DNA from: an uncultured Selenomonadales bacterium
Lineage (GTDB): Bacteria > Bacillota > Negativicutes > Selenomonadales > Selenomonadaceae
DNA: 44,318 bases
NCBI GenBank assembly: GCA_947165295.1
Contig: CAMUZU010000018.1
Coordinates: 1-44,318, forward strand
Direction of reading: 5' to 3'
The translations under genes were made by a program, and so were the position numbers. This document shows positions 1-44,318 of this stretch, one piece after another (position 1 is the first letter of the stretch; each line of letters starts with the position of its first letter). Under the pieces are notes generated by a model that saw only the letters and a program-made list of their open reading frames with translations, did no database searches and was not told where the DNA came from.

Positions 1-609
1 CTGCTGAACTTGCGGCGGCGTGCGACGTTCGCGGCAATGATGATGTTCGCGTTGACGACGGTCGCAAGTTTAAGTTTGTCGACGGGCGGCGCGATTGTCG
101 ACGAAAAATTTTTGGCGGCACTTTTATGGGTCGTGATATTTTTTGCGGCAAGTGCGGGCTTGTCGGGCACCTTCGACGACGAAGCGCAGGCGGGTACTTT
201 GCAAACGCTCAAACTTTACGGCGACGCGCAGGCAATTTTGTTCGGCAAAATGTCGGGCGCATTGCTGTCGCTGGTTGCGTTGACGACGTTTATCCTGCCG
301 ATATTCTGCGTGCTGTTCGATGTCCGCGTCGAAAAAATTTTCCTGCTCGTCGCGACGGTCGCACTCGGAATTGTCGGACTTGCGGCGGCGGGCACGTTGA
401 CTGCGGCGTTGACGACTTCGGCGGCTGTCAAAGGCGGCTTGTTCCCGATACTGCTTTTCCCCGTGACGTTGCCGGTGTTCCTGCCCGCGATTCGGCTGAC
501 GGAAATTGCATTGACCGTCGCGCCCGTCGATTCGAGTTTGCTCGCGGCAATGTCGGCGTTCGATGCGATATTAATTTTGGCGGCGTCGATACTGTACGAT
601 TATTTGTGA
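1..609 (+). CDS. ccmB: Heme exporter subunit CcmB, 5' end cut by window edge
   Basis: CcmB is the membrane subunit of the CcmAB ABC transporter that works with CcmC in cytochrome c maturation. The reading frame is open from base 1, so the start lies upstream; only about 20 N-terminal residues seem to be missing. The protein shows the basic N-terminal stretch LRRRATFAAMMMF typical of CcmB, followed by about five or six hydrophobic membrane segments and the segment FDDEAQAGTLQTLKLYG, which fits the family's conserved 'E...G....L' loop. ccmC follows after 6 bp, which supports the call. Nothing is unusual apart from the truncation by the window. Confidence 0.85.
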   Translation: MLNLRRRATFAAMMMFALTTVASLSLSTGGAIVDEKFLAALLWVVIFFAASAGLSGTFDDEAQAGTLQTLKLYGDAQAILFGKMSGALLSLVALTTFILPIFCVLFDVRVEKIFLLVATVALGIVGLAAAGTLTAALTTSAAVKGGLFPILLFPVTLPVFLPAIRLTEIALTVAPVDSSLLAAMSAFDAILILAASILYDYL

Positions 610-615
610 GGTTGC

Positions 616-1209
616 ATGAACAAGATTATTCTTTTGCTGACGGCGGGCGTCGTCGCGGCAATTATTTTTTTTGTCCCGCCGATAAAAGGTCTCGGCGAAC
701 TGGCGAAAATAATTTTCTTCCACGTGCCGACTGCGTGGGTTTCGGTCGTCGCATTCTTTTCGAGTGCGTTTTTCGCGGCGAAGTTCCTGCGCACGAACGA
801 TTTCAAATTCGACGCGTTAAGTGCACGGGCGGCAAAGCTCGGCTTCGTATTCGTGTTGCTGTCGACGATAAGCGGCGCGATTTTCAGCAAGTTGACTTGG
901 GGCGCGTATTGGAATTGGGATCCGCGTCAAACAACAATCTTCGTGCTGATTCTGATTTACGGCGCGTATTTGACGTTGCGTGCGGCGGTCGTCGACGAAA
1001 AAGTTCGTGCGAAAGTCTCGGCGGTTTATTCGCTGTTGAGCGTGTTGACCGTGCCGTTTTTGGTGTTCGTGTTGCCGCGCATGTATTTTTCGCTTCACCC
1101 GTCGCCAATCAGCTCGTCGGGCGTGGACATGGACGCGGAAGTTTTAATCGTGCTCATTGCCGCCGTGGTCGACGCGACGTTAATTTTCGTGCGGCTTATG
1201 CGGAGGTGA
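616..1209 (+). CDS. ccmC: Heme-handling protein CcmC (cytochrome c assembly family)
   Basis: CcmC loads heme onto CcmE at the outer face of the inner membrane. The tryptophan-rich WWD-type motif is visible as WGAYWNWDPRQT. Two histidines flank it in the positions expected for axial heme ligands: FFHVP near the N-terminus and SLHPSP near the C-terminus. About six hydrophobic segments are present. At 197 residues it is shorter than the roughly 245-residue enterobacterial protein, mainly at the C-terminus. ATG is preceded by GAGG with short spacing. The gene is 6 bp after ccmB and its stop abuts the next gene, so the three are probably co-transcribed. Confidence 0.88.
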   Translation: MNKIILLLTAGVVAAIIFFVPPIKGLGELAKIIFFHVPTAWVSVVAFFSSAFFAAKFLRTNDFKFDALSARAAKLGFVFVLLSTISGAIFSKLTWGAYWNWDPRQTTIFVLILIYGAYLTLRAAVVDEKVRAKVSAVYSLLSVLTVPFLVFVLPRMYFSLHPSPISSSGVDMDAEVLIVLIAAVVDATLIFVRLMRR

Positions 1210-1215
1210 TTGACT

Positions 1216-1989
1216 TTGCGAAAAATCTGCGCGGTTGTGTTGACGGCGATAATTTTTGTCGCAGGAATTTGTATGTCGCCCGAACCCGAAGGCTTCCCGA
1301 TTTTGGAATATCATCAGGTGACCGACGAAGTGCTTGACCCGGTCTTCGAGGTGTACAACGTGCCGCCCGCCGACTTCGCCGCGCAACTTGATTATTTGCA
1401 GGCGGAAGGTTACACGACGATAACTTTGCAGGACTTCATGCGCGCAGTTCACGGGAAGGCGACGTTGCCCGAAAAGCCGATTGTGCTGACCTTCGACGAC
1501 GGTTACGCGGACAATTACACGACGATGTTGCCGCTGCTTGAGTCGCGCAAAATGACGGCGGTCGTTTACGTCATCACAAACGAACTGGGACACGCGGGTT
1601 ACATGACGCTTGAACAAGTCAAAGACATGCAACGGCGCGGAATCGAAATCGGGTCGCACACCGCCGATCATCTTGCGTTGACCGCAATGTCGCCCGACGA
1701 ACGACTTTACCAGATACAGGCGTCGAAAAGATTTTTGGAGTGGAGCGGCCTGTCGACGATTTACAGTCTGTCGTACCCGAACGGCGCCTTCGACGACGAA
1801 ATAATCGAACTGCTAAAGCGCGAACAATATTTGACGGCAGTCACGGGCAACGCGGGCTTAAACACGCTTGAAACTAATCCGTACAAACTTTATCGCGTGA
1901 ACATTCGCAAGCCGCGTTTCGGGCTGACGGAATTCAAGTTTCGCCTGTTCAAAGCGTCGTTCTTCGCGAAGTTGCGGAACTTGTTTTAA
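1216..1989 (+). CDS. Polysaccharide deacetylase (NodB homology domain), secreted or membrane-anchored
   Basis: A carbohydrate esterase family 4 enzyme, expected to remove N- or O-acetyl groups from a cell-envelope polysaccharide. The N-terminus has a basic start and hydrophobic stretch (residues about 3-17), so it is exported or anchored. Motif 1 is LTFDDGYADN with the catalytic DD pair; motif 2 is SHTADH, giving the two metal-ligand histidines; motif 3 is SYPNGAFDD. I chose TTG at 1216 because GGAGG at 1202-1206 is 9 bases upstream; the TTG at 1210 is too close. The ribosome binding site lies inside the end of ccmC. The stop codon overlaps the stop of the convergent PTS gene. Confidence 0.85.
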   Translation: MRKICAVVLTAIIFVAGICMSPEPEGFPILEYHQVTDEVLDPVFEVYNVPPADFAAQLDYLQAEGYTTITLQDFMRAVHGKATLPEKPIVLTFDDGYADNYTTMLPLLESRKMTAVVYVITNELGHAGYMTLEQVKDMQRRGIEIGSHTADHLALTAMSPDERLYQIQASKRFLEWSGLSTIYSLSYPNGAFDDEIIELLKREQYLTAVTGNAGLNTLETNPYKLYRVNIRKPRFGLTEFKFRLFKASFFAKLRNLF

Positions 1990-3344
1990 CGTTTGCGGAC
2001 GGAATTAATTTCATCTGCGACGAATTCAACCTGCGTGCCGATAACGACTTGAATCGCGTTGCCTTTGACGAAGACGCCTTTCGCGCCGGCAGACTTCAAA
2101 AGTTTTTCGTCGACTTTGGAAGCGTCTTTGACCGTCACGCGAAGCCGCGTCGCACAGTTGCCCACGTCAACCAAATTTTCACGGCCGCCCAAACCGTCGA
2201 CAATTTTGCCCGCGAAGTCGTCGCTTGAAGAAGTTTCGTCGTCAACGCGCCCGATTGTCGGCAACTTGAACTTGACGATTGCGAAGCTGAACACGACGTA
2301 ATACACCGCGCCGAAAATCAAACCGATTGGCAAAATCAGTTCGGGTCGCGTCGCCAACTTCCAATTCAGCACGAAGTCAATCAAGCCCGCCGAAAATCCG
2401 AAGCCGATTAAAATTCCCGCCGCGTGACACACGAACATTGACAGCCCCGTCAACAGCGCGTGTAAAACGTACAGCTGCGGCGCGAGGAACATGAACGAAA
2501 ACTCTATCGGCTCGGTGATTCCCGTCAAGAACGAAGTCAACGCCATTGACGCCAGCGCGCCCGCGATTTTCGGCCGATTGACGGGTCGCGCAGTCCGATA
2601 CATTGCCAAGACCGCCGCAGGAAGCCCGAACATCATCACCGGGAAAAAGCCCGCCATGAAACTGCCCGCCGTCGCGTCGCCCGCAAAAAATCTCGTCAAG
2701 TCTCCGTGAACAATTTCGCCCGTCGCCGTCGTGAACGTGCCGAACACGAACCACATCAGGTTGTTCAAAATGTGGTGCAGTCCCAGCGGTATCAGCAGGC
2801 GATTTAACACGCCGTAAACGAATGTGCCGCCGCCGCCCGACGTGACAATCGCGTTGCCGACTGAATCAATCGCGCTTTGCACGGGAGGCCACACGATTGA
2901 AAACATCAGCGCAAGACCAATCGCCGCAAACGACGTGACAATCGGGACGAACCGTCGTCCGCCGAAAAATCCGACGAACTCCGGCAGACGAATTTTGTAA
3001 AAGCGATTGTAAAGCGCGCCCGCAGTCAAGCCGCCGACAATGCCCGCGAAGATGCCGGGGTTGACTTCGGGATTGAGACTTTTGAGCGACGCAGTCAACA
3101 CCGCGTAACACACGAAGCCCGCAAGTCCCGCCGCGCCGTTGTTGTCGGTGTCACGCGCCAAACCGAACGCGATACCGATTGCAAAAATTATCGGCAGGTT
3201 GTCGAATATCGCGCCGCCCGCCCGTTCAAGGACGTCAATGTCAAGCAAGTCGTTCGCGCCGAACCGCAACAAAATCGCCGCCGCAGGAAGTACCGCCACG
3301 GGCAACATCAACGCTTTGCCGACGCTTTGAAGTTTGTCGAACAA
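1986..3344 (-). CDS. PTS transporter EIICB, N-acetylglucosamine/glucose type
   Basis: Imports and phosphorylates an amino sugar or glucose. EIIC covers about residues 1-370 with several membrane segments and signature stretches such as HHILNNLMWFVFG, GDLTRFFAGDATAGSFMAGF and GITEPIEF. EIIB covers about 380-452 and has the phospho-accepting cysteine in GNCATRLRV. No EIIA domain is fused, so a separate EIIA must supply phosphate, as in Bacillus NagP rather than E. coli NagE. The match is closest to GlcNAc transporters, but substrate cannot be fixed from sequence. The start is TTG with GAGGTG upstream; alr ends 12 bp before it, suggesting an alr-PTS transcript. Confidence 0.85.
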   Translation of the reverse strand: MFDKLQSVGKALMLPVAVLPAAAILLRFGANDLLDIDVLERAGGAIFDNLPIIFAIGIAFGLARDTDNNGAAGLAGFVCYAVLTASLKSLNPEVNPGIFAGIVGGLTAGALYNRFYKIRLPEFVGFFGGRRFVPIVTSFAAIGLALMFSIVWPPVQSAIDSVGNAIVTSGGGGTFVYGVLNRLLIPLGLHHILNNLMWFVFGTFTTATGEIVHGDLTRFFAGDATAGSFMAGFFPVMMFGLPAAVLAMYRTARPVNRPKIAGALASMALTSFLTGITEPIEFSFMFLAPQLYVLHALLTGLSMFVCHAAGILIGFGFSAGLIDFVLNWKLATRPELILPIGLIFGAVYYVVFSFAIVKFKLPTIGRVDDETSSSDDFAGKIVDGLGGRENLVDVGNCATRLRVTVKDASKVDEKLLKSAGAKGVFVKGNAIQVVIGTQVEFVADEINSVRKR

Positions 3345-3356
3345 GTCAATTACACC

Positions 3357-4454
3357 TCACGCTTTGAAAATTCGCGGGACACGTTCAGCCACAAGGCAGG
3401 TCACTTCGTAATTAATCGTGTTCAGGTGACGCGCCGCGTCGTCAATAGAAATTGCGTCCGAGCCGAAAAGAATCACTTCGTCGCCGACATGAACGTCAAG
3501 CCCCGTCACGTCAATCATCGTTTGATCCATGCAGACACGTCCCGCGACGGGCGCAAGTTGTCCGCCAATGTCGACGCGGAAATTTTTGTAAGCGCGAATG
3601 TAACCGTCCGCGTAACCAATCGGCAAAGTTGCGATAACCGAATCACGTTGCGCAACGAATTCGCGGCCGTAACCAATCGACGTGCCCGCAGGAATTTTTT
3701 TCAGCCAGGCGACGCGGGCAACAAGTTTCATTGCGGGGCGAAGTTCAATCGTGCGGCGAACGTCGTCCGACGGATACAAGCCGTAAGTGATAATTCCCGC
3801 ACGGCACATGTCGAAATGCGCTTCGGGAATGTCCAAAATCGCGGCTGATTCGGCAAGGTGACGAATTTTTATCGCGACGCCCGACGCACGAATTTTTTCC
3901 GCCGTGTCCGCGAACAGTTCAATTTGTCGACGCGTAAAAGTTCTGTCGGGCGAATCGGCGTCCGCGAAATGCGAAAACAAACCTTCAAGCTCGACGTTCG
4001 GCAACGCGGAAATTTTCTTCGCAAGGTCGACGGCAACTTTCGGGTCGGCTCCGATGCGTCCCATGCCCGTTTCGATTTTCAAATGCACGCGGGCGACTTT
4101 GTTCAGCTCAACTGCGGCGGCGGAAAGTTTTTCGGCAAGCGACATGTCGGCGACGGTTTGCGTCAAATTGTTTTCGACAACGACTTGAGCGGCAGTCAAC
4201 GGAATCAAGCCCAGAATCAAAATCGGCTCGACGAAACCTGCGCGGCGAAGTTCCAAACCTTCGTCAACTGTGGCGACGGCAAGAAAATCCGCCCCGCATT
4301 CGACGGCGACGCGTGCGACTTGAACTGCTCCGTGCCCGTAAGCGTTCGCCTTGACGACGGCGCAAAGTTTTGACTTCACACGGCGGCGAATCTCGGTCAA
4401 GTTGTGGCGAATCGCGCCAAGGTCAATTTCGGCGTAAACGTCGCGAAGAATCAT
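3357..4454 (-). CDS. alr: Alanine racemase
   Basis: PLP enzyme making D-alanine for peptidoglycan. The 365-residue protein starts MILRDVYAEIDLGAI. The PLP-binding lysine is in VVKANAYGHGAV, and the second catalytic residue, tyrosine, is in SIGYGREF. MCRAGIITYGLYP and VCMDQTMIDVT are further family signatures. The frame stays open far upstream on this strand, but ATG at 4454 has AAAGGAG about 8 bases before it and gives the normal family length. Its start lies only 27 bp from the divergent holA start, so its promoter must sit within holA coding sequence. The PTS gene follows 12 bp downstream. Confidence 0.95.
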   Translation of the reverse strand: MILRDVYAEIDLGAIRHNLTEIRRRVKSKLCAVVKANAYGHGAVQVARVAVECGADFLAVATVDEGLELRRAGFVEPILILGLIPLTAAQVVVENNLTQTVADMSLAEKLSAAAVELNKVARVHLKIETGMGRIGADPKVAVDLAKKISALPNVELEGLFSHFADADSPDRTFTRRQIELFADTAEKIRASGVAIKIRHLAESAAILDIPEAHFDMCRAGIITYGLYPSDDVRRTIELRPAMKLVARVAWLKKIPAGTSIGYGREFVAQRDSVIATLPIGYADGYIRAYKNFRVDIGGQLAPVAGRVCMDQTMIDVTGLDVHVGDEVILFGSDAISIDDAARHLNTINYEVTCLVAERVPRIFKA

Positions 4455-4481
4455 TTCAAAAACTCCTTTCGAGGTGACAAC

Positions 4482-5480
4482 ATGAAGTTCAACGAATTTA
4501 TCAGCGCGCTTGACGGCGGGCTTAAACACGCGTACTTGTTGTGCGGCGAAGAAAATTATTTCGTCGACAAGGCACGCGAAGAAATTTTTGCGCGGCTTGA
4601 CATCGACGCCAAAAGCGAACTGATGACTTTTGACGGCGACGCAAAACCCGCGCTCTCGACGATTATCAACGCGATTGACTCGACGCCTTTTTTCGGCAAC
4701 AGAAACGTCGTGCTCGTCAAGAACGCGGATAAAATTTTCGGCGGCGACACGAAGTCTTCGCGGCTCGAAAGCGTCCTGCGCGACATGCAACCGAAAAATT
4801 TCGTCGTCTTCACCGCCAAAGCCGTCGACAAGCGTCGCAAGTTTTACAAGCTCGTTTCGCAACACGGCGCGGTTTTGGACGCGGAACCTTTGCGACCGTG
4901 GGAAGTCAACGACTGGCTCAACGCGAAACTTAAATCGCTCGGCAAAAGCATGACTCGCGACGCGTACCAGCACTTCAACGAACGGCTCGGTATCCTGCCG
5001 AAAATTTCGCTGTGGGACTTGGACAACGAACTCGACAAAGTTGCGCTCAACGTCGCGGGCAGACAAATCACCGCCGACGACCTGCGCAGAAACTTGCTTG
5101 CCCCGGCGGAAGTGTCGAACTTCGCGTTGACCGACGCAATCGACGACCGCAAGTTGACGAAGGCACTTTACCTGCTGAGAATTCAGGAACGTTTCGCGGC
5201 GAACATCCTTTCGGTTACGGCTTTGCTTGCAAGTCACGTGCGGCGGCTGATTCGCGCAAGATTTTTCATGGCACGCGGAATCAAAGGTCGCAAGCTCGGC
5301 GAACCGCTCGAAATGAATCCGTTCATTGCGCAAAGAGTCGGCGCGGCAGCCGAAACTTACCCGACGAAACTTTTGGAAGAAGTTCTCGTCGACATTGCGG
5401 AGGCGGACTACAAACTTAAAACCGGTCGCGGCGGCGTCGAATTGCTCGAACGAATCTTCGTCAAGCTGTGCAGACGATAA
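4482..5480 (+). CDS. holA: DNA polymerase III delta subunit
   Basis: Clamp-loader subunit that opens the beta sliding clamp. The 332-residue length is normal for the family. The N-terminus (MKFNEFISALDGGLKHAYLL, then CGEENYFVD) and the later YKLVSQHGAVLDAEPLRPWE and LWDLDNELDKV stretches are characteristic of bacterial delta. ATG at 4482 follows GAGGTGAC; longer in-frame extensions run into the alr start region and are not needed. It ends at a hairpin shared with the convergent ybaK-type gene. Confidence 0.93.
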   Translation: MKFNEFISALDGGLKHAYLLCGEENYFVDKAREEIFARLDIDAKSELMTFDGDAKPALSTIINAIDSTPFFGNRNVVLVKNADKIFGGDTKSSRLESVLRDMQPKNFVVFTAKAVDKRRKFYKLVSQHGAVLDAEPLRPWEVNDWLNAKLKSLGKSMTRDAYQHFNERLGILPKISLWDLDNELDKVALNVAGRQITADDLRRNLLAPAEVSNFALTDAIDDRKLTKALYLLRIQERFAANILSVTALLASHVRRLIRARFFMARGIKGRKLGEPLEMNPFIAQRVGAAAETYPTKLLEEVLVDIAEADYKLKTGRGGVELLERIFVKLCRR

Positions 5481-5483
5481 AAC

Positions 5484-5507
5484 AGCCGAAGCGCGAACAC
5501 TTCGGCT
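5484..5507. terminator. Bidirectional intrinsic terminator between holA and the ybaK-type gene
   Basis: A perfect 8-bp stem, AGCCGAAG / CTTCGGCT (5484-5491 and 5500-5507), with an 8-base loop lies between two convergent stop codons. It has an A-rich left flank and a T-rich right flank, so it can act in both directions. Confidence 0.75.
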
Positions 5508-5513
5508 TTCGAT

Positions 5514-5999
5514 TTACTTTGCGGTCAAGTCGGCGACGGTTGCGTTTGCGGCTCGAATCAAGTCTTGCGGGCTCAAGACAAGTTGCATGCCGCGTTGCCC
5601 CGCGCTGACGGAAATTTTTTCTTGCGTCAAAGCTCTGCCGTCGACGAACACGGGATAATTTTTCTTCGCGCCCAAAGGTGAACAGCCGCCGCGCACGTAA
5701 CCGGTCAACGGCAGCAGTTCTTTAAGCGCAATCATCTCGACGGACTTGTTGCCGCTCGCCCGCGCCAAAGCTTTCAGGTCAAGTTCGTCGCCGCCGCCGA
5801 TAACCGCCATGATGATGCCCGTTTTGTCGCCGCGTGCGACAAGCGTCTTGAAAATCATTTCGATGTTCAAGCCCGCAGTTTCGGCGACGTGCACGGCGGA
5901 CAAGTCGTCCTCGTCGACGGCGTAAGTTTTAATCTCGTAACCGATGCCCAGCCCGTCAAGAATTCGGGCGGCGTTGGTTTTTTTTGTTTTCTTGGACAG
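5514..5999 (-). CDS. Cys-tRNA(Pro)/prolyl-tRNA editing deacylase, YbaK/EbsC family
   Basis: Hydrolyses mischarged aminoacyl-tRNA, usually Cys-tRNA(Pro). The family core is clear: TAGLNIEMIFKTLVARGD, then GYVRGGCSPLGAKKNYPVFV near the active site. The family N-terminus (SKKTKKTNAARILDGLGIGY) is encoded in frame upstream of the first TTG, and the only start that includes it is CTG at 5999, just after an in-frame TGA. GAGGAG lies 10 bases before that CTG. This gives 161 residues, the usual length. The stop of the upstream glycosyltransferase-like gene is 6 bp away. The CTG start is an inference; a shorter TTG start would remove about 36 conserved residues. Confidence 0.85.
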   Translation of the reverse strand: MSKKTKKTNAARILDGLGIGYEIKTYAVDEDDLSAVHVAETAGLNIEMIFKTLVARGDKTGIIMAVIGGGDELDLKALARASGNKSVEMIALKELLPLTGYVRGGCSPLGAKKNYPVFVDGRALTQEKISVSAGQRGMQLVLSPQDLIRAANATVADLTAK

Positions 6000-6005
6000 A
6001 GTGAT

Positions 6006-7238
6006 TCAGCTCCTCGCGTCAAGTTCGTCAAGCAAACGTTTGCAGGTCGAAGCTGCCTCGACGTTGCCCGCGTTGAAGTGATATTCGGCGGCGTTGCGAA
6101 GTCGGCTTGCGAAGTGATTTTTAAATTCGGGGTCGCAGGTGTGCCCGCTCTTCGCCGTGCGCACGAACAGCTTGTGAATCTCTTTGATGTGGTAGTCGGA
6201 AAACTTCGGCGCACCGAGCAACGAATTCTGCGCGGCAACTTCAAGCATCTCAACCGTCGGCGAAAAGTCTTTGCGCAAGGCAAGTTCCCAAATCTCCATG
6301 AGCAGATCGACATAACCGCCCAATTTCTCCGTCGACAGAAACGTTTTCACGAAGTGGCGCGTCGCCTCGGAAACTTTGTCGGCGTACAACAGGCAGGCGA
6401 CTTGCTCCAACGTGCTGCGCGGGTCGGTGAAGCGTTCGTCGAAGGAAATGTTTTTGTCGCGATAAGTTTCGTCGACAAGCCGAATCAAATTTTCGTGTCG
6501 GTCGTATTGGTGAACGACTTCGGGGACTCCGCCGTCGCCGCGAAGAATTTTGCCTGCGCGAATTTTGTTGTCCTTGAGCAGCGCGTTCGTGAAAATTTCG
6601 CCGTGTTCGACGCCAAGCTCGAAGATGTTTTCGACGGGAATGCGCCCGTTGTAAACCAGCCAATTCGTCGCCGCCTGGTCGAAGATGCCTTCCGCAACTT
6701 TCAGCTCAAGAATCCGCCACAGTTCGCGGCAGAAGGTTTTCAATTCATGCGACGAGCCGATAATCGTTCCGCTGCAGATAATCTTTTGGTCGGCAAGCTT
6801 GTCGGTCTCCGCTTTACCGAAGCAGTCGACAAGCCAGTTGTAATTTATGCGATTGCCCGTCAAGGTGCCGCCGAGGTCGTCAATCTCCGTCGCGAAGCCG
6901 AGCCAGTTTGTGCAGTCGTCGAAGGCGGCAAAGATGTCGCCCTGAAAAATCACGTCGCGGGTGTCGGTTACGAAAATCGTTTCGTATTCGTCGCCGCAGC
7001 GCTCCAAAAAGTCCCGAATAATTTTCCAGCGCGTGTTGTTCGGAATGCCTTTGATGTCCGTCGAAAATTTTTCAAGTCGAATGCCCGCACGAGTCAACTT
7101 GTCGCGGGTGAAGTCGCTGTTGTCACCGATGAAAAGAACAATCTGCGCGTCGGGGCAATTCATTTTGCACGACGTGACAAACGGCTCAAGGATGTCCCAG
7201 CCATAACCTTTCGCCGCGCCGAGAACTAAATTTTTCAT
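6006..7238 (-). CDS. Glycosyltransferase-like protein of unknown specificity
   Basis: I do not recognise a named family. The N-terminal 250 residues look like a GT-A nucleotide-sugar transferase: a beta strand start (NLVLGAAKGYGW), a strand ending in the acidic motif FVTDTRDVIF (D92-x-x-D95) that could bind metal and nucleotide, and later FDQAATNWLVYNG, a DQ-type motif common in such enzymes. No signal peptide or membrane segment is seen. The C-terminal 130 residues are helical and may mediate interactions. ATG overlaps the deoD stop (ATGA). Neighbouring hldA suggests a link to envelope polysaccharide, but this is inference. Confidence 0.5.
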   Translation of the reverse strand: MKNLVLGAAKGYGWDILEPFVTSCKMNCPDAQIVLFIGDNSDFTRDKLTRAGIRLEKFSTDIKGIPNNTRWKIIRDFLERCGDEYETIFVTDTRDVIFQGDIFAAFDDCTNWLGFATEIDDLGGTLTGNRINYNWLVDCFGKAETDKLADQKIICSGTIIGSSHELKTFCRELWRILELKVAEGIFDQAATNWLVYNGRIPVENIFELGVEHGEIFTNALLKDNKIRAGKILRGDGGVPEVVHQYDRHENLIRLVDETYRDKNISFDERFTDPRSTLEQVACLLYADKVSEATRHFVKTFLSTEKLGGYVDLLMEIWELALRKDFSPTVEMLEVAAQNSLLGAPKFSDYHIKEIHKLFVRTAKSGHTCDPEFKNHFASRLRNAAEYHFNAGNVEAASTCKRLLDELDARS

Positions 7239-7975
7239 CGGATAATCGTCTCCAGCGCAATTTTAATCATGTCGTTGAACGAAGACTGCCGCTCTTCGGC
7301 GGTGCAATGTTCGTTGCGCCACAGGTCGTCGCTGACGGTGAAAATCGCCAAAGCTTGAACGTGAGCCGCCGCCGCGTGCAGGTAAAGTGCCGCGCTCTCC
7401 ATTTCAACCGCCAAAATTCCGTGCTTGCGCAACTTGTCGTTGAAGGTGCGCTTGCCGTCGCCGAACGTGCCGTTGGGGTCGTCGTAGTCGTTGTAAAACA
7501 AATCCGTGCAGATGACGTTGCCGACTTTGACGGGCAGTTTCAAACTCTCCGCGACGTTGACCGCCGTCCTGAGCAAGTCGAAGTCCGCAAGCAACGAAAA
7601 GTTCACGCCGCCGCCGAAAACTTGATTGACGATTGACGAATCGGTCGACGAGCCCTGAGCAATCAACACGTCGCGCAGGTGAATGTCTTCGTTCATGCCG
7701 CCGCACGTGCCGACGCGAATAAGTTTCTTCGCGCCGTAAACCTCAATCAGTTCGTGCAGGTAAATCGAAATCGACGGAATGCCCATGCCCGTCGCCTGAA
7801 CTGAAACGCGTTCGCCCTTGTACTTGCCGGTGAAGCCGAAAATATTTCTGACGGCGGTGTATTGGTGCACGTCGGTCAAAAAGTTTTCGGCGATAATCTT
7901 TGCGCGGACGGGGTCGCCGGGCAACAAAATTTTGTCGGCAACTTCGCCGACTTCGGCCGAAATGTGAATGCTCAT
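7235..7975 (-). CDS. deoD: Purine nucleoside phosphorylase DeoD-type
   Basis: Phosphorolysis of purine nucleosides to base and ribose 1-phosphate. The 246-residue protein starts MSIHISAEVGEVADKILLPG and carries the phosphate-binding LLPGDPVRAK, the VGTCGGM loop, and VEMESAALYLHA of the nucleoside site. The catalytic-region aspartate appears in VSDDLW. ATG at 7975 has AAAGGAG 9 bases upstream; a longer in-frame extension to 8050 has no ribosome binding site and is rejected. The stop overlaps the start of the next gene by 4 bp (ATGA), so translation is probably coupled. Confidence 0.93.
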   Translation of the reverse strand: MSIHISAEVGEVADKILLPGDPVRAKIIAENFLTDVHQYTAVRNIFGFTGKYKGERVSVQATGMGIPSISIYLHELIEVYGAKKLIRVGTCGGMNEDIHLRDVLIAQGSSTDSSIVNQVFGGGVNFSLLADFDLLRTAVNVAESLKLPVKVGNVICTDLFYNDYDDPNGTFGDGKRTFNDKLRKHGILAVEMESAALYLHAAAAHVQALAIFTVSDDLWRNEHCTAEERQSSFNDMIKIALETIIR

Positions 7976-7979
7976 GGAA

Positions 7980-8066
7980 TCAGTCTCCTTTCCGAATGTG
8001 TGAGCGGGAATCAAAACCAAGTTCGCCGCAGTAAACGCCGCGAGTTTCAAGAATTCTCGACTTCAT
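7980..8066 (-). CDS. Candidate 28-residue small ORF between hldA and deoD
   Basis: An ATG at 8066 is preceded by GGAGG with 8-base spacing and opens a 28-codon frame that begins MKSRILETRGVYCGEL and ends SHIRKGD with TGA at 7980. Its last codons contain the deoD ribosome binding site, and its stop is 4 bp before the deoD ATG. It could be a real microprotein, or a leader peptide that couples translation into deoD. It has no signal peptide and no family I recognise. The strong ribosome binding site is the main support. Confidence 0.45.
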   Translation of the reverse strand: MKSRILETRGVYCGELGFDSRSHIRKGD

Positions 8067-8084
8067 TTCAGCAACCTCCAAACT

Positions 8085-9053
8085 TTACAGCGCGTTCAAA
8101 AGTTCGTCGCGATTGACAGCATACGTGCCGACTTTTGCGACGACGACGCCCGCCGCGACGTTTGCAAGGTAAGCCGCCGTCGAAGAATCAAGTCCGCCCG
8201 CCAATGCCAACGCGAAAACCGCAATGACCGTGTCGCCCGCGCCCGAAACGTCGAAAACTTCCTGCGCACGAGCTTTGACGTGGGAAATCTTTTCGCCGTC
8301 GACAAGCGTCAAACCTTCCGCCGAACGAGTGACGACAAGTCCGCGCAGATTGAATTCGTCGATAACTTTGCGTGCCGACTCTTCGATAAGCGTGTCGACG
8401 TTGGGAATTTTCGTCGGCAACACGGCGTTGAACTCCTTAAGGTTCGGCGTGATAAAGCTTGCGTCGAAGTACTTCTGCCAGTTGTCGCCTTTCGGGTCGA
8501 CGACGACAAATTTTTTCGCCGCACGACACGCGCCGATAATCTCGCGGCAAACTTTCTTCGTGCAGACGCCCTTGCCGTAATCGGAAACAATCACCGCGTC
8601 GACGTTCGGCAGTTGTGCGGAAAAATTCTTCAGCAGTTCGTCCGTCGCCAAAGTGTCAAGTTCGCTTGCGTCCTCGAAGTCAAGACGAATCATCTGTTGA
8701 TGACCACTGATCACGCGGATTTTCGTCGTCGTCGGTTTGGAAGTTTCAATTACGCCCGAAAAGTTCACGCCGAGAGCGTCAAGCTTGCTCAAGAAAATTT
8801 CGCCGTGATTGTCGCGCCCGACTTGTCCGATTATCGACGTTTGACAGCCGAGCAACGCCAAGTTGTGCACGACGTTTGCCGCCCCGCCGAGAGTTTCGCG
8901 AACATCGGTGACGCGGGCAATCGGCACGGGTGCTTCGGGCGAAATGCGCGTGACTTCGCCGAAATAATATTTGTCAAGCATCACGTCGCCGACGACAAGA
9001 ATCTTGCACGCGTCAATTCCGTCCGCGACGAAAGTTTTCAGCCGCTCAATCAT
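8085..9053 (-). CDS. hldA: D-glycero-beta-D-manno-heptose-7-phosphate kinase (RfaE1/HldA type)
   Basis: PfkB/ribokinase-family kinase of ADP-heptose synthesis, needed for lipopolysaccharide inner core. Signatures are VVGDVMLDKYYFGEVTRISP, the glycine-rich LGGAANVVHNLALLG, and DVSGAGDTVIAVFAL with the catalytic aspartate. The length (322 residues) is that of the kinase domain alone; the adenylyltransferase half found in fused HldE is absent, so a separate enzyme is expected elsewhere. ATG at 9053 has GAGG about 7 bases upstream and overlaps the hemL stop (ATGA). Its presence is a main reason to think the cell has an outer membrane. Confidence 0.92.
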   Translation of the reverse strand: MIERLKTFVADGIDACKILVVGDVMLDKYYFGEVTRISPEAPVPIARVTDVRETLGGAANVVHNLALLGCQTSIIGQVGRDNHGEIFLSKLDALGVNFSGVIETSKPTTTKIRVISGHQQMIRLDFEDASELDTLATDELLKNFSAQLPNVDAVIVSDYGKGVCTKKVCREIIGACRAAKKFVVVDPKGDNWQKYFDASFITPNLKEFNAVLPTKIPNVDTLIEESARKVIDEFNLRGLVVTRSAEGLTLVDGEKISHVKARAQEVFDVSGAGDTVIAVFALALAGGLDSSTAAYLANVAAGVVVAKVGTYAVNRDELLNAL

Positions 9054-10336
9054 TTGCAAACCTCGAACGAAAGTTTTGCCGCGTCAAGTGTCCGCGAAAT
9101 GTCTTCGTCGGTGTGCGCGGCGGACATGAACAGCGTTTCAAATTGCGACGGCGCAAGATAAATCCCGCGTTCCAACATTGACGCGAAAAACTTCTTGAAT
9201 TGCGTTTGATTGGCGGCGGCGGCTTCGTCGAAGTTCGTTACGGGTCGTTCGCTGAAGAATATCCCGAACATTGAGCCTGCCTGCGGAGTTTGAATCGCGA
9301 CGTTAGCAGACTTCGCCGCAAGTTTCAATCCGTCGACGAGCTTTGACGTTCGCGCAGAAATTTTCGCGGTCAAGTCGCCGTCAAGCAAAATCGTCAACGT
9401 TTCAATGCCGGCGGTCATTGCCAACGGGTTGCCGCTCAAAGTTCCCGCCTGATAAATTCTGCCGTCGGGCGACACGTTGCGCATGATGTCTTCGCGTCCG
9501 CCGTAAGCCGCGCAGGGCAGTCCGCCGCCGATAATTTTTCCGAGACAAGTCAAGTCGGGCGTGACGTTGAACTTCTCTTGTGCGCCGCCGAGAGCAACTC
9601 GAAAGCCGCACATGACTTCATCGAAAATCAACAGCGCGCCGAATCGTTTTGTCACGTCGCGAAGACCGCGCAGGAAATTTTCTTTCGGCAGAACGAGACC
9701 CATGTTGCCCGCGACAGGTTCGACGATAACCGCCGCAATTTCTTCGCCGCATTGACCGAAAATTTTTTCGACGGCAGATAAATCGTTGTACGGCAAAGCA
9801 ATCGTGTCGCGAGCCGTGCCGACGGTGACGCCGGGGCTTGACGGTTCGCCAAAGGTCGCCGCGCCGCTTCCCGCGTTGACCAAAAGCGAATCGCTGTGCC
9901 CGTGATAACAGCCGACGAATTTAACAATCTTTTCGCGACGAGTGAATCCGCGTGCGACACGAAGAGCGCTCATCGTGGCTTCGGTGCCGCTGTTGACCAT
10001 GCGCATGACTTGCATCGACGGAAAAATTTTATTGACGAGCTTGGCAAGCTTCGTTTCAAGTTCGGTCGGTGCGCCGTAACTTGTCCCGTGTTCGACGGCG
10101 GCTTTCAATGCGGCAACAACTTTTTCGTGCGCGTGACCGAGAATCAAAGGCCCCCACGAGCCGACGAAGTCAATGTATTCGTTGCCGTCAATGTCGAAGA
10201 TGTGACTGCCTTTACCGCGGGCAATGAACGGCGGGTTTGCGTCGACGCTTGAGTACGAGCGCACGGGGCTGTTGACGCCACCGGGCATGAAACGTTTCGC
10301 TTCGGCAAACGCGGCGGCAGATTTTTGCAAGTTCAC
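9050..10336 (-). CDS. hemL: Glutamate-1-semialdehyde 2,1-aminomutase
   Basis: PLP enzyme that makes 5-aminolevulinate in the C5 route to heme. Visible signatures: RFMPGGVNSPVRSYSSV at the N-terminus, VNSGTEATMSALRVARG, DEVMCGFR, and the PLP lysine in CLGKIIGGGLPCAAYGG. The length of 428 residues is standard. GTG at 10336 has GGGAGG 7-8 bases upstream; the in-frame extension to 10444 crosses the promoter and is rejected. It is the first gene of the minus-strand operon and diverges from the kinase gene at 10458. Confidence 0.95.
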   Translation of the reverse strand: MNLQKSAAAFAEAKRFMPGGVNSPVRSYSSVDANPPFIARGKGSHIFDIDGNEYIDFVGSWGPLILGHAHEKVVAALKAAVEHGTSYGAPTELETKLAKLVNKIFPSMQVMRMVNSGTEATMSALRVARGFTRREKIVKFVGCYHGHSDSLLVNAGSGAATFGEPSSPGVTVGTARDTIALPYNDLSAVEKIFGQCGEEIAAVIVEPVAGNMGLVLPKENFLRGLRDVTKRFGALLIFDEVMCGFRVALGGAQEKFNVTPDLTCLGKIIGGGLPCAAYGGREDIMRNVSPDGRIYQAGTLSGNPLAMTAGIETLTILLDGDLTAKISARTSKLVDGLKLAAKSANVAIQTPQAGSMFGIFFSERPVTNFDEAAAANQTQFKKFFASMLERGIYLAPSQFETLFMSAAHTDEDISRTLDAAKLSFEVCK

Positions 10337-10363
10337 GTTGAGACCTCCCAAAAGTTTTCGACG

Positions 10364-10369
10364 ATTATA
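10364..10369 (-). promoter_or_regulatory. hemL: Extended -10 promoter for hemL
   Basis: On the minus strand the sequence reads TGTTATAAT, a perfect TATAAT with an upstream TG, about 28 bases before the GTG start. There is no good -35 box at 17 bases (CGGAAA), consistent with an extended -10 promoter. Confidence 0.6.
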
Positions 10370-10396
10370 ACACGGCGCGCAAAAAATTTCCGCGTG

Positions 10397-10426
10397 TTGC
10401 TTTTTGGACAGTTGCCGAATTATAAT
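10397..10426 (+). promoter_or_regulatory. Promoter for the kinase gene and the accessory locus
   Basis: TTGCTT (10397-10402) and a perfect TATAAT (10421-10426) are separated by 18 bases and lie 32 bases before the GTG start. It diverges from the hemL promoter about 50 bases away. I see no CIRCE inverted repeat here, although the locus encodes many Hsp70-like proteins. Confidence 0.65.
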
Positions 10427-10457
10427 GTCGACAATAATTTTCACGGAGGTGGTTTAT

Positions 10458-11780
10458 GTGGCAAACTTCTTTCGCCTGACAAAGAATCAGCACGTTGAGC
10501 TGGCCGACGGACGCACGGTCACCGTCACCGACAAGTTGGGCGAAGGCGGTCAAGGCATCGTCTATCGCGTGCGCTTCGACACGTGCGAGGAGCGTGCGCT
10601 CAAGTGGTTTTTTATCGGCTACTTGAAAGACCCGCAAAAGTTTTACAGTCGCTTGCAGAAGAACATCGACGACGGCGCGCCTTCGGACGCTTTCTTGTGG
10701 CCGGAGCAGTTGACCAAATACGTCGCAGGCGAACCGTTCGGCTACGTCATGAAACTTTACCCGCAAGGTTACGAGAGTTTCGCGAAGTTCCTGCTTGCCA
10801 AAGTTCAACCTCAAAGCAATGCCGCTTGGGTCAACGCCGCGCTTAACATTGTCGACGCGTTCAAAAGTTTGCACAACAAAGGTTACAACTACCAGGACTT
10901 GAACGACGGCAACTTTTCAATCAATCCGACGAACGGCAAAGTTTTAATCTGCGACAATGACAACGTCGTCCCTTACGGCGAAGAGTCGGGCATTTTGGGC
11001 AAGGCGCGCTACATGGCTCCCGAAGTCGTTCGCGGCGACAAGAAGCCCGACACGCACACGGACGAATTTTCGCTGGCGGTCGTGCTGTTCATGCTGTTCG
11101 TCGGCTATCACCCGCTCGAAGGCAAGCGCACGAATTTTCCCGTGCTGACGACGAAGTACGAGAAACGCATTTACGGCGAGAATCCGCTGTTCATCTTCGA
11201 CGAACAAGACAAGTCAAACGCGCCGCACGAAACGCTTCACAAGTACGCGCCCGCAATGTGGAATAACTTGCCGAGTTTCGTGCGCAAAACTTTTCAACGG
11301 GCGTTCAGTCAAGAAAGCTTGCTTGAAGGTCGCAACCGCCCGCTTGGACAGGACTGGTTCAACGTGCTTGTTCGGCTGAAAAGTTCAATCGTGCGCTGTC
11401 CTTTCTGCGGCGAAGAAATTTTCTTGGAGAGCGACGCGCCGACGACGTGTTACAACTGCAAGCGGTCAATTAAAGCGGCGGGTTATCTGAAGTTCAAAAG
11501 TCGCGCAAGTCAAGAGGTCACCGCGCCAATTTTCAGAGACGCCGTGCTGTACGATTATCACATGGATTCTTCGTCGAAGGACTTCTTGACTGCGGCGGCC
11601 GTCGTCTTGGAAAAGCCCGGCAAGTTCGGCCTGAAGAACAATTCGCGGTCGAAGTGGATTGTCACCACGCCCGACGGCAGAACTTTCACGCGTCAACCGG
11701 GCGAAACTCAAGTGCTCGTCGCCGACTGCAAAATCGATTTCGGCAACGGCAGTTCGGCTCAAGTTATCGTCAACAACTGA
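10458..11780 (+). CDS. Divergent Ser/Thr protein kinase with zinc ribbon (TerY-P-type)
   Basis: A eukaryote-like kinase fold in residues about 20-300: glycine loop GEGGQG (28-33), lysine in RALKWF (K49), and RYMAPEVV in the activation segment. The catalytic loop reads YQDLNDGN (D147, N152) instead of HRDxxxxN, and DFG is replaced by DND (D166). A four-cysteine zinc ribbon follows (C314, C317, C331, C334). The C-terminal 80 residues (GKFGLKNNSRSKWIVTTPDG, ending in IDFGNGSSAQVIV) look like a degenerate FHA-like beta domain. GTG at 10458 is 8 bases after GGAGG; the out-of-frame ATG nearby is ignored. With the next two genes it matches the known kinase / vWA / PP2C triad of Ter-linked systems. 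Confidence 0.82.
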   Translation: MANFFRLTKNQHVELADGRTVTVTDKLGEGGQGIVYRVRFDTCEERALKWFFIGYLKDPQKFYSRLQKNIDDGAPSDAFLWPEQLTKYVAGEPFGYVMKLYPQGYESFAKFLLAKVQPQSNAAWVNAALNIVDAFKSLHNKGYNYQDLNDGNFSINPTNGKVLICDNDNVVPYGEESGILGKARYMAPEVVRGDKKPDTHTDEFSLAVVLFMLFVGYHPLEGKRTNFPVLTTKYEKRIYGENPLFIFDEQDKSNAPHETLHKYAPAMWNNLPSFVRKTFQRAFSQESLLEGRNRPLGQDWFNVLVRLKSSIVRCPFCGEEIFLESDAPTTCYNCKRSIKAAGYLKFKSRASQEVTAPIFRDAVLYDYHMDSSSKDFLTAAAVVLEKPGKFGLKNNSRSKWIVTTPDGRTFTRQPGETQVLVADCKIDFGNGSSAQVIVNN

Positions 11781-11793
11781 AGGAGGCTTTCTC

Positions 11794-12534
11794 ATGGTAA
11801 TGAAACGTCCCGAAATTCCGCGCAAGATGTGCCCCGTGATTTTCCTGCTTGACACGTCGGGCAGCATGGACGGCGCGCCGCTCGGTGCGGTCAATCGTGC
11901 GATAGAAAATGTTTTGCCTGAACTTATCTCGATGAACAACGACAACCCCGACAACGAAATTAAAGTTGCCGTGATGACTTTCGATTACGACGCGAAATGG
12001 ATTGTCGGCGAAACTGAATTGCTGTCGCCCGATGATGTCAGCAAGTCTTGGCGCGACCTTAAAGCCACGGGGTACACGTCAATGGGTGCGGCGTTCCGTG
12101 CGCTCAACGACAAACTTTCGGTTTCGCACGGCTTCATGCAACGCGCTTCGGGCTCCGTGGCTCCCGTGCTGTTCCTGCTCTCCGACGGCGAACCGACCGA
12201 CGATTACAAAGCCGGCTTGCAAATTCTTCAGCAGAACAACTGGTACAAAATCGCCGTGCGCGTGGCTGTCGGTTACGGTGAGGCGAACTATGACATTCTG
12301 CGCGAATTCACGGGCAACGAAGGAACTGTTTTGCACACCAACGACACCGACGAGCTTAAAAACACCATTCGATTCGTGGCGGTCACTTCGTCGCGTGTGG
12401 CAAGTCAAGGCAGCTCCGTTTCGCCCGACGACCCGAACGCCAATCCCGACGACAACACGCAAACCGTTGCCAACGCGCTTCAAAATCAAGGCGGCAACCT
12501 CAACGCCAAGCTTGATCCGGAAGACGACTTCTGA
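11794..12534 (+). CDS. TerY-like von Willebrand factor A domain protein
   Basis: A single vWA domain with an intact metal site: DTSGSM at residues 20-25, the threonine in GYTSMG, and the aspartate in LLSDGEPTDD. In TerY-P systems such proteins scaffold the kinase and phosphatase. The last 45 residues are a polar, probably disordered tail rich in D, N and Q, ending in DPEDDF. ATG at 11794 follows AGGAGG; the long in-frame extension overlapping the kinase is rejected. No signal peptide, so cytosolic. The kinase ends 13 bp upstream and a terminator hairpin follows. Confidence 0.88.
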   Translation: MVMKRPEIPRKMCPVIFLLDTSGSMDGAPLGAVNRAIENVLPELISMNNDNPDNEIKVAVMTFDYDAKWIVGETELLSPDDVSKSWRDLKATGYTSMGAAFRALNDKLSVSHGFMQRASGSVAPVLFLLSDGEPTDDYKAGLQILQQNNWYKIAVRVAVGYGEANYDILREFTGNEGTVLHTNDTDELKNTIRFVAVTSSRVASQGSSVSPDDPNANPDDNTQTVANALQNQGGNLNAKLDPEDDF

Positions 12535-12560
12535 ACTTCCGGCTACACACGAATAACCGC

Positions 12561-12593
12561 AAATCCCTTGAAACACGTTTTCAGGGGATTTTT
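12561..12593 (+). terminator. Intrinsic terminator or attenuator between vWA and PP2C genes
   Basis: A 13-bp stem (12561-12573 with 12579-12591, one G:U pair) closes a 5-base loop and ends in TTTTT. It lies only 29 bp before the PP2C start, leaving no room for a separate good promoter after it, so it may reduce rather than end transcription. Confidence 0.75.
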
Positions 12594-12621
12594 CTAAGTT
12601 CACACGAAAGGAGCCTTTGTC

Positions 12622-13932
12622 ATGAAGTTCAACTTGTTTGCCGAATTCGTGCACGGCAAGAAATATCGCGAACGCGGACTGCCCTGCCAAGATTTTGCCG
12701 CGACGTTGGAATTCGGCGACGTGCAGGCGATTGCAGTTGCGGACGGTCACGGCGGCAAAGATTATTTCCGCAGCGACACGGGCGCACAACTTGCCGTCGA
12801 AACCGCCTTCGAGCTGTTGGAACAGATTTACAACGACGTCGGCAACGTCGAAAAAATTTTTGACGACCGCGGCATTCGCAACTTTGAACTGAGTATCGTC
12901 GAAGGTTGGCGCGAAAAAGTTTTGGCGGACTGGTATCAACGTTTGGACAGCCGCGACAACGAAGTTCGTTGGCAAACCGTCAGCGACAAGTACAAAGCGC
13001 GTTTCACCTCCGACGACGAAAATATTCGCAAGCATTATATCCCCGTCGCTTACGGCACAACTTTGATCTGCGCGGTGTCAATCGGCACGCAAGTTTTAAT
13101 CGTGCAGATTGGCGACGGCAGTTGCGTTGTCCTGCGCCGCGACGGTGATTGGGAAGTTCCCGTGCCGCCCGACAAAGCAAACTTCGCCAACGTGACGACT
13201 TCGCTTTGTGACGAGGACGCCTTCGAGAAGTTCCGTCACATCGTTTTGAACTGCGACGGAAATTCGCCCGTTGCGATTTTCTTGAGCAGCGACGGCCTTG
13301 ACGATTGTTATCCGCTCTTCGACAACGAAAAGCATCTGTTCAAGTTTTATCGCGAAACGGTTATCAACGGCTTGCTTGACGACGGCTTCGACGCGACGGC
13401 GGCAGGCCTGCGCGAAGACATCTTGCCGTACATGACTGAGCGCGGCAGTAACGACGACATTTCGCTTGCGTGGCTGGTGGCGGAGGATTTGGACTTACTC
13501 AAGGCGACAGTCAACGAGCCGCAAGTTCAATCGCCCGTCGAGCCGCAAACTCAATCGACCGTCAACGTGCCGCAAACTCAATCCGTCAACGTGCCGCAAA
13601 CTCAATCGACCGTCACGCCGCAAATTCAAACCGTCATCGAACCGCAAGTTCAATCGACCATCGAACCGCAAACTCAATCGACCGTCGCGCCGCAAACTCA
13701 ATCGACAGTCGCGCCGCAAGCTCAATCGACATTCACGCCGCAAGCTCAATCGACCGTCGCCTCACAAGCTCAATCGACCATCGAACCGCAAGTTCAACCG
13801 ACGCAAAAGCTGACTTCGCCGATGGTCAAGCCGCCGCCGAAAGTTTCGCCCGTCCTCAAAGCGCAGAACATAACGGATTTGCCGCCGACCGTCATTCCCG
13901 CGAAAATCGACCGAAAGGAGCCGCGCCAATGA
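12622..13932 (+). CDS. PP2C-family protein phosphatase with octapeptide-repeat tail
   Basis: A metal-dependent Ser/Thr phosphatase, presumed to oppose the kinase at 10458. PP2C motifs include LPCQDFAATL, the metal-binding VADGHGGKD, IQIGDGSCVVL, LSSDGLDD and GSNDDISLAW, covering residues about 1-290. Residues 296-392 are twelve tandem units of the type STVAPQTQ, an extended Pro/Gln/Thr linker, followed by a basic proline-rich end. ATG follows GAAAGGAG. The last codons overlap the next start (ATGA). There is no membrane segment; the tail may reach a partner or be a phosphorylation target because of its many Thr and Ser residues, but this is inference. Confidence 0.88.
   Translation: MKFNLFAEFVHGKKYRERGLPCQDFAATLEFGDVQAIAVADGHGGKDYFRSDTGAQLAVETAFELLEQIYNDVGNVEKIFDDRGIRNFELSIVEGWREKVLADWYQRLDSRDNEVRWQTVSDKYKARFTSDDENIRKHYIPVAYGTTLICAVSIGTQVLIVQIGDGSCVVLRRDGDWEVPVPPDKANFANVTTSLCDEDAFEKFRHIVLNCDGNSPVAIFLSSDGLDDCYPLFDNEKHLFKFYRETVINGLLDDGFDATAAGLREDILPYMTERGSNDDISLAWLVAEDLDLLKATVNEPQVQSPVEPQTQSTVNVPQTQSVNVPQTQSTVTPQIQTVIEPQVQSTIEPQTQSTVAPQTQSTVAPQAQSTFTPQAQSTVASQAQSTIEPQVQPTQKLTSPMVKPPPKVSPVLKAQNITDLPPTVIPAKIDRKEPRQ
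13507..13797 (+). repeat. Twelve 24-bp coding repeats in the PP2C tail
   Basis: Twelve units of eight codons (one of nine) with consensus S-T-V-x-P-Q-x-Q run without interruption over 291 bp. The units differ by base changes, especially in codons 3, 4 and 7, so the array is not freshly expanded. Its length could vary between strains. Confidence 0.9.
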
Positions 13933-14795
13933 ACAGCTTGACACTTTACGCGTCGACTGAGCCGACCGACCCGAAGACCCGTTACGTGCAGTTGGTGACG
14001 ACGATTTTTTACGAGCTGGTCACGCAAAAGAATTCGCCGCTGTTGTCCGCGCTGTGTCACGTGAATCAAATAAACTTCGCGCCGAAAAACTTCCGACTTG
14101 AACCGTTGCAAGCGGACTTCGCAGTTCCAACGAGCGTGGACTTGTTTCTGTTACTTTACGGGCTCAACGTCGCCGCAGAGGAGAACCTTTCTTCGGTTTG
14201 CAAAGTTTTCGACGAACACGCGGGCAAACAGTTTCCGACGGAGGCACTGCCGGAGATGTGCGACTTCTGCTTGTCGGCTTTGGACAACGGGCTTGCGAAG
14301 TTCACCGCCGACGATTCGCACGTGCTGAAAACTTTGGCGGACGAGCGTCACGCTTCCGACGAAAAAATCATCACCGAGATTAAATCGCTTCAGCTGTCGT
14401 TGCAGGACGAATTGCGGACAATCGCGCAGATTCGCGACGGGCTGGACTTTGCCGCACAACGCGAGCCGATTCGTCAGCTGATTGAACTGTTCGACAAGCT
14501 CAACGAAATTTCGCAACGTCACCCGCTGCCCGACACGCAAAAAGGTTACGGCGAACTTGTCCGACGCTGTCAAAGTCTTCTGCGTTACGTCAAGCAGTCA
14601 CTTGCAATGCTTGGCGCTCAATTCGTCAGCGAAGTCAATGTGCCCGTCAACTTGAACTTGCACGAGACGCCGCCCGATTCGCGACCGACCGACCGTGCAA
14701 CCGTGTCGAAAATTTTGCGCGCAGGCTTCGTTTACAAAGGTCAAGTTATCCGTCGCGCACAAGTTGAATTCGTCGACGGAGGTGACGCGTCATGA
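13929..14795 (+). CDS. GrpE-like protein preceding an Hsp70-like gene
   Basis: A 288-residue protein not annotated by any clear N-terminal family. The C-terminal half resembles GrpE, the nucleotide exchange factor of DnaK: a long helix with IELFDKLNEISQRH, then NLHETPP, and a beta domain VSKILRAGFVYKGQVIRRAQ, matching the GrpE pattern (NLHEAV, then VLQKGY...VIRPA.V). The N-terminal 130 residues are helical and unrecognised. It overlaps the PP2C stop by 4 bp and the Hsp70 start by 4 bp, as expected for an exchange factor made with its partner. The GrpE assignment is by eye; a profile search would settle it. Confidence 0.62.
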   Translation: MNSLTLYASTEPTDPKTRYVQLVTTIFYELVTQKNSPLLSALCHVNQINFAPKNFRLEPLQADFAVPTSVDLFLLLYGLNVAAEENLSSVCKVFDEHAGKQFPTEALPEMCDFCLSALDNGLAKFTADDSHVLKTLADERHASDEKIITEIKSLQLSLQDELRTIAQIRDGLDFAAQREPIRQLIELFDKLNEISQRHPLPDTQKGYGELVRRCQSLLRYVKQSLAMLGAQFVSEVNVPVNLNLHETPPDSRPTDRATVSKILRAGFVYKGQVIRRAQVEFVDGGDAS

Positions 14796-16252
14796 AAGTT
14801 GGCATTGACTTTGGCACGAGTTTTTCGTTGCCTGCCGCGCTGATTAACGGGACGCCCGCGACGCTTCTGCCCGGCGGTCAATACGGCGTGCCTTCGGTCT
14901 TTTACTTCGACAGGCGACGAAATATTTTAATCGGCGAGGCGGCTCAAGCACGCGGCGAAAAATTTCCCCGAAACGTCGTGCGCAACGTCAAGATGGAAAT
15001 CAGCAACCCGAATCAAAAGACGTTCACGCTTGACGGCAAAACCTTCGACAAGAAACAAATCGTCGGGCACATCCTTGGCGAAGTCAAACAGGTTGCGCTT
15101 ATCGGCATTGAACATCGGCAACTTGTGTCGCAGGAAATTGACGGCGCGATAATTTCCGTGCCCGCCGCGTTCAACCTGCGCGAACTGAACTTGATTCGCG
15201 AGGCGGCTCAGGACGTTGCGGGACTGAAAGTTTTCGGCTTCATTCGCGAACCCGTGGCGGCGGCTATCGCTTACTTCAACGCGCCCGCGGGCGAAGACGA
15301 CAAGACGATTCTGGTTTACGACCTTGGCGGCGGCACGTGCGACGTTGCGATTGTCCGTTCCGACAAAAATTCCGACGAGTGGTACAAGGTCATCGATTCG
15401 GACATGTTGCGTATCGGCGGCCGCGATTGGGACAAACTGCTTGGCGAACTCATCAAGCGCAAATGTCGCGAACAGGTGCCCGACATTGAATTTGACTTGA
15501 AGGCGCAGAGCAAAATTCTGGACGTCGCGATTGGCGTCAAACATACACTTTCGCGGCTGGATAAAGCTTTCGCCGAACTTGAACTTGATGACGAGTATTT
15601 TGAAGTCGAGGTGACACGCGCCGAATTCGAGCGGATAACCCGCGAACTTCTTCAGGAAACCATGCGCATGGTTGACAAGCTCAAGAGCCGTTGCCGCACG
15701 AAGATTGATTACGTCGTTTGCGTCGGCGGAAGTTCAAACATGCCGCAGGTGCGCGCCGCCTTCGAGAAAAATTATCCCGACATTGAAATTCGTCTGTTCG
15801 AGCCGGAAAAGGCAATTGCATTCGGCGCGGCGATTTATTCCGAACACGTCACCGAAGAAAATTATCTGCACGACATCTGCAAGTTTTCTTACGGCGCGAA
15901 GTACATTCAAAACTTCAACAGGTACCGCGACCCCGACCGTCTGCGAATTTTCAACATCATCTACAAGGGCGACGAACTGCCCGCCAGCGGCGAATCAACT
16001 TCGTACAGCGTTGACGACGGCGCGGACACTCACATCGAGATTTACGAATCCGAGTGCACGAAGAAAATTTACTTGCCCGAAGACGGCACGCACATCGGCG
16101 AAATTGAAATTCGCGGACTCAAAGGCAGCCGCAAGGACGACGCGACGATTTTAACCGTGACGATTGACCGCAGCGGACTCATGAACCTTAAAGCCGTCGA
16201 CGAACGCACGGGCAAGACCGCCCGCGTTGAAATAAAGCTTAAAGACTTCTGA
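14792..16252 (+). CDS. Hsp70-like ATPase 1 (short, 486 aa)
   Basis: Actin-fold ATPase of the DnaK superfamily. Phosphate 1 is VGIDFGTSFS, phosphate 2 is VYDLGGGTCDVAIV, and the adenosine motif is VCVGGSSNMPQVRAAF. The nucleotide-binding domain covers about 1-370 and a short beta-sandwich substrate domain about 375-486. The alpha-helical lid of DnaK (about 638 aa) is missing. ATG at 14792 follows GGAGGTGACG and overlaps the GrpE-like gene's stop, so the pair is probably translationally coupled. This is the last gene before the internal promoter at 16300. Confidence 0.9.
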   Translation: MKVGIDFGTSFSLPAALINGTPATLLPGGQYGVPSVFYFDRRRNILIGEAAQARGEKFPRNVVRNVKMEISNPNQKTFTLDGKTFDKKQIVGHILGEVKQVALIGIEHRQLVSQEIDGAIISVPAAFNLRELNLIREAAQDVAGLKVFGFIREPVAAAIAYFNAPAGEDDKTILVYDLGGGTCDVAIVRSDKNSDEWYKVIDSDMLRIGGRDWDKLLGELIKRKCREQVPDIEFDLKAQSKILDVAIGVKHTLSRLDKAFAELELDDEYFEVEVTRAEFERITRELLQETMRMVDKLKSRCRTKIDYVVCVGGSSNMPQVRAAFEKNYPDIEIRLFEPEKAIAFGAAIYSEHVTEENYLHDICKFSYGAKYIQNFNRYRDPDRLRIFNIIYKGDELPASGESTSYSVDDGADTHIEIYESECTKKIYLPEDGTHIGEIEIRGLKGSRKDDATILTVTIDRSGLMNLKAVDERTGKTARVEIKLKDF

Positions 16253-16299
16253 CGGTACGAAAATTTAGCTACGGGGTAAACGCGCCCGAAAACTTTTTG

Positions 16300-16308
16300 T
16301 GATACAAT
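16300..16308 (+). promoter_or_regulatory. Extended -10 promoter for the 18-gene operon
   Basis: TGATACAAT is an extended -10 element (TG-n-TACAAT) 27 bases before the ATG of the coiled-coil gene. No consensus -35 is present at 17-18 bases. The gap from 16253 to 16335 also has only a weak GC stem (CGGG/CCCG), not a convincing terminator, so read-through from upstream remains possible. Confidence 0.55.
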
Positions 16309-16335
16309 CGACGCAACTTGAACGGAGGACACACC

Positions 16336-17307
16336 ATGAATATTGACGACGTTGAAACTTTGCTTGAAGGCGTTCTTGACGGCTTGAAGGCGCGCAAACA
16401 GATCGCCCCGCTTCAACAGAAACTGTCCGAACTTGAGACGACGAACGCGACGTTGACCGCCGAACGCGACAAACTCCGCGAAGAAATTTCGTCACTGCAG
16501 GAGCAAGTTAAAGAGTTCACCGACGCGCACGGCGACTTCGACCGCAAGCTTGCCGACGCGCAAAAACAACTCAACGACACACGCGACGACTGCCAACGTC
16601 AACTCAACGAACAGCAGGCGAAATTCGATTGGGAGTTTGCCGCCGTGTGCAGTGAACTTTCCGAGGCGAAGGATTCTTTCCGTCAACAGCTCAAAGACAA
16701 GCAGGCGGACTTCGACAAACAACTTGCCGAGGCGAAGGCGACCGCACGTCAACAGCTTGCCGACCAACGCGATAAATTTCTGCAGGAAATGCGCGAGCAC
16801 AAAGAGGAATTCGACCGCGAAATGTCCAACGTGTGCAATGAGCTTGACGAAGTGCGCAAGGCCGAACGTGCCGCCAAACGCGAAGCCGACTTTTACCGCG
16901 AGACTTACGGCGAACTGGACGCGGCGTACAAAATTTATTCGTCGCTGGACGAGACCACGCGCTTTGACTTGGCGGGCATTTTCGGTGCGGGCGACACGGC
17001 GGCGGGTTTCTTCAGCGGAGCGGTGCAGGAAAGTCATCTGCCGCAGTTTTGGGATTACGTCAGCCGCCACGTCGACGACATGCGCCTTGCCAAACTGTTC
17101 GATTTCTGTTTCGCGGCGGTCAATCGCGGTTTCCGTGAGCCGCCGTACATTCGCCTGAACGTCGAGCGCGGAGCTTATTTCGACGATGAGACCATGCGCC
17201 GCACGTCCCGAAGTCGTCAAAGCGGCAGAGTCAATCGCGTGCTTTTGCGCGGCTATCGTTATTCTTCCGGCAACGTCGTGCGTCAAAGCGTTGTCGAGCT
17301 TGCTTGA
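16336..17307 (+). CDS. Coiled-coil protein with degenerate GrpE-like C-terminus
   Basis: A 323-residue cytosolic protein. Residues about 15-195 are a long coiled coil rich in Q, E, K and D with heptad periodicity and repeated phrases such as QQLADQRDKF and RQQLKDKQADF. The C-terminal 120 residues are globular; the end (GRVNRVLLRGYRYSSGNVVR) follows the GrpE beta-domain pattern V..VL..GY....G.V.R...V, like the protein at 13929. The start is ATG at 16336 after GGAGG. The next gene is a giant Hsp70-like protein 12 bp downstream, so this could be its exchange factor. GrpE homology here is weak and rests on pattern matching. Confidence 0.5.
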   Translation: MNIDDVETLLEGVLDGLKARKQIAPLQQKLSELETTNATLTAERDKLREEISSLQEQVKEFTDAHGDFDRKLADAQKQLNDTRDDCQRQLNEQQAKFDWEFAAVCSELSEAKDSFRQQLKDKQADFDKQLAEAKATARQQLADQRDKFLQEMREHKEEFDREMSNVCNELDEVRKAERAAKREADFYRETYGELDAAYKIYSSLDETTRFDLAGIFGAGDTAAGFFSGAVQESHLPQFWDYVSRHVDDMRLAKLFDFCFAAVNRGFREPPYIRLNVERGAYFDDETMRRTSRSRQSGRVNRVLLRGYRYSSGNVVRQSVVELA

Positions 17308-17319
17308 GGAGGTCACACC

Positions 17320-20300
17320 TTGGACACGAAAAAAATTTCAGTCATGCCCGTCGACGCAAAAACTTTCGCCGACCGACAAGACATCAAACTCCGCCGCGTC
17401 GTCAATGCCGCCTGTGCACAACAAGCCGAAAGTTTCGCGCCGCTGTTCGAGGCTTTCAATCAAACGTTCGCCGCGAAAGAGTGGGTCAAGTTGTCGCGTA
17501 CCGGTCAAAGCGAAGGCGTTTATTACGTGCACGACATCGCGGGCTTGTTCCCCGACTTGGACGTTCACAGTTGCAATTACGCGTATGCTTACCGCCCGAT
17601 AAATTACAACGACGCAAACATCTTGAGTCCGTCGCGGCTTGTGTTCGCGGGCTTTCAAGGCGTCATTCCGACGGAGGCCGAGGCGAACGAACTTTTCAAC
17701 GACAACATCAGCTATTTCCGTGCGTCGAACGGCAACATCAAAGTTCGCGGCTCCGAACAGTGCGGCATCACCGTCAACAACGGCAAAAGCTACATGTGGA
17801 CGCGCAACGATTACAAGTACAAGGTTTACAGCTACGACGGCAATCAACAGCTGTACTTTTGGGTCATTCCGATTTATCGTTTCGGCATGACAAATCCGTC
17901 GCCGCAAAAAGTTCTTTGGACGTGGCTTGAATTCGACTTGACGCCGACGAATTTCAAGTCAACCGACACGAAGAAACTTTTCGACGCGCTGAAGAAACTT
18001 TACGCGGCGGGTTATCTCAAGCTCAAGAGCGACAAACTCATCTTCGACGAGAAAAAAGTTTTCGACGCGGTGAAGTCGGGCACGAAGTTTGACTTTATCA
18101 ACGTCGACTTCCTCAACGCAAAGACCGTCGACGGCCGCGAGTTTGAAATTGCTTTGCACGACGAGCTGTTGACCTGCGACAATCGCCGCGTGGGACTTGA
18201 CCGTTATCCCGAAAAAATTTTGACCGACCCGAATCAAGGACATTGGGACTTGTGGGATATGCCCGAAGCCGACGAACACGGTATCAAGCTCAGCGAACCG
18301 ATTTATGCGCGAAACCCCGTCGCCGACGTGAACGCCGCAGGTATCGTCGCGATTGACTTTGGCACGAAATCAACCGTCGTCGTCTACGAGAACGAGCGCG
18401 GCGAAATCATTCCGTTGCAAGTCGGCAAGGGCGATTATTCCAAAGGCGTCAAGGCGAGCAACTACGAGAACCCGACGATTATCGAGTTCCGACACATCGA
18501 AAACTTTCTTGCCGCGTACACAGACCGCGACGGACGCCCGAAGACTTCTTGGGACGACGTGACTGTTTCGCACACCGCGCAGGAGAATTTGCGCAACACC
18601 ACCGACAGCAGCTTGTTCGCGTCATTCTTCGAGAACATCAAGCAATGGTGCGGCAACATCCAATACACGACGAAGATTCGCGACCACGACGGTACCGAGG
18701 AAGACTTGCCGCCGTTCGTCGACATCATCAAGGACGAATTCAATCCGCTGGAGTTTTACGCTTACTACTTGGGCGCGTACATCAATCACATGTTGCGGCC
18801 GAATCACATCTTCATGAAATACATTTTGAGTTTCCCCGTCACTTACGAGCGCAATATTCGTGAACGCATGTTGAAAAGTTTCCGCGTAGGTTTGTTGAAG
18901 TCGTTGCCGACGGCTCTGCTTGCCAATGAAGACGCCATGAAGAATTTTCAAGTCGTCGAAGGCACGAGCGAACCCGCCGCGTATGCAGTCACCGCGCTTG
19001 ACGGCTACGGCTTTTTGAACGGCGACGAGACCGACGGCGATTATTACGCGGTGTTCGACTTCGGCGGCGGCACGACCGATTTCGATTTCGGCGTGCTCAA
19101 GTTGGCGGACGGCGACGACGCGGACTATTACGATTATGTTTTGACGCATTTCGGCGCGCACGGCGACAGGACTCTCGGCGGCGAAAATCTTCTGCGACTG
19201 ATGGCGTTCCACGTCTTCAAGGCGAACAGCGACAAACTTCTCAAGCCGCGTGAAGACAATCCGTCCGTGAAAATCCCGTTCACTTGGGCGGCGGACAAAA
19301 TGGAATTCGCCGGCTCCGAAGGGCTGATTCGTTCGTCGCAGGAAGCAAACCTGAACATGCACAACTTGATGGAAGTTTTGCGCCCGATTTGGGAGGCACC
19401 CGACTCCGACGCCGCGAAAACGATTTTGAATTCGGGCACGGTTTCGCCGACGCTCTTTGACGACACGGGCAAAGACATAACGAGCCTGTCGCTGAAGATT
19501 GGCGCGCAGAAATTCTTCGACGACGTTGCCGACGTTCAATCGTCGCCGAAAGTTCAGCCGACCGCCGACGTTGCCGAAGACAAATTCAACGACGTTGTCG
19601 TCAAGGCGTGGAATAAAGCCGACTCATCAGCGTTCAATCAACTCGAAGCTTGGGCGGCGGCGGGTCACCAACAATCACTGCGCGAACTCGATCGCATGGC
19701 TACTGCCGGTTACACGCAAGCCGACGAAGTTTTGGAACGCCTCAGCAAGCCGACGACCATTGAAGTTACCGCGAAGAAGTTCAACAAAATCCTCAACGCC
19801 GCAAGTAGCAGAGGCGACCAATCAGCATTCAATCAACTCGAAGCGTGGGCAAGCATGGGTCATCAACAATCACTGCGCGAACTCGAACGCATGAGCGACG
19901 CCGGTTACAGTCAAGCCGACGAAATTTTGAAACGTCTTCGCAAGCCCGCCGACGTTGAGCCGAAAGTTGAGCCGCCGAAGTCAACGCCCGCGCCGACCGT
20001 CGACCTGCGAAAGATTTTGAGCGACCGAATCAGCTGCGGCATCGACAGTTTCTTTCTGTCACTGCGCGACGCCTTCGACAAGGTGAGCGGCGGCGAAGAC
20101 AACGGCGTTGCACAGTTGAGCGACGTGCACGAAATTTCGATTTTCTTGGCAGGAAATTCAACCAAAGCCGCGCTTGTCAAAAAACTCTTCGACGATTATA
20201 CTGACATTGATACGGGCAGGGCACGCGAACTTCTCGGTTTCGGCAAGACGCAGGAAATGCCGCGCTTCACGATTTATCCGCCGCTGGGCACCGACGCCGC

Positions 20301-20775
20301 CGACAAGTTGCAAGCTGCGCGAGGCGTGACCGTCGACAAAGACGACTTCGCACGACCGACGGGCAAGACCGGTGTCGCGTTCGGACTGCTTAAATGCCGC
20401 GAAGGTTCGGCAATTCGCGTCGTCGACATCAGCTCCGAAGGCGTCGATAAAAAGCAAGTTCCGTTCCGCTTCTATCTCGGTCGACGGCAACACGGCAAGT
20501 TCAAAATCGTTATCGACAAGGCGACAAAGCTCGGCACGTGGAAGAAATTTATCGGCGCGAAACTGGGCGCATTCGATCTGCTGTACACCGACAGCGCGAC
20601 CGCCGCGACAAACGACGCACCCGCGTCAATCGCCAAACGCCTGACGATTCGCTTCGACGCGGACGCAGATGCCGACGTTTACATTCGCCCCGTCGAGTCG
20701 AACAAAATCTGTTACGCCGTGAGCAAAGGCGAGCCGCCCGTCGAAGTTGAAGGCACGGTTTTGACTTTGGATTGA
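17320..20775 (+). CDS. Hsp70-like ATPase 2 (1151 aa) with N-terminal extension and internal repeats
   Basis: An unusually long Hsp70 relative; DnaK is about 638 aa. Residues 1-335 are an extra domain of unknown family, rich in aromatic residues. The ATPase begins at about 341 with AIDFGTKSTVVVYENE; phosphate 2 is VFDFGGGTTDFDF at about 578. Two 65-residue Sel1-like helical repeats (residues about 754-883) and a proline-rich linker are inserted before the adenosine motif ISIFLAGNSTKAALV at about 937. The remaining 200 residues are beta-rich and may be the substrate domain. The start is TTG with GGAGG 7 bases upstream. DUF4280 and spike genes follow directly. Confidence 0.85.
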   Translation: MDTKKISVMPVDAKTFADRQDIKLRRVVNAACAQQAESFAPLFEAFNQTFAAKEWVKLSRTGQSEGVYYVHDIAGLFPDLDVHSCNYAYAYRPINYNDANILSPSRLVFAGFQGVIPTEAEANELFNDNISYFRASNGNIKVRGSEQCGITVNNGKSYMWTRNDYKYKVYSYDGNQQLYFWVIPIYRFGMTNPSPQKVLWTWLEFDLTPTNFKSTDTKKLFDALKKLYAAGYLKLKSDKLIFDEKKVFDAVKSGTKFDFINVDFLNAKTVDGREFEIALHDELLTCDNRRVGLDRYPEKILTDPNQGHWDLWDMPEADEHGIKLSEPIYARNPVADVNAAGIVAIDFGTKSTVVVYENERGEIIPLQVGKGDYSKGVKASNYENPTIIEFRHIENFLAAYTDRDGRPKTSWDDVTVSHTAQENLRNTTDSSLFASFFENIKQWCGNIQYTTKIRDHDGTEEDLPPFVDIIKDEFNPLEFYAYYLGAYINHMLRPNHIFMKYILSFPVTYERNIRERMLKSFRVGLLKSLPTALLANEDAMKNFQVVEGTSEPAAYAVTALDGYGFLNGDETDGDYYAVFDFGGGTTDFDFGVLKLADGDDADYYDYVLTHFGAHGDRTLGGENLLRLMAFHVFKANSDKLLKPREDNPSVKIPFTWAADKMEFAGSEGLIRSSQEANLNMHNLMEVLRPIWEAPDSDAAKTILNSGTVSPTLFDDTGKDITSLSLKIGAQKFFDDVADVQSSPKVQPTADVAEDKFNDVVVKAWNKADSSAFNQLEAWAAAGHQQSLRELDRMATAGYTQADEVLERLSKPTTIEVTAKKFNKILNAASSRGDQSAFNQLEAWASMGHQQSLRELERMSDAGYSQADEILKRLRKPADVEPKVEPPKSTPAPTVDLRKILSDRISCGIDSFFLSLRDAFDKVSGGEDNGVAQLSDVHEISIFLAGNSTKAALVKKLFDDYTDIDTGRARELLGFGKTQEMPRFTIYPPLGTDAADKLQAARGVTVDKDDFARPTGKTGVAFGLLKCREGSAIRVVDISSEGVDKKQVPFRFYLGRRQHGKFKIVIDKATKLGTWKKFIGAKLGAFDLLYTDSATAATNDAPASIAKRLTIRFDADADADVYIRPVESNKICYAVSKGEPPVEVEGTVLTLD
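19579..19968 (+). repeat. Two tandem 195-bp Sel1-like repeats inside Hsp70-like ATPase 2
   Basis: Units 19579-19773 and 19774-19968 encode 65 residues each and align without gaps. Shared stretches include SAFNQLEAWA, GHQQSLREL and GY.QADE.L.RL. The A...L..WA..GH..SL..L pattern resembles Sel1/TPR-like helical hairpins. Confidence 0.85.
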
Positions 20776-20784
20776 GGTGATGGC

Positions 20785-21129
20785 ATGTCGGACTTTTTGA
20801 CGACGCGCACGAAGTTTTTCTGCACGACGGGCACTGCGGTCAACTTCGCGGTTTCTTCGGCGGGTTCAAGCAGCGTCACGCACAAAGGCGACAAAGTCTT
20901 GACGACGGGCGCGAAACTTTCGGCAAGCGGAATCTGTCCGATTTTGACGGCGGCGGCTCAAGGTACTCCGCAACCGTGCAAGTTTAAGCAAACGCCGTGG
21001 GCTCTCTTCGACATGAAGTCTTCGGCGAACGGCAATAACTTGTTGACGGCGAATTCTTTTTGCACGTGTCCGATTGGCGGCATGATTAAAGTTCGTGCGG
21101 CCAATGCACAAGGTTTTCAGACGGTTTAA
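20785..21129 (+). CDS. DUF4280 PAAR-like spike-tip protein
   Basis: A 114-residue protein matching the DUF4280 (PAAR-like) pattern: an early cysteine after a short strand (C13), C51 in SGICPILT, C65 in GTPQPCKF, TPWA, then the paired cysteines C93 and C95 in SFCTCPIGGMIKV. PAAR-like proteins cap the spike of type VI and other contractile injection systems and may carry cargo. No toxin domain is fused. ATG follows GAGGTGATGG, 9 bp after the giant Hsp70 gene. Together with the VgrG-like gene at 23802 this argues for a spike complex. Confidence 0.85.
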   Translation: MSDFLTTRTKFFCTTGTAVNFAVSSAGSSSVTHKGDKVLTTGAKLSASGICPILTAAAQGTPQPCKFKQTPWALFDMKSSANGNNLLTANSFCTCPIGGMIKVRAANAQGFQTV

Positions 21130-21147
21130 TTCTTTGGAGGTGGTTTT

Positions 21148-23352
21148 ATGGCAAGCACGTGGGACAGAATTCCGCAGACACATCGCGCGATTTTGTTCGA
21201 GCAATTTACAAGCGAGCGCGACAACACGAAGGGCGACTTGTACAACATCTTGAGCTTGTACGACGACCCCGACATGAGCAGCGAAGAAATGTACCGCGAC
21301 ATTTCGACGAAACTTGAAGTTCGCAGTTTCAGAGAGTTCCTTGAAAAGTTCCGCCCGAGAGTTTATGAATACGTCACGGGCACGACGGACGGTCGTTTGA
21401 TTTTCAATTACACGACCAACCCGATAGAGGCAAAGCGCATTGAAGCCCGCGAAATTGAGATAACGTCGCACAACTACTACGAAATGCTGGTGAACATGTA
21501 CAGCCAAAAGGGCGACAGCGGCGTTGCGAACATGGACTTCAACGACGCCAAGCTCCGCGAAATTCTCACGCCCAAACGCGAATTCGAGGCTATTTGCGAC
21601 ATGCGCAAAAGAATTCCGCGGCTCCTTGAAAAACGCGACAAGGCTGTCAAGCGCAACGAAAACACCGAGACTTACGACAAGAAACTTGAACGAATCAAGG
21701 ACGACATCGTCGATCAACGTAAAAATTCCATGATTATTATAACAATCGGTTTGGAAGACGCCAAAAATAAAATCACGGAGATCGACAAAAAAATTCTGCA
21801 GTTGAAAGCACCGACTCCCGACGGCGGCGAGGCTCCAAAGTTGCTCTTCGGACGCTTCGGTTTCGGCGATGACGGCAGAGTTGTGTTGATTCCCGCAAAG
21901 TCAAGCGCGCCCGACACCCCGGAAAACACCGACTCACCGAGCGACCCCGACGGCGACAACATGAATAAATTCGCGCTGGAAATCAAAGATAAACTGGACG
22001 CGACCGACGAAACTCCATTCACCAAACAGCTTATCGTTTCGACGAACACCGGCATTGACCTTGCCCACCCGTTGGAGGACATGGACGTCGCCGCTTTGAC
22101 CGAATATCGCGACGAACTCGTTCAAAACAAACAAAAGTACGAAAGCATCTTCAAGCAGGCCAAAGAAGAATTCATCCGCGTCTTGTCCAAGAACGTGCAG
22201 AAACTTTTGTGCGTGAAGATTTTCTTCGACCACGCGACGGTTAAAGGCGGCGACAACGCACGACTTCCCAAAGCCGGCTTGATTGTTGCCAACTGTCGGG
22301 CGGATAAGCTTATCGACGACAAAGTCAAAAAAGAATTCGAGTCGATGATGCGCCACTTGGGGCTTACCGTCAGCGACGAAAACAAACTTTGGTTTGCGAT
22401 TCTTCCGCACGTGCTCAAAGACGACGACGACTTTGACTACGACTACTACGACGACGAAGAAGAATATTACGCACAAGACGACGGCACAAGTTTTGCTGCG
22501 GCGAAGTCCGTTCTTAAAATCATGGACGAGTGCAAGATTATGACGTTCTTTAACTTTGCGCCGAGGCTCAAAACGACTTTTGCCGCGCTCAACGTCAAAA
22601 CCGTCGACAAACTGCAAGATAAGCTGGAGCCGCTCAACCTTGAACATGCGGTTTATGCCCTGCCGAACTTTACAATCATGCGCAGCGGCTTTGTTCCGCT
22701 CAGCGACGAAGTCAACGCGCCGAAAATCAACGTGCCCGCAGTGTATGTCGACGCGGCTTATGTGGCGGCGGGAATGCTCATTGCCGCTCAACAGCGCGAT
22801 TATTGGACAAGTCGCGGCTTCAAGAACAACGAAACTTTCATTGCCGACAACGCCTGTGTGCGAATTGACTTGGAGTCCGACCGAATCACGCCCGTTTTCT
22901 TGACGAAGTTCAACCGCGAACGTTCAACCCCGTGGAATGCCGAACTTGTCAACGCGCTGAGCAAAAAACATTTCGGCTTTGCTTTCGACGGCGATAAGCG
23001 TTATGACGAACGAATCGGTTCCGACGTCAAAAATACGTACATCCTCAACGCCCGCACGCTCAGCCGCAAGAACGACGAATACAAGCCGATTGCCCTTGTG
23101 CTCATGAAAGATTTCGTTCGCGCTTATCTCAAGTCGTACAGCTCACGCGGCTTCAAGCTCAACGCTTCGCAACTTAACGACTTCCTCAATAAAGTTGTCG
23201 CGGAATGGAAACAGCAACCCAAAAAGTACAAACGCTTCGTGCCGATTAACCTTTTGTTGCGCGAAGGCGAAGACATCACCCGCGACGGCAGCAGCGTAAA
23301 AGTTGACCTGCTTGGCGGCGATGATTTTCTTGACGTCGAGATCGTTGACTGA
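21148..23352 (+). CDS. Large protein of unknown family; candidate sheath-like structural protein
   Basis: A 734-residue protein I cannot assign with certainty. Residues about 150-235 are charged and probably coiled coil, and a very acidic loop (DDDDFDYDYYDDEEEYY) lies near 427-443. The C-terminal 300 residues look globular, with VYALPNFTIMRSGFVPL, VPAVYVDAAYVAAGMLIAAQ and a final part (KDFVRAYLKSYSSRGFKL, then LNDFLNKVVAEW) loosely like the closing domain of contractile sheath proteins. Its place directly before a tube-like gene copies the sheath-tube order of phage tails and type VI systems. That order, not homology, is my main reason. ATG follows TTTGGAGGTGG. Confidence 0.4.
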   Translation: MASTWDRIPQTHRAILFEQFTSERDNTKGDLYNILSLYDDPDMSSEEMYRDISTKLEVRSFREFLEKFRPRVYEYVTGTTDGRLIFNYTTNPIEAKRIEAREIEITSHNYYEMLVNMYSQKGDSGVANMDFNDAKLREILTPKREFEAICDMRKRIPRLLEKRDKAVKRNENTETYDKKLERIKDDIVDQRKNSMIIITIGLEDAKNKITEIDKKILQLKAPTPDGGEAPKLLFGRFGFGDDGRVVLIPAKSSAPDTPENTDSPSDPDGDNMNKFALEIKDKLDATDETPFTKQLIVSTNTGIDLAHPLEDMDVAALTEYRDELVQNKQKYESIFKQAKEEFIRVLSKNVQKLLCVKIFFDHATVKGGDNARLPKAGLIVANCRADKLIDDKVKKEFESMMRHLGLTVSDENKLWFAILPHVLKDDDDFDYDYYDDEEEYYAQDDGTSFAAAKSVLKIMDECKIMTFFNFAPRLKTTFAALNVKTVDKLQDKLEPLNLEHAVYALPNFTIMRSGFVPLSDEVNAPKINVPAVYVDAAYVAAGMLIAAQQRDYWTSRGFKNNETFIADNACVRIDLESDRITPVFLTKFNRERSTPWNAELVNALSKKHFGFAFDGDKRYDERIGSDVKNTYILNARTLSRKNDEYKPIALVLMKDFVRAYLKSYSSRGFKLNASQLNDFLNKVVAEWKQQPKKYKRFVPINLLLREGEDITRDGSSVKVDLLGGDDFLDVEIVD

Positions 23353-23366
23353 AAGGAGTTTTGCAC

Positions 23367-23786
23367 GTGATTTATTACGAACTGAAAATCGAATCCGACG
23401 AAGACACAATCGGGATTACCAAAGAGAGCATGATTTTTTTTGCGCAGGTTTCCTTCGACACGATAAACAACGACACGCAAAAAAAATCCAACGCCATTTT
23501 GACGCGCATGGTCGTCAAGGGAAAAATCGACGAGTCAATCAACGACAGCCTGCTGAAAATTTCCGAGTGGGCACGCGACTTGAACGACTCGACGACTTAC
23601 CGCAAAGTTACTTTGACGATAAAGAAAGACGCCGCCGGAAAAATTCTTCGCACGTATGAAGTGCCCGCCATGTTCGTTTGCGATTATAACGAATCTTACG
23701 GCGCGCCCGACGACGACGACGAATCTTCCTTCGAGCTGAAACTCACGCAGCGCGAAAATCGGCTCAAGGATTTCAACACGTACTGA
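23367..23786 (+). CDS. Small tube-like (Hcp / phage tail tube-type) protein, tentative
   Basis: A 139-residue beta-rich protein with the length of a phage tail tube or short Hcp subunit. Alternating hydrophobic strands are visible (YYELKIES, RMVVKGKID, YRKVTLTIKK, YEVPAMFVCDYNESYG), and it ends in SFELKLTQRENRLKDFNTY, similar in style to the last strand of Hcp-like proteins. No signal peptide. GTG at 23367 has AAAGGAG 8 bases upstream. It sits between the candidate sheath and the VgrG-like spike, the usual place for a tube gene. The fold assignment is inference. Confidence 0.5.
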   Translation: MIYYELKIESDEDTIGITKESMIFFAQVSFDTINNDTQKKSNAILTRMVVKGKIDESINDSLLKISEWARDLNDSTTYRKVTLTIKKDAAGKILRTYEVPAMFVCDYNESYGAPDDDDESSFELKLTQRENRLKDFNTY

Positions 23787-23801
23787 TTCGAGGTGACGGG
23801 C

Positions 23802-25151
23802 ATGAAAGTTCGCGGCTTGGGCGACGAAAATTTTTTCGACGAATTTTCGGTGAGCAAGGCGGCCGGTCGTCACAGTGTGTGCAAGTTCACACAACGGCTT
23901 GACGACGAAAAACTTTCCGCTTATCAAAATTCCGTCGGCAAAACGATTGGCGTTGCGCTTGACGGCGGGCGGAAAATTTTTTTCGGCGAAGTGACCGAAG
24001 TTTTAATCGATCAAACTTTCAGCGGCGGGCGCGTCGAAGTCACGGCGGTTTCGTCTTCGCTGAAGGTCGACGAAGTTGCCGCGACGCGAATTTTTCAAAG
24101 CCCGACAAAAACTTTCGGCGACGTGCTGAATGCCAAACGCCTGCACGTTGACTGTTCGATTGAACTTGACGGAAAAATTTCGGCAAGCCCGTGCCCCGAA
24201 GTCATCTTGCAGGACAACGAGACCGCTTTCGAGTTCGTCAAACGTTTGGCGGCGCGGCTTGGTCAACGCGTGTGGATTCGCGACACGTGGCAGGGCAAAT
24301 GCACGCTGAAAGTTTCCGCACGCGCCGACGACGCGCCCGAAAAAATTTCAAACGTCGACATCATCCGCTTGAAGGTCGGGCGACGCGGCAAACTTCGCAC
24401 GGCCGAGCTTGTCGCGAGGAAATACGTTGAACTTGGGCGCGTCGTGACTGTCGGCACCGTCCCCGAAAAGTTTTTGATTGTCGGGCTTGAAGTTTTTTTG
24501 GAACGCGGCGTTGACAGAATTCGTTACGAGCTGGAAGAGTTCGCCGACGCTGAACCTGCGCGTTTGCAAGCCGAGCCGCCCGTCAAACTTAAAGCGCGTG
24601 TCGTCGACGTGAACGACGCAAAACATTTCGGGCGACTTCGCGTGCAGTTCGAGATTGAAGACGTTGACGCCGACAAAGCGTGGATTGACTTTCGCCCGCC
24701 GCACGACGGGATAATTTTTTTGCCCGAAGTCGGCGACACCGTCGAAGTTTTTTTCGCGGACGGTCAATGTTACGTCGCGACGACTTTGCGCACGAAGGCT
24801 CTTGACGCGCAGTTTCACAACGTCGCCGATAAATATCTTGTCAACCGCACGCAACGAATTTTCCTGCGCGAACGTTCGCTTGAGCTCAAGTCGGCGGACA
24901 GTTCAATTTTCATGGACGACAAGCAAATTGTCCTGAGCGTCGCGGCTAACAAAATCATTTTGGACGAACGCGGCATAACTTTGCAGACGAACGGCGCGTT
25001 GTCGGTCGACGTTGGCAAAGATCTTTCGGCGAAGTTCGGCGGCAAGTTCGGCGTCGACGCGTCGGGCAATGTCGCGCTTACCGGCAGTAAAGTCGAGGTG
25101 ACTGCAAGCGGCGTTGCGGCTGTCAAAGGTCGCAAGGTCGAGCTTGGTTAG
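23802..25151 (+). CDS. VgrG / phage late control D-like spike protein
   Basis: Domain order fits VgrG. Residues 1-255 are gp27/gpD-like: SVSKAAGRHSVCKFTQRLDD, FFGEVTEVLID and DNETAFEFVKRLAARLGQRV. An OB fold follows at about 263-325: KARVVDVNDAKHFGRLRVQF, then WIDFRPPHDG and FLPEVGDTVEVFFADG. From about 345 the strands repeat with a valine/serine period (SADSSIFMDDKQIVLSVAA, then DVGKDLSAKFGGKFGV), as in the spike's beta helix. No effector extension is fused. Length is 449 aa. ATG follows GAGGTGACGG, 15 bp after the tube-like gene. Confidence in the family is high; the type of injection system it serves is not determined. Confidence 0.85.
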   Translation: MKVRGLGDENFFDEFSVSKAAGRHSVCKFTQRLDDEKLSAYQNSVGKTIGVALDGGRKIFFGEVTEVLIDQTFSGGRVEVTAVSSSLKVDEVAATRIFQSPTKTFGDVLNAKRLHVDCSIELDGKISASPCPEVILQDNETAFEFVKRLAARLGQRVWIRDTWQGKCTLKVSARADDAPEKISNVDIIRLKVGRRGKLRTAELVARKYVELGRVVTVGTVPEKFLIVGLEVFLERGVDRIRYELEEFADAEPARLQAEPPVKLKARVVDVNDAKHFGRLRVQFEIEDVDADKAWIDFRPPHDGIIFLPEVGDTVEVFFADGQCYVATTLRTKALDAQFHNVADKYLVNRTQRIFLRERSLELKSADSSIFMDDKQIVLSVAANKIILDERGITLQTNGALSVDVGKDLSAKFGGKFGVDASGNVALTGSKVEVTASGVAAVKGRKVELG

Positions 25152-25164
25152 AGGAGGTCTTTAC

Positions 25165-26151
25165 ATGGCTCTGCGGAAGTCGGAACATTTTTTTGAAGTT
25201 GTGACGGACGTCGAGGCGGCCGAAAATCTTTTGCCCGTCGAAGTGAGCGATTGCGTTTTCTTCGCGAACGAATTCGATTCGGGCGAAACACGGACGCTGC
25301 CTTACGGGCCGTTTTTTTTGTGCGCGCCTTACGAAGAATTCTTGTCGCTGTTGAGCAAAGATTTTCGCGGCGCGGGCTTCACGTATCAATTCAAACCAAA
25401 TCGGCAACTTGTCGAGGCGGAAGAGAAATTTTTCCGTGTCGCGCAACTGTACGACGTGCCGCTTGAAATTTATTCGCCGTGGGCACGACGGGCGGTCGAC
25501 ATCCGAATTGTCGGCGAAGTCGGCAAGCTTGACTTCAATGACTTCAAGGCGGCGGACAACGGTTTGTCGGGCAAATTCGTCGCAGACAAAAATTTTTACA
25601 TCAACGCGGAACTTTCTTTGCGGACGTGGGATTCGTTCGAGGAGATCGGCAAAACTTTCGAGTATCGTTGCACTGCGGACGACGAATTAACTTTCGCACT
25701 GCCGCTGACTGATTCGGCTTTCGACGACGAGCTTGACGTTCGGCGCGACGGCGGACAAATTATTTTTCGGACGACGCGGGAGTTCCCGACGCGTTACGAG
25801 CAAGTCAAACTGTTGCCGACGGAAAACAAACTTGACCCACGAATTCTGCGCAAGCAACGGCTTCGCACACGCGGCGATTTCGAGTTTGTCTTGAGCGGCT
25901 TGGCACGCGACGGCTATTCTTGTCGGTTCGGCGGCTTCAATGGCAACGAGAACATCACCCGCTACGTCGAAGGTCACGAATATTTTTCTGCGGCGGACGA
26001 AGAACTTTTGCGTGCGAAAAAAATTTTGCCGACGTGCACGGTCAAGTTTTCGGGCGCGGAACTTTTCTTGACCGATTACGCAAACTTCGTGTTGCACTTC
26101 TTGACGACGCGTTATCCCGAATTCAACTGGGCGGGTGAACGAGATGATTGA
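25165..26151 (+). CDS. Unknown protein, possible baseplate component
   Basis: A 328-residue protein with no family I recognise. It is mixed alpha/beta, has no signal peptide or membrane segment, and includes SLRTWDSFEEIGKTFEYRC, KQRLRTRGDFEFVLSGLARD and a C-terminal CTVKFSGAELFLTDYANF. The last part resembles a closing beta domain followed by a tryptophan-bearing tail. Because it follows the VgrG-like spike by 13 bp and overlaps the next small gene by 8 bp, a structural or baseplate role is plausible, but nothing in the sequence proves it. ATG at 25165 follows GAGGAGG. Confidence 0.7.
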   Translation: MALRKSEHFFEVVTDVEAAENLLPVEVSDCVFFANEFDSGETRTLPYGPFFLCAPYEEFLSLLSKDFRGAGFTYQFKPNRQLVEAEEKFFRVAQLYDVPLEIYSPWARRAVDIRIVGEVGKLDFNDFKAADNGLSGKFVADKNFYINAELSLRTWDSFEEIGKTFEYRCTADDELTFALPLTDSAFDDELDVRRDGGQIIFRTTREFPTRYEQVKLLPTENKLDPRILRKQRLRTRGDFEFVLSGLARDGYSCRFGGFNGNENITRYVEGHEYFSAADEELLRAKKILPTCTVKFSGAELFLTDYANFVLHFLTTRYPEFNWAGERDD

Positions 26152-26530
26152 CGTTGACCAACTGCGCGACGAACTCACACGCGGGCTGTGCGGCGCGGAC
26201 GTTGCGGAAAGTTTTCGTGCGCTGTCGCCCGAAGAACAAACGTCAATCCTGCGCGTGCTGAAACTTCAAGAACTCAGCGACGGTCGGCGGCTGTACTTCC
26301 GTGCGGCATTGCAAGCACTGTTCCCCGTCGGCGACGTGTACTTTTACGAAGGCAAGTTCCTGCTGTGCCTGCCGGACGACGAATCACCCGCCGCGTTAAG
26401 CAAAGTCGTGCTGATAAAAAATTTGTTCATGGACGCGGGCAACTCACGGCTTGAAGTTTACTTCGCCCGACATGTCGGAGTTTTCGGCACGCCGCAGACG
26501 ATGCGCCTTGACGAAATAATTTTGTATTGA
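26144..26530 (+). CDS. Small unknown protein, possibly part of the spike module
   Basis: A 128-residue soluble protein. Residues about 1-45 are helical (QLRDELTRGLCGADVAESF, SPEEQTSILRVLKLQELS), and the rest is beta-rich (VGDVYFYEGKFLLCLPDDE, RLEVYFARHVGVFG). ATG at 26144 overlaps the previous stop by 8 bp; GTG at 26135 is an alternative start. I do not recognise the family. It is the last gene before Hsp70-like ATPase 3, so it closes the run of spike-type genes. Confidence 0.7.
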   Translation: MIDVDQLRDELTRGLCGADVAESFRALSPEEQTSILRVLKLQELSDGRRLYFRAALQALFPVGDVYFYEGKFLLCLPDDESPAALSKVVLIKNLFMDAGNSRLEVYFARHVGVFGTPQTMRLDEIILY

Positions 26531-26544
26531 ACGGAGGTTTTCAC

Positions 26545-28125
26545 ATGGGCATTGCCATTGGACTGGACTTCGGCACGACAAATTCCGTCGTCACTTACGT
26601 GGAGCCGAATAAAAAGCCGCGCACGTACAAGCCGGGCGGTTCGCCGCTGATTCCGAGCGTGATTTACTTCAAGACGCGTGATGATTACGTCATCGGTCAA
26701 AAGGCCGTCGCAATGCGTGCGAAGAACGACGACGGCGCGATTGACGGTTTCAAAACCAAACTCAACGAAGACGACACGCCGTGTGTCGTGAAGCTTGAAG
26801 ACGGCTCAACGTTTAAAATTTTCCCGCGACTTGTCGTCAAACTTTTTCTCAACAAACTGCTTGGCGACGTGCAGGAACACCTGTTCAAGCGCAAGGACAT
26901 TGACCCGACGATTGACCGCGCAGTCATCACCGTGCCGACAAAGTTCAGCGACAGAGCGAACGGCGCGATTAAGACGGCGGCGGCGTCTGCAATGCAACTT
27001 GGCGTCGGGCAGATAAAACTTGTCTACGAACCGACGGCGGCGGCGATTGCGGCTCAGCAGGACGACGAAGACGACGCGTCGCGGCTTTTGATTTACGACT
27101 TCGGCGGCGGCACCTTCGACGTGTCGCTGATTCAAAAGGACGGCGGAGTTTTCAAGCAGATTATCACCGACGGCGACCCGAAATGCGGCGGCAACCTGTT
27201 GACCGACATCCTTGCGCAGTATCTGTTGACGGGCGCAAACGACGAATACGGCACGAATTTTCCCTGGGACAAAGACGACTTCGACGAAGACGTTCACGGC
27301 ATAAGCGAAGACAAATACCGTGCCAACCGTGCCGCGATTCTTCGCGAAGCCGATTACGCGAAAATTGCTTTAAGCGACGATTCGGACATCGACGTTACCT
27401 TTCCGTTTTGGACAAGCGACACCGACAGCGAAAACTACATCGTCAACGTGAGCCGCAAGGAATTCGAGCGTTTGATCGGCGAACGCATTGACCACACGGC
27501 GAAGATTACTCAACGCGTCGTCGACAGCGCGGAGGCAAAATCCGTCGGCGGCATCGACAAAATCATTATCGCGGGCGGTTCGGGACAAATCCCCATGATT
27601 CGCGACGTGCTTGCCGAAAGATTGGGCAACGTGCCGATTAACCGTTCCGAAGACGTGTCGACGCTGATAAGTCGCGGAGCCGCCTTGCTTGCCAAAGACA
27701 TCGAAACGCTTGACAAAGTTGTTTCGCAGAAAACAACCGTCGAGCTTGGCATTTCGTCAACTGAAGGCGTCGGCTTCGGCATCTTCCAACCGATAATCGA
27801 CGCGGGAGTTACCTTGCCGTGCGAGAATTCCTGCAACTTCAAGCTGATGGAGGACGGTCAACGCCGCCTGAAGATTTTCTATTACGAACGCGACGTTAAG
27901 AACTTCCCGAACGCCACGCGCATTGACGACGACGGCATTACGCAGGTTGACGCGCTGGAAGTTGAACTGCCCGCCGGTTTGCGCAAGTCCGACACCGTCG
28001 TTAAAGTCACCTTCGCCGTGCAAAAAGATTCGAGTCTTGAGCTGTCCGCGCAGGTCTTGTCGAGCGACGGGCAAGTTATCGGCGGCGACAGAATCAAAGT
28101 CAACAAAGTTTCCGACGCGTTCTGA
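26545..28125 (+). CDS. Hsp70-like ATPase 3 (526 aa, most DnaK-like motifs)
   Basis: The most canonical of the six Hsp70-like proteins. Phosphate 1 is IGLDFGTTNSVVTYVE, the interdomain region has VYEPTAAAIAAQ, phosphate 2 is IYDFGGGTFDVSLI and the adenosine motif is IIIAGGSGQIPMIRDVL. A beta-sandwich substrate domain occupies about residues 405-526; the helical lid is missing. An acidic insertion (WDKDDFDEDVHGISEDKY) lies in the ATPase subdomain II region. ATG follows ACGGAGG. A helical partner gene lies 14 bp downstream. It differs from housekeeping DnaK in the truncated C-terminus and the absence of grpE/dnaJ/hrcA neighbours. Confidence 0.92.
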   Translation: MGIAIGLDFGTTNSVVTYVEPNKKPRTYKPGGSPLIPSVIYFKTRDDYVIGQKAVAMRAKNDDGAIDGFKTKLNEDDTPCVVKLEDGSTFKIFPRLVVKLFLNKLLGDVQEHLFKRKDIDPTIDRAVITVPTKFSDRANGAIKTAAASAMQLGVGQIKLVYEPTAAAIAAQQDDEDDASRLLIYDFGGGTFDVSLIQKDGGVFKQIITDGDPKCGGNLLTDILAQYLLTGANDEYGTNFPWDKDDFDEDVHGISEDKYRANRAAILREADYAKIALSDDSDIDVTFPFWTSDTDSENYIVNVSRKEFERLIGERIDHTAKITQRVVDSAEAKSVGGIDKIIIAGGSGQIPMIRDVLAERLGNVPINRSEDVSTLISRGAALLAKDIETLDKVVSQKTTVELGISSTEGVGFGIFQPIIDAGVTLPCENSCNFKLMEDGQRRLKIFYYERDVKNFPNATRIDDDGITQVDALEVELPAGLRKSDTVVKVTFAVQKDSSLELSAQVLSSDGQVIGGDRIKVNKVSDAF

Positions 28126-28139
28126 AGGAGGCGAACGAC

Positions 28140-28877
28140 TTGGATTTACTTGATGATTTGTTCCGTCGAATTGTGAAACTCATTGAACGTCTGCTCGGTC
28201 ACTCTAAACGTTCTCCGCGTGAAGTTTTGCAACGTCACGGGCGACAAGTTCAAACGTCACCGCAAACGTCACAGCCGTCACAGCAACCGCCGTATCAAAC
28301 GCCGATTGAGCCGCCGCCGCCCGAAGACTTCGTGCTTGACATCAACGACGCGGAGGCACTTAAACGTTACGTGAGCAAGCTTAAAGACTTGTCCGCCTTT
28401 GAACGGTTTTATTCGATGCCGTCGCTGAATTGGTTGAGCACACATTTGGACAGAGTCAACAAAGAGTTGCGCAAGTTAGACACGCCGCCCGACTTCGACG
28501 AAGATTTTAACTTCAAGCTTGCCAAAAAAGTTCGCGACATAAGCAAGCACATGCTGAACATTTTCCGCGACGCGAAGTCTTCCGGTGCTCTCGACGAACG
28601 CACGCGAATTGAACTTACAGCTCTGGTTGAAGATTACCTTGCGAACATCGGCGTCACGAAGAAAGTTTTTCATGTCGGCGACGATTACACCGATTGGGCG
28701 AATTTGGGCATGGAAGCATCTTTGGAGCTGATTGCCACACGCGACCGCGACAAAGATTCGACAATCGCCGCGATAGAAGTTCAGCCGCACGAGATTCGTT
28801 ACCGCAACGAAAACGGCGACGTTGACCAAATGACTTTCGGCGGCCTGTGCAAAGTTTATAAGTTCAAGGAGGTTTGA
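28140..28877 (+). CDS. Helical protein with Pro/Gln linker, partner of Hsp70-like ATPase 3
   Basis: A 245-residue protein of unknown family. Residues 1-22 form an amphipathic helix (LLDDLFRRIVKLIERLLG) that might touch a membrane or a partner. A Pro/Gln/Ser-rich linker covers about 35-62. The rest is helical, and the end, IRYRNENGDVDQMTFGGLCK followed by VYKFKEV, matches the end of the next protein (INYRDEFGEQKFFQYAGIMN, then VYKAV). It may be an adaptor or exchange factor for the preceding Hsp70, which is inference from gene order. The start is TTG with GGAGG 8 bases upstream. Confidence 0.7.
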   Translation: MDLLDDLFRRIVKLIERLLGHSKRSPREVLQRHGRQVQTSPQTSQPSQQPPYQTPIEPPPPEDFVLDINDAEALKRYVSKLKDLSAFERFYSMPSLNWLSTHLDRVNKELRKLDTPPDFDEDFNFKLAKKVRDISKHMLNIFRDAKSSGALDERTRIELTALVEDYLANIGVTKKVFHVGDDYTDWANLGMEASLELIATRDRDKDSTIAAIEVQPHEIRYRNENGDVDQMTFGGLCKVYKFKEV

Positions 28878-28880
28878 CAC

Positions 28881-30197
28881 GTGTACGGAGTATTTTATGG
28901 TGAACCAGACCGGCGCGAAATTCGCGGCTGGTTGAAGACTGCCGACGACAAAGTTCGCGAAGAACTGCGCGAAGAGATTCAAACTCAAATCCGCAACCAA
29001 CAAAGCAACTTCATCACCAATCAGCAACTGGCACAATACGACGTCGAAAACAAAATCTGGGTCACGGACAAAGTCGACGCCGTGCGCAAAGCTTTCAACA
29101 CCTTCGTTGCCGACGACTTCGACAGGCTGAAAAATTCCGCCGACGCGACCGCGCAGGAAGTCAAAGCACTCACCGCCAAAGTCGACAAGTTGCAGGCACC
29201 GCCGTCCGCTCAACCGACCGTCGACGTCGACGCGCTCAAAAAGCAACTTGCTCAGCACGATCAGAATTTCGCCGTGGTGACAAAGAAAGTTGCCGACCTG
29301 TCCGCCGAAAACGACGCGCTCAAAAAGCAACTTGCTCAGCACGATCAAAATTTCGCCGTGGTGACAAAGGCACTCAACGACATACAGAAAAATTTCGGCG
29401 GGCTCCTTCAGCAACGCGACGCGCAGATTCTTTCGCTCAAGGCAGAAGTCGACGCGCTCAAAAAGCAACTTGCTCAGCACGATCAGAATTTCGCCGTGGT
29501 GACAAAGAAAGTTGCCGACCTGTCCGCCGAAAACGACGCGCTCAAAGCCGACGTCGACAAGCTCAAAGCCGCAATTGCACCGCCTGACGACGGCGACAAA
29601 TTTTTCTTGCTCGTTCAAAGCGAAGAGTACTTGCCCGCCGACCGCAGACAAATTCCCGCGAAAATCAAAGCGGCTTTGGACATGCGCGAACTTGAACAGT
29701 TCTTGACCGAACATCCTTCGACGACAAGCACGCAGTTTCAAAAGATACTCAACAATCACGCCAAAGAAGTCAAGAAATTTGTCGACAAGCTCAAACTCAA
29801 CGACCTCGACGACGAAGAGTTAAGCGAAACCGTCACCGCGAAATATTTCAAACTGTTTCAGCGGACGATTTTCGACAACCTGTTAATCGCGATTCGCCGC
29901 GGCTTCAAAGCTTCCGACAAGAGCGCAAACGCGTTTTATTCGGAGTTCCTCGCGCTGCTCAATCAATACTTGATGCGTTGCGGGATTTATTCGCTCAACG
30001 TCACCAAAGGCCGCAAAGCCGATTCTCACGATTACGAAAACATGACGCCGCAGGTTATCAAGACCGCCGACGAAACTTTGGCGGGCATGATTGACTCGAT
30101 TGAACGCCTGCCGTATCGAATCAATTACCGCGACGAATTTGGCGAACAAAAATTTTTCCAGTACGCGGGCATCATGAACGTTTACAAGGCGGTGTGA
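28881..30197 (+). CDS. Coiled-coil protein with internal repeats, partner of Hsp70-like ATPase 4
   Basis: A 438-residue protein. Residues about 15-230 are mostly coiled coil; inside it the phrase DALKKQLAQHDQNFAVVTK occurs three times, with two copies identical over 96 bp. The C-terminal 200 residues are helical and end in YRINYRDEFGEQKFFQYAG, similar to the preceding gene product. The start is GTG with AGGAGG upstream, 3 bp after the previous stop. Hsp70-like ATPase 4 starts 1 bp after its stop. The function is unknown; position and fold suggest a chaperone partner or scaffold. Confidence 0.75.
   Translation: MYGVFYGEPDRREIRGWLKTADDKVREELREEIQTQIRNQQSNFITNQQLAQYDVENKIWVTDKVDAVRKAFNTFVADDFDRLKNSADATAQEVKALTAKVDKLQAPPSAQPTVDVDALKKQLAQHDQNFAVVTKKVADLSAENDALKKQLAQHDQNFAVVTKALNDIQKNFGGLLQQRDAQILSLKAEVDALKKQLAQHDQNFAVVTKKVADLSAENDALKADVDKLKAAIAPPDDGDKFFLLVQSEEYLPADRRQIPAKIKAALDMRELEQFLTEHPSTTSTQFQKILNNHAKEVKKFVDKLKLNDLDDEELSETVTAKYFKLFQRTIFDNLLIAIRRGFKASDKSANAFYSEFLALLNQYLMRCGIYSLNVTKGRKADSHDYENMTPQVIKTADETLAGMIDSIERLPYRINYRDEFGEQKFFQYAGIMNVYKAV
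29229..29546 (+). repeat. Direct repeats in the coiled-coil gene
   Basis: Copies 1 (29229-29324) and 3 (29451-29546) are identical over 96 bp. Copy 2 (29313-29369) shares 57 bp with one change (gatcaaaat for gatcagaat). Exact identity including silent positions points to recent duplication or gene conversion. Confidence 0.92.
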
Positions 30198-30198
30198 C

Positions 30199-31728
30199 AT
30201 GGCGGACGTTTTTTACGGCGTGGACTTCGGCGCGTGCAACATCAAATGCGTTCGTGTCGGCGCGAAGAAATTTTCGCCCGTGCGATTGGACACGACAGAC
30301 AACGGCTCGTTTCACATGCCCAACGCGATTTTTTACGACAATACCGAAGACGGCGACATCCAAAAAATTCTCGGACAACGGGCTTTGAATCGCGGCGCGA
30401 TGGAGCCTGAAAATTTGATTGTCGGGCTCAAACGCAAGCTCGAAGAAAATTCTTGGCGACAATTTTTGCCCGCGCTCAATCGCGAAGCTGACGCCGCCGA
30501 AGTCGTCGCGGACATCTTCAAAAAGATTTTCGACGCGGCGACACGGAACCTGCGCGAAGGTGACGTTGCTTGTGCCGCAGTGACCGTGCCCGTCATCTTC
30601 ACGAAAAGTCAGCGCAAGTTAATCGCCTCTGCCGCCGAACGTGCGGGTTTCAAAGTCGACGGCGTTGTCAATGAGGCGTTCGCGACAATATTCAGCGCGG
30701 CGGCTTTGGACGATTCGCTTAACGTCGTGTTTGACTTCGGCGGCTCGACGTTGGACGTGAGCGTTATCAAAATCACGGGCAACGAAGTTCATGAACTTGC
30801 GGCGACGGGCATTCGGCTCGGCGGATTGGACATTGACCGCGACATCCTCGAAAAGATTCTTCGCCCGAAGTTCGCCGATATTTTGGACGCGGCTTGGGGC
30901 GGCATTAACAAGGACGATTTCCAAACGGCTTTCGTGCGCGAAATGAAGGAATCGCTTTACGTTGAGGACGCCGACGACGAAGTTTGCGGCGAAGACATCA
31001 CCGGCAAGCAGGACTTCGACAAAATCATTCTCGCCCGCGCAGAAGTCGACGAACTGCTTGAACGCGAAGGTTACGGCGACAAGATTCGCGCCCTGCTTGA
31101 TGAACTTTTCGATCAGCTTGCCGAACAGGAAGATTGTTTCACTGCGGCGGACGTCACGAAGATTTGGGCTGTCGGCGGCTCGTTGCACATCCCGTACTTT
31201 CGCACGCTGCTTGAAAAATATTTCGGCGGCGAACTTTTCAGCGCGGAAGATTACGACTTCGAGGACATCGCGGACTTCATTGACGGTTTGGAGGACAAGT
31301 ATCTCGTCGTGGCGGGCGGCGCGGCAAACTTCCTCAAGCGGCGCAACGAAGTCACCGCGATTAACGCAATTCCTTACCGCGTCTGTTACAAGCTCGGCGA
31401 AACTTTTCAGCCCTGTCTGCCGAAGAATTCGCCCGCAGGTTTTGAAACGTTGGCGAAAAATCTTGACTTGTCCGCGCTTGATTCGTCGGGCTGGAAGATT
31501 GAGCTGTATCAAAGTTTCCGCGACGACGCGAACTTTTCGGACGCCGCGTATCTTGAAACGGTTGCGCTCAATCCCGCGCTGTACGAACGCAAAAAGCCGC
31601 CGCAAATTCGGCTCAAGATGATGCGCGACGGGCGGTTAAGACTGCGTGTCAGCGAACAACGAACGCTCGACGACGGCGAATTTGATTCGGTGCTCGTCGA
31701 AGAACTTTTTGTGCGATTGGAGGATTGA
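30199..31728 (+). CDS. Hsp70-like ATPase 4 (509 aa) with altered phosphate-1 loop
   Basis: Actin-fold protein with YGVDFGACNIKCVRV at the N-terminus, where the usual DxGTT/S reads DFGACN, phosphate 2 as VFDFGGSTLDVSVI, and adenosine motif IWAVGGSLHIPYFRTLL. The altered first loop (threonine to alanine, then cysteine) might slow or remove ATP hydrolysis. The substrate part (about residues 395-509) is beta-rich and shorter than in DnaK. ATG at 30199 follows the previous stop by 1 bp, so translation is coupled, and two coiled-coil genes follow within 5 bp spacing. Confidence 0.85.
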   Translation: MADVFYGVDFGACNIKCVRVGAKKFSPVRLDTTDNGSFHMPNAIFYDNTEDGDIQKILGQRALNRGAMEPENLIVGLKRKLEENSWRQFLPALNREADAAEVVADIFKKIFDAATRNLREGDVACAAVTVPVIFTKSQRKLIASAAERAGFKVDGVVNEAFATIFSAAALDDSLNVVFDFGGSTLDVSVIKITGNEVHELAATGIRLGGLDIDRDILEKILRPKFADILDAAWGGINKDDFQTAFVREMKESLYVEDADDEVCGEDITGKQDFDKIILARAEVDELLEREGYGDKIRALLDELFDQLAEQEDCFTAADVTKIWAVGGSLHIPYFRTLLEKYFGGELFSAEDYDFEDIADFIDGLEDKYLVVAGGAANFLKRRNEVTAINAIPYRVCYKLGETFQPCLPKNSPAGFETLAKNLDLSALDSSGWKIELYQSFRDDANFSDAAYLETVALNPALYERKKPPQIRLKMMRDGRLRLRVSEQRTLDDGEFDSVLVEELFVRLED

Positions 31729-31730
31729 AC

Positions 31731-32093
31731 ATGGACGACAACCAACAGCAGGCGATTTTCAGCGAACTGTACAATGTGGCGAACAAAATCATCGGCGACA
31801 TTGAAGGCAAGCTGAACTCGACGCGTGACGACTTGCACGGTGCGCTTGACGACTTGCAAAACTTGCGCGACACCAACAGAAATCTTTCGGCGGATCTGGC
31901 GAAGTCTCAGGAAGCACGCCGCCACCTTGAAGAAGAACGAAACAATTTGCGCGAACAAGTTGCCAAACTGACCTCAAACAACACAAAACTCGTGGCGGCT
32001 TTGGAAGCAATGCAGTCGGAACTGTCGCGGACACAGCGTGAAAACAACAACCTGAGCATTAAACTTTCGCAGATAAAATTTTTGGCGGGGTGA
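31731..32093 (+). CDS. Small coiled-coil protein A
   Basis: A 120-residue, almost entirely helical protein. After a short N-terminal helix (IFSELYNVANKIIGDIEGKL) a coiled coil runs from about residue 35 to 115 with repeated L/V/A at heptad positions (RRHLEEERNNLREQVAKL). No membrane segment. ATG at 31731 has GGAGG 7 bases upstream; TTG at 31725 is too close to the ribosome binding site. It lies between Hsp70-like ATPases 4 and 5. GrpE dimers have a long helical stalk, but this protein lacks the beta domain, so I do not call it GrpE. Confidence 0.75.
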   Translation: MDDNQQQAIFSELYNVANKIIGDIEGKLNSTRDDLHGALDDLQNLRDTNRNLSADLAKSQEARRHLEEERNNLREQVAKLTSNNTKLVAALEAMQSELSRTQRENNNLSIKLSQIKFLAG

Positions 32094-32098
32094 TTCGC

Positions 32099-32479
32099 GT
32101 GGATAATTTTGAAGACCTGCGCGAAGTTTTGTCGGCGATTCAGGACATCGGCAACGCGTGGCAGAACGAAAACATTTCGCTTAAGGCGACCAATGCCGAA
32201 CTTCGCAAGCAAAACGACGAACTTCGCCGCGAACTGAAAACTCTTTCGGACGAAGTGCGCAACCTCCAAAAAAAGCTTGACAAACTGCGCGACGAACTGA
32301 TTGGGCAACTCAAAGACGACTTGCGCGAAAATAAACAGTTCATCAAGAACTTTTTCGGCGCGAACGTTTCAAGCGTCGCCACGCAAACCGACACGCCGTC
32401 AACTTCAACAAACACCGACATCAAGCACGACGAGCCGACACCGTCGCAGGAACCCGACACGTCGTCGCGACCGTATTGA
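32099..32479 (+). CDS. Small coiled-coil protein B with disordered tail
   Basis: A 126-residue protein: coiled coil over about residues 15-80 (LRKQNDELRRELKTLSDEV), then a polar tail with TQTDTPSTSTNTD and PTPSQEPDTSSRPY. A similar TQTDTPS phrase appears in the N-terminal linker of the 1043-residue Hsp70-like protein at 34587. GTG at 32099 is favoured (GGGGTG upstream); GTG at 32090, overlapping the previous stop, is an alternative. Unknown function. Confidence 0.7.
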   Translation: MDNFEDLREVLSAIQDIGNAWQNENISLKATNAELRKQNDELRRELKTLSDEVRNLQKKLDKLRDELIGQLKDDLRENKQFIKNFFGANVSSVATQTDTPSTSTNTDIKHDEPTPSQEPDTSSRPY

Positions 32480-32504
32480 TTGAACGACCGAAGGAGGAAT
32501 TTTT

Positions 32505-34568
32505 ATGGTAGTCGGAATTGACTTGGGCACGACCAACACGCTTGCCTGTTATTTCGTCAACGGGCGCAAGAAGCTTTTGAAGTTCGCGGGCGGCGCGACA
32601 ATGTTGCCCAGCGTCATTTTCACGGACGAAGACAACAACGTTATTGTCGGGCAGGCGGCGCAATCACGCGGCATTGTCAAACCGGAACGCATGATTCGTT
32701 CAGCGAAAACTTATATCGGCAACTTCGAGCTGAACAAAACCTGGACGTGCGGCAACCGCAAGTACACGCCCACCGACGTGGCGACCGAAGTCCTCAAGGA
32801 AGTTCGCAAGCGTCTTGTGCGAAACATGCACCTTGACGACAGCGAAGAGATCGGCGCAGTCATCACCGTCCCGGCTTACTTCAACGACAACCAACGCGAC
32901 GAAACGCGCAAGGCGGGCATTGCTGCGGGTTTCAAAGTGCTGTGGATTCTTGAAGAACCAATGGCGGCTGCCGTCGAAGCCGTGCACGAACGTCAACTTG
33001 ACAAGAAAGTTTTCGTCGTGGACATCGGCGGCGGAACCTTCGACCTGAGCGTTTTGGAAGCCGACCACGACAAGCACCTTTACACGGCAATTGCGATTGA
33101 CGGCGACGACAGACTCGGCGGCGACGACTTCGACAAGGCAATTCAACTTGAATTTGTTCGCCACATTGAAGACGACACCGGCATTAAGTTGACCGACGCC
33201 AAAAGTGCCGGCTTGGACGAAAGCGACTACAACATCTTGATGAACCGCCTGCTCGTCGAGGCGCGCCGTGCCAAAGAAGAATTGAGCGGCGACGGCGTGT
33301 TGGAGTGCGACGTTACTTTACCGAACTTGACGACGCTCGGCGGGCAACCGTACGATTTGGATTTCGTCTTCACGCGCAAGGCAATGCTTGACGTTTGCAA
33401 GCCGCTGTTCGACCGCATATTTAACCAGATTAACGACTTTGTCACCGACAACGACAAGTTCACGCTCGCGGACATCGGTCACATAATTTTAGCGGGCGGC
33501 ACGTGCTTTATCCCGTACATCAAAGAGCGCATTGAAAACGACCTCGGCATTCGACCCGACGACGATTTACAGTTAAGTCAACTTGTCGTCAGCGGCGCGG
33601 CTCGCGTTGCACAATCAATCGGCGGCGTCGAAAGCGGCGACACCGAATCCGCCGTAAACCTGCAAAGTATCCTTGCGCATTCGCTCGGCATTGAAATTGA
33701 AGACACACGCGGGCAAGTCGTCTTCGACAAAATTCTTGAGAAGAACACGCTTTACTCTGCGGGCAAGTCCACGCAGGTTTACAAGACGACCCGCGACAAC
33801 CAGACGCAAATTGCGATTAACGTTTACGAAGCCGGCAAAGACGAAGACGCCCGCGACTTGAGCGCACACCGTTTCCGCGGCTCGTTGAATTTGGAAGTGC
33901 CGCCCGCGCCCAAAGGCAAAGAGACCGTTTCCGTCACGTTCGATTACACCGACGGGCAACAGCTTAAAGTCACCGTCACCGACAAGCACGGGCATTCAAA
34001 CTCCGCCGTGTTCAACAAGGAAACCAAAGCGTCGCCCAAGTCCGCAACGGAGCCGCTCGACGTCGTCTTAATGCTTGACTCGTCGGGCAGCATGTCAGAT
34101 CAAATGAATCAAGCCAAAGACGCCTGCCGCAAGCTGATAACCGAAATGTTCGACTTGAGCGTTCACCGCATGGCGTTGATGAGTTTTGACGACAATTCGC
34201 GCATGTTCTGTCACTTGACCAACGACCGACAAGCTTTACTCAACGGCCTTGCGCAAATCAGGCTCGGCGGTTGCACGGAGATGATTAAAGCACTCAGCAT
34301 GGCTTACGGCGAATTGGAAACTTCGTCGCGCAAGAAAGTCGCCATCTTCGTCACCGACGGCTACCCGACAGACAGCCGCGAAGGCACAATTTCCCGCGCA
34401 CAAAAGATTCGCAAGCAGGGCGTGGAGATTTTCGCAATCGGCGTCGGCAAAGGCTTCGACAAAAACTTTTTGAACGACATGGTCGGCACGGACAATTCTT
34501 TTACGATTAACAGCATGAGCGAACTTGCGACGACGTTCGCCGAAGTTGTCGACAAAATCACGCGCTGA
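32505..34568 (+). CDS. Hsp70-like ATPase 5 fused to a C-terminal vWA domain
   Basis: Residues 1-510 are a DnaK-like module: VVGIDLGTTNTLACYFVNG, VITVPAYFNDNQRDETRKAG, VVDIGGGTFDLSVL, HIILAGGTCFIPYIKERI, then a beta-sandwich domain with LAHSLGIEIED and AGKSTQVYKTTRDNQTQIAI. In place of the helical lid, residues 516-687 form a vWA domain with MIDAS elements DSSGSMSD, LGGCTEM and FVTDGYPTD. The metal site appears intact, so it may bind protein ligands. ATG at 32505 follows AAGGAGGAA. The fusion joins, in one protein, the chaperone and vWA themes seen separately at 14792 and 11794. Confidence 0.92.
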   Translation: MVVGIDLGTTNTLACYFVNGRKKLLKFAGGATMLPSVIFTDEDNNVIVGQAAQSRGIVKPERMIRSAKTYIGNFELNKTWTCGNRKYTPTDVATEVLKEVRKRLVRNMHLDDSEEIGAVITVPAYFNDNQRDETRKAGIAAGFKVLWILEEPMAAAVEAVHERQLDKKVFVVDIGGGTFDLSVLEADHDKHLYTAIAIDGDDRLGGDDFDKAIQLEFVRHIEDDTGIKLTDAKSAGLDESDYNILMNRLLVEARRAKEELSGDGVLECDVTLPNLTTLGGQPYDLDFVFTRKAMLDVCKPLFDRIFNQINDFVTDNDKFTLADIGHIILAGGTCFIPYIKERIENDLGIRPDDDLQLSQLVVSGAARVAQSIGGVESGDTESAVNLQSILAHSLGIEIEDTRGQVVFDKILEKNTLYSAGKSTQVYKTTRDNQTQIAINVYEAGKDEDARDLSAHRFRGSLNLEVPPAPKGKETVSVTFDYTDGQQLKVTVTDKHGHSNSAVFNKETKASPKSATEPLDVVLMLDSSGSMSDQMNQAKDACRKLITEMFDLSVHRMALMSFDDNSRMFCHLTNDRQALLNGLAQIRLGGCTEMIKALSMAYGELETSSRKKVAIFVTDGYPTDSREGTISRAQKIRKQGVEIFAIGVGKGFDKNFLNDMVGTDNSFTINSMSELATTFAEVVDKITR

Positions 34569-34586
34569 ATTCGGAGGTGACCTTTC

Positions 34587-37500
34587 GTGAGCAATTCATT
34601 CAAAGACAAGCTGATGACCGCCAACGTTGACGGCGACGCACAAAGAATCGTGCCCGCGCTGTCCAAAGACAAACGGCGGCTCGAAGTCGGCAAGATACAA
34701 AAAATTCTTCGCGACAAGCTCGACATGACGCTCGACATGTCGACGGACGAAGACGTTTTCAACGAACTGAAATCGCTTTCGGGACAGAATTTGCGTTCGG
34801 CATTTAAAGCTTGCGTCGAAAGTTTCGGCGTCACGTGCAACGCGGAGCTGTTGGACAAGTTCAACAAGTCGCGGATATTGGCGTTGTTCTTCCACGTGTT
34901 CGCGGTGTACCCCGAAGCAATTCCGTCGCATCCCGGCACGCAAACCGACACGCCGTCGCAGCCCGACATTGACGCCGAACTGTTCGCGGAAATTTTCCCG
35001 GACTTCACGACAGCAGTTGACGTGGAAGTTTCGGCCGCCGCGAAATTTTTGCCGCCGCAATTCCGAAACGTCAAGTCAACGGACGAACTCGAACAAGCCT
35101 TGACCGCCGAAAAAATTCCGCAGGGAACAATCGTGCGCGACTTCGTCAAACGCGTGCTTGAAACGGCGGGCGTTGACTTCGACGACGTCAAACTTAAATC
35201 CGTCAGCCGCGAAAAATATCTGCCGCTGTTCTTCCACGCGATTAACTTCACGGGCAAAACTTTCGCGCCGAGTCAACCGTCAAGTGAGCCGCAAGAAATT
35301 TTGGATTTGACGTTCGGGCAAGTGCAGGCGATTTTCGACGCCGCCGACAAAGTTCCCGTGGACGACGCGGACTTCGACATTTCCGACACGCTGGAAATCT
35401 TCGAGAACAATTCCGTCACCGTCAAGGCCAAGCTTTATCTGAGCATTCCCGACGACCGACAAATTTTTTACGGGCTGGCGGCTCTCGCCACGCTTGACGG
35501 AAAGATTGCCGCAGTCGGACGCATTGAAGACAACGTTGTCGACGAGCACGGCGGAAAGTTCCCGCACATGATTTTCGATTGGGACAAGATTGACCCCGAC
35601 AAGTTCATCAACCGCAAAAACTTCAAAGCCGTACTTGTGCCGCGTGAAGCTCAAGACTTTTTCGCACGACCGATGTCGCAGGCAATGGCGGAAAGTTTTC
35701 AAGGCGAACTGTGGACGCTGGACTTCGACGTTGTTTATCGTCCGCTTGCAGTCACCGACAGGCCGCTTTGCATTGACTTCGGCACTTCCAACACGACCGC
35801 CGGCACGTTCAACGCGGAGAGCGGCGCGCCCGAACAAGTCACCTTCCGCGACGTGACGAAAGACGAAGTTGCCTTCAGCGAAGTTTTGCCGACGATTGTT
35901 TACGTCGACAGTTGCATTGACGGCCGAGTCACTTTCAAGCACGGCTACGAGGCGAAACGCAAAATTATCGAGGCGGGCTACAACACGAAGGCGACAGTTT
36001 TCTACGAAATTAAACGCTGGATCAATTCGCTTGACGAAGTCGAAGAGGTCACCGACGGCAACGAGACCGCACGCGTCACTCGCCGCGAAATTCTTGCCGA
36101 TTACCTGCGCTTCGTCATCAAGGCCGCCGAAGAACATTTCAGACTCAAGTTCAAAACGTTCCACATGACGTCGCCCGTCAAGCTCAAACGCAAGTTCCTT
36201 GACGAGATGGAAAAAATTTTCGCGTTGCCCGTCTTCAAGCGCGACGGTTATGTCGTCGACAAAGACAGCTTGGACGAAGGACTTGCGACGGTTTACCATT
36301 ACATTGCCGAACGAATCAAGGACGCGGGCGACATTTCGGGCAAGATTTTGGTTTTGGACTGCGGCGGCGGCACCACCGACCTTGCAAGCTGTGATTATTC
36401 CGTGACGCAGGGCAGCGACTGGGCGAACGTCACCTTGCAGACCGACTTCGAGAGCGGCGACTCAAACTTCGGCGGCAACAACATCACGTACAGAATTCTG
36501 CAGATGCTCAAGATGAAAATCGCCGCGAACATTGAACGCAACGAAAACCTTCCGATGCACGACTTGATTCCCGACGAGGACGACGACATTTTAAGTCAGA
36601 TTGACTTCGACATTGCCAACCGCAACGAGATTTATGCGGCGTTCGAGCAGAAGTATCAGCGCGTCGAAGACATTATCCCGACGAAGTTTGCGAACTTTAC
36701 CATGAAGAACGAGCGGCTCAAAGTCAAGCGCAATTTCTATTACCTGTGGCAGCTTGCCGAAGCGATTAAGATTGAATTCTTCAAGTCAAACCTGGTCAAC
36801 GTCGACTTCGAGAAGGACAAGAAAATTTTCGTGCGCAGTCCCGAAGAATATTTCTTGAGCGTGCGGCGCGACGGCAAACTTCAACCGCAGACCGACCCGA
36901 TGGACGGCGTCGAAGTCACCATTCGCGAAATCAGCCGCATTCTGTTGCCCGACCTATACGCGCTGTTGAAGACGTTGCTTGCGCATTACGGCGACAACGA
37001 ACTTTTGCAGTACAAATATCGGCTCAGCGGGCAGTCGTGCAAGATTAACAAGTTCCGCGACCTGTTCAAAGAATTTATCCCCGGCAAGCACATGCGCATT
37101 CCGCACGCACGCGGCGAAGTCACGAAGCGTCACGCCGTCGACAGCGTCGAACTCAAGAAGTATTGCATTCTCGGCAGTATCGAATACGTTTACGACGTGA
37201 AGGCTCGCGGCAAGTACACCGCCAAAATCATGCCCAACATCAACCGACGCATTTACGAAGTCAAAATCGCGCTCGACAACGACGAAACGCTTTTGCTCGG
37301 ACGCGGCGAAAATTTGGGCTTGAAGAAGTTCCCCGGCAAGACGACAATCACCGCAGAATTTCTCGTGCGCAGTGAGACCGGCCACGTCGAACGAAAGTTT
37401 CTTTATCACTTCGACAAGAGCGACGCCGAACGTTGCACAATCCGCGAACTGCTTGACATCATGGCCAAAGAGTCCACGCACAGCCGCGACGTTATCGAAC

Positions 37501-37718
37501 GCGAAATCGGCGAAAAACTTCAGGACATCGACTTGACCGACAAGCAAAGCATTTTGTGTTTCGTCGCGCTCGACTCGACAAGCGGCTACGGCTTCAACAT
37601 TTATCAAATTTGGGCGACGAACGACGGCGGCGCGGTGAAGTTCTGGTTGCCGAAGAAACGCCGCTTCGAGAGCTACGAAGACGAAAACTTGCAGACTTTC
37701 TTCAACGGCGACAAGTGA
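34587..37718 (+). CDS. Hsp70-like ATPase 6 (1043 aa) with long N-terminal region
   Basis: Residues 1-390 are an additional region of unknown family; it contains a linker with GTQTDTPSQPDID near 117-129 and mixed helical/beta parts. The actin-fold ATPase begins near 393 with LCIDFGTSNTTAGTFNAE; phosphate 2 is VLDCGGGTTDLASC near 589. A long, charged insertion (QMLKMKIAANIERNENLPM onward) follows, and the C-terminal 150 residues are beta-rich. I do not find a clear adenosine motif, which may be masked by insertions. The start is GTG with GGAGGTGA upstream. It follows Hsp70-vWA by 18 bp and precedes an unknown gene by 10 bp. Confidence 0.82.
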   Translation: MSNSFKDKLMTANVDGDAQRIVPALSKDKRRLEVGKIQKILRDKLDMTLDMSTDEDVFNELKSLSGQNLRSAFKACVESFGVTCNAELLDKFNKSRILALFFHVFAVYPEAIPSHPGTQTDTPSQPDIDAELFAEIFPDFTTAVDVEVSAAAKFLPPQFRNVKSTDELEQALTAEKIPQGTIVRDFVKRVLETAGVDFDDVKLKSVSREKYLPLFFHAINFTGKTFAPSQPSSEPQEILDLTFGQVQAIFDAADKVPVDDADFDISDTLEIFENNSVTVKAKLYLSIPDDRQIFYGLAALATLDGKIAAVGRIEDNVVDEHGGKFPHMIFDWDKIDPDKFINRKNFKAVLVPREAQDFFARPMSQAMAESFQGELWTLDFDVVYRPLAVTDRPLCIDFGTSNTTAGTFNAESGAPEQVTFRDVTKDEVAFSEVLPTIVYVDSCIDGRVTFKHGYEAKRKIIEAGYNTKATVFYEIKRWINSLDEVEEVTDGNETARVTRREILADYLRFVIKAAEEHFRLKFKTFHMTSPVKLKRKFLDEMEKIFALPVFKRDGYVVDKDSLDEGLATVYHYIAERIKDAGDISGKILVLDCGGGTTDLASCDYSVTQGSDWANVTLQTDFESGDSNFGGNNITYRILQMLKMKIAANIERNENLPMHDLIPDEDDDILSQIDFDIANRNEIYAAFEQKYQRVEDIIPTKFANFTMKNERLKVKRNFYYLWQLAEAIKIEFFKSNLVNVDFEKDKKIFVRSPEEYFLSVRRDGKLQPQTDPMDGVEVTIREISRILLPDLYALLKTLLAHYGDNELLQYKYRLSGQSCKINKFRDLFKEFIPGKHMRIPHARGEVTKRHAVDSVELKKYCILGSIEYVYDVKARGKYTAKIMPNINRRIYEVKIALDNDETLLLGRGENLGLKKFPGKTTITAEFLVRSETGHVERKFLYHFDKSDAERCTIRELLDIMAKESTHSRDVIEREIGEKLQDIDLTDKQSILCFVALDSTSGYGFNIYQIWATNDGGAVKFWLPKKRRFESYEDENLQTFFNGDK

Positions 37719-37728
37719 CGGTGATTTT

Positions 37729-38526
37729 ATGTTCAACAGAAACGAACTGCGCTTTGAACGTCGCTCGATTTTGACGGCGGCGCAACTGCGTGCAATTGAA
37801 AAGTTCCCGCGTGAATTTCTGCGGCTGACCTTCGCGGACTTTGGCGACGGGATTTTAAGCGGGCTCGACTTCGTCACACGCAACGACGAAATTTTTCTGA
37901 CGGCGGGCGTCGTCAAGCTCGGCGAAAAATTTTTCCTCGCGGACGAAATGAATTTGTCGACGCTCATTGACGGCTGCGACGAAGGCAAACGTTATCGCTT
38001 AGTTTTGGGCACGCCGCAACGCACGGCAACCGAAGGCGTCATCAACGAAAAAATTTCGCTCGAAGTCAAACCGCTCGACGAAACTTCCGACGGCGCGGAC
38101 TTCGGTCGCTTCAAGGCGGGAATTGTCAAGTTGCCCGACATCAACGCGGAAAATTTGTACAACGAATTCACGCGCTCAAGCCGGCTGAACTTGTTGCACG
38201 TGCCGCAGGCCGTTCGCGGCGGGACGACGTTTCACCCGACAATCTTCCGCGCAATTTTGTCGCGGCTTCAACACAAAGAAAATCCGTCGCCCGCGGACGT
38301 GGCGTTAATGCTTCGGCTTGCGGACGGCGAACCGCTTTCGTTGCCCGCGCTGAAAATCTTCGTGGAGTGCAAGTCGGTCAAGTGGCGTGACGCGTCGCCC
38401 GAAGAAATTTTCAAGTCGGTGATTGACGCCGTCGACGCCGTGCAGGAAACAGTTTTGCCCGCGCAGATTCACAAGCCCGAAAAAGTTTCCCGGCCGAAGT
38501 CAACGCCCGACGTCATAATCATTTAA
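37729..38526 (+). CDS. Unknown protein; baseplate-like features uncertain
   Basis: A 265-residue protein with no family I can name. Residues 25-110 are beta-rich: LTFADFGDGILSGLDFVTRN, EIFLTAGVVKLGEKFFLAD and YRLVLGTP. The 'start-point, G..., N...FLT.G.VK' layout recalls the first domain of baseplate proteins such as TssK, but the similarity is only impressionistic. The C-terminal part is helical with a polar tail ending PKSTPDVIII. ATG follows GGTGATTTT. It may connect the chaperone genes to the spike module 11 kb upstream. Confidence 0.65.
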   Translation: MFNRNELRFERRSILTAAQLRAIEKFPREFLRLTFADFGDGILSGLDFVTRNDEIFLTAGVVKLGEKFFLADEMNLSTLIDGCDEGKRYRLVLGTPQRTATEGVINEKISLEVKPLDETSDGADFGRFKAGIVKLPDINAENLYNEFTRSSRLNLLHVPQAVRGGTTFHPTIFRAILSRLQHKENPSPADVALMLRLADGEPLSLPALKIFVECKSVKWRDASPEEIFKSVIDAVDAVQETVLPAQIHKPEKVSRPKSTPDVIII

Positions 38527-38539
38527 CGGAGGTGATTTC

Positions 38540-40057
38540 ATGAGCGAACTTAACGACCTGCTCCGCCAAAAGGAGACGCTTGCCTCTCAGCTGTCGCGAA
38601 TTGACGAGTCGGGCGTCGACAAGATTTTGAACGCGATTAAGAGACAACGCTGGTTTTTTTTCAAAAACAAGCCGAAAGTTTTGTTCGACCGCGACACCGC
38701 GCTCCTTTGGGCGAACTTGAAATACTTCCCGTACGGCAAGAACGACAACAACGACTACTATTCGCCCGACGAAATTTTACGGCTGATGGAGTCGACGAAC
38801 TCACGCGGCATTGACAGTTTCAAGAATTGGCGCGTGCCGACGAACTTTAAACTTTGGACGATGATTGCGGACGGAACTTTTCCGTTTCAGTCGGGCATAA
38901 ATCGGCGGATACAAGATCGGGATTTTTGGTGCGTCACGTACAAAGGCAACTTCAGACGCAAAGACCTGGACATCAGCGGCGCAACGAACGGCATTTTGAA
39001 CAGAGGCAATTGCTTTGTCATTCCGTGCAGCAGTGCCGTCGCGCCGAAAGATTACGAGCAAAACGTTTCGCCCGCGAACAAAGTCTACAGCGACAAAGAA
39101 AAAATTTTGATGACACTCAACGTCTTCACGACGAACGGGCTGGAGCCGATTTTTTCCGACGCGACGATAACCGAGCTGTTCCGACAAATTTACATCGTCA
39201 AGCCCGAAGTTCAGCGACAACTGACGGAGATTCAGCAACAGATTGAGCGGCTCAACGAAGTTGAATTGCTTTCGCCGAAACTCGATTGGCTTGCGCTGAA
39301 AACGAAATTTGACCTTGGCGCGGACAAGTCGCCCGTGCGTTACGCCGCGTCGCTGAAAAATTTCACGGAACATCTGCTTGCGAAATTCGACGAGTACACC
39401 GCCGACAAAGCCGACGCGTTGACCGAACTGCAAAGACTTTCGCCGCCGAATGAACTTGTGCCCGACGTCAAACTTGTGCGCAAGGAACTGGACAGTTTCC
39501 GCGACGACGCGCTGAGTTTGGAGGACGCGTTGATACGGACGGCGAGCTTGCGGCGGTTGGCGGAACTGCACGATCAAGTTCGCCCGCCGTTTGAAGTCGT
39601 CGTCGAAACGCTCACCGAAAAAGTTCGCGGCGTCCTGCTGAAAGTTGAATTCTTTGAACTGCAAGCAGACTTCGTGCGTGAAGCGTGCGCGGCGTTCGAG
39701 CTGAAATTCGACTTCCGTGCAGAGTTTTTGAAGCAGTTGCATTTGGCAGACCGTGCGGCGAAAAATTTCCTCGTCGAGCTGGTGCGTTACGTCAAAGCCG
39801 GTCACCTGCAAACGAAAATCGGCGACAACACTGCGGCACGAATCGCGCTTGCGCAGTTGCAAAATTATCGCGAAGCCGTCGCAAACCTGTTCCGCACGTC
39901 GCCGAACGACCCGCACAAGTCGGAAATACTCACGCAGGCTGAGGTGTTGCAGAACAATTTCGCGGAAGTCATCGGCGCGCTTGACGACGAATCGGAACGT
40001 CGCCGCCTGTCGAATTTGATTCGGCAACTGCAAGCTGAACTGAACGACTTGCCTTGA
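38540..40057 (+). CDS. DUF1566-like N-terminal domain with helical C-terminus
   Basis: A 505-residue protein. Residues about 45-170 resemble DUF1566 (lectin-type fold): LLWANLKYFPYG, FKNWRVPTNFKLWTMIADGT, RDFWCVTYKGNF and NRGNCFVIPCSS. The rest is helical with coiled-coil stretches (EVQRQLTEIQQQIERLNEVE at about 222, and SERRRLSNLIRQLQAELNDL at the end). No signal peptide. ATG at 38540 follows ACGGAGGTGA. It is the last gene of the operon and ends 25 bp before the bidirectional terminator. Function is unknown; a sensor or adaptor role is possible. Confidence 0.7.
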   Translation: MSELNDLLRQKETLASQLSRIDESGVDKILNAIKRQRWFFFKNKPKVLFDRDTALLWANLKYFPYGKNDNNDYYSPDEILRLMESTNSRGIDSFKNWRVPTNFKLWTMIADGTFPFQSGINRRIQDRDFWCVTYKGNFRRKDLDISGATNGILNRGNCFVIPCSSAVAPKDYEQNVSPANKVYSDKEKILMTLNVFTTNGLEPIFSDATITELFRQIYIVKPEVQRQLTEIQQQIERLNEVELLSPKLDWLALKTKFDLGADKSPVRYAASLKNFTEHLLAKFDEYTADKADALTELQRLSPPNELVPDVKLVRKELDSFRDDALSLEDALIRTASLRRLAELHDQVRPPFEVVVETLTEKVRGVLLKVEFFELQADFVREACAAFELKFDFRAEFLKQLHLADRAAKNFLVELVRYVKAGHLQTKIGDNTAARIALAQLQNYREAVANLFRTSPNDPHKSEILTQAEVLQNNFAEVIGALDDESERRRLSNLIRQLQAELNDLP

Positions 40058-40082
40058 ACGCGTGAACTTCACAAAAAAAATT

Positions 40083-40105
40083 TCCCCGTCGACAATCGAT
40101 GGGGA
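40083..40105. terminator. Bidirectional terminator closing the accessory locus
   Basis: Ten-base arms (40083-40092 and 40096-40105, one G:U pair) with a 3-base loop lie between two convergent genes. The left flank has eight A and the right flank five T (40106-40110), so it serves both the 505-residue gene and the helicase gene. Confidence 0.85.
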
Positions 40106-40122
40106 TTTTTCGTTGCGGGACT

Positions 40123-42381
40123 TTACCGAGTGGCAAGCATCTGATAACATTCGCCGAGCTTTTTGTAAGCTGTGGCGGCGTCGTTCGGATTGAGTTCGGC
40201 GTATTTTTGAAAGTCGGCAATCGCCTTGTGATATTCGCCCAAATTCTTGTAAGCGGCACCGCGATTGTAATACGCTCCGGCAAGTTTCGGGTTGAGCGCA
40301 ATCGCCTTGTCGGAATCTTGAATCGTGCGCTCGTATTGCTTCAAGAAGTAGTAAAAGCCGCCGCGACTGTTGTACGCCGCCGCATAATTCGGATTGAGTT
40401 GAATCGCTTCGTCGGCAAGTTCAATCGCGCCGTCGAAATCGCGCTGCTTGAAAAGTTCAAACGCCTCGTCGATTTTTTGTTTCGACAGCGTAACTTTGTC
40501 CTCCGTCGCCATGTGGAAGAATTCGTCGTAATCGCTGTCGCCGATGTTGATGACGATAAGATTTTTCTTCGCCCGCGTGATGCCCGTGTAAACCATTTCG
40601 GCGTTGAGAAATTTTTTCTCGGCGTTGACGGAATTGTCGTTGCCGATAATCAAAATCGCCGTGTGAATGCCCCAGCCTTTGTAGCTGTGAATCGTCGCGA
40701 GTTTGAACTTGCCGCTCTCCATGCGGAAATTGTATTTGGCGGCTTGTCGTATTTTGTCGATTTTCCACGCGTTGGCGGTGTCGTGATAATCTTGCCAATC
40801 TTCTTCATGCTCGAATGTGGTTATCGTCTTGTGACCTTTGTCGCGCAGAATTTTGTCGACGGGGCGAACGTTCTTTATCACCTGCGACAAAATGCAAATG
40901 TCGTCGTTTGGCGGCGCGAATTTTTTCAGCGCGTCGGCGAAGATGTCGACAATTGCCTCCGCGTCAAACGAATCGAAGTAATGATATTGCACGGTCGTTT
41001 CGTCGCCCACGTCGTCGGCAAACAACGTCGCGGGCTTTGAACGAGTTTTCGCGGCGGTAAGTTTGTTGTCGCTGTTCGGAAGGAACTTTGCTTGAAACTC
41101 ATGCGCCAAGTTAAAAATCTTTGAACGCAGACGATAACTCCCGTCGTTGAGCCGCAAAACACCGGCTCTGCCCGTGGGGACGGCGTCTTTTTGGCGAACT
41201 TCGTAAATGTCTTGATCCCAGTCGCCGAAAAAAACAAGCTCGCCCGTCGGTGTCAAAAGCGACACGATTGTTTCCATCCAGTAGCGTTCAAAATCTTGCG
41301 TTTCGTCGACGAAAATCGTTTGAAATTTTTGCGGCGTCGCGGTCAATTCGTAAGTGTCGATTTCTTTGCCGGTTTCGTCAGTCTTGACTATGTCGAATTG
41401 ATGAGTTATTGCCCGATAGTCACGAATACATTTGTGAAAGTGCACGACGCTGAAATAATTCTTCATGATGAAACTTTTGCGGCCTTGAATGTTCGGCAGT
41501 GAGTTCAACGCTTGACTGAGGCAGTCGCGAATGTAATTGCAAAGCGTGATGTTAAATGTCAAAATCAACACGGGCGCGTTCGTCTTGCGGTAAGCGTCGA
41601 CCGCCCGAAAAGCTAACACCGTCGTTTTGCCGCTGCCGGCGGGTGCGCGAAGTTGTCGGATATATTTCTTGCCCGAACCTGCGGCACATTGCGCCAAACG
41701 TTTTTGCGCGGGACTGAGACTTTCCGGGAAGAAAATTTTCGTTAAGCTGTGATCCGACGGCTTCAACACGCGGCAAAGTTCGTCGTAAACGTCGTCTTTG
41801 AAATACTTTGACTCCCCGGCGCCGAGCAAAAAATTCAGCTCATTAAAATTTCTCAAGGCGTCGCGTTCAAGTTGGTCACGCGTCAGCAAGAGAATGTAAT
41901 TGTACTTCAGCGAATGTTTGTCGGCTCCGAGAATGCCGAAAAAATTTTTGACTTGCTCAGTTGTCGCGCCGTAAAAGAAAACCGCCGCTTGAACGAGCGA
42001 ATACGCTTTGCTGTCGCGCAAATTTTCTTCGGCGAGCGTGCGGCTGTAAGTGTCGTAAAACAAATCTTTGTAGTACTTTACCTGCGCAATCGGCGATTTA
42101 ATTCTTTGACCGCTGCTGTTGACAATCCACGTGTTTGCGTCTTCAAGCTTGTACGAAGACAAATTCCAATCTTTGACTTCGATAATCAAGATGCCGTGAT
42201 TCTTTCGCATGACGACGACATCGGGAAAGCTGCCGTCCCAGTGCGCTTGAAAGAAAACTTCAAATTCGCCGTCAAGCTTGCCGAGATATTCTGCCAAGAA
42301 GTCCAACAGAAATTGTTCGCCTTCGGTCGGCGGCGGTTTCATAAGCGAAATATCCGCCCGTTCGGGAAAGAACTTTACCAT
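40123..42381 (-). CDS. NERD domain / superfamily I helicase / TPR fusion protein
   Basis: A 752-residue protein with three parts. Residues about 10-110 are a nuclease-related NERD domain: EGEQFLLDFLAEYL, GSFPDVVVMRKNHG, LIIEVKDWNL (E-x-K). Residues about 215-620 are a UvrD/Rep-like helicase core: Walker A APAGSGKTT at about 245, FVDETQDFE at about 355, LATIHSYKGWG, and MVYTGITRAKKNLIVI. Residues about 637-752 contain three TPR units (AIELADEAIQLNPN, KAIALNPKLAGAYYNRGAAY, KAIADFQKYAELNPN). ATG at 42381 has GGAGG 8 bases upstream. It has its own promoter and faces the accessory locus. It may act in DNA repair or phage defence; the TPR tail is unusual. Confidence 0.88.
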   Translation of the reverse strand: MVKFFPERADISLMKPPPTEGEQFLLDFLAEYLGKLDGEFEVFFQAHWDGSFPDVVVMRKNHGILIIEVKDWNLSSYKLEDANTWIVNSSGQRIKSPIAQVKYYKDLFYDTYSRTLAEENLRDSKAYSLVQAAVFFYGATTEQVKNFFGILGADKHSLKYNYILLLTRDQLERDALRNFNELNFLLGAGESKYFKDDVYDELCRVLKPSDHSLTKIFFPESLSPAQKRLAQCAAGSGKKYIRQLRAPAGSGKTTVLAFRAVDAYRKTNAPVLILTFNITLCNYIRDCLSQALNSLPNIQGRKSFIMKNYFSVVHFHKCIRDYRAITHQFDIVKTDETGKEIDTYELTATPQKFQTIFVDETQDFERYWMETIVSLLTPTGELVFFGDWDQDIYEVRQKDAVPTGRAGVLRLNDGSYRLRSKIFNLAHEFQAKFLPNSDNKLTAAKTRSKPATLFADDVGDETTVQYHYFDSFDAEAIVDIFADALKKFAPPNDDICILSQVIKNVRPVDKILRDKGHKTITTFEHEEDWQDYHDTANAWKIDKIRQAAKYNFRMESGKFKLATIHSYKGWGIHTAILIIGNDNSVNAEKKFLNAEMVYTGITRAKKNLIVINIGDSDYDEFFHMATEDKVTLSKQKIDEAFELFKQRDFDGAIELADEAIQLNPNYAAAYNSRGGFYYFLKQYERTIQDSDKAIALNPKLAGAYYNRGAAYKNLGEYHKAIADFQKYAELNPNDAATAYKKLGECYQMLATR

Positions 42382-42401
42382 CGTTTTCACCTCCGAAAAA
42401 A

Positions 42402-42430
42402 ATTATATCGATCGCGAAAATTTTTATCAA
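42402..42430 (-). promoter_or_regulatory. Promoter for the NERD-helicase gene
   Basis: On the minus strand TTGATA (42430-42425) and TATAAT (42407-42402) are separated by 17 bases, about 20 bases before the ATG at 42381. This is a near-consensus housekeeping promoter. Confidence 0.75.
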
Positions 42431-42464
42431 GCCGACGGTCACTGAAAAAAAACTGTAAAAAATG

Positions 42465-42493
42465 TTGGCAAGTCGAACGCGATTATGTATAAT
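42465..42493 (+). promoter_or_regulatory. minC: Promoter for minCDE
   Basis: TTGGCA (42465-42470) and TATAAT (42488-42493) are separated by 17 bases, about 40 bases before the minC ATG. It diverges from the helicase promoter, and the two leave about 35 bp between their -35 boxes. Confidence 0.8.
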
Positions 42494-42532
42494 GCACGCG
42501 GAATCATTTTTATTTCACAGGCGGTGATCAGA

Positions 42533-43177
42533 ATGAGTGACATAGTTACGATTAAGGGTCTCAAGTACGGCCTTCAGCTCACCTTCGACAAAGGCGCGAC
42601 GTTCGAGGCTGTACAAGCGAACCTGCTCAACAAGCTCGAAACGGGCAACGGTTTTTTCATTCGCGGGACGACGGTTTTCGTGCCGAAAGGTTACTTCGCC
42701 GAAGAGCAAAACGAAGCGTTGCGGCGCATGTTCCACCGGCACGGGATGCTTTTCAGCACGGAACTCAAACGCCCGAATCTTGCCCCGCCGTCACGCGACA
42801 CGACGACCAAAGCTCCGTCGCAGAAACTCCGCGAGGCCGTCGAAGAAGCGCAAAAGATGATGGTCATCAACCACACCGTGCGCGGCGGCCAGGAAGTCAA
42901 GGCGAACTGCTCCGTGTTGATTTGCGGCAACGTCAACCCCGGTGCGCAGGTTATCGCGGGCGGCTCAATCGACATTCGCGGGACGTGTCGCGGTTTCGTG
43001 CACGCGGGTGCTTTCGGCGACAAGACGGCTTGCGTCGTGGCGGACAGGTTGATGCCCGTGCAAATTCGCATTGCCGATATCATTGCCCGTTCGCCCGACG
43101 AACCCGAAAAAGTTTCGCAGGCAGAACGCGCCATGATTAAAGACAACCGAATCATCTTCGAGCCCGTCGCACGCTAA
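42533..43177 (+). CDS. minC: Septum site-determining protein MinC
   Basis: Inhibitor of FtsZ ring formation away from midcell. The C-terminal beta-helix domain is clear: VRGGQEVKANCSVLICGNVN, GAQVIAGGSIDIRGTCRGFV, HAGAFGD and ADRLMPVQIRIADIIARSPD. The N-terminal domain (residues 1-80) is followed by a short linker. At 214 residues the length is normal. ATG at 42533 has GGCGGTGAT upstream; the in-frame upstream ATG at 42485 overlaps the promoter and is rejected. First gene of minCDE. Confidence 0.93.
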   Translation: MSDIVTIKGLKYGLQLTFDKGATFEAVQANLLNKLETGNGFFIRGTTVFVPKGYFAEEQNEALRRMFHRHGMLFSTELKRPNLAPPSRDTTTKAPSQKLREAVEEAQKMMVINHTVRGGQEVKANCSVLICGNVNPGAQVIAGGSIDIRGTCRGFVHAGAFGDKTACVVADRLMPVQIRIADIIARSPDEPEKVSQAERAMIKDNRIIFEPVAR

Positions 43178-43204
43178 AATCTTTTCGACGAAAGGAAACG
43201 TTTC

Positions 43205-43996
43205 ATGAGCCAAATTATTGTCATCACTTCCGGCAAGGGCGGCGTCGGCAAAACGACAACCACCGCGAATATCGGCGTCGGGCTTGCCATGCGCGGCAAC
43301 AAAGTCGCGCTTATCGACACGGACACGGGCTTACGCAACCTTGACTTGTTGCTCGGTCTGGAAAATCGAATTTTGTACGACTTGATTGACGTGACAAGCG
43401 GCCGCGTCCAATACAAAAAAGCTCTCGTGCGCCACAAGAAGTACGAAAATCTTTATCTGCTGCCGACGTCGCAAGTCAAAGACAAGTCCGCCGTCAATCC
43501 CGAACAACTCGTTAAGCTCTGCGACGAAATGAAGAAGGAATTCGACTTCATAATCATTGACTGCCCCGCCGGCATTGAGCAGGGCTTCAAAACCGCAATC
43601 GCCGCCGCAGATACCGCAATCGTCGTCACAATGCCCGAAATTTCCGCCGTGCGCGACGCCGACAAAATCATCGGCGAACTGGGTCGTGCGGATAAAGAAA
43701 ACGTCAAGCTGATTGTCAACCGCATTCGTCCGCAGATGGTCGAAAAAGGCGACATGCTCGACATGGGCGACATTGACGAAATTTTGTCCGTCGTGTGTAT
43801 CGGGCAGGTTCCCGACGACGAAAATGTTGTTGTCGCGACAAACCGCGGTGAGCCGGTCATTACAATGAGCGATTCGACGGCGGGACAAGCGTACAAAAAT
43901 GTCGTTGCGCGCATCTGCGGCGAAAACGTGCCCTTCCTCAAGCCGCAAAAGGAAGGCTTCTTCGCCCGACTGAAAAAACTTTTCGGCTTGCTGTAA
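43205..43996 (+). CDS. minD: Septum site-determining ATPase MinD
   Basis: Membrane-associated ATPase that carries MinC and oscillates with MinE. The deviant Walker A motif is GKGGVGKTT near the N-terminus, with IDTDTGLRNLDLLLGLENR and FIIIDCPAGIEQGF following. The C-terminal amphipathic membrane-targeting helix is FFARLKKLFGLL. Length is 263 residues. ATG follows GAAAGGAAACG, 27 bp after minC. Confidence 0.96.
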   Translation: MSQIIVITSGKGGVGKTTTTANIGVGLAMRGNKVALIDTDTGLRNLDLLLGLENRILYDLIDVTSGRVQYKKALVRHKKYENLYLLPTSQVKDKSAVNPEQLVKLCDEMKKEFDFIIIDCPAGIEQGFKTAIAAADTAIVVTMPEISAVRDADKIIGELGRADKENVKLIVNRIRPQMVEKGDMLDMGDIDEILSVVCIGQVPDDENVVVATNRGEPVITMSDSTAGQAYKNVVARICGENVPFLKPQKEGFFARLKKLFGLL

Positions 43997-44008
43997 GGAG
44001 GTTCGCCA

Positions 44009-44275
44009 ATGCTTGATGTCCTGAAACGAGTCTTCGGCATGTCCGAAAAAAAATCCGGCGCGGTCGCCAAAGAACGCCTGCAAGTTGTCCTGATTCACGA
44101 TCGCGCCAGCATTTCGCCGGAGATTATGGAGAAAATCAAAGAAGAAATTATCAGCGTCCTGTCAAAGTACATGAACATTAATCGCGCCGACATGGAGATT
44201 GCGCTGGAAAACGATTCGGACTCGGTTGCGCTCGTCGCAAATATCCCGGTCAACTCCATGCGTCATGCGCGGTAA
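44009..44275 (+). CDS. minE: Cell division topological specificity factor MinE
   Basis: An 88-residue MinE: N-terminal amphipathic LDVLKRVFGMSEKKSGAVAK, the MinD-contact strand RLQVVLIHDRASISPEIM, and the dimer domain EEIISVLSKYMNINRADMEI. Its presence implies the oscillating type of Min system, common in diderm bacteria. ATG follows AAGGAGG, 12 bp after minD. A terminator follows. Confidence 0.95.
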   Translation: MLDVLKRVFGMSEKKSGAVAKERLQVVLIHDRASISPEIMEKIKEEIISVLSKYMNINRADMEIALENDSDSVALVANIPVNSMRHAR

Positions 44276-44284
44276 ATCGGTATC

Positions 44285-44312
44285 GGGCGGTCGACAACGG
44301 CCGTCCTTTTTT
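44285..44312 (+). terminator. Intrinsic terminator after minE
   Basis: GGGCGGTC (44285-44292) pairs with GGCCGTCC (44299-44306), allowing G:U pairs, around a 6-base loop and is followed by six T (44307-44312). It starts 9 bp after the minE stop. Confidence 0.75.
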
Positions 44313-44318
44313 GTTGCG

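What the first reader, a model, noticed from the sequence alone, without database searches (positions are those of the whole stretch)
10458..40057. Six different Hsp70-like ATPases in one 29.6 kb locus without a J-domain protein
Seen: ATPase motifs of the DnaK type occur in six genes (14792, 17320, 26545, 30199, 32505, 34587), each with a different architecture. Known: a DnaK normally needs DnaJ and GrpE and occurs once or a few times per genome. Here several genes adjoin a GrpE-like or coiled-coil gene, but no HPD-bearing J domain is visible. Such a set looks like a dedicated chaperone or signalling assembly, not housekeeping heat shock, and I know of no named system with this composition.
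Basis: partly seen in the sequence, partly recalled or inferred. Interest (0 to 1): 0.88.

Follow-up and report, generated by a model that had tools for sequence, protein, structure and literature searches.

The report
Contractile injection system loaded with Hsp70s
The six chaperone-like ATPases of this rumen bacterium sit in and beside the genes of a phage-tail-like protein syringe whose relatives in many Gram-positive bacteria carry an Hsp70-like ATPase and often a J-protein, and show no sign of the usual motor in their core genes.

Summary

The window is a variant of three separable modules: the CIS with two large Hsp70-like ATPases; a three-Hsp70 cassette between 26144 and 34587, whose last member has a VWA domain when CIS-linked and none when stand-alone; and a TerY-P/GrpE/Hsp70 block found on other contigs in relatives.

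I propose that Hsp70s do the ATP-driven assembly or recycling that ClpV-type proteins do in T6SS. The CIS identity is well supported; that role is inferred. Nine literature searches, several with capped lists, showed no description.

The parts
10404..11780 (+). Ser/Thr kinase with C-terminal zinc ribbon (CxxC...CxxC); module 1 (TerY-P type). Real start probably about 10458
   Evidence: PF00069 2.7e-14; zinc ribbon by eye, PF14369 only 0.044, below cut-off; orthologs L129, L130
11794..12534 (+). VWA (TerY-like) protein; module 1
   Evidence: PF00092 2e-13; orthologs L129, L130
12622..13932 (+). PP2C phosphatase with a repetitive proline/glutamine tail; module 1
   Evidence: PF13672 3.9e-37
13929..14795 (+). 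GrpE-like nucleotide exchange factor; module 1
   Evidence: PF01025 5.6e-6, just over cut-off; found again by whole-genome search
14792..16252 (+). Hsp70 number 1, DnaK type without SBD lid; module 1, not part of the CIS operon
   Evidence: PF00012 3.5e-52; with the four genes above on other contigs, no CIS genes in the fetched stretches, in G300 and G302, and in part in G299
16336..17307 (+). Coiled-coil protein ending in a GrpE-wing-like strand pair; next to 17320
   Evidence: next to the 17320 ortholog in L017, L018, G248; a relative also lies beside stand-alone cassettes L172, L173; wing motif by eye, profile test weak
17320..20775 (+). Hsp70-like number 2: large (1151 aa) actin/Hsp70-type ATPase; CIS module
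   Evidence: HscA 1.9e-4; motifs by eye in alignment A7; G248 ortholog 2.7e-278
20785..21129 (+). DUF4280 PAAR-like spike tip
   Evidence: PF14107 5.3e-8, over cut-off; only copy found in the genome
21148..23352 (+). Contractile sheath protein, single chain
23361..23786 (+). Hcp-like inner tube protein
   Evidence: family profile hits one PDB sequence of 177,635: Hcp1, 6bdc, E 0.0014; invariant W, Y and E fall on W, Y and E of Hcp1; hhalign to Hcp of Desulfovibrio-class genomes negative
23793..25151 (+). VgrG-like spike / baseplate hub
   Evidence: PF04717 2.5e-6 over cut-off; VgrG_rel 1.9e-9, below its cut-off
25165..26151 (+). Conserved CIS protein, probably baseplate, no named family
   Evidence: in 70 of 80 loci; no PDB hit
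26144..26530 (+). Conserved CIS protein, probably baseplate, no named family
   Evidence: in 69 of 80 loci
26545..28125 (+). Hsp70 number 3, first of the three-Hsp70 cassette (module 3)
   Evidence: PF00012 3.6e-51; own clade, SH-aLRT 99
28140..28877 (+). Cassette partner protein, homologous to 28881
   Evidence: hhalign 99.7% against the 28881 family
28881..30197 (+). Cassette coiled-coil partner protein, present also in stand-alone cassettes
30199..31728 (+). Hsp70 number 4, most divergent of the DnaK-type genes
   Evidence: PF00012 1.9e-21; own clade, SH-aLRT 100
31731..32093 (+). Short coiled-coil protein
   Evidence: orthologs L018, L136
32090..32479 (+). Short coiled-coil protein
   Evidence: orthologs L018, L136
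32505..34568 (+). Hsp70 number 5 with a VWA domain in place of the SBD lid
   Evidence: PF00012 1.3e-73, PF00092 4.1e-23; VWA in 6 of 6 other CIS-linked copies and 0 of 4 stand-alone copies
34587..37718 (+). Hsp70-like number 6: large ATPase conserved across the Bacillota CIS
   Evidence: family in 64 of 80 loci despite 10-kb flanks; 11 of 11 PDB profile hits are Hsp70s, weak
37729..38526 (+). Conserved CIS protein; TssK-like N-terminus suggested by eye only
   Evidence: directly after the 34587-type gene in 5 of 5 forty-kb relatives

Best explanation
The locus encodes a Bacillota-type contractile injection system with a single-chain sheath, Hcp-like tube, VgrG and a DUF4280 tip. Hsp70-family ATPases, not an AAA+ protein of the ClpV/Cis15 type, supply its ATP-driven handling. 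In the wider family one large Hsp70-like ATPase (34587 type), mostly with a J protein encoded by the tube gene, would bind sheath, tube or tip-effector subunits, hold them for assembly and recycle them after contraction. In the window's lineage the J protein was not found. A second large ATPase (17320) and a cassette of three lidless Hsp70s with coiled-coil partners are present instead, and the last Hsp70 carries a VWA domain that could dock on the CIS. The kinase/VWA/PP2C/GrpE/Hsp70 block upstream is a separate TerY-P-like switch that adjoins here. Shown by computation: the parts, their synteny, the predicted sheath fold, the modularity and the VWA correlation. Inferred: that the Hsp70s act on CIS subunits, and what they do to them.
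Against: No experiment links any Hsp70 to a CIS subunit. Three of the six Hsp70s (26545, 30199, 32505 types) also occur as a stand-alone cassette without CIS genes in the fetched stretch, sometimes with a 16318-like gene, and 14792 belongs to a module found on other contigs. Interdomain linkers are degenerate and lids absent, so canonical client cycling may be lost. AAA+ proteins encoded elsewhere could still serve the CIS; whole genomes were not searched for them. Profile comparison does not link the sheath to TssB or TssC, nor the tube to Hcp of Desulfovibrio-class genomes. G248 has the CIS with two large ATPases but neither J protein nor DnaK-type trio in its 40 kb. In G538 only a broken sheath piece (35% identity, three stops) and no 30199 type at the cut-off was seen.
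Confidence: 0.55

Rival explanations
1. The CIS is real, but the three DnaK-type cassette genes and the TerY-P/GrpE/Hsp70 block are independent stress or signalling cassettes that merely landed in the same island.
For: Stand-alone cassettes, in L170 next to TrmD, glycosyltransferase and HypF genes; module 1 on other contigs in three genomes.
Against: The cassette sits in the same place in CIS loci of Selenomonadaceae, Ruminococcus and Hungatella; the VWA fusion tracks CIS linkage; on a midpoint root the stand-alone state arises within CIS-linked loci. This rival holds well for module 1.
Confidence: 0.22
2. The large ATPases (17320, 34587) work as actin/ParM-like filaments or scaffolds that place or anchor the CIS, rather than as chaperones.
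For: 34587 matches a phage partition-protein family (1.9e-5); long non-Hsp70 regions flank the ATPase core; no transmembrane segment was predicted in the 23 window genes.
Against: The 11 PDB profile hits are all Hsp70s, though weak; J proteins in 70 of 80 loci point to an Hsp70 cycle. In subtype B some FHA and PP2C proteins do have predicted transmembrane segments, so another anchor is possible there.
Confidence: 0.13
3. The locus is an anti-phage defence island of TerY-P/CoCoNuT type.
For: TerY-P triad with kinase-zinc ribbon, Hsp70 and coiled coils, as in type II/III-A CoCoNuTs (PMC11090510, passages); the kinase matches PADLOC kinase models (PD-T4-6, 2.6e-15) and 28881 matches LmuB/DruC models weakly (1.5e-5).
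Against: No Walker A protein and no McrB/McrC hit in the 23 genes; PADLOC hits of the Hsp70-like proteins are weak (7.5e-8 at best) or absent; sheath, tube, VgrG and tip are unexplained by it.
Confidence: 0.06
4. The tail genes are a decaying prophage tail or R-tailocin remnant with captured chaperones.
For: The single-chain sheath is closer in span to phage and eCIS sheaths than to TssB/TssC.
Against: The core is conserved over many Bacillota families; no viral contig encodes a relative of the sheath (0 of 147 candidates); PAAR-toxin fusions, an immunity gene, FHA, kinase and PP2C fit a maintained secretion-type system.
Confidence: 0.04

Closest known systems
Type VI secretion system (T6SS), with ClpV and the kinase/phosphatase/FHA pathway
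   Same: Hcp-like tube, VgrG, PAAR-like DUF4280 tip, tip-toxin fusions with an immunity gene; kinase, PP2C and FHA genes beside the core in subtype B
   Different: Single-chain sheath instead of TssB+TssC; no TssC (PF05943) match in the window's genome; no AAA or Walker A protein among the 23 genes; Hsp70-like ATPases, and in most relatives a J protein, instead; found in Gram-positive bacteria
Extracellular and cytoplasmic CIS (Afp/PVC, Streptomyces CIS)
   Same: Single-chain sheath; the best structural matches include Streptomyces, PVC and Afp entries
   Different: The PVC system carries a CDC48-related AAA+ ATPase (PMC3482391, passage); tape measure and fibres (recalled) were not recognised here; DUF4280 tip; Hsp70s
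TerY-P triad (VWA, PP2C, kinase-zinc ribbon), as in CoCoNuTs
   Same: Module 1 has all three genes in a row
   Different: Coupled to GrpE and a lidless Hsp70, not to McrBC; in CoCoNuTs the Hsp70 unit is described as fused to McrB- or CnuC-type proteins or as CnuD (PMC11090510, passages)
GAP1-N2 GTPase systems with HSP70 and GrpE
   Same: HSP70 plus GrpE, sometimes a second HSP70 without peptide-binding domain (PMC7159879, passages)
   Different: No GTPase found in the window genes; CIS genes instead
Housekeeping DnaK/DnaJ/GrpE (contig C27 of the same genome)
   Same: NBD motifs
   Different: Separate clades from the DnaKs of seven relatives, 21-32% identity to DnaK, lid missing, linker degenerate, no J protein in the locus

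Membership tests
Contractile injection system (general) | Contractile sheath protein | tested here: met
Contractile injection system (general) | Inner tube, spike hub and tip next to the sheath gene | tested here: met
   Hcp1 profile hit, PF04717 and PF14107 over cut-off
Contractile injection system (general) | Baseplate wedge proteins (gp25/TssE, TssF/G, TssK) | tested here: inconclusive
   25159 and 26144 conserved but without named family; no PDB hit for 25159; hhalign of both to a 3-sequence TssE set negative
T6SS | Two-subunit sheath TssB + TssC | tested here: not met
   One 734-aa chain; no PF05943 match in G000 at E 0.1; hhalign below 1%
T6SS | ClpV AAA+ ATPase encoded in the cluster | tested here: not met
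   No AAA family and no G....GK[ST] motif in the 23 locus proteins; the rest of the genome was not searched for ClpV
T6SS | TssJLM membrane complex | tested here: inconclusive
   No transmembrane segment by hydropathy in 23 window genes; Tss families were not searched in the whole genome
eCIS (Afp/PVC type) | AAA+ ATPase in the cluster | tested here: not met
   As for ClpV
eCIS (Afp/PVC type) | Tape measure and tail fibres | not tested
   No such family appeared among the Pfam hits, but no dedicated search was made
Hsp70 (14792, 26545, 30199, 32505) | Hsp70 nucleotide-binding domain | tested here: met
   PF00012 76-249 bits against cut-off 20.6; catalytic K and E kept by eye, 30199 with DFGGSTLD
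Hsp70 (14792, 26545, 30199, 32505) | SBD-alpha lid and VLLLDVTP linker as in DnaK | tested here: not met
   Alignment with two DnaKs
Hsp70 (17320, 34587) | Hsp70 nucleotide-binding domain | tested here: inconclusive
   No Pfam hit over cut-off; weak HscA/DnaK and PDB Hsp70 matches; motifs present by eye
TerY-P triad | Adjacent VWA, PP2C and kinase-zinc ribbon | tested here: met
   zinc ribbon by eye only
CoCoNuT | McrB-type GTPase and McrC/CnuC | tested here: not met
   No Walker A motif, no McrB/McrC hit among the 23 genes

The most novel reading that the evidence does not exclude
A widespread, undescribed class of contractile injection systems in Bacillota, many of them Gram-positive, has replaced the AAA+ recycling motor by a dedicated Hsp70-J machine. 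In Selenomonadaceae and a few gut Clostridia this was elaborated into an array of up to five specialised Hsp70s, each acting on a different part or step of the syringe.
Probability: 0.42. Interest if true: 0.92.

Novelty: new variant of a known kind. Interest (0 to 1): 0.82.

Why it matters
In 2016 DUF4280 proteins in Gram-positive bacteria raised the open possibility of a T6SS-like machine there (PMC5349215, whole text). This locus and its relatives give such a machine a gene set: sheath, tube, VgrG, tip, kinase/PP2C/FHA control and a toxin-immunity pair. It is found in culturable Paenibacillus and Brevibacillus, so it can be tested. If Hsp70-J takes the place of ClpV, that would be a new way to power a contractile nanomachine, and six different Hsp70-like lineages in one island would be a natural experiment in Hsp70 specialisation.

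Tried and rejected
Sequence-profile proof of the sheath: hhalign of the sheath family against TssC and TssB gave under 1%; only the predicted fold settled it. In one search the set called TssB was in fact Hcp; one search repeats the test with the right set. Tube against Hcp of Desulfovibrio-class genomes: negative. GrpE identity for 16318, 28140, 28881 and 32090: hhalign inconclusive; the GrpE reference set held one sequence only. Viral relatives of the sheath: none of 147 candidates. The first sheath guess was a TssB-TssC fusion; rejected because phage and eCIS sheath chains align from about residue 1-11 to 724, while the four T6SS rows align only from 320-347 on. Baseplate structure (25159) could not be run: searches found the machine busy. 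Foldseek on the whole PDB likewise, so the fold result rests on the VIA second look at Foldseek's 1000 best chains. The same list shows assembly titles, not chain names; that the matched chains are the sheaths is read from titles and context. A CoCoNuT or defence reading was considered and dropped. L171 (G516) carries the VWA fusion, but its CIS link is unclear and it is not counted in 6 of 6; the short upstream ORF L136:3091-4281 (no VWA) was not counted as a copy. In one search G516 had no label, G301 and G528 lacked a 32505 row, and for G543 only the first of the two ORFs into which its 26545-type gene is split was used.
Full report
OBSERVATION. Four are over-cut-off Pfam Hsp70s: 14792, 26545, 30199 and 32505. 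The two large ones (17320, 1151 aa; 34587, 1043 aa) are below Pfam cut-offs, but they show weak HscA/DnaK or partition-protein matches, carry the sugar-kinase/Hsp70/actin motifs by eye, and the 11 PDB hits of the 34587 family profile are all Hsp70s, weak (E 0.023-1). The J domains found in this genome are on contig C27, none in the window. One GrpE gene is supported.

WHAT ELSE IS THERE. The same locus holds a kinase, VWA and PP2C, a DUF4280 PAAR-like protein and a VgrG-like protein.

TUBE AND SPIKE. The next gene's family (28 sequences) hits one PDB sequence, Hcp1 6bdc, at E 0.0014, with the invariant W, Y and E aligned. In relatives the tip gene is extended by an AHH nuclease domain: AHH over cut-off in L019, L021, L024, below it in L023, L025; DUF4280 over cut-off only in L025, though all five match the window's tip or DUF4280 more weakly. 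In L025 the next gene encodes an Imm11 immunity protein. I read this as an antibacterial injection system; in the window itself the tip is a bare 114-aa protein.

CONSERVED CORE. With profiles built from the window genes, 80 of 80 loci hold the sheath (by construction), 78 the tube, 70 the 25159 family, 69 the 26144 family and 64 the large 34587 ATPase (flanks were at most 10 kb, and some loci are short). VgrG (12 loci) and 37729 (14) were counted less often there; in the 40-kb regions of other families they lie farther from the sheath. In the five 40-kb regions 26144, 34587 and 37729 types are adjacent, 5 of 5.

J PROTEIN AND MOTOR. In most loci, near the tube gene lies a protein of about 150 aa with a J domain (PF00226 4.4e-25 in G066). 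J-domain ORFs with HPD were found in 70 of 80 loci, 64 of 70 within 1 kb of a tube gene. The ten without are L017-L023, L025, L030 and L053; L030 is the G039 contig, whose wider region does hold one. FHA, PP2C and kinase genes were seen in the loci scanned (L088, G066, L077, L080). No AAA family and no G....GK[ST] motif occurs in the 23 window proteins. Among ORFs of 200 aa or more, the 40-kb regions of G248, G066 and G217 have no such motif, and G105 and G039 have three such ORFs, all outside the core. Of 24 gene clusters present in six or more of the 80 loci, one small one (six loci) has the motif throughout. T6SS i-iii clusters contain an AAA ATPase (PMC12210884, passage), and so does the PVC system (PMC3482391, passage).

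THE WINDOW'S VARIANT: THREE MODULES. Module 1 is the TerY-P-like kinase/VWA/PP2C block with GrpE and Hsp70 14792. It lies on other contigs, without CIS genes in the fetched stretches, in G300 (L129) and G302 (L130); a short contig of G299 (L135) shows its last three genes. Module 2 is the CIS. Module 3 is the cassette 26545-28881-30199-32505, placed between 26144 and 34587, which are adjacent in single-contig genome G248 and in G105, G066, G039 and G217. Six of the 80 loci carry module 3 genes (L017, L018, L021-L024); a J protein is seen in one of these six (L024). L019 and L020 are too short to tell.

CO-OCCURRENCE. In the order, 42 of 189 genomes have a sheath at E <= 1e-10. By my reading 19 of them, own included, are window-like over most of the length (34% identity or more), and 18 of the 19 also have a 30199-type Hsp70 (E <= 1e-50); the miss is G248. 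A twentieth, G538, has only a broken piece at 35% and no 30199 type. In 11 of the 18 both genes lie on one contig, always 6.9-8.1 kb apart; in the other seven they are on different contigs, and I did not check each for contig ends. G299, G300 and G302 appear to be the same assemblies as G505, G565 and G522 of this sample (same contig numbers and near-same places), so they are not independent of it. Seven further genomes have the Hsp70 without a window-like sheath; two of these (G516, G528) have a distant sheath on another contig. Six of the seven regions were fetched (12-20 kb): G543, G529, G535, G509 and G528 hold the cassette without CIS genes in the stretch (G528 without a 32505 type; G543 with its 26545 type split in two ORFs), and G516 is unclear. 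G541 was not fetched.

VWA AND TREES. The 32505-type Hsp70 has a C-terminal VWA in 6 of 6 other CIS-linked copies that reach their 3' part (L131, L132, L133, L134, L136, L176) and in 0 of 4 stand-alone copies; L171, of unclear linkage, has it too. A concatenated tree of 14 loci needs two changes between linked and alone (13 labelled rows), with both alone groups nested among linked ones on a midpoint root; the two long-branch rows G303 and G304 meet at the root. A 33-row Hsp70 tree gives four supported clades (SH-aLRT 95-100) apart from the DnaKs of seven relatives (quick method, long branches flagged).

MECHANISM. All four DnaK types keep catalytic residues by eye but lack the lid and the hydrophobic linker; in 32505 the VWA takes the lid's place. 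I read this as specialised, targeted Hsp70s. With the J protein found by the tube gene in most relatives, the simplest role is assembly or recycling of sheath, tube or spike-effector complexes. This step is inference.

LITERATURE. Nine searches listed no paper on an Hsp70-bearing CIS in Bacillota. Lists were capped: 20 of 456, 25 of 116 (32), 15 of 21 (48), 12 of 147 (76), 12 of 780 (116); the others were listed whole (6, 0, 2 and 0 papers). Only open-licence PubMed Central papers are held. PMC5349215 (whole text) raised the possibility that Gram-positive DUF4280 signals such a machine. PMC7159879, PMC11090510, PMC3482391, PMC5014421, PMC8213781, PMC12210884 and PMC9230969 were seen as passages only.

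LIMITS. The window is from an assembly of 80% completeness in 110 contigs. L021 is labelled Desulfovibrionaceae and may be a mis-binned contig. The names TssK-like (37729) and ClpV's role in T6SS are recalled; TerY-P and Cis15 are named in the passages cited.

Noticed in passing
L177 (G000:C27:15000-22000), housekeeping locus of the same genome: grpE, a DnaK-like ORF that ends without the lid (562 aa), a full DnaK (623 aa), a 216-aa protein of three J-like domains with no HPD in any, then dnaJ. The HPD-less triple J protein and the doubled dnaK are odd; an assembly artefact is not excluded for the short dnaK.
   Followed up: partly
L131:11888-15079 (G300): The 32505 ortholog is a 1063-aa protein with two Hsp70 hits in one frame followed by VWA; in G299 (L136) two adjacent ORFs match the same gene.
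   Followed up: partly
L169, L170, L172, L173, L174: Stand-alone three-Hsp70 cassettes (two Hsp70s in L173) with coiled-coil partner and no CIS genes in the stretch: a separate small chaperone system of unknown role.
   Followed up: partly
window 38540-40057: 505-aa protein with a weak Lcl_C hit (0.0045, below cut-off) and no relative found in the 80 related loci; may be cargo or unrelated.
   Followed up: no
window 40123-42390 (-): NERD nuclease plus UvrD-like helicase plus TPR protein next to minC-like and minD/ParA-like genes (42485, 43205).
   Followed up: no
L024:2160-6545: Kinase with an NB-ARC/STAND-type domain and a weak TPR match, upstream of the tip-AHH gene in the Hungatella locus.
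   Followed up: no
L071, L074, L084, L088, L094, L095 and others: Two tandem Hcp-like tube genes in many Clostridia-type loci.
   Followed up: no
L080:2413-4116 (Cohnella): A 567-aa Hsp70 near a subtype-B CIS, grouping with the DnaK clade in the tree on a long branch.
   Followed up: no
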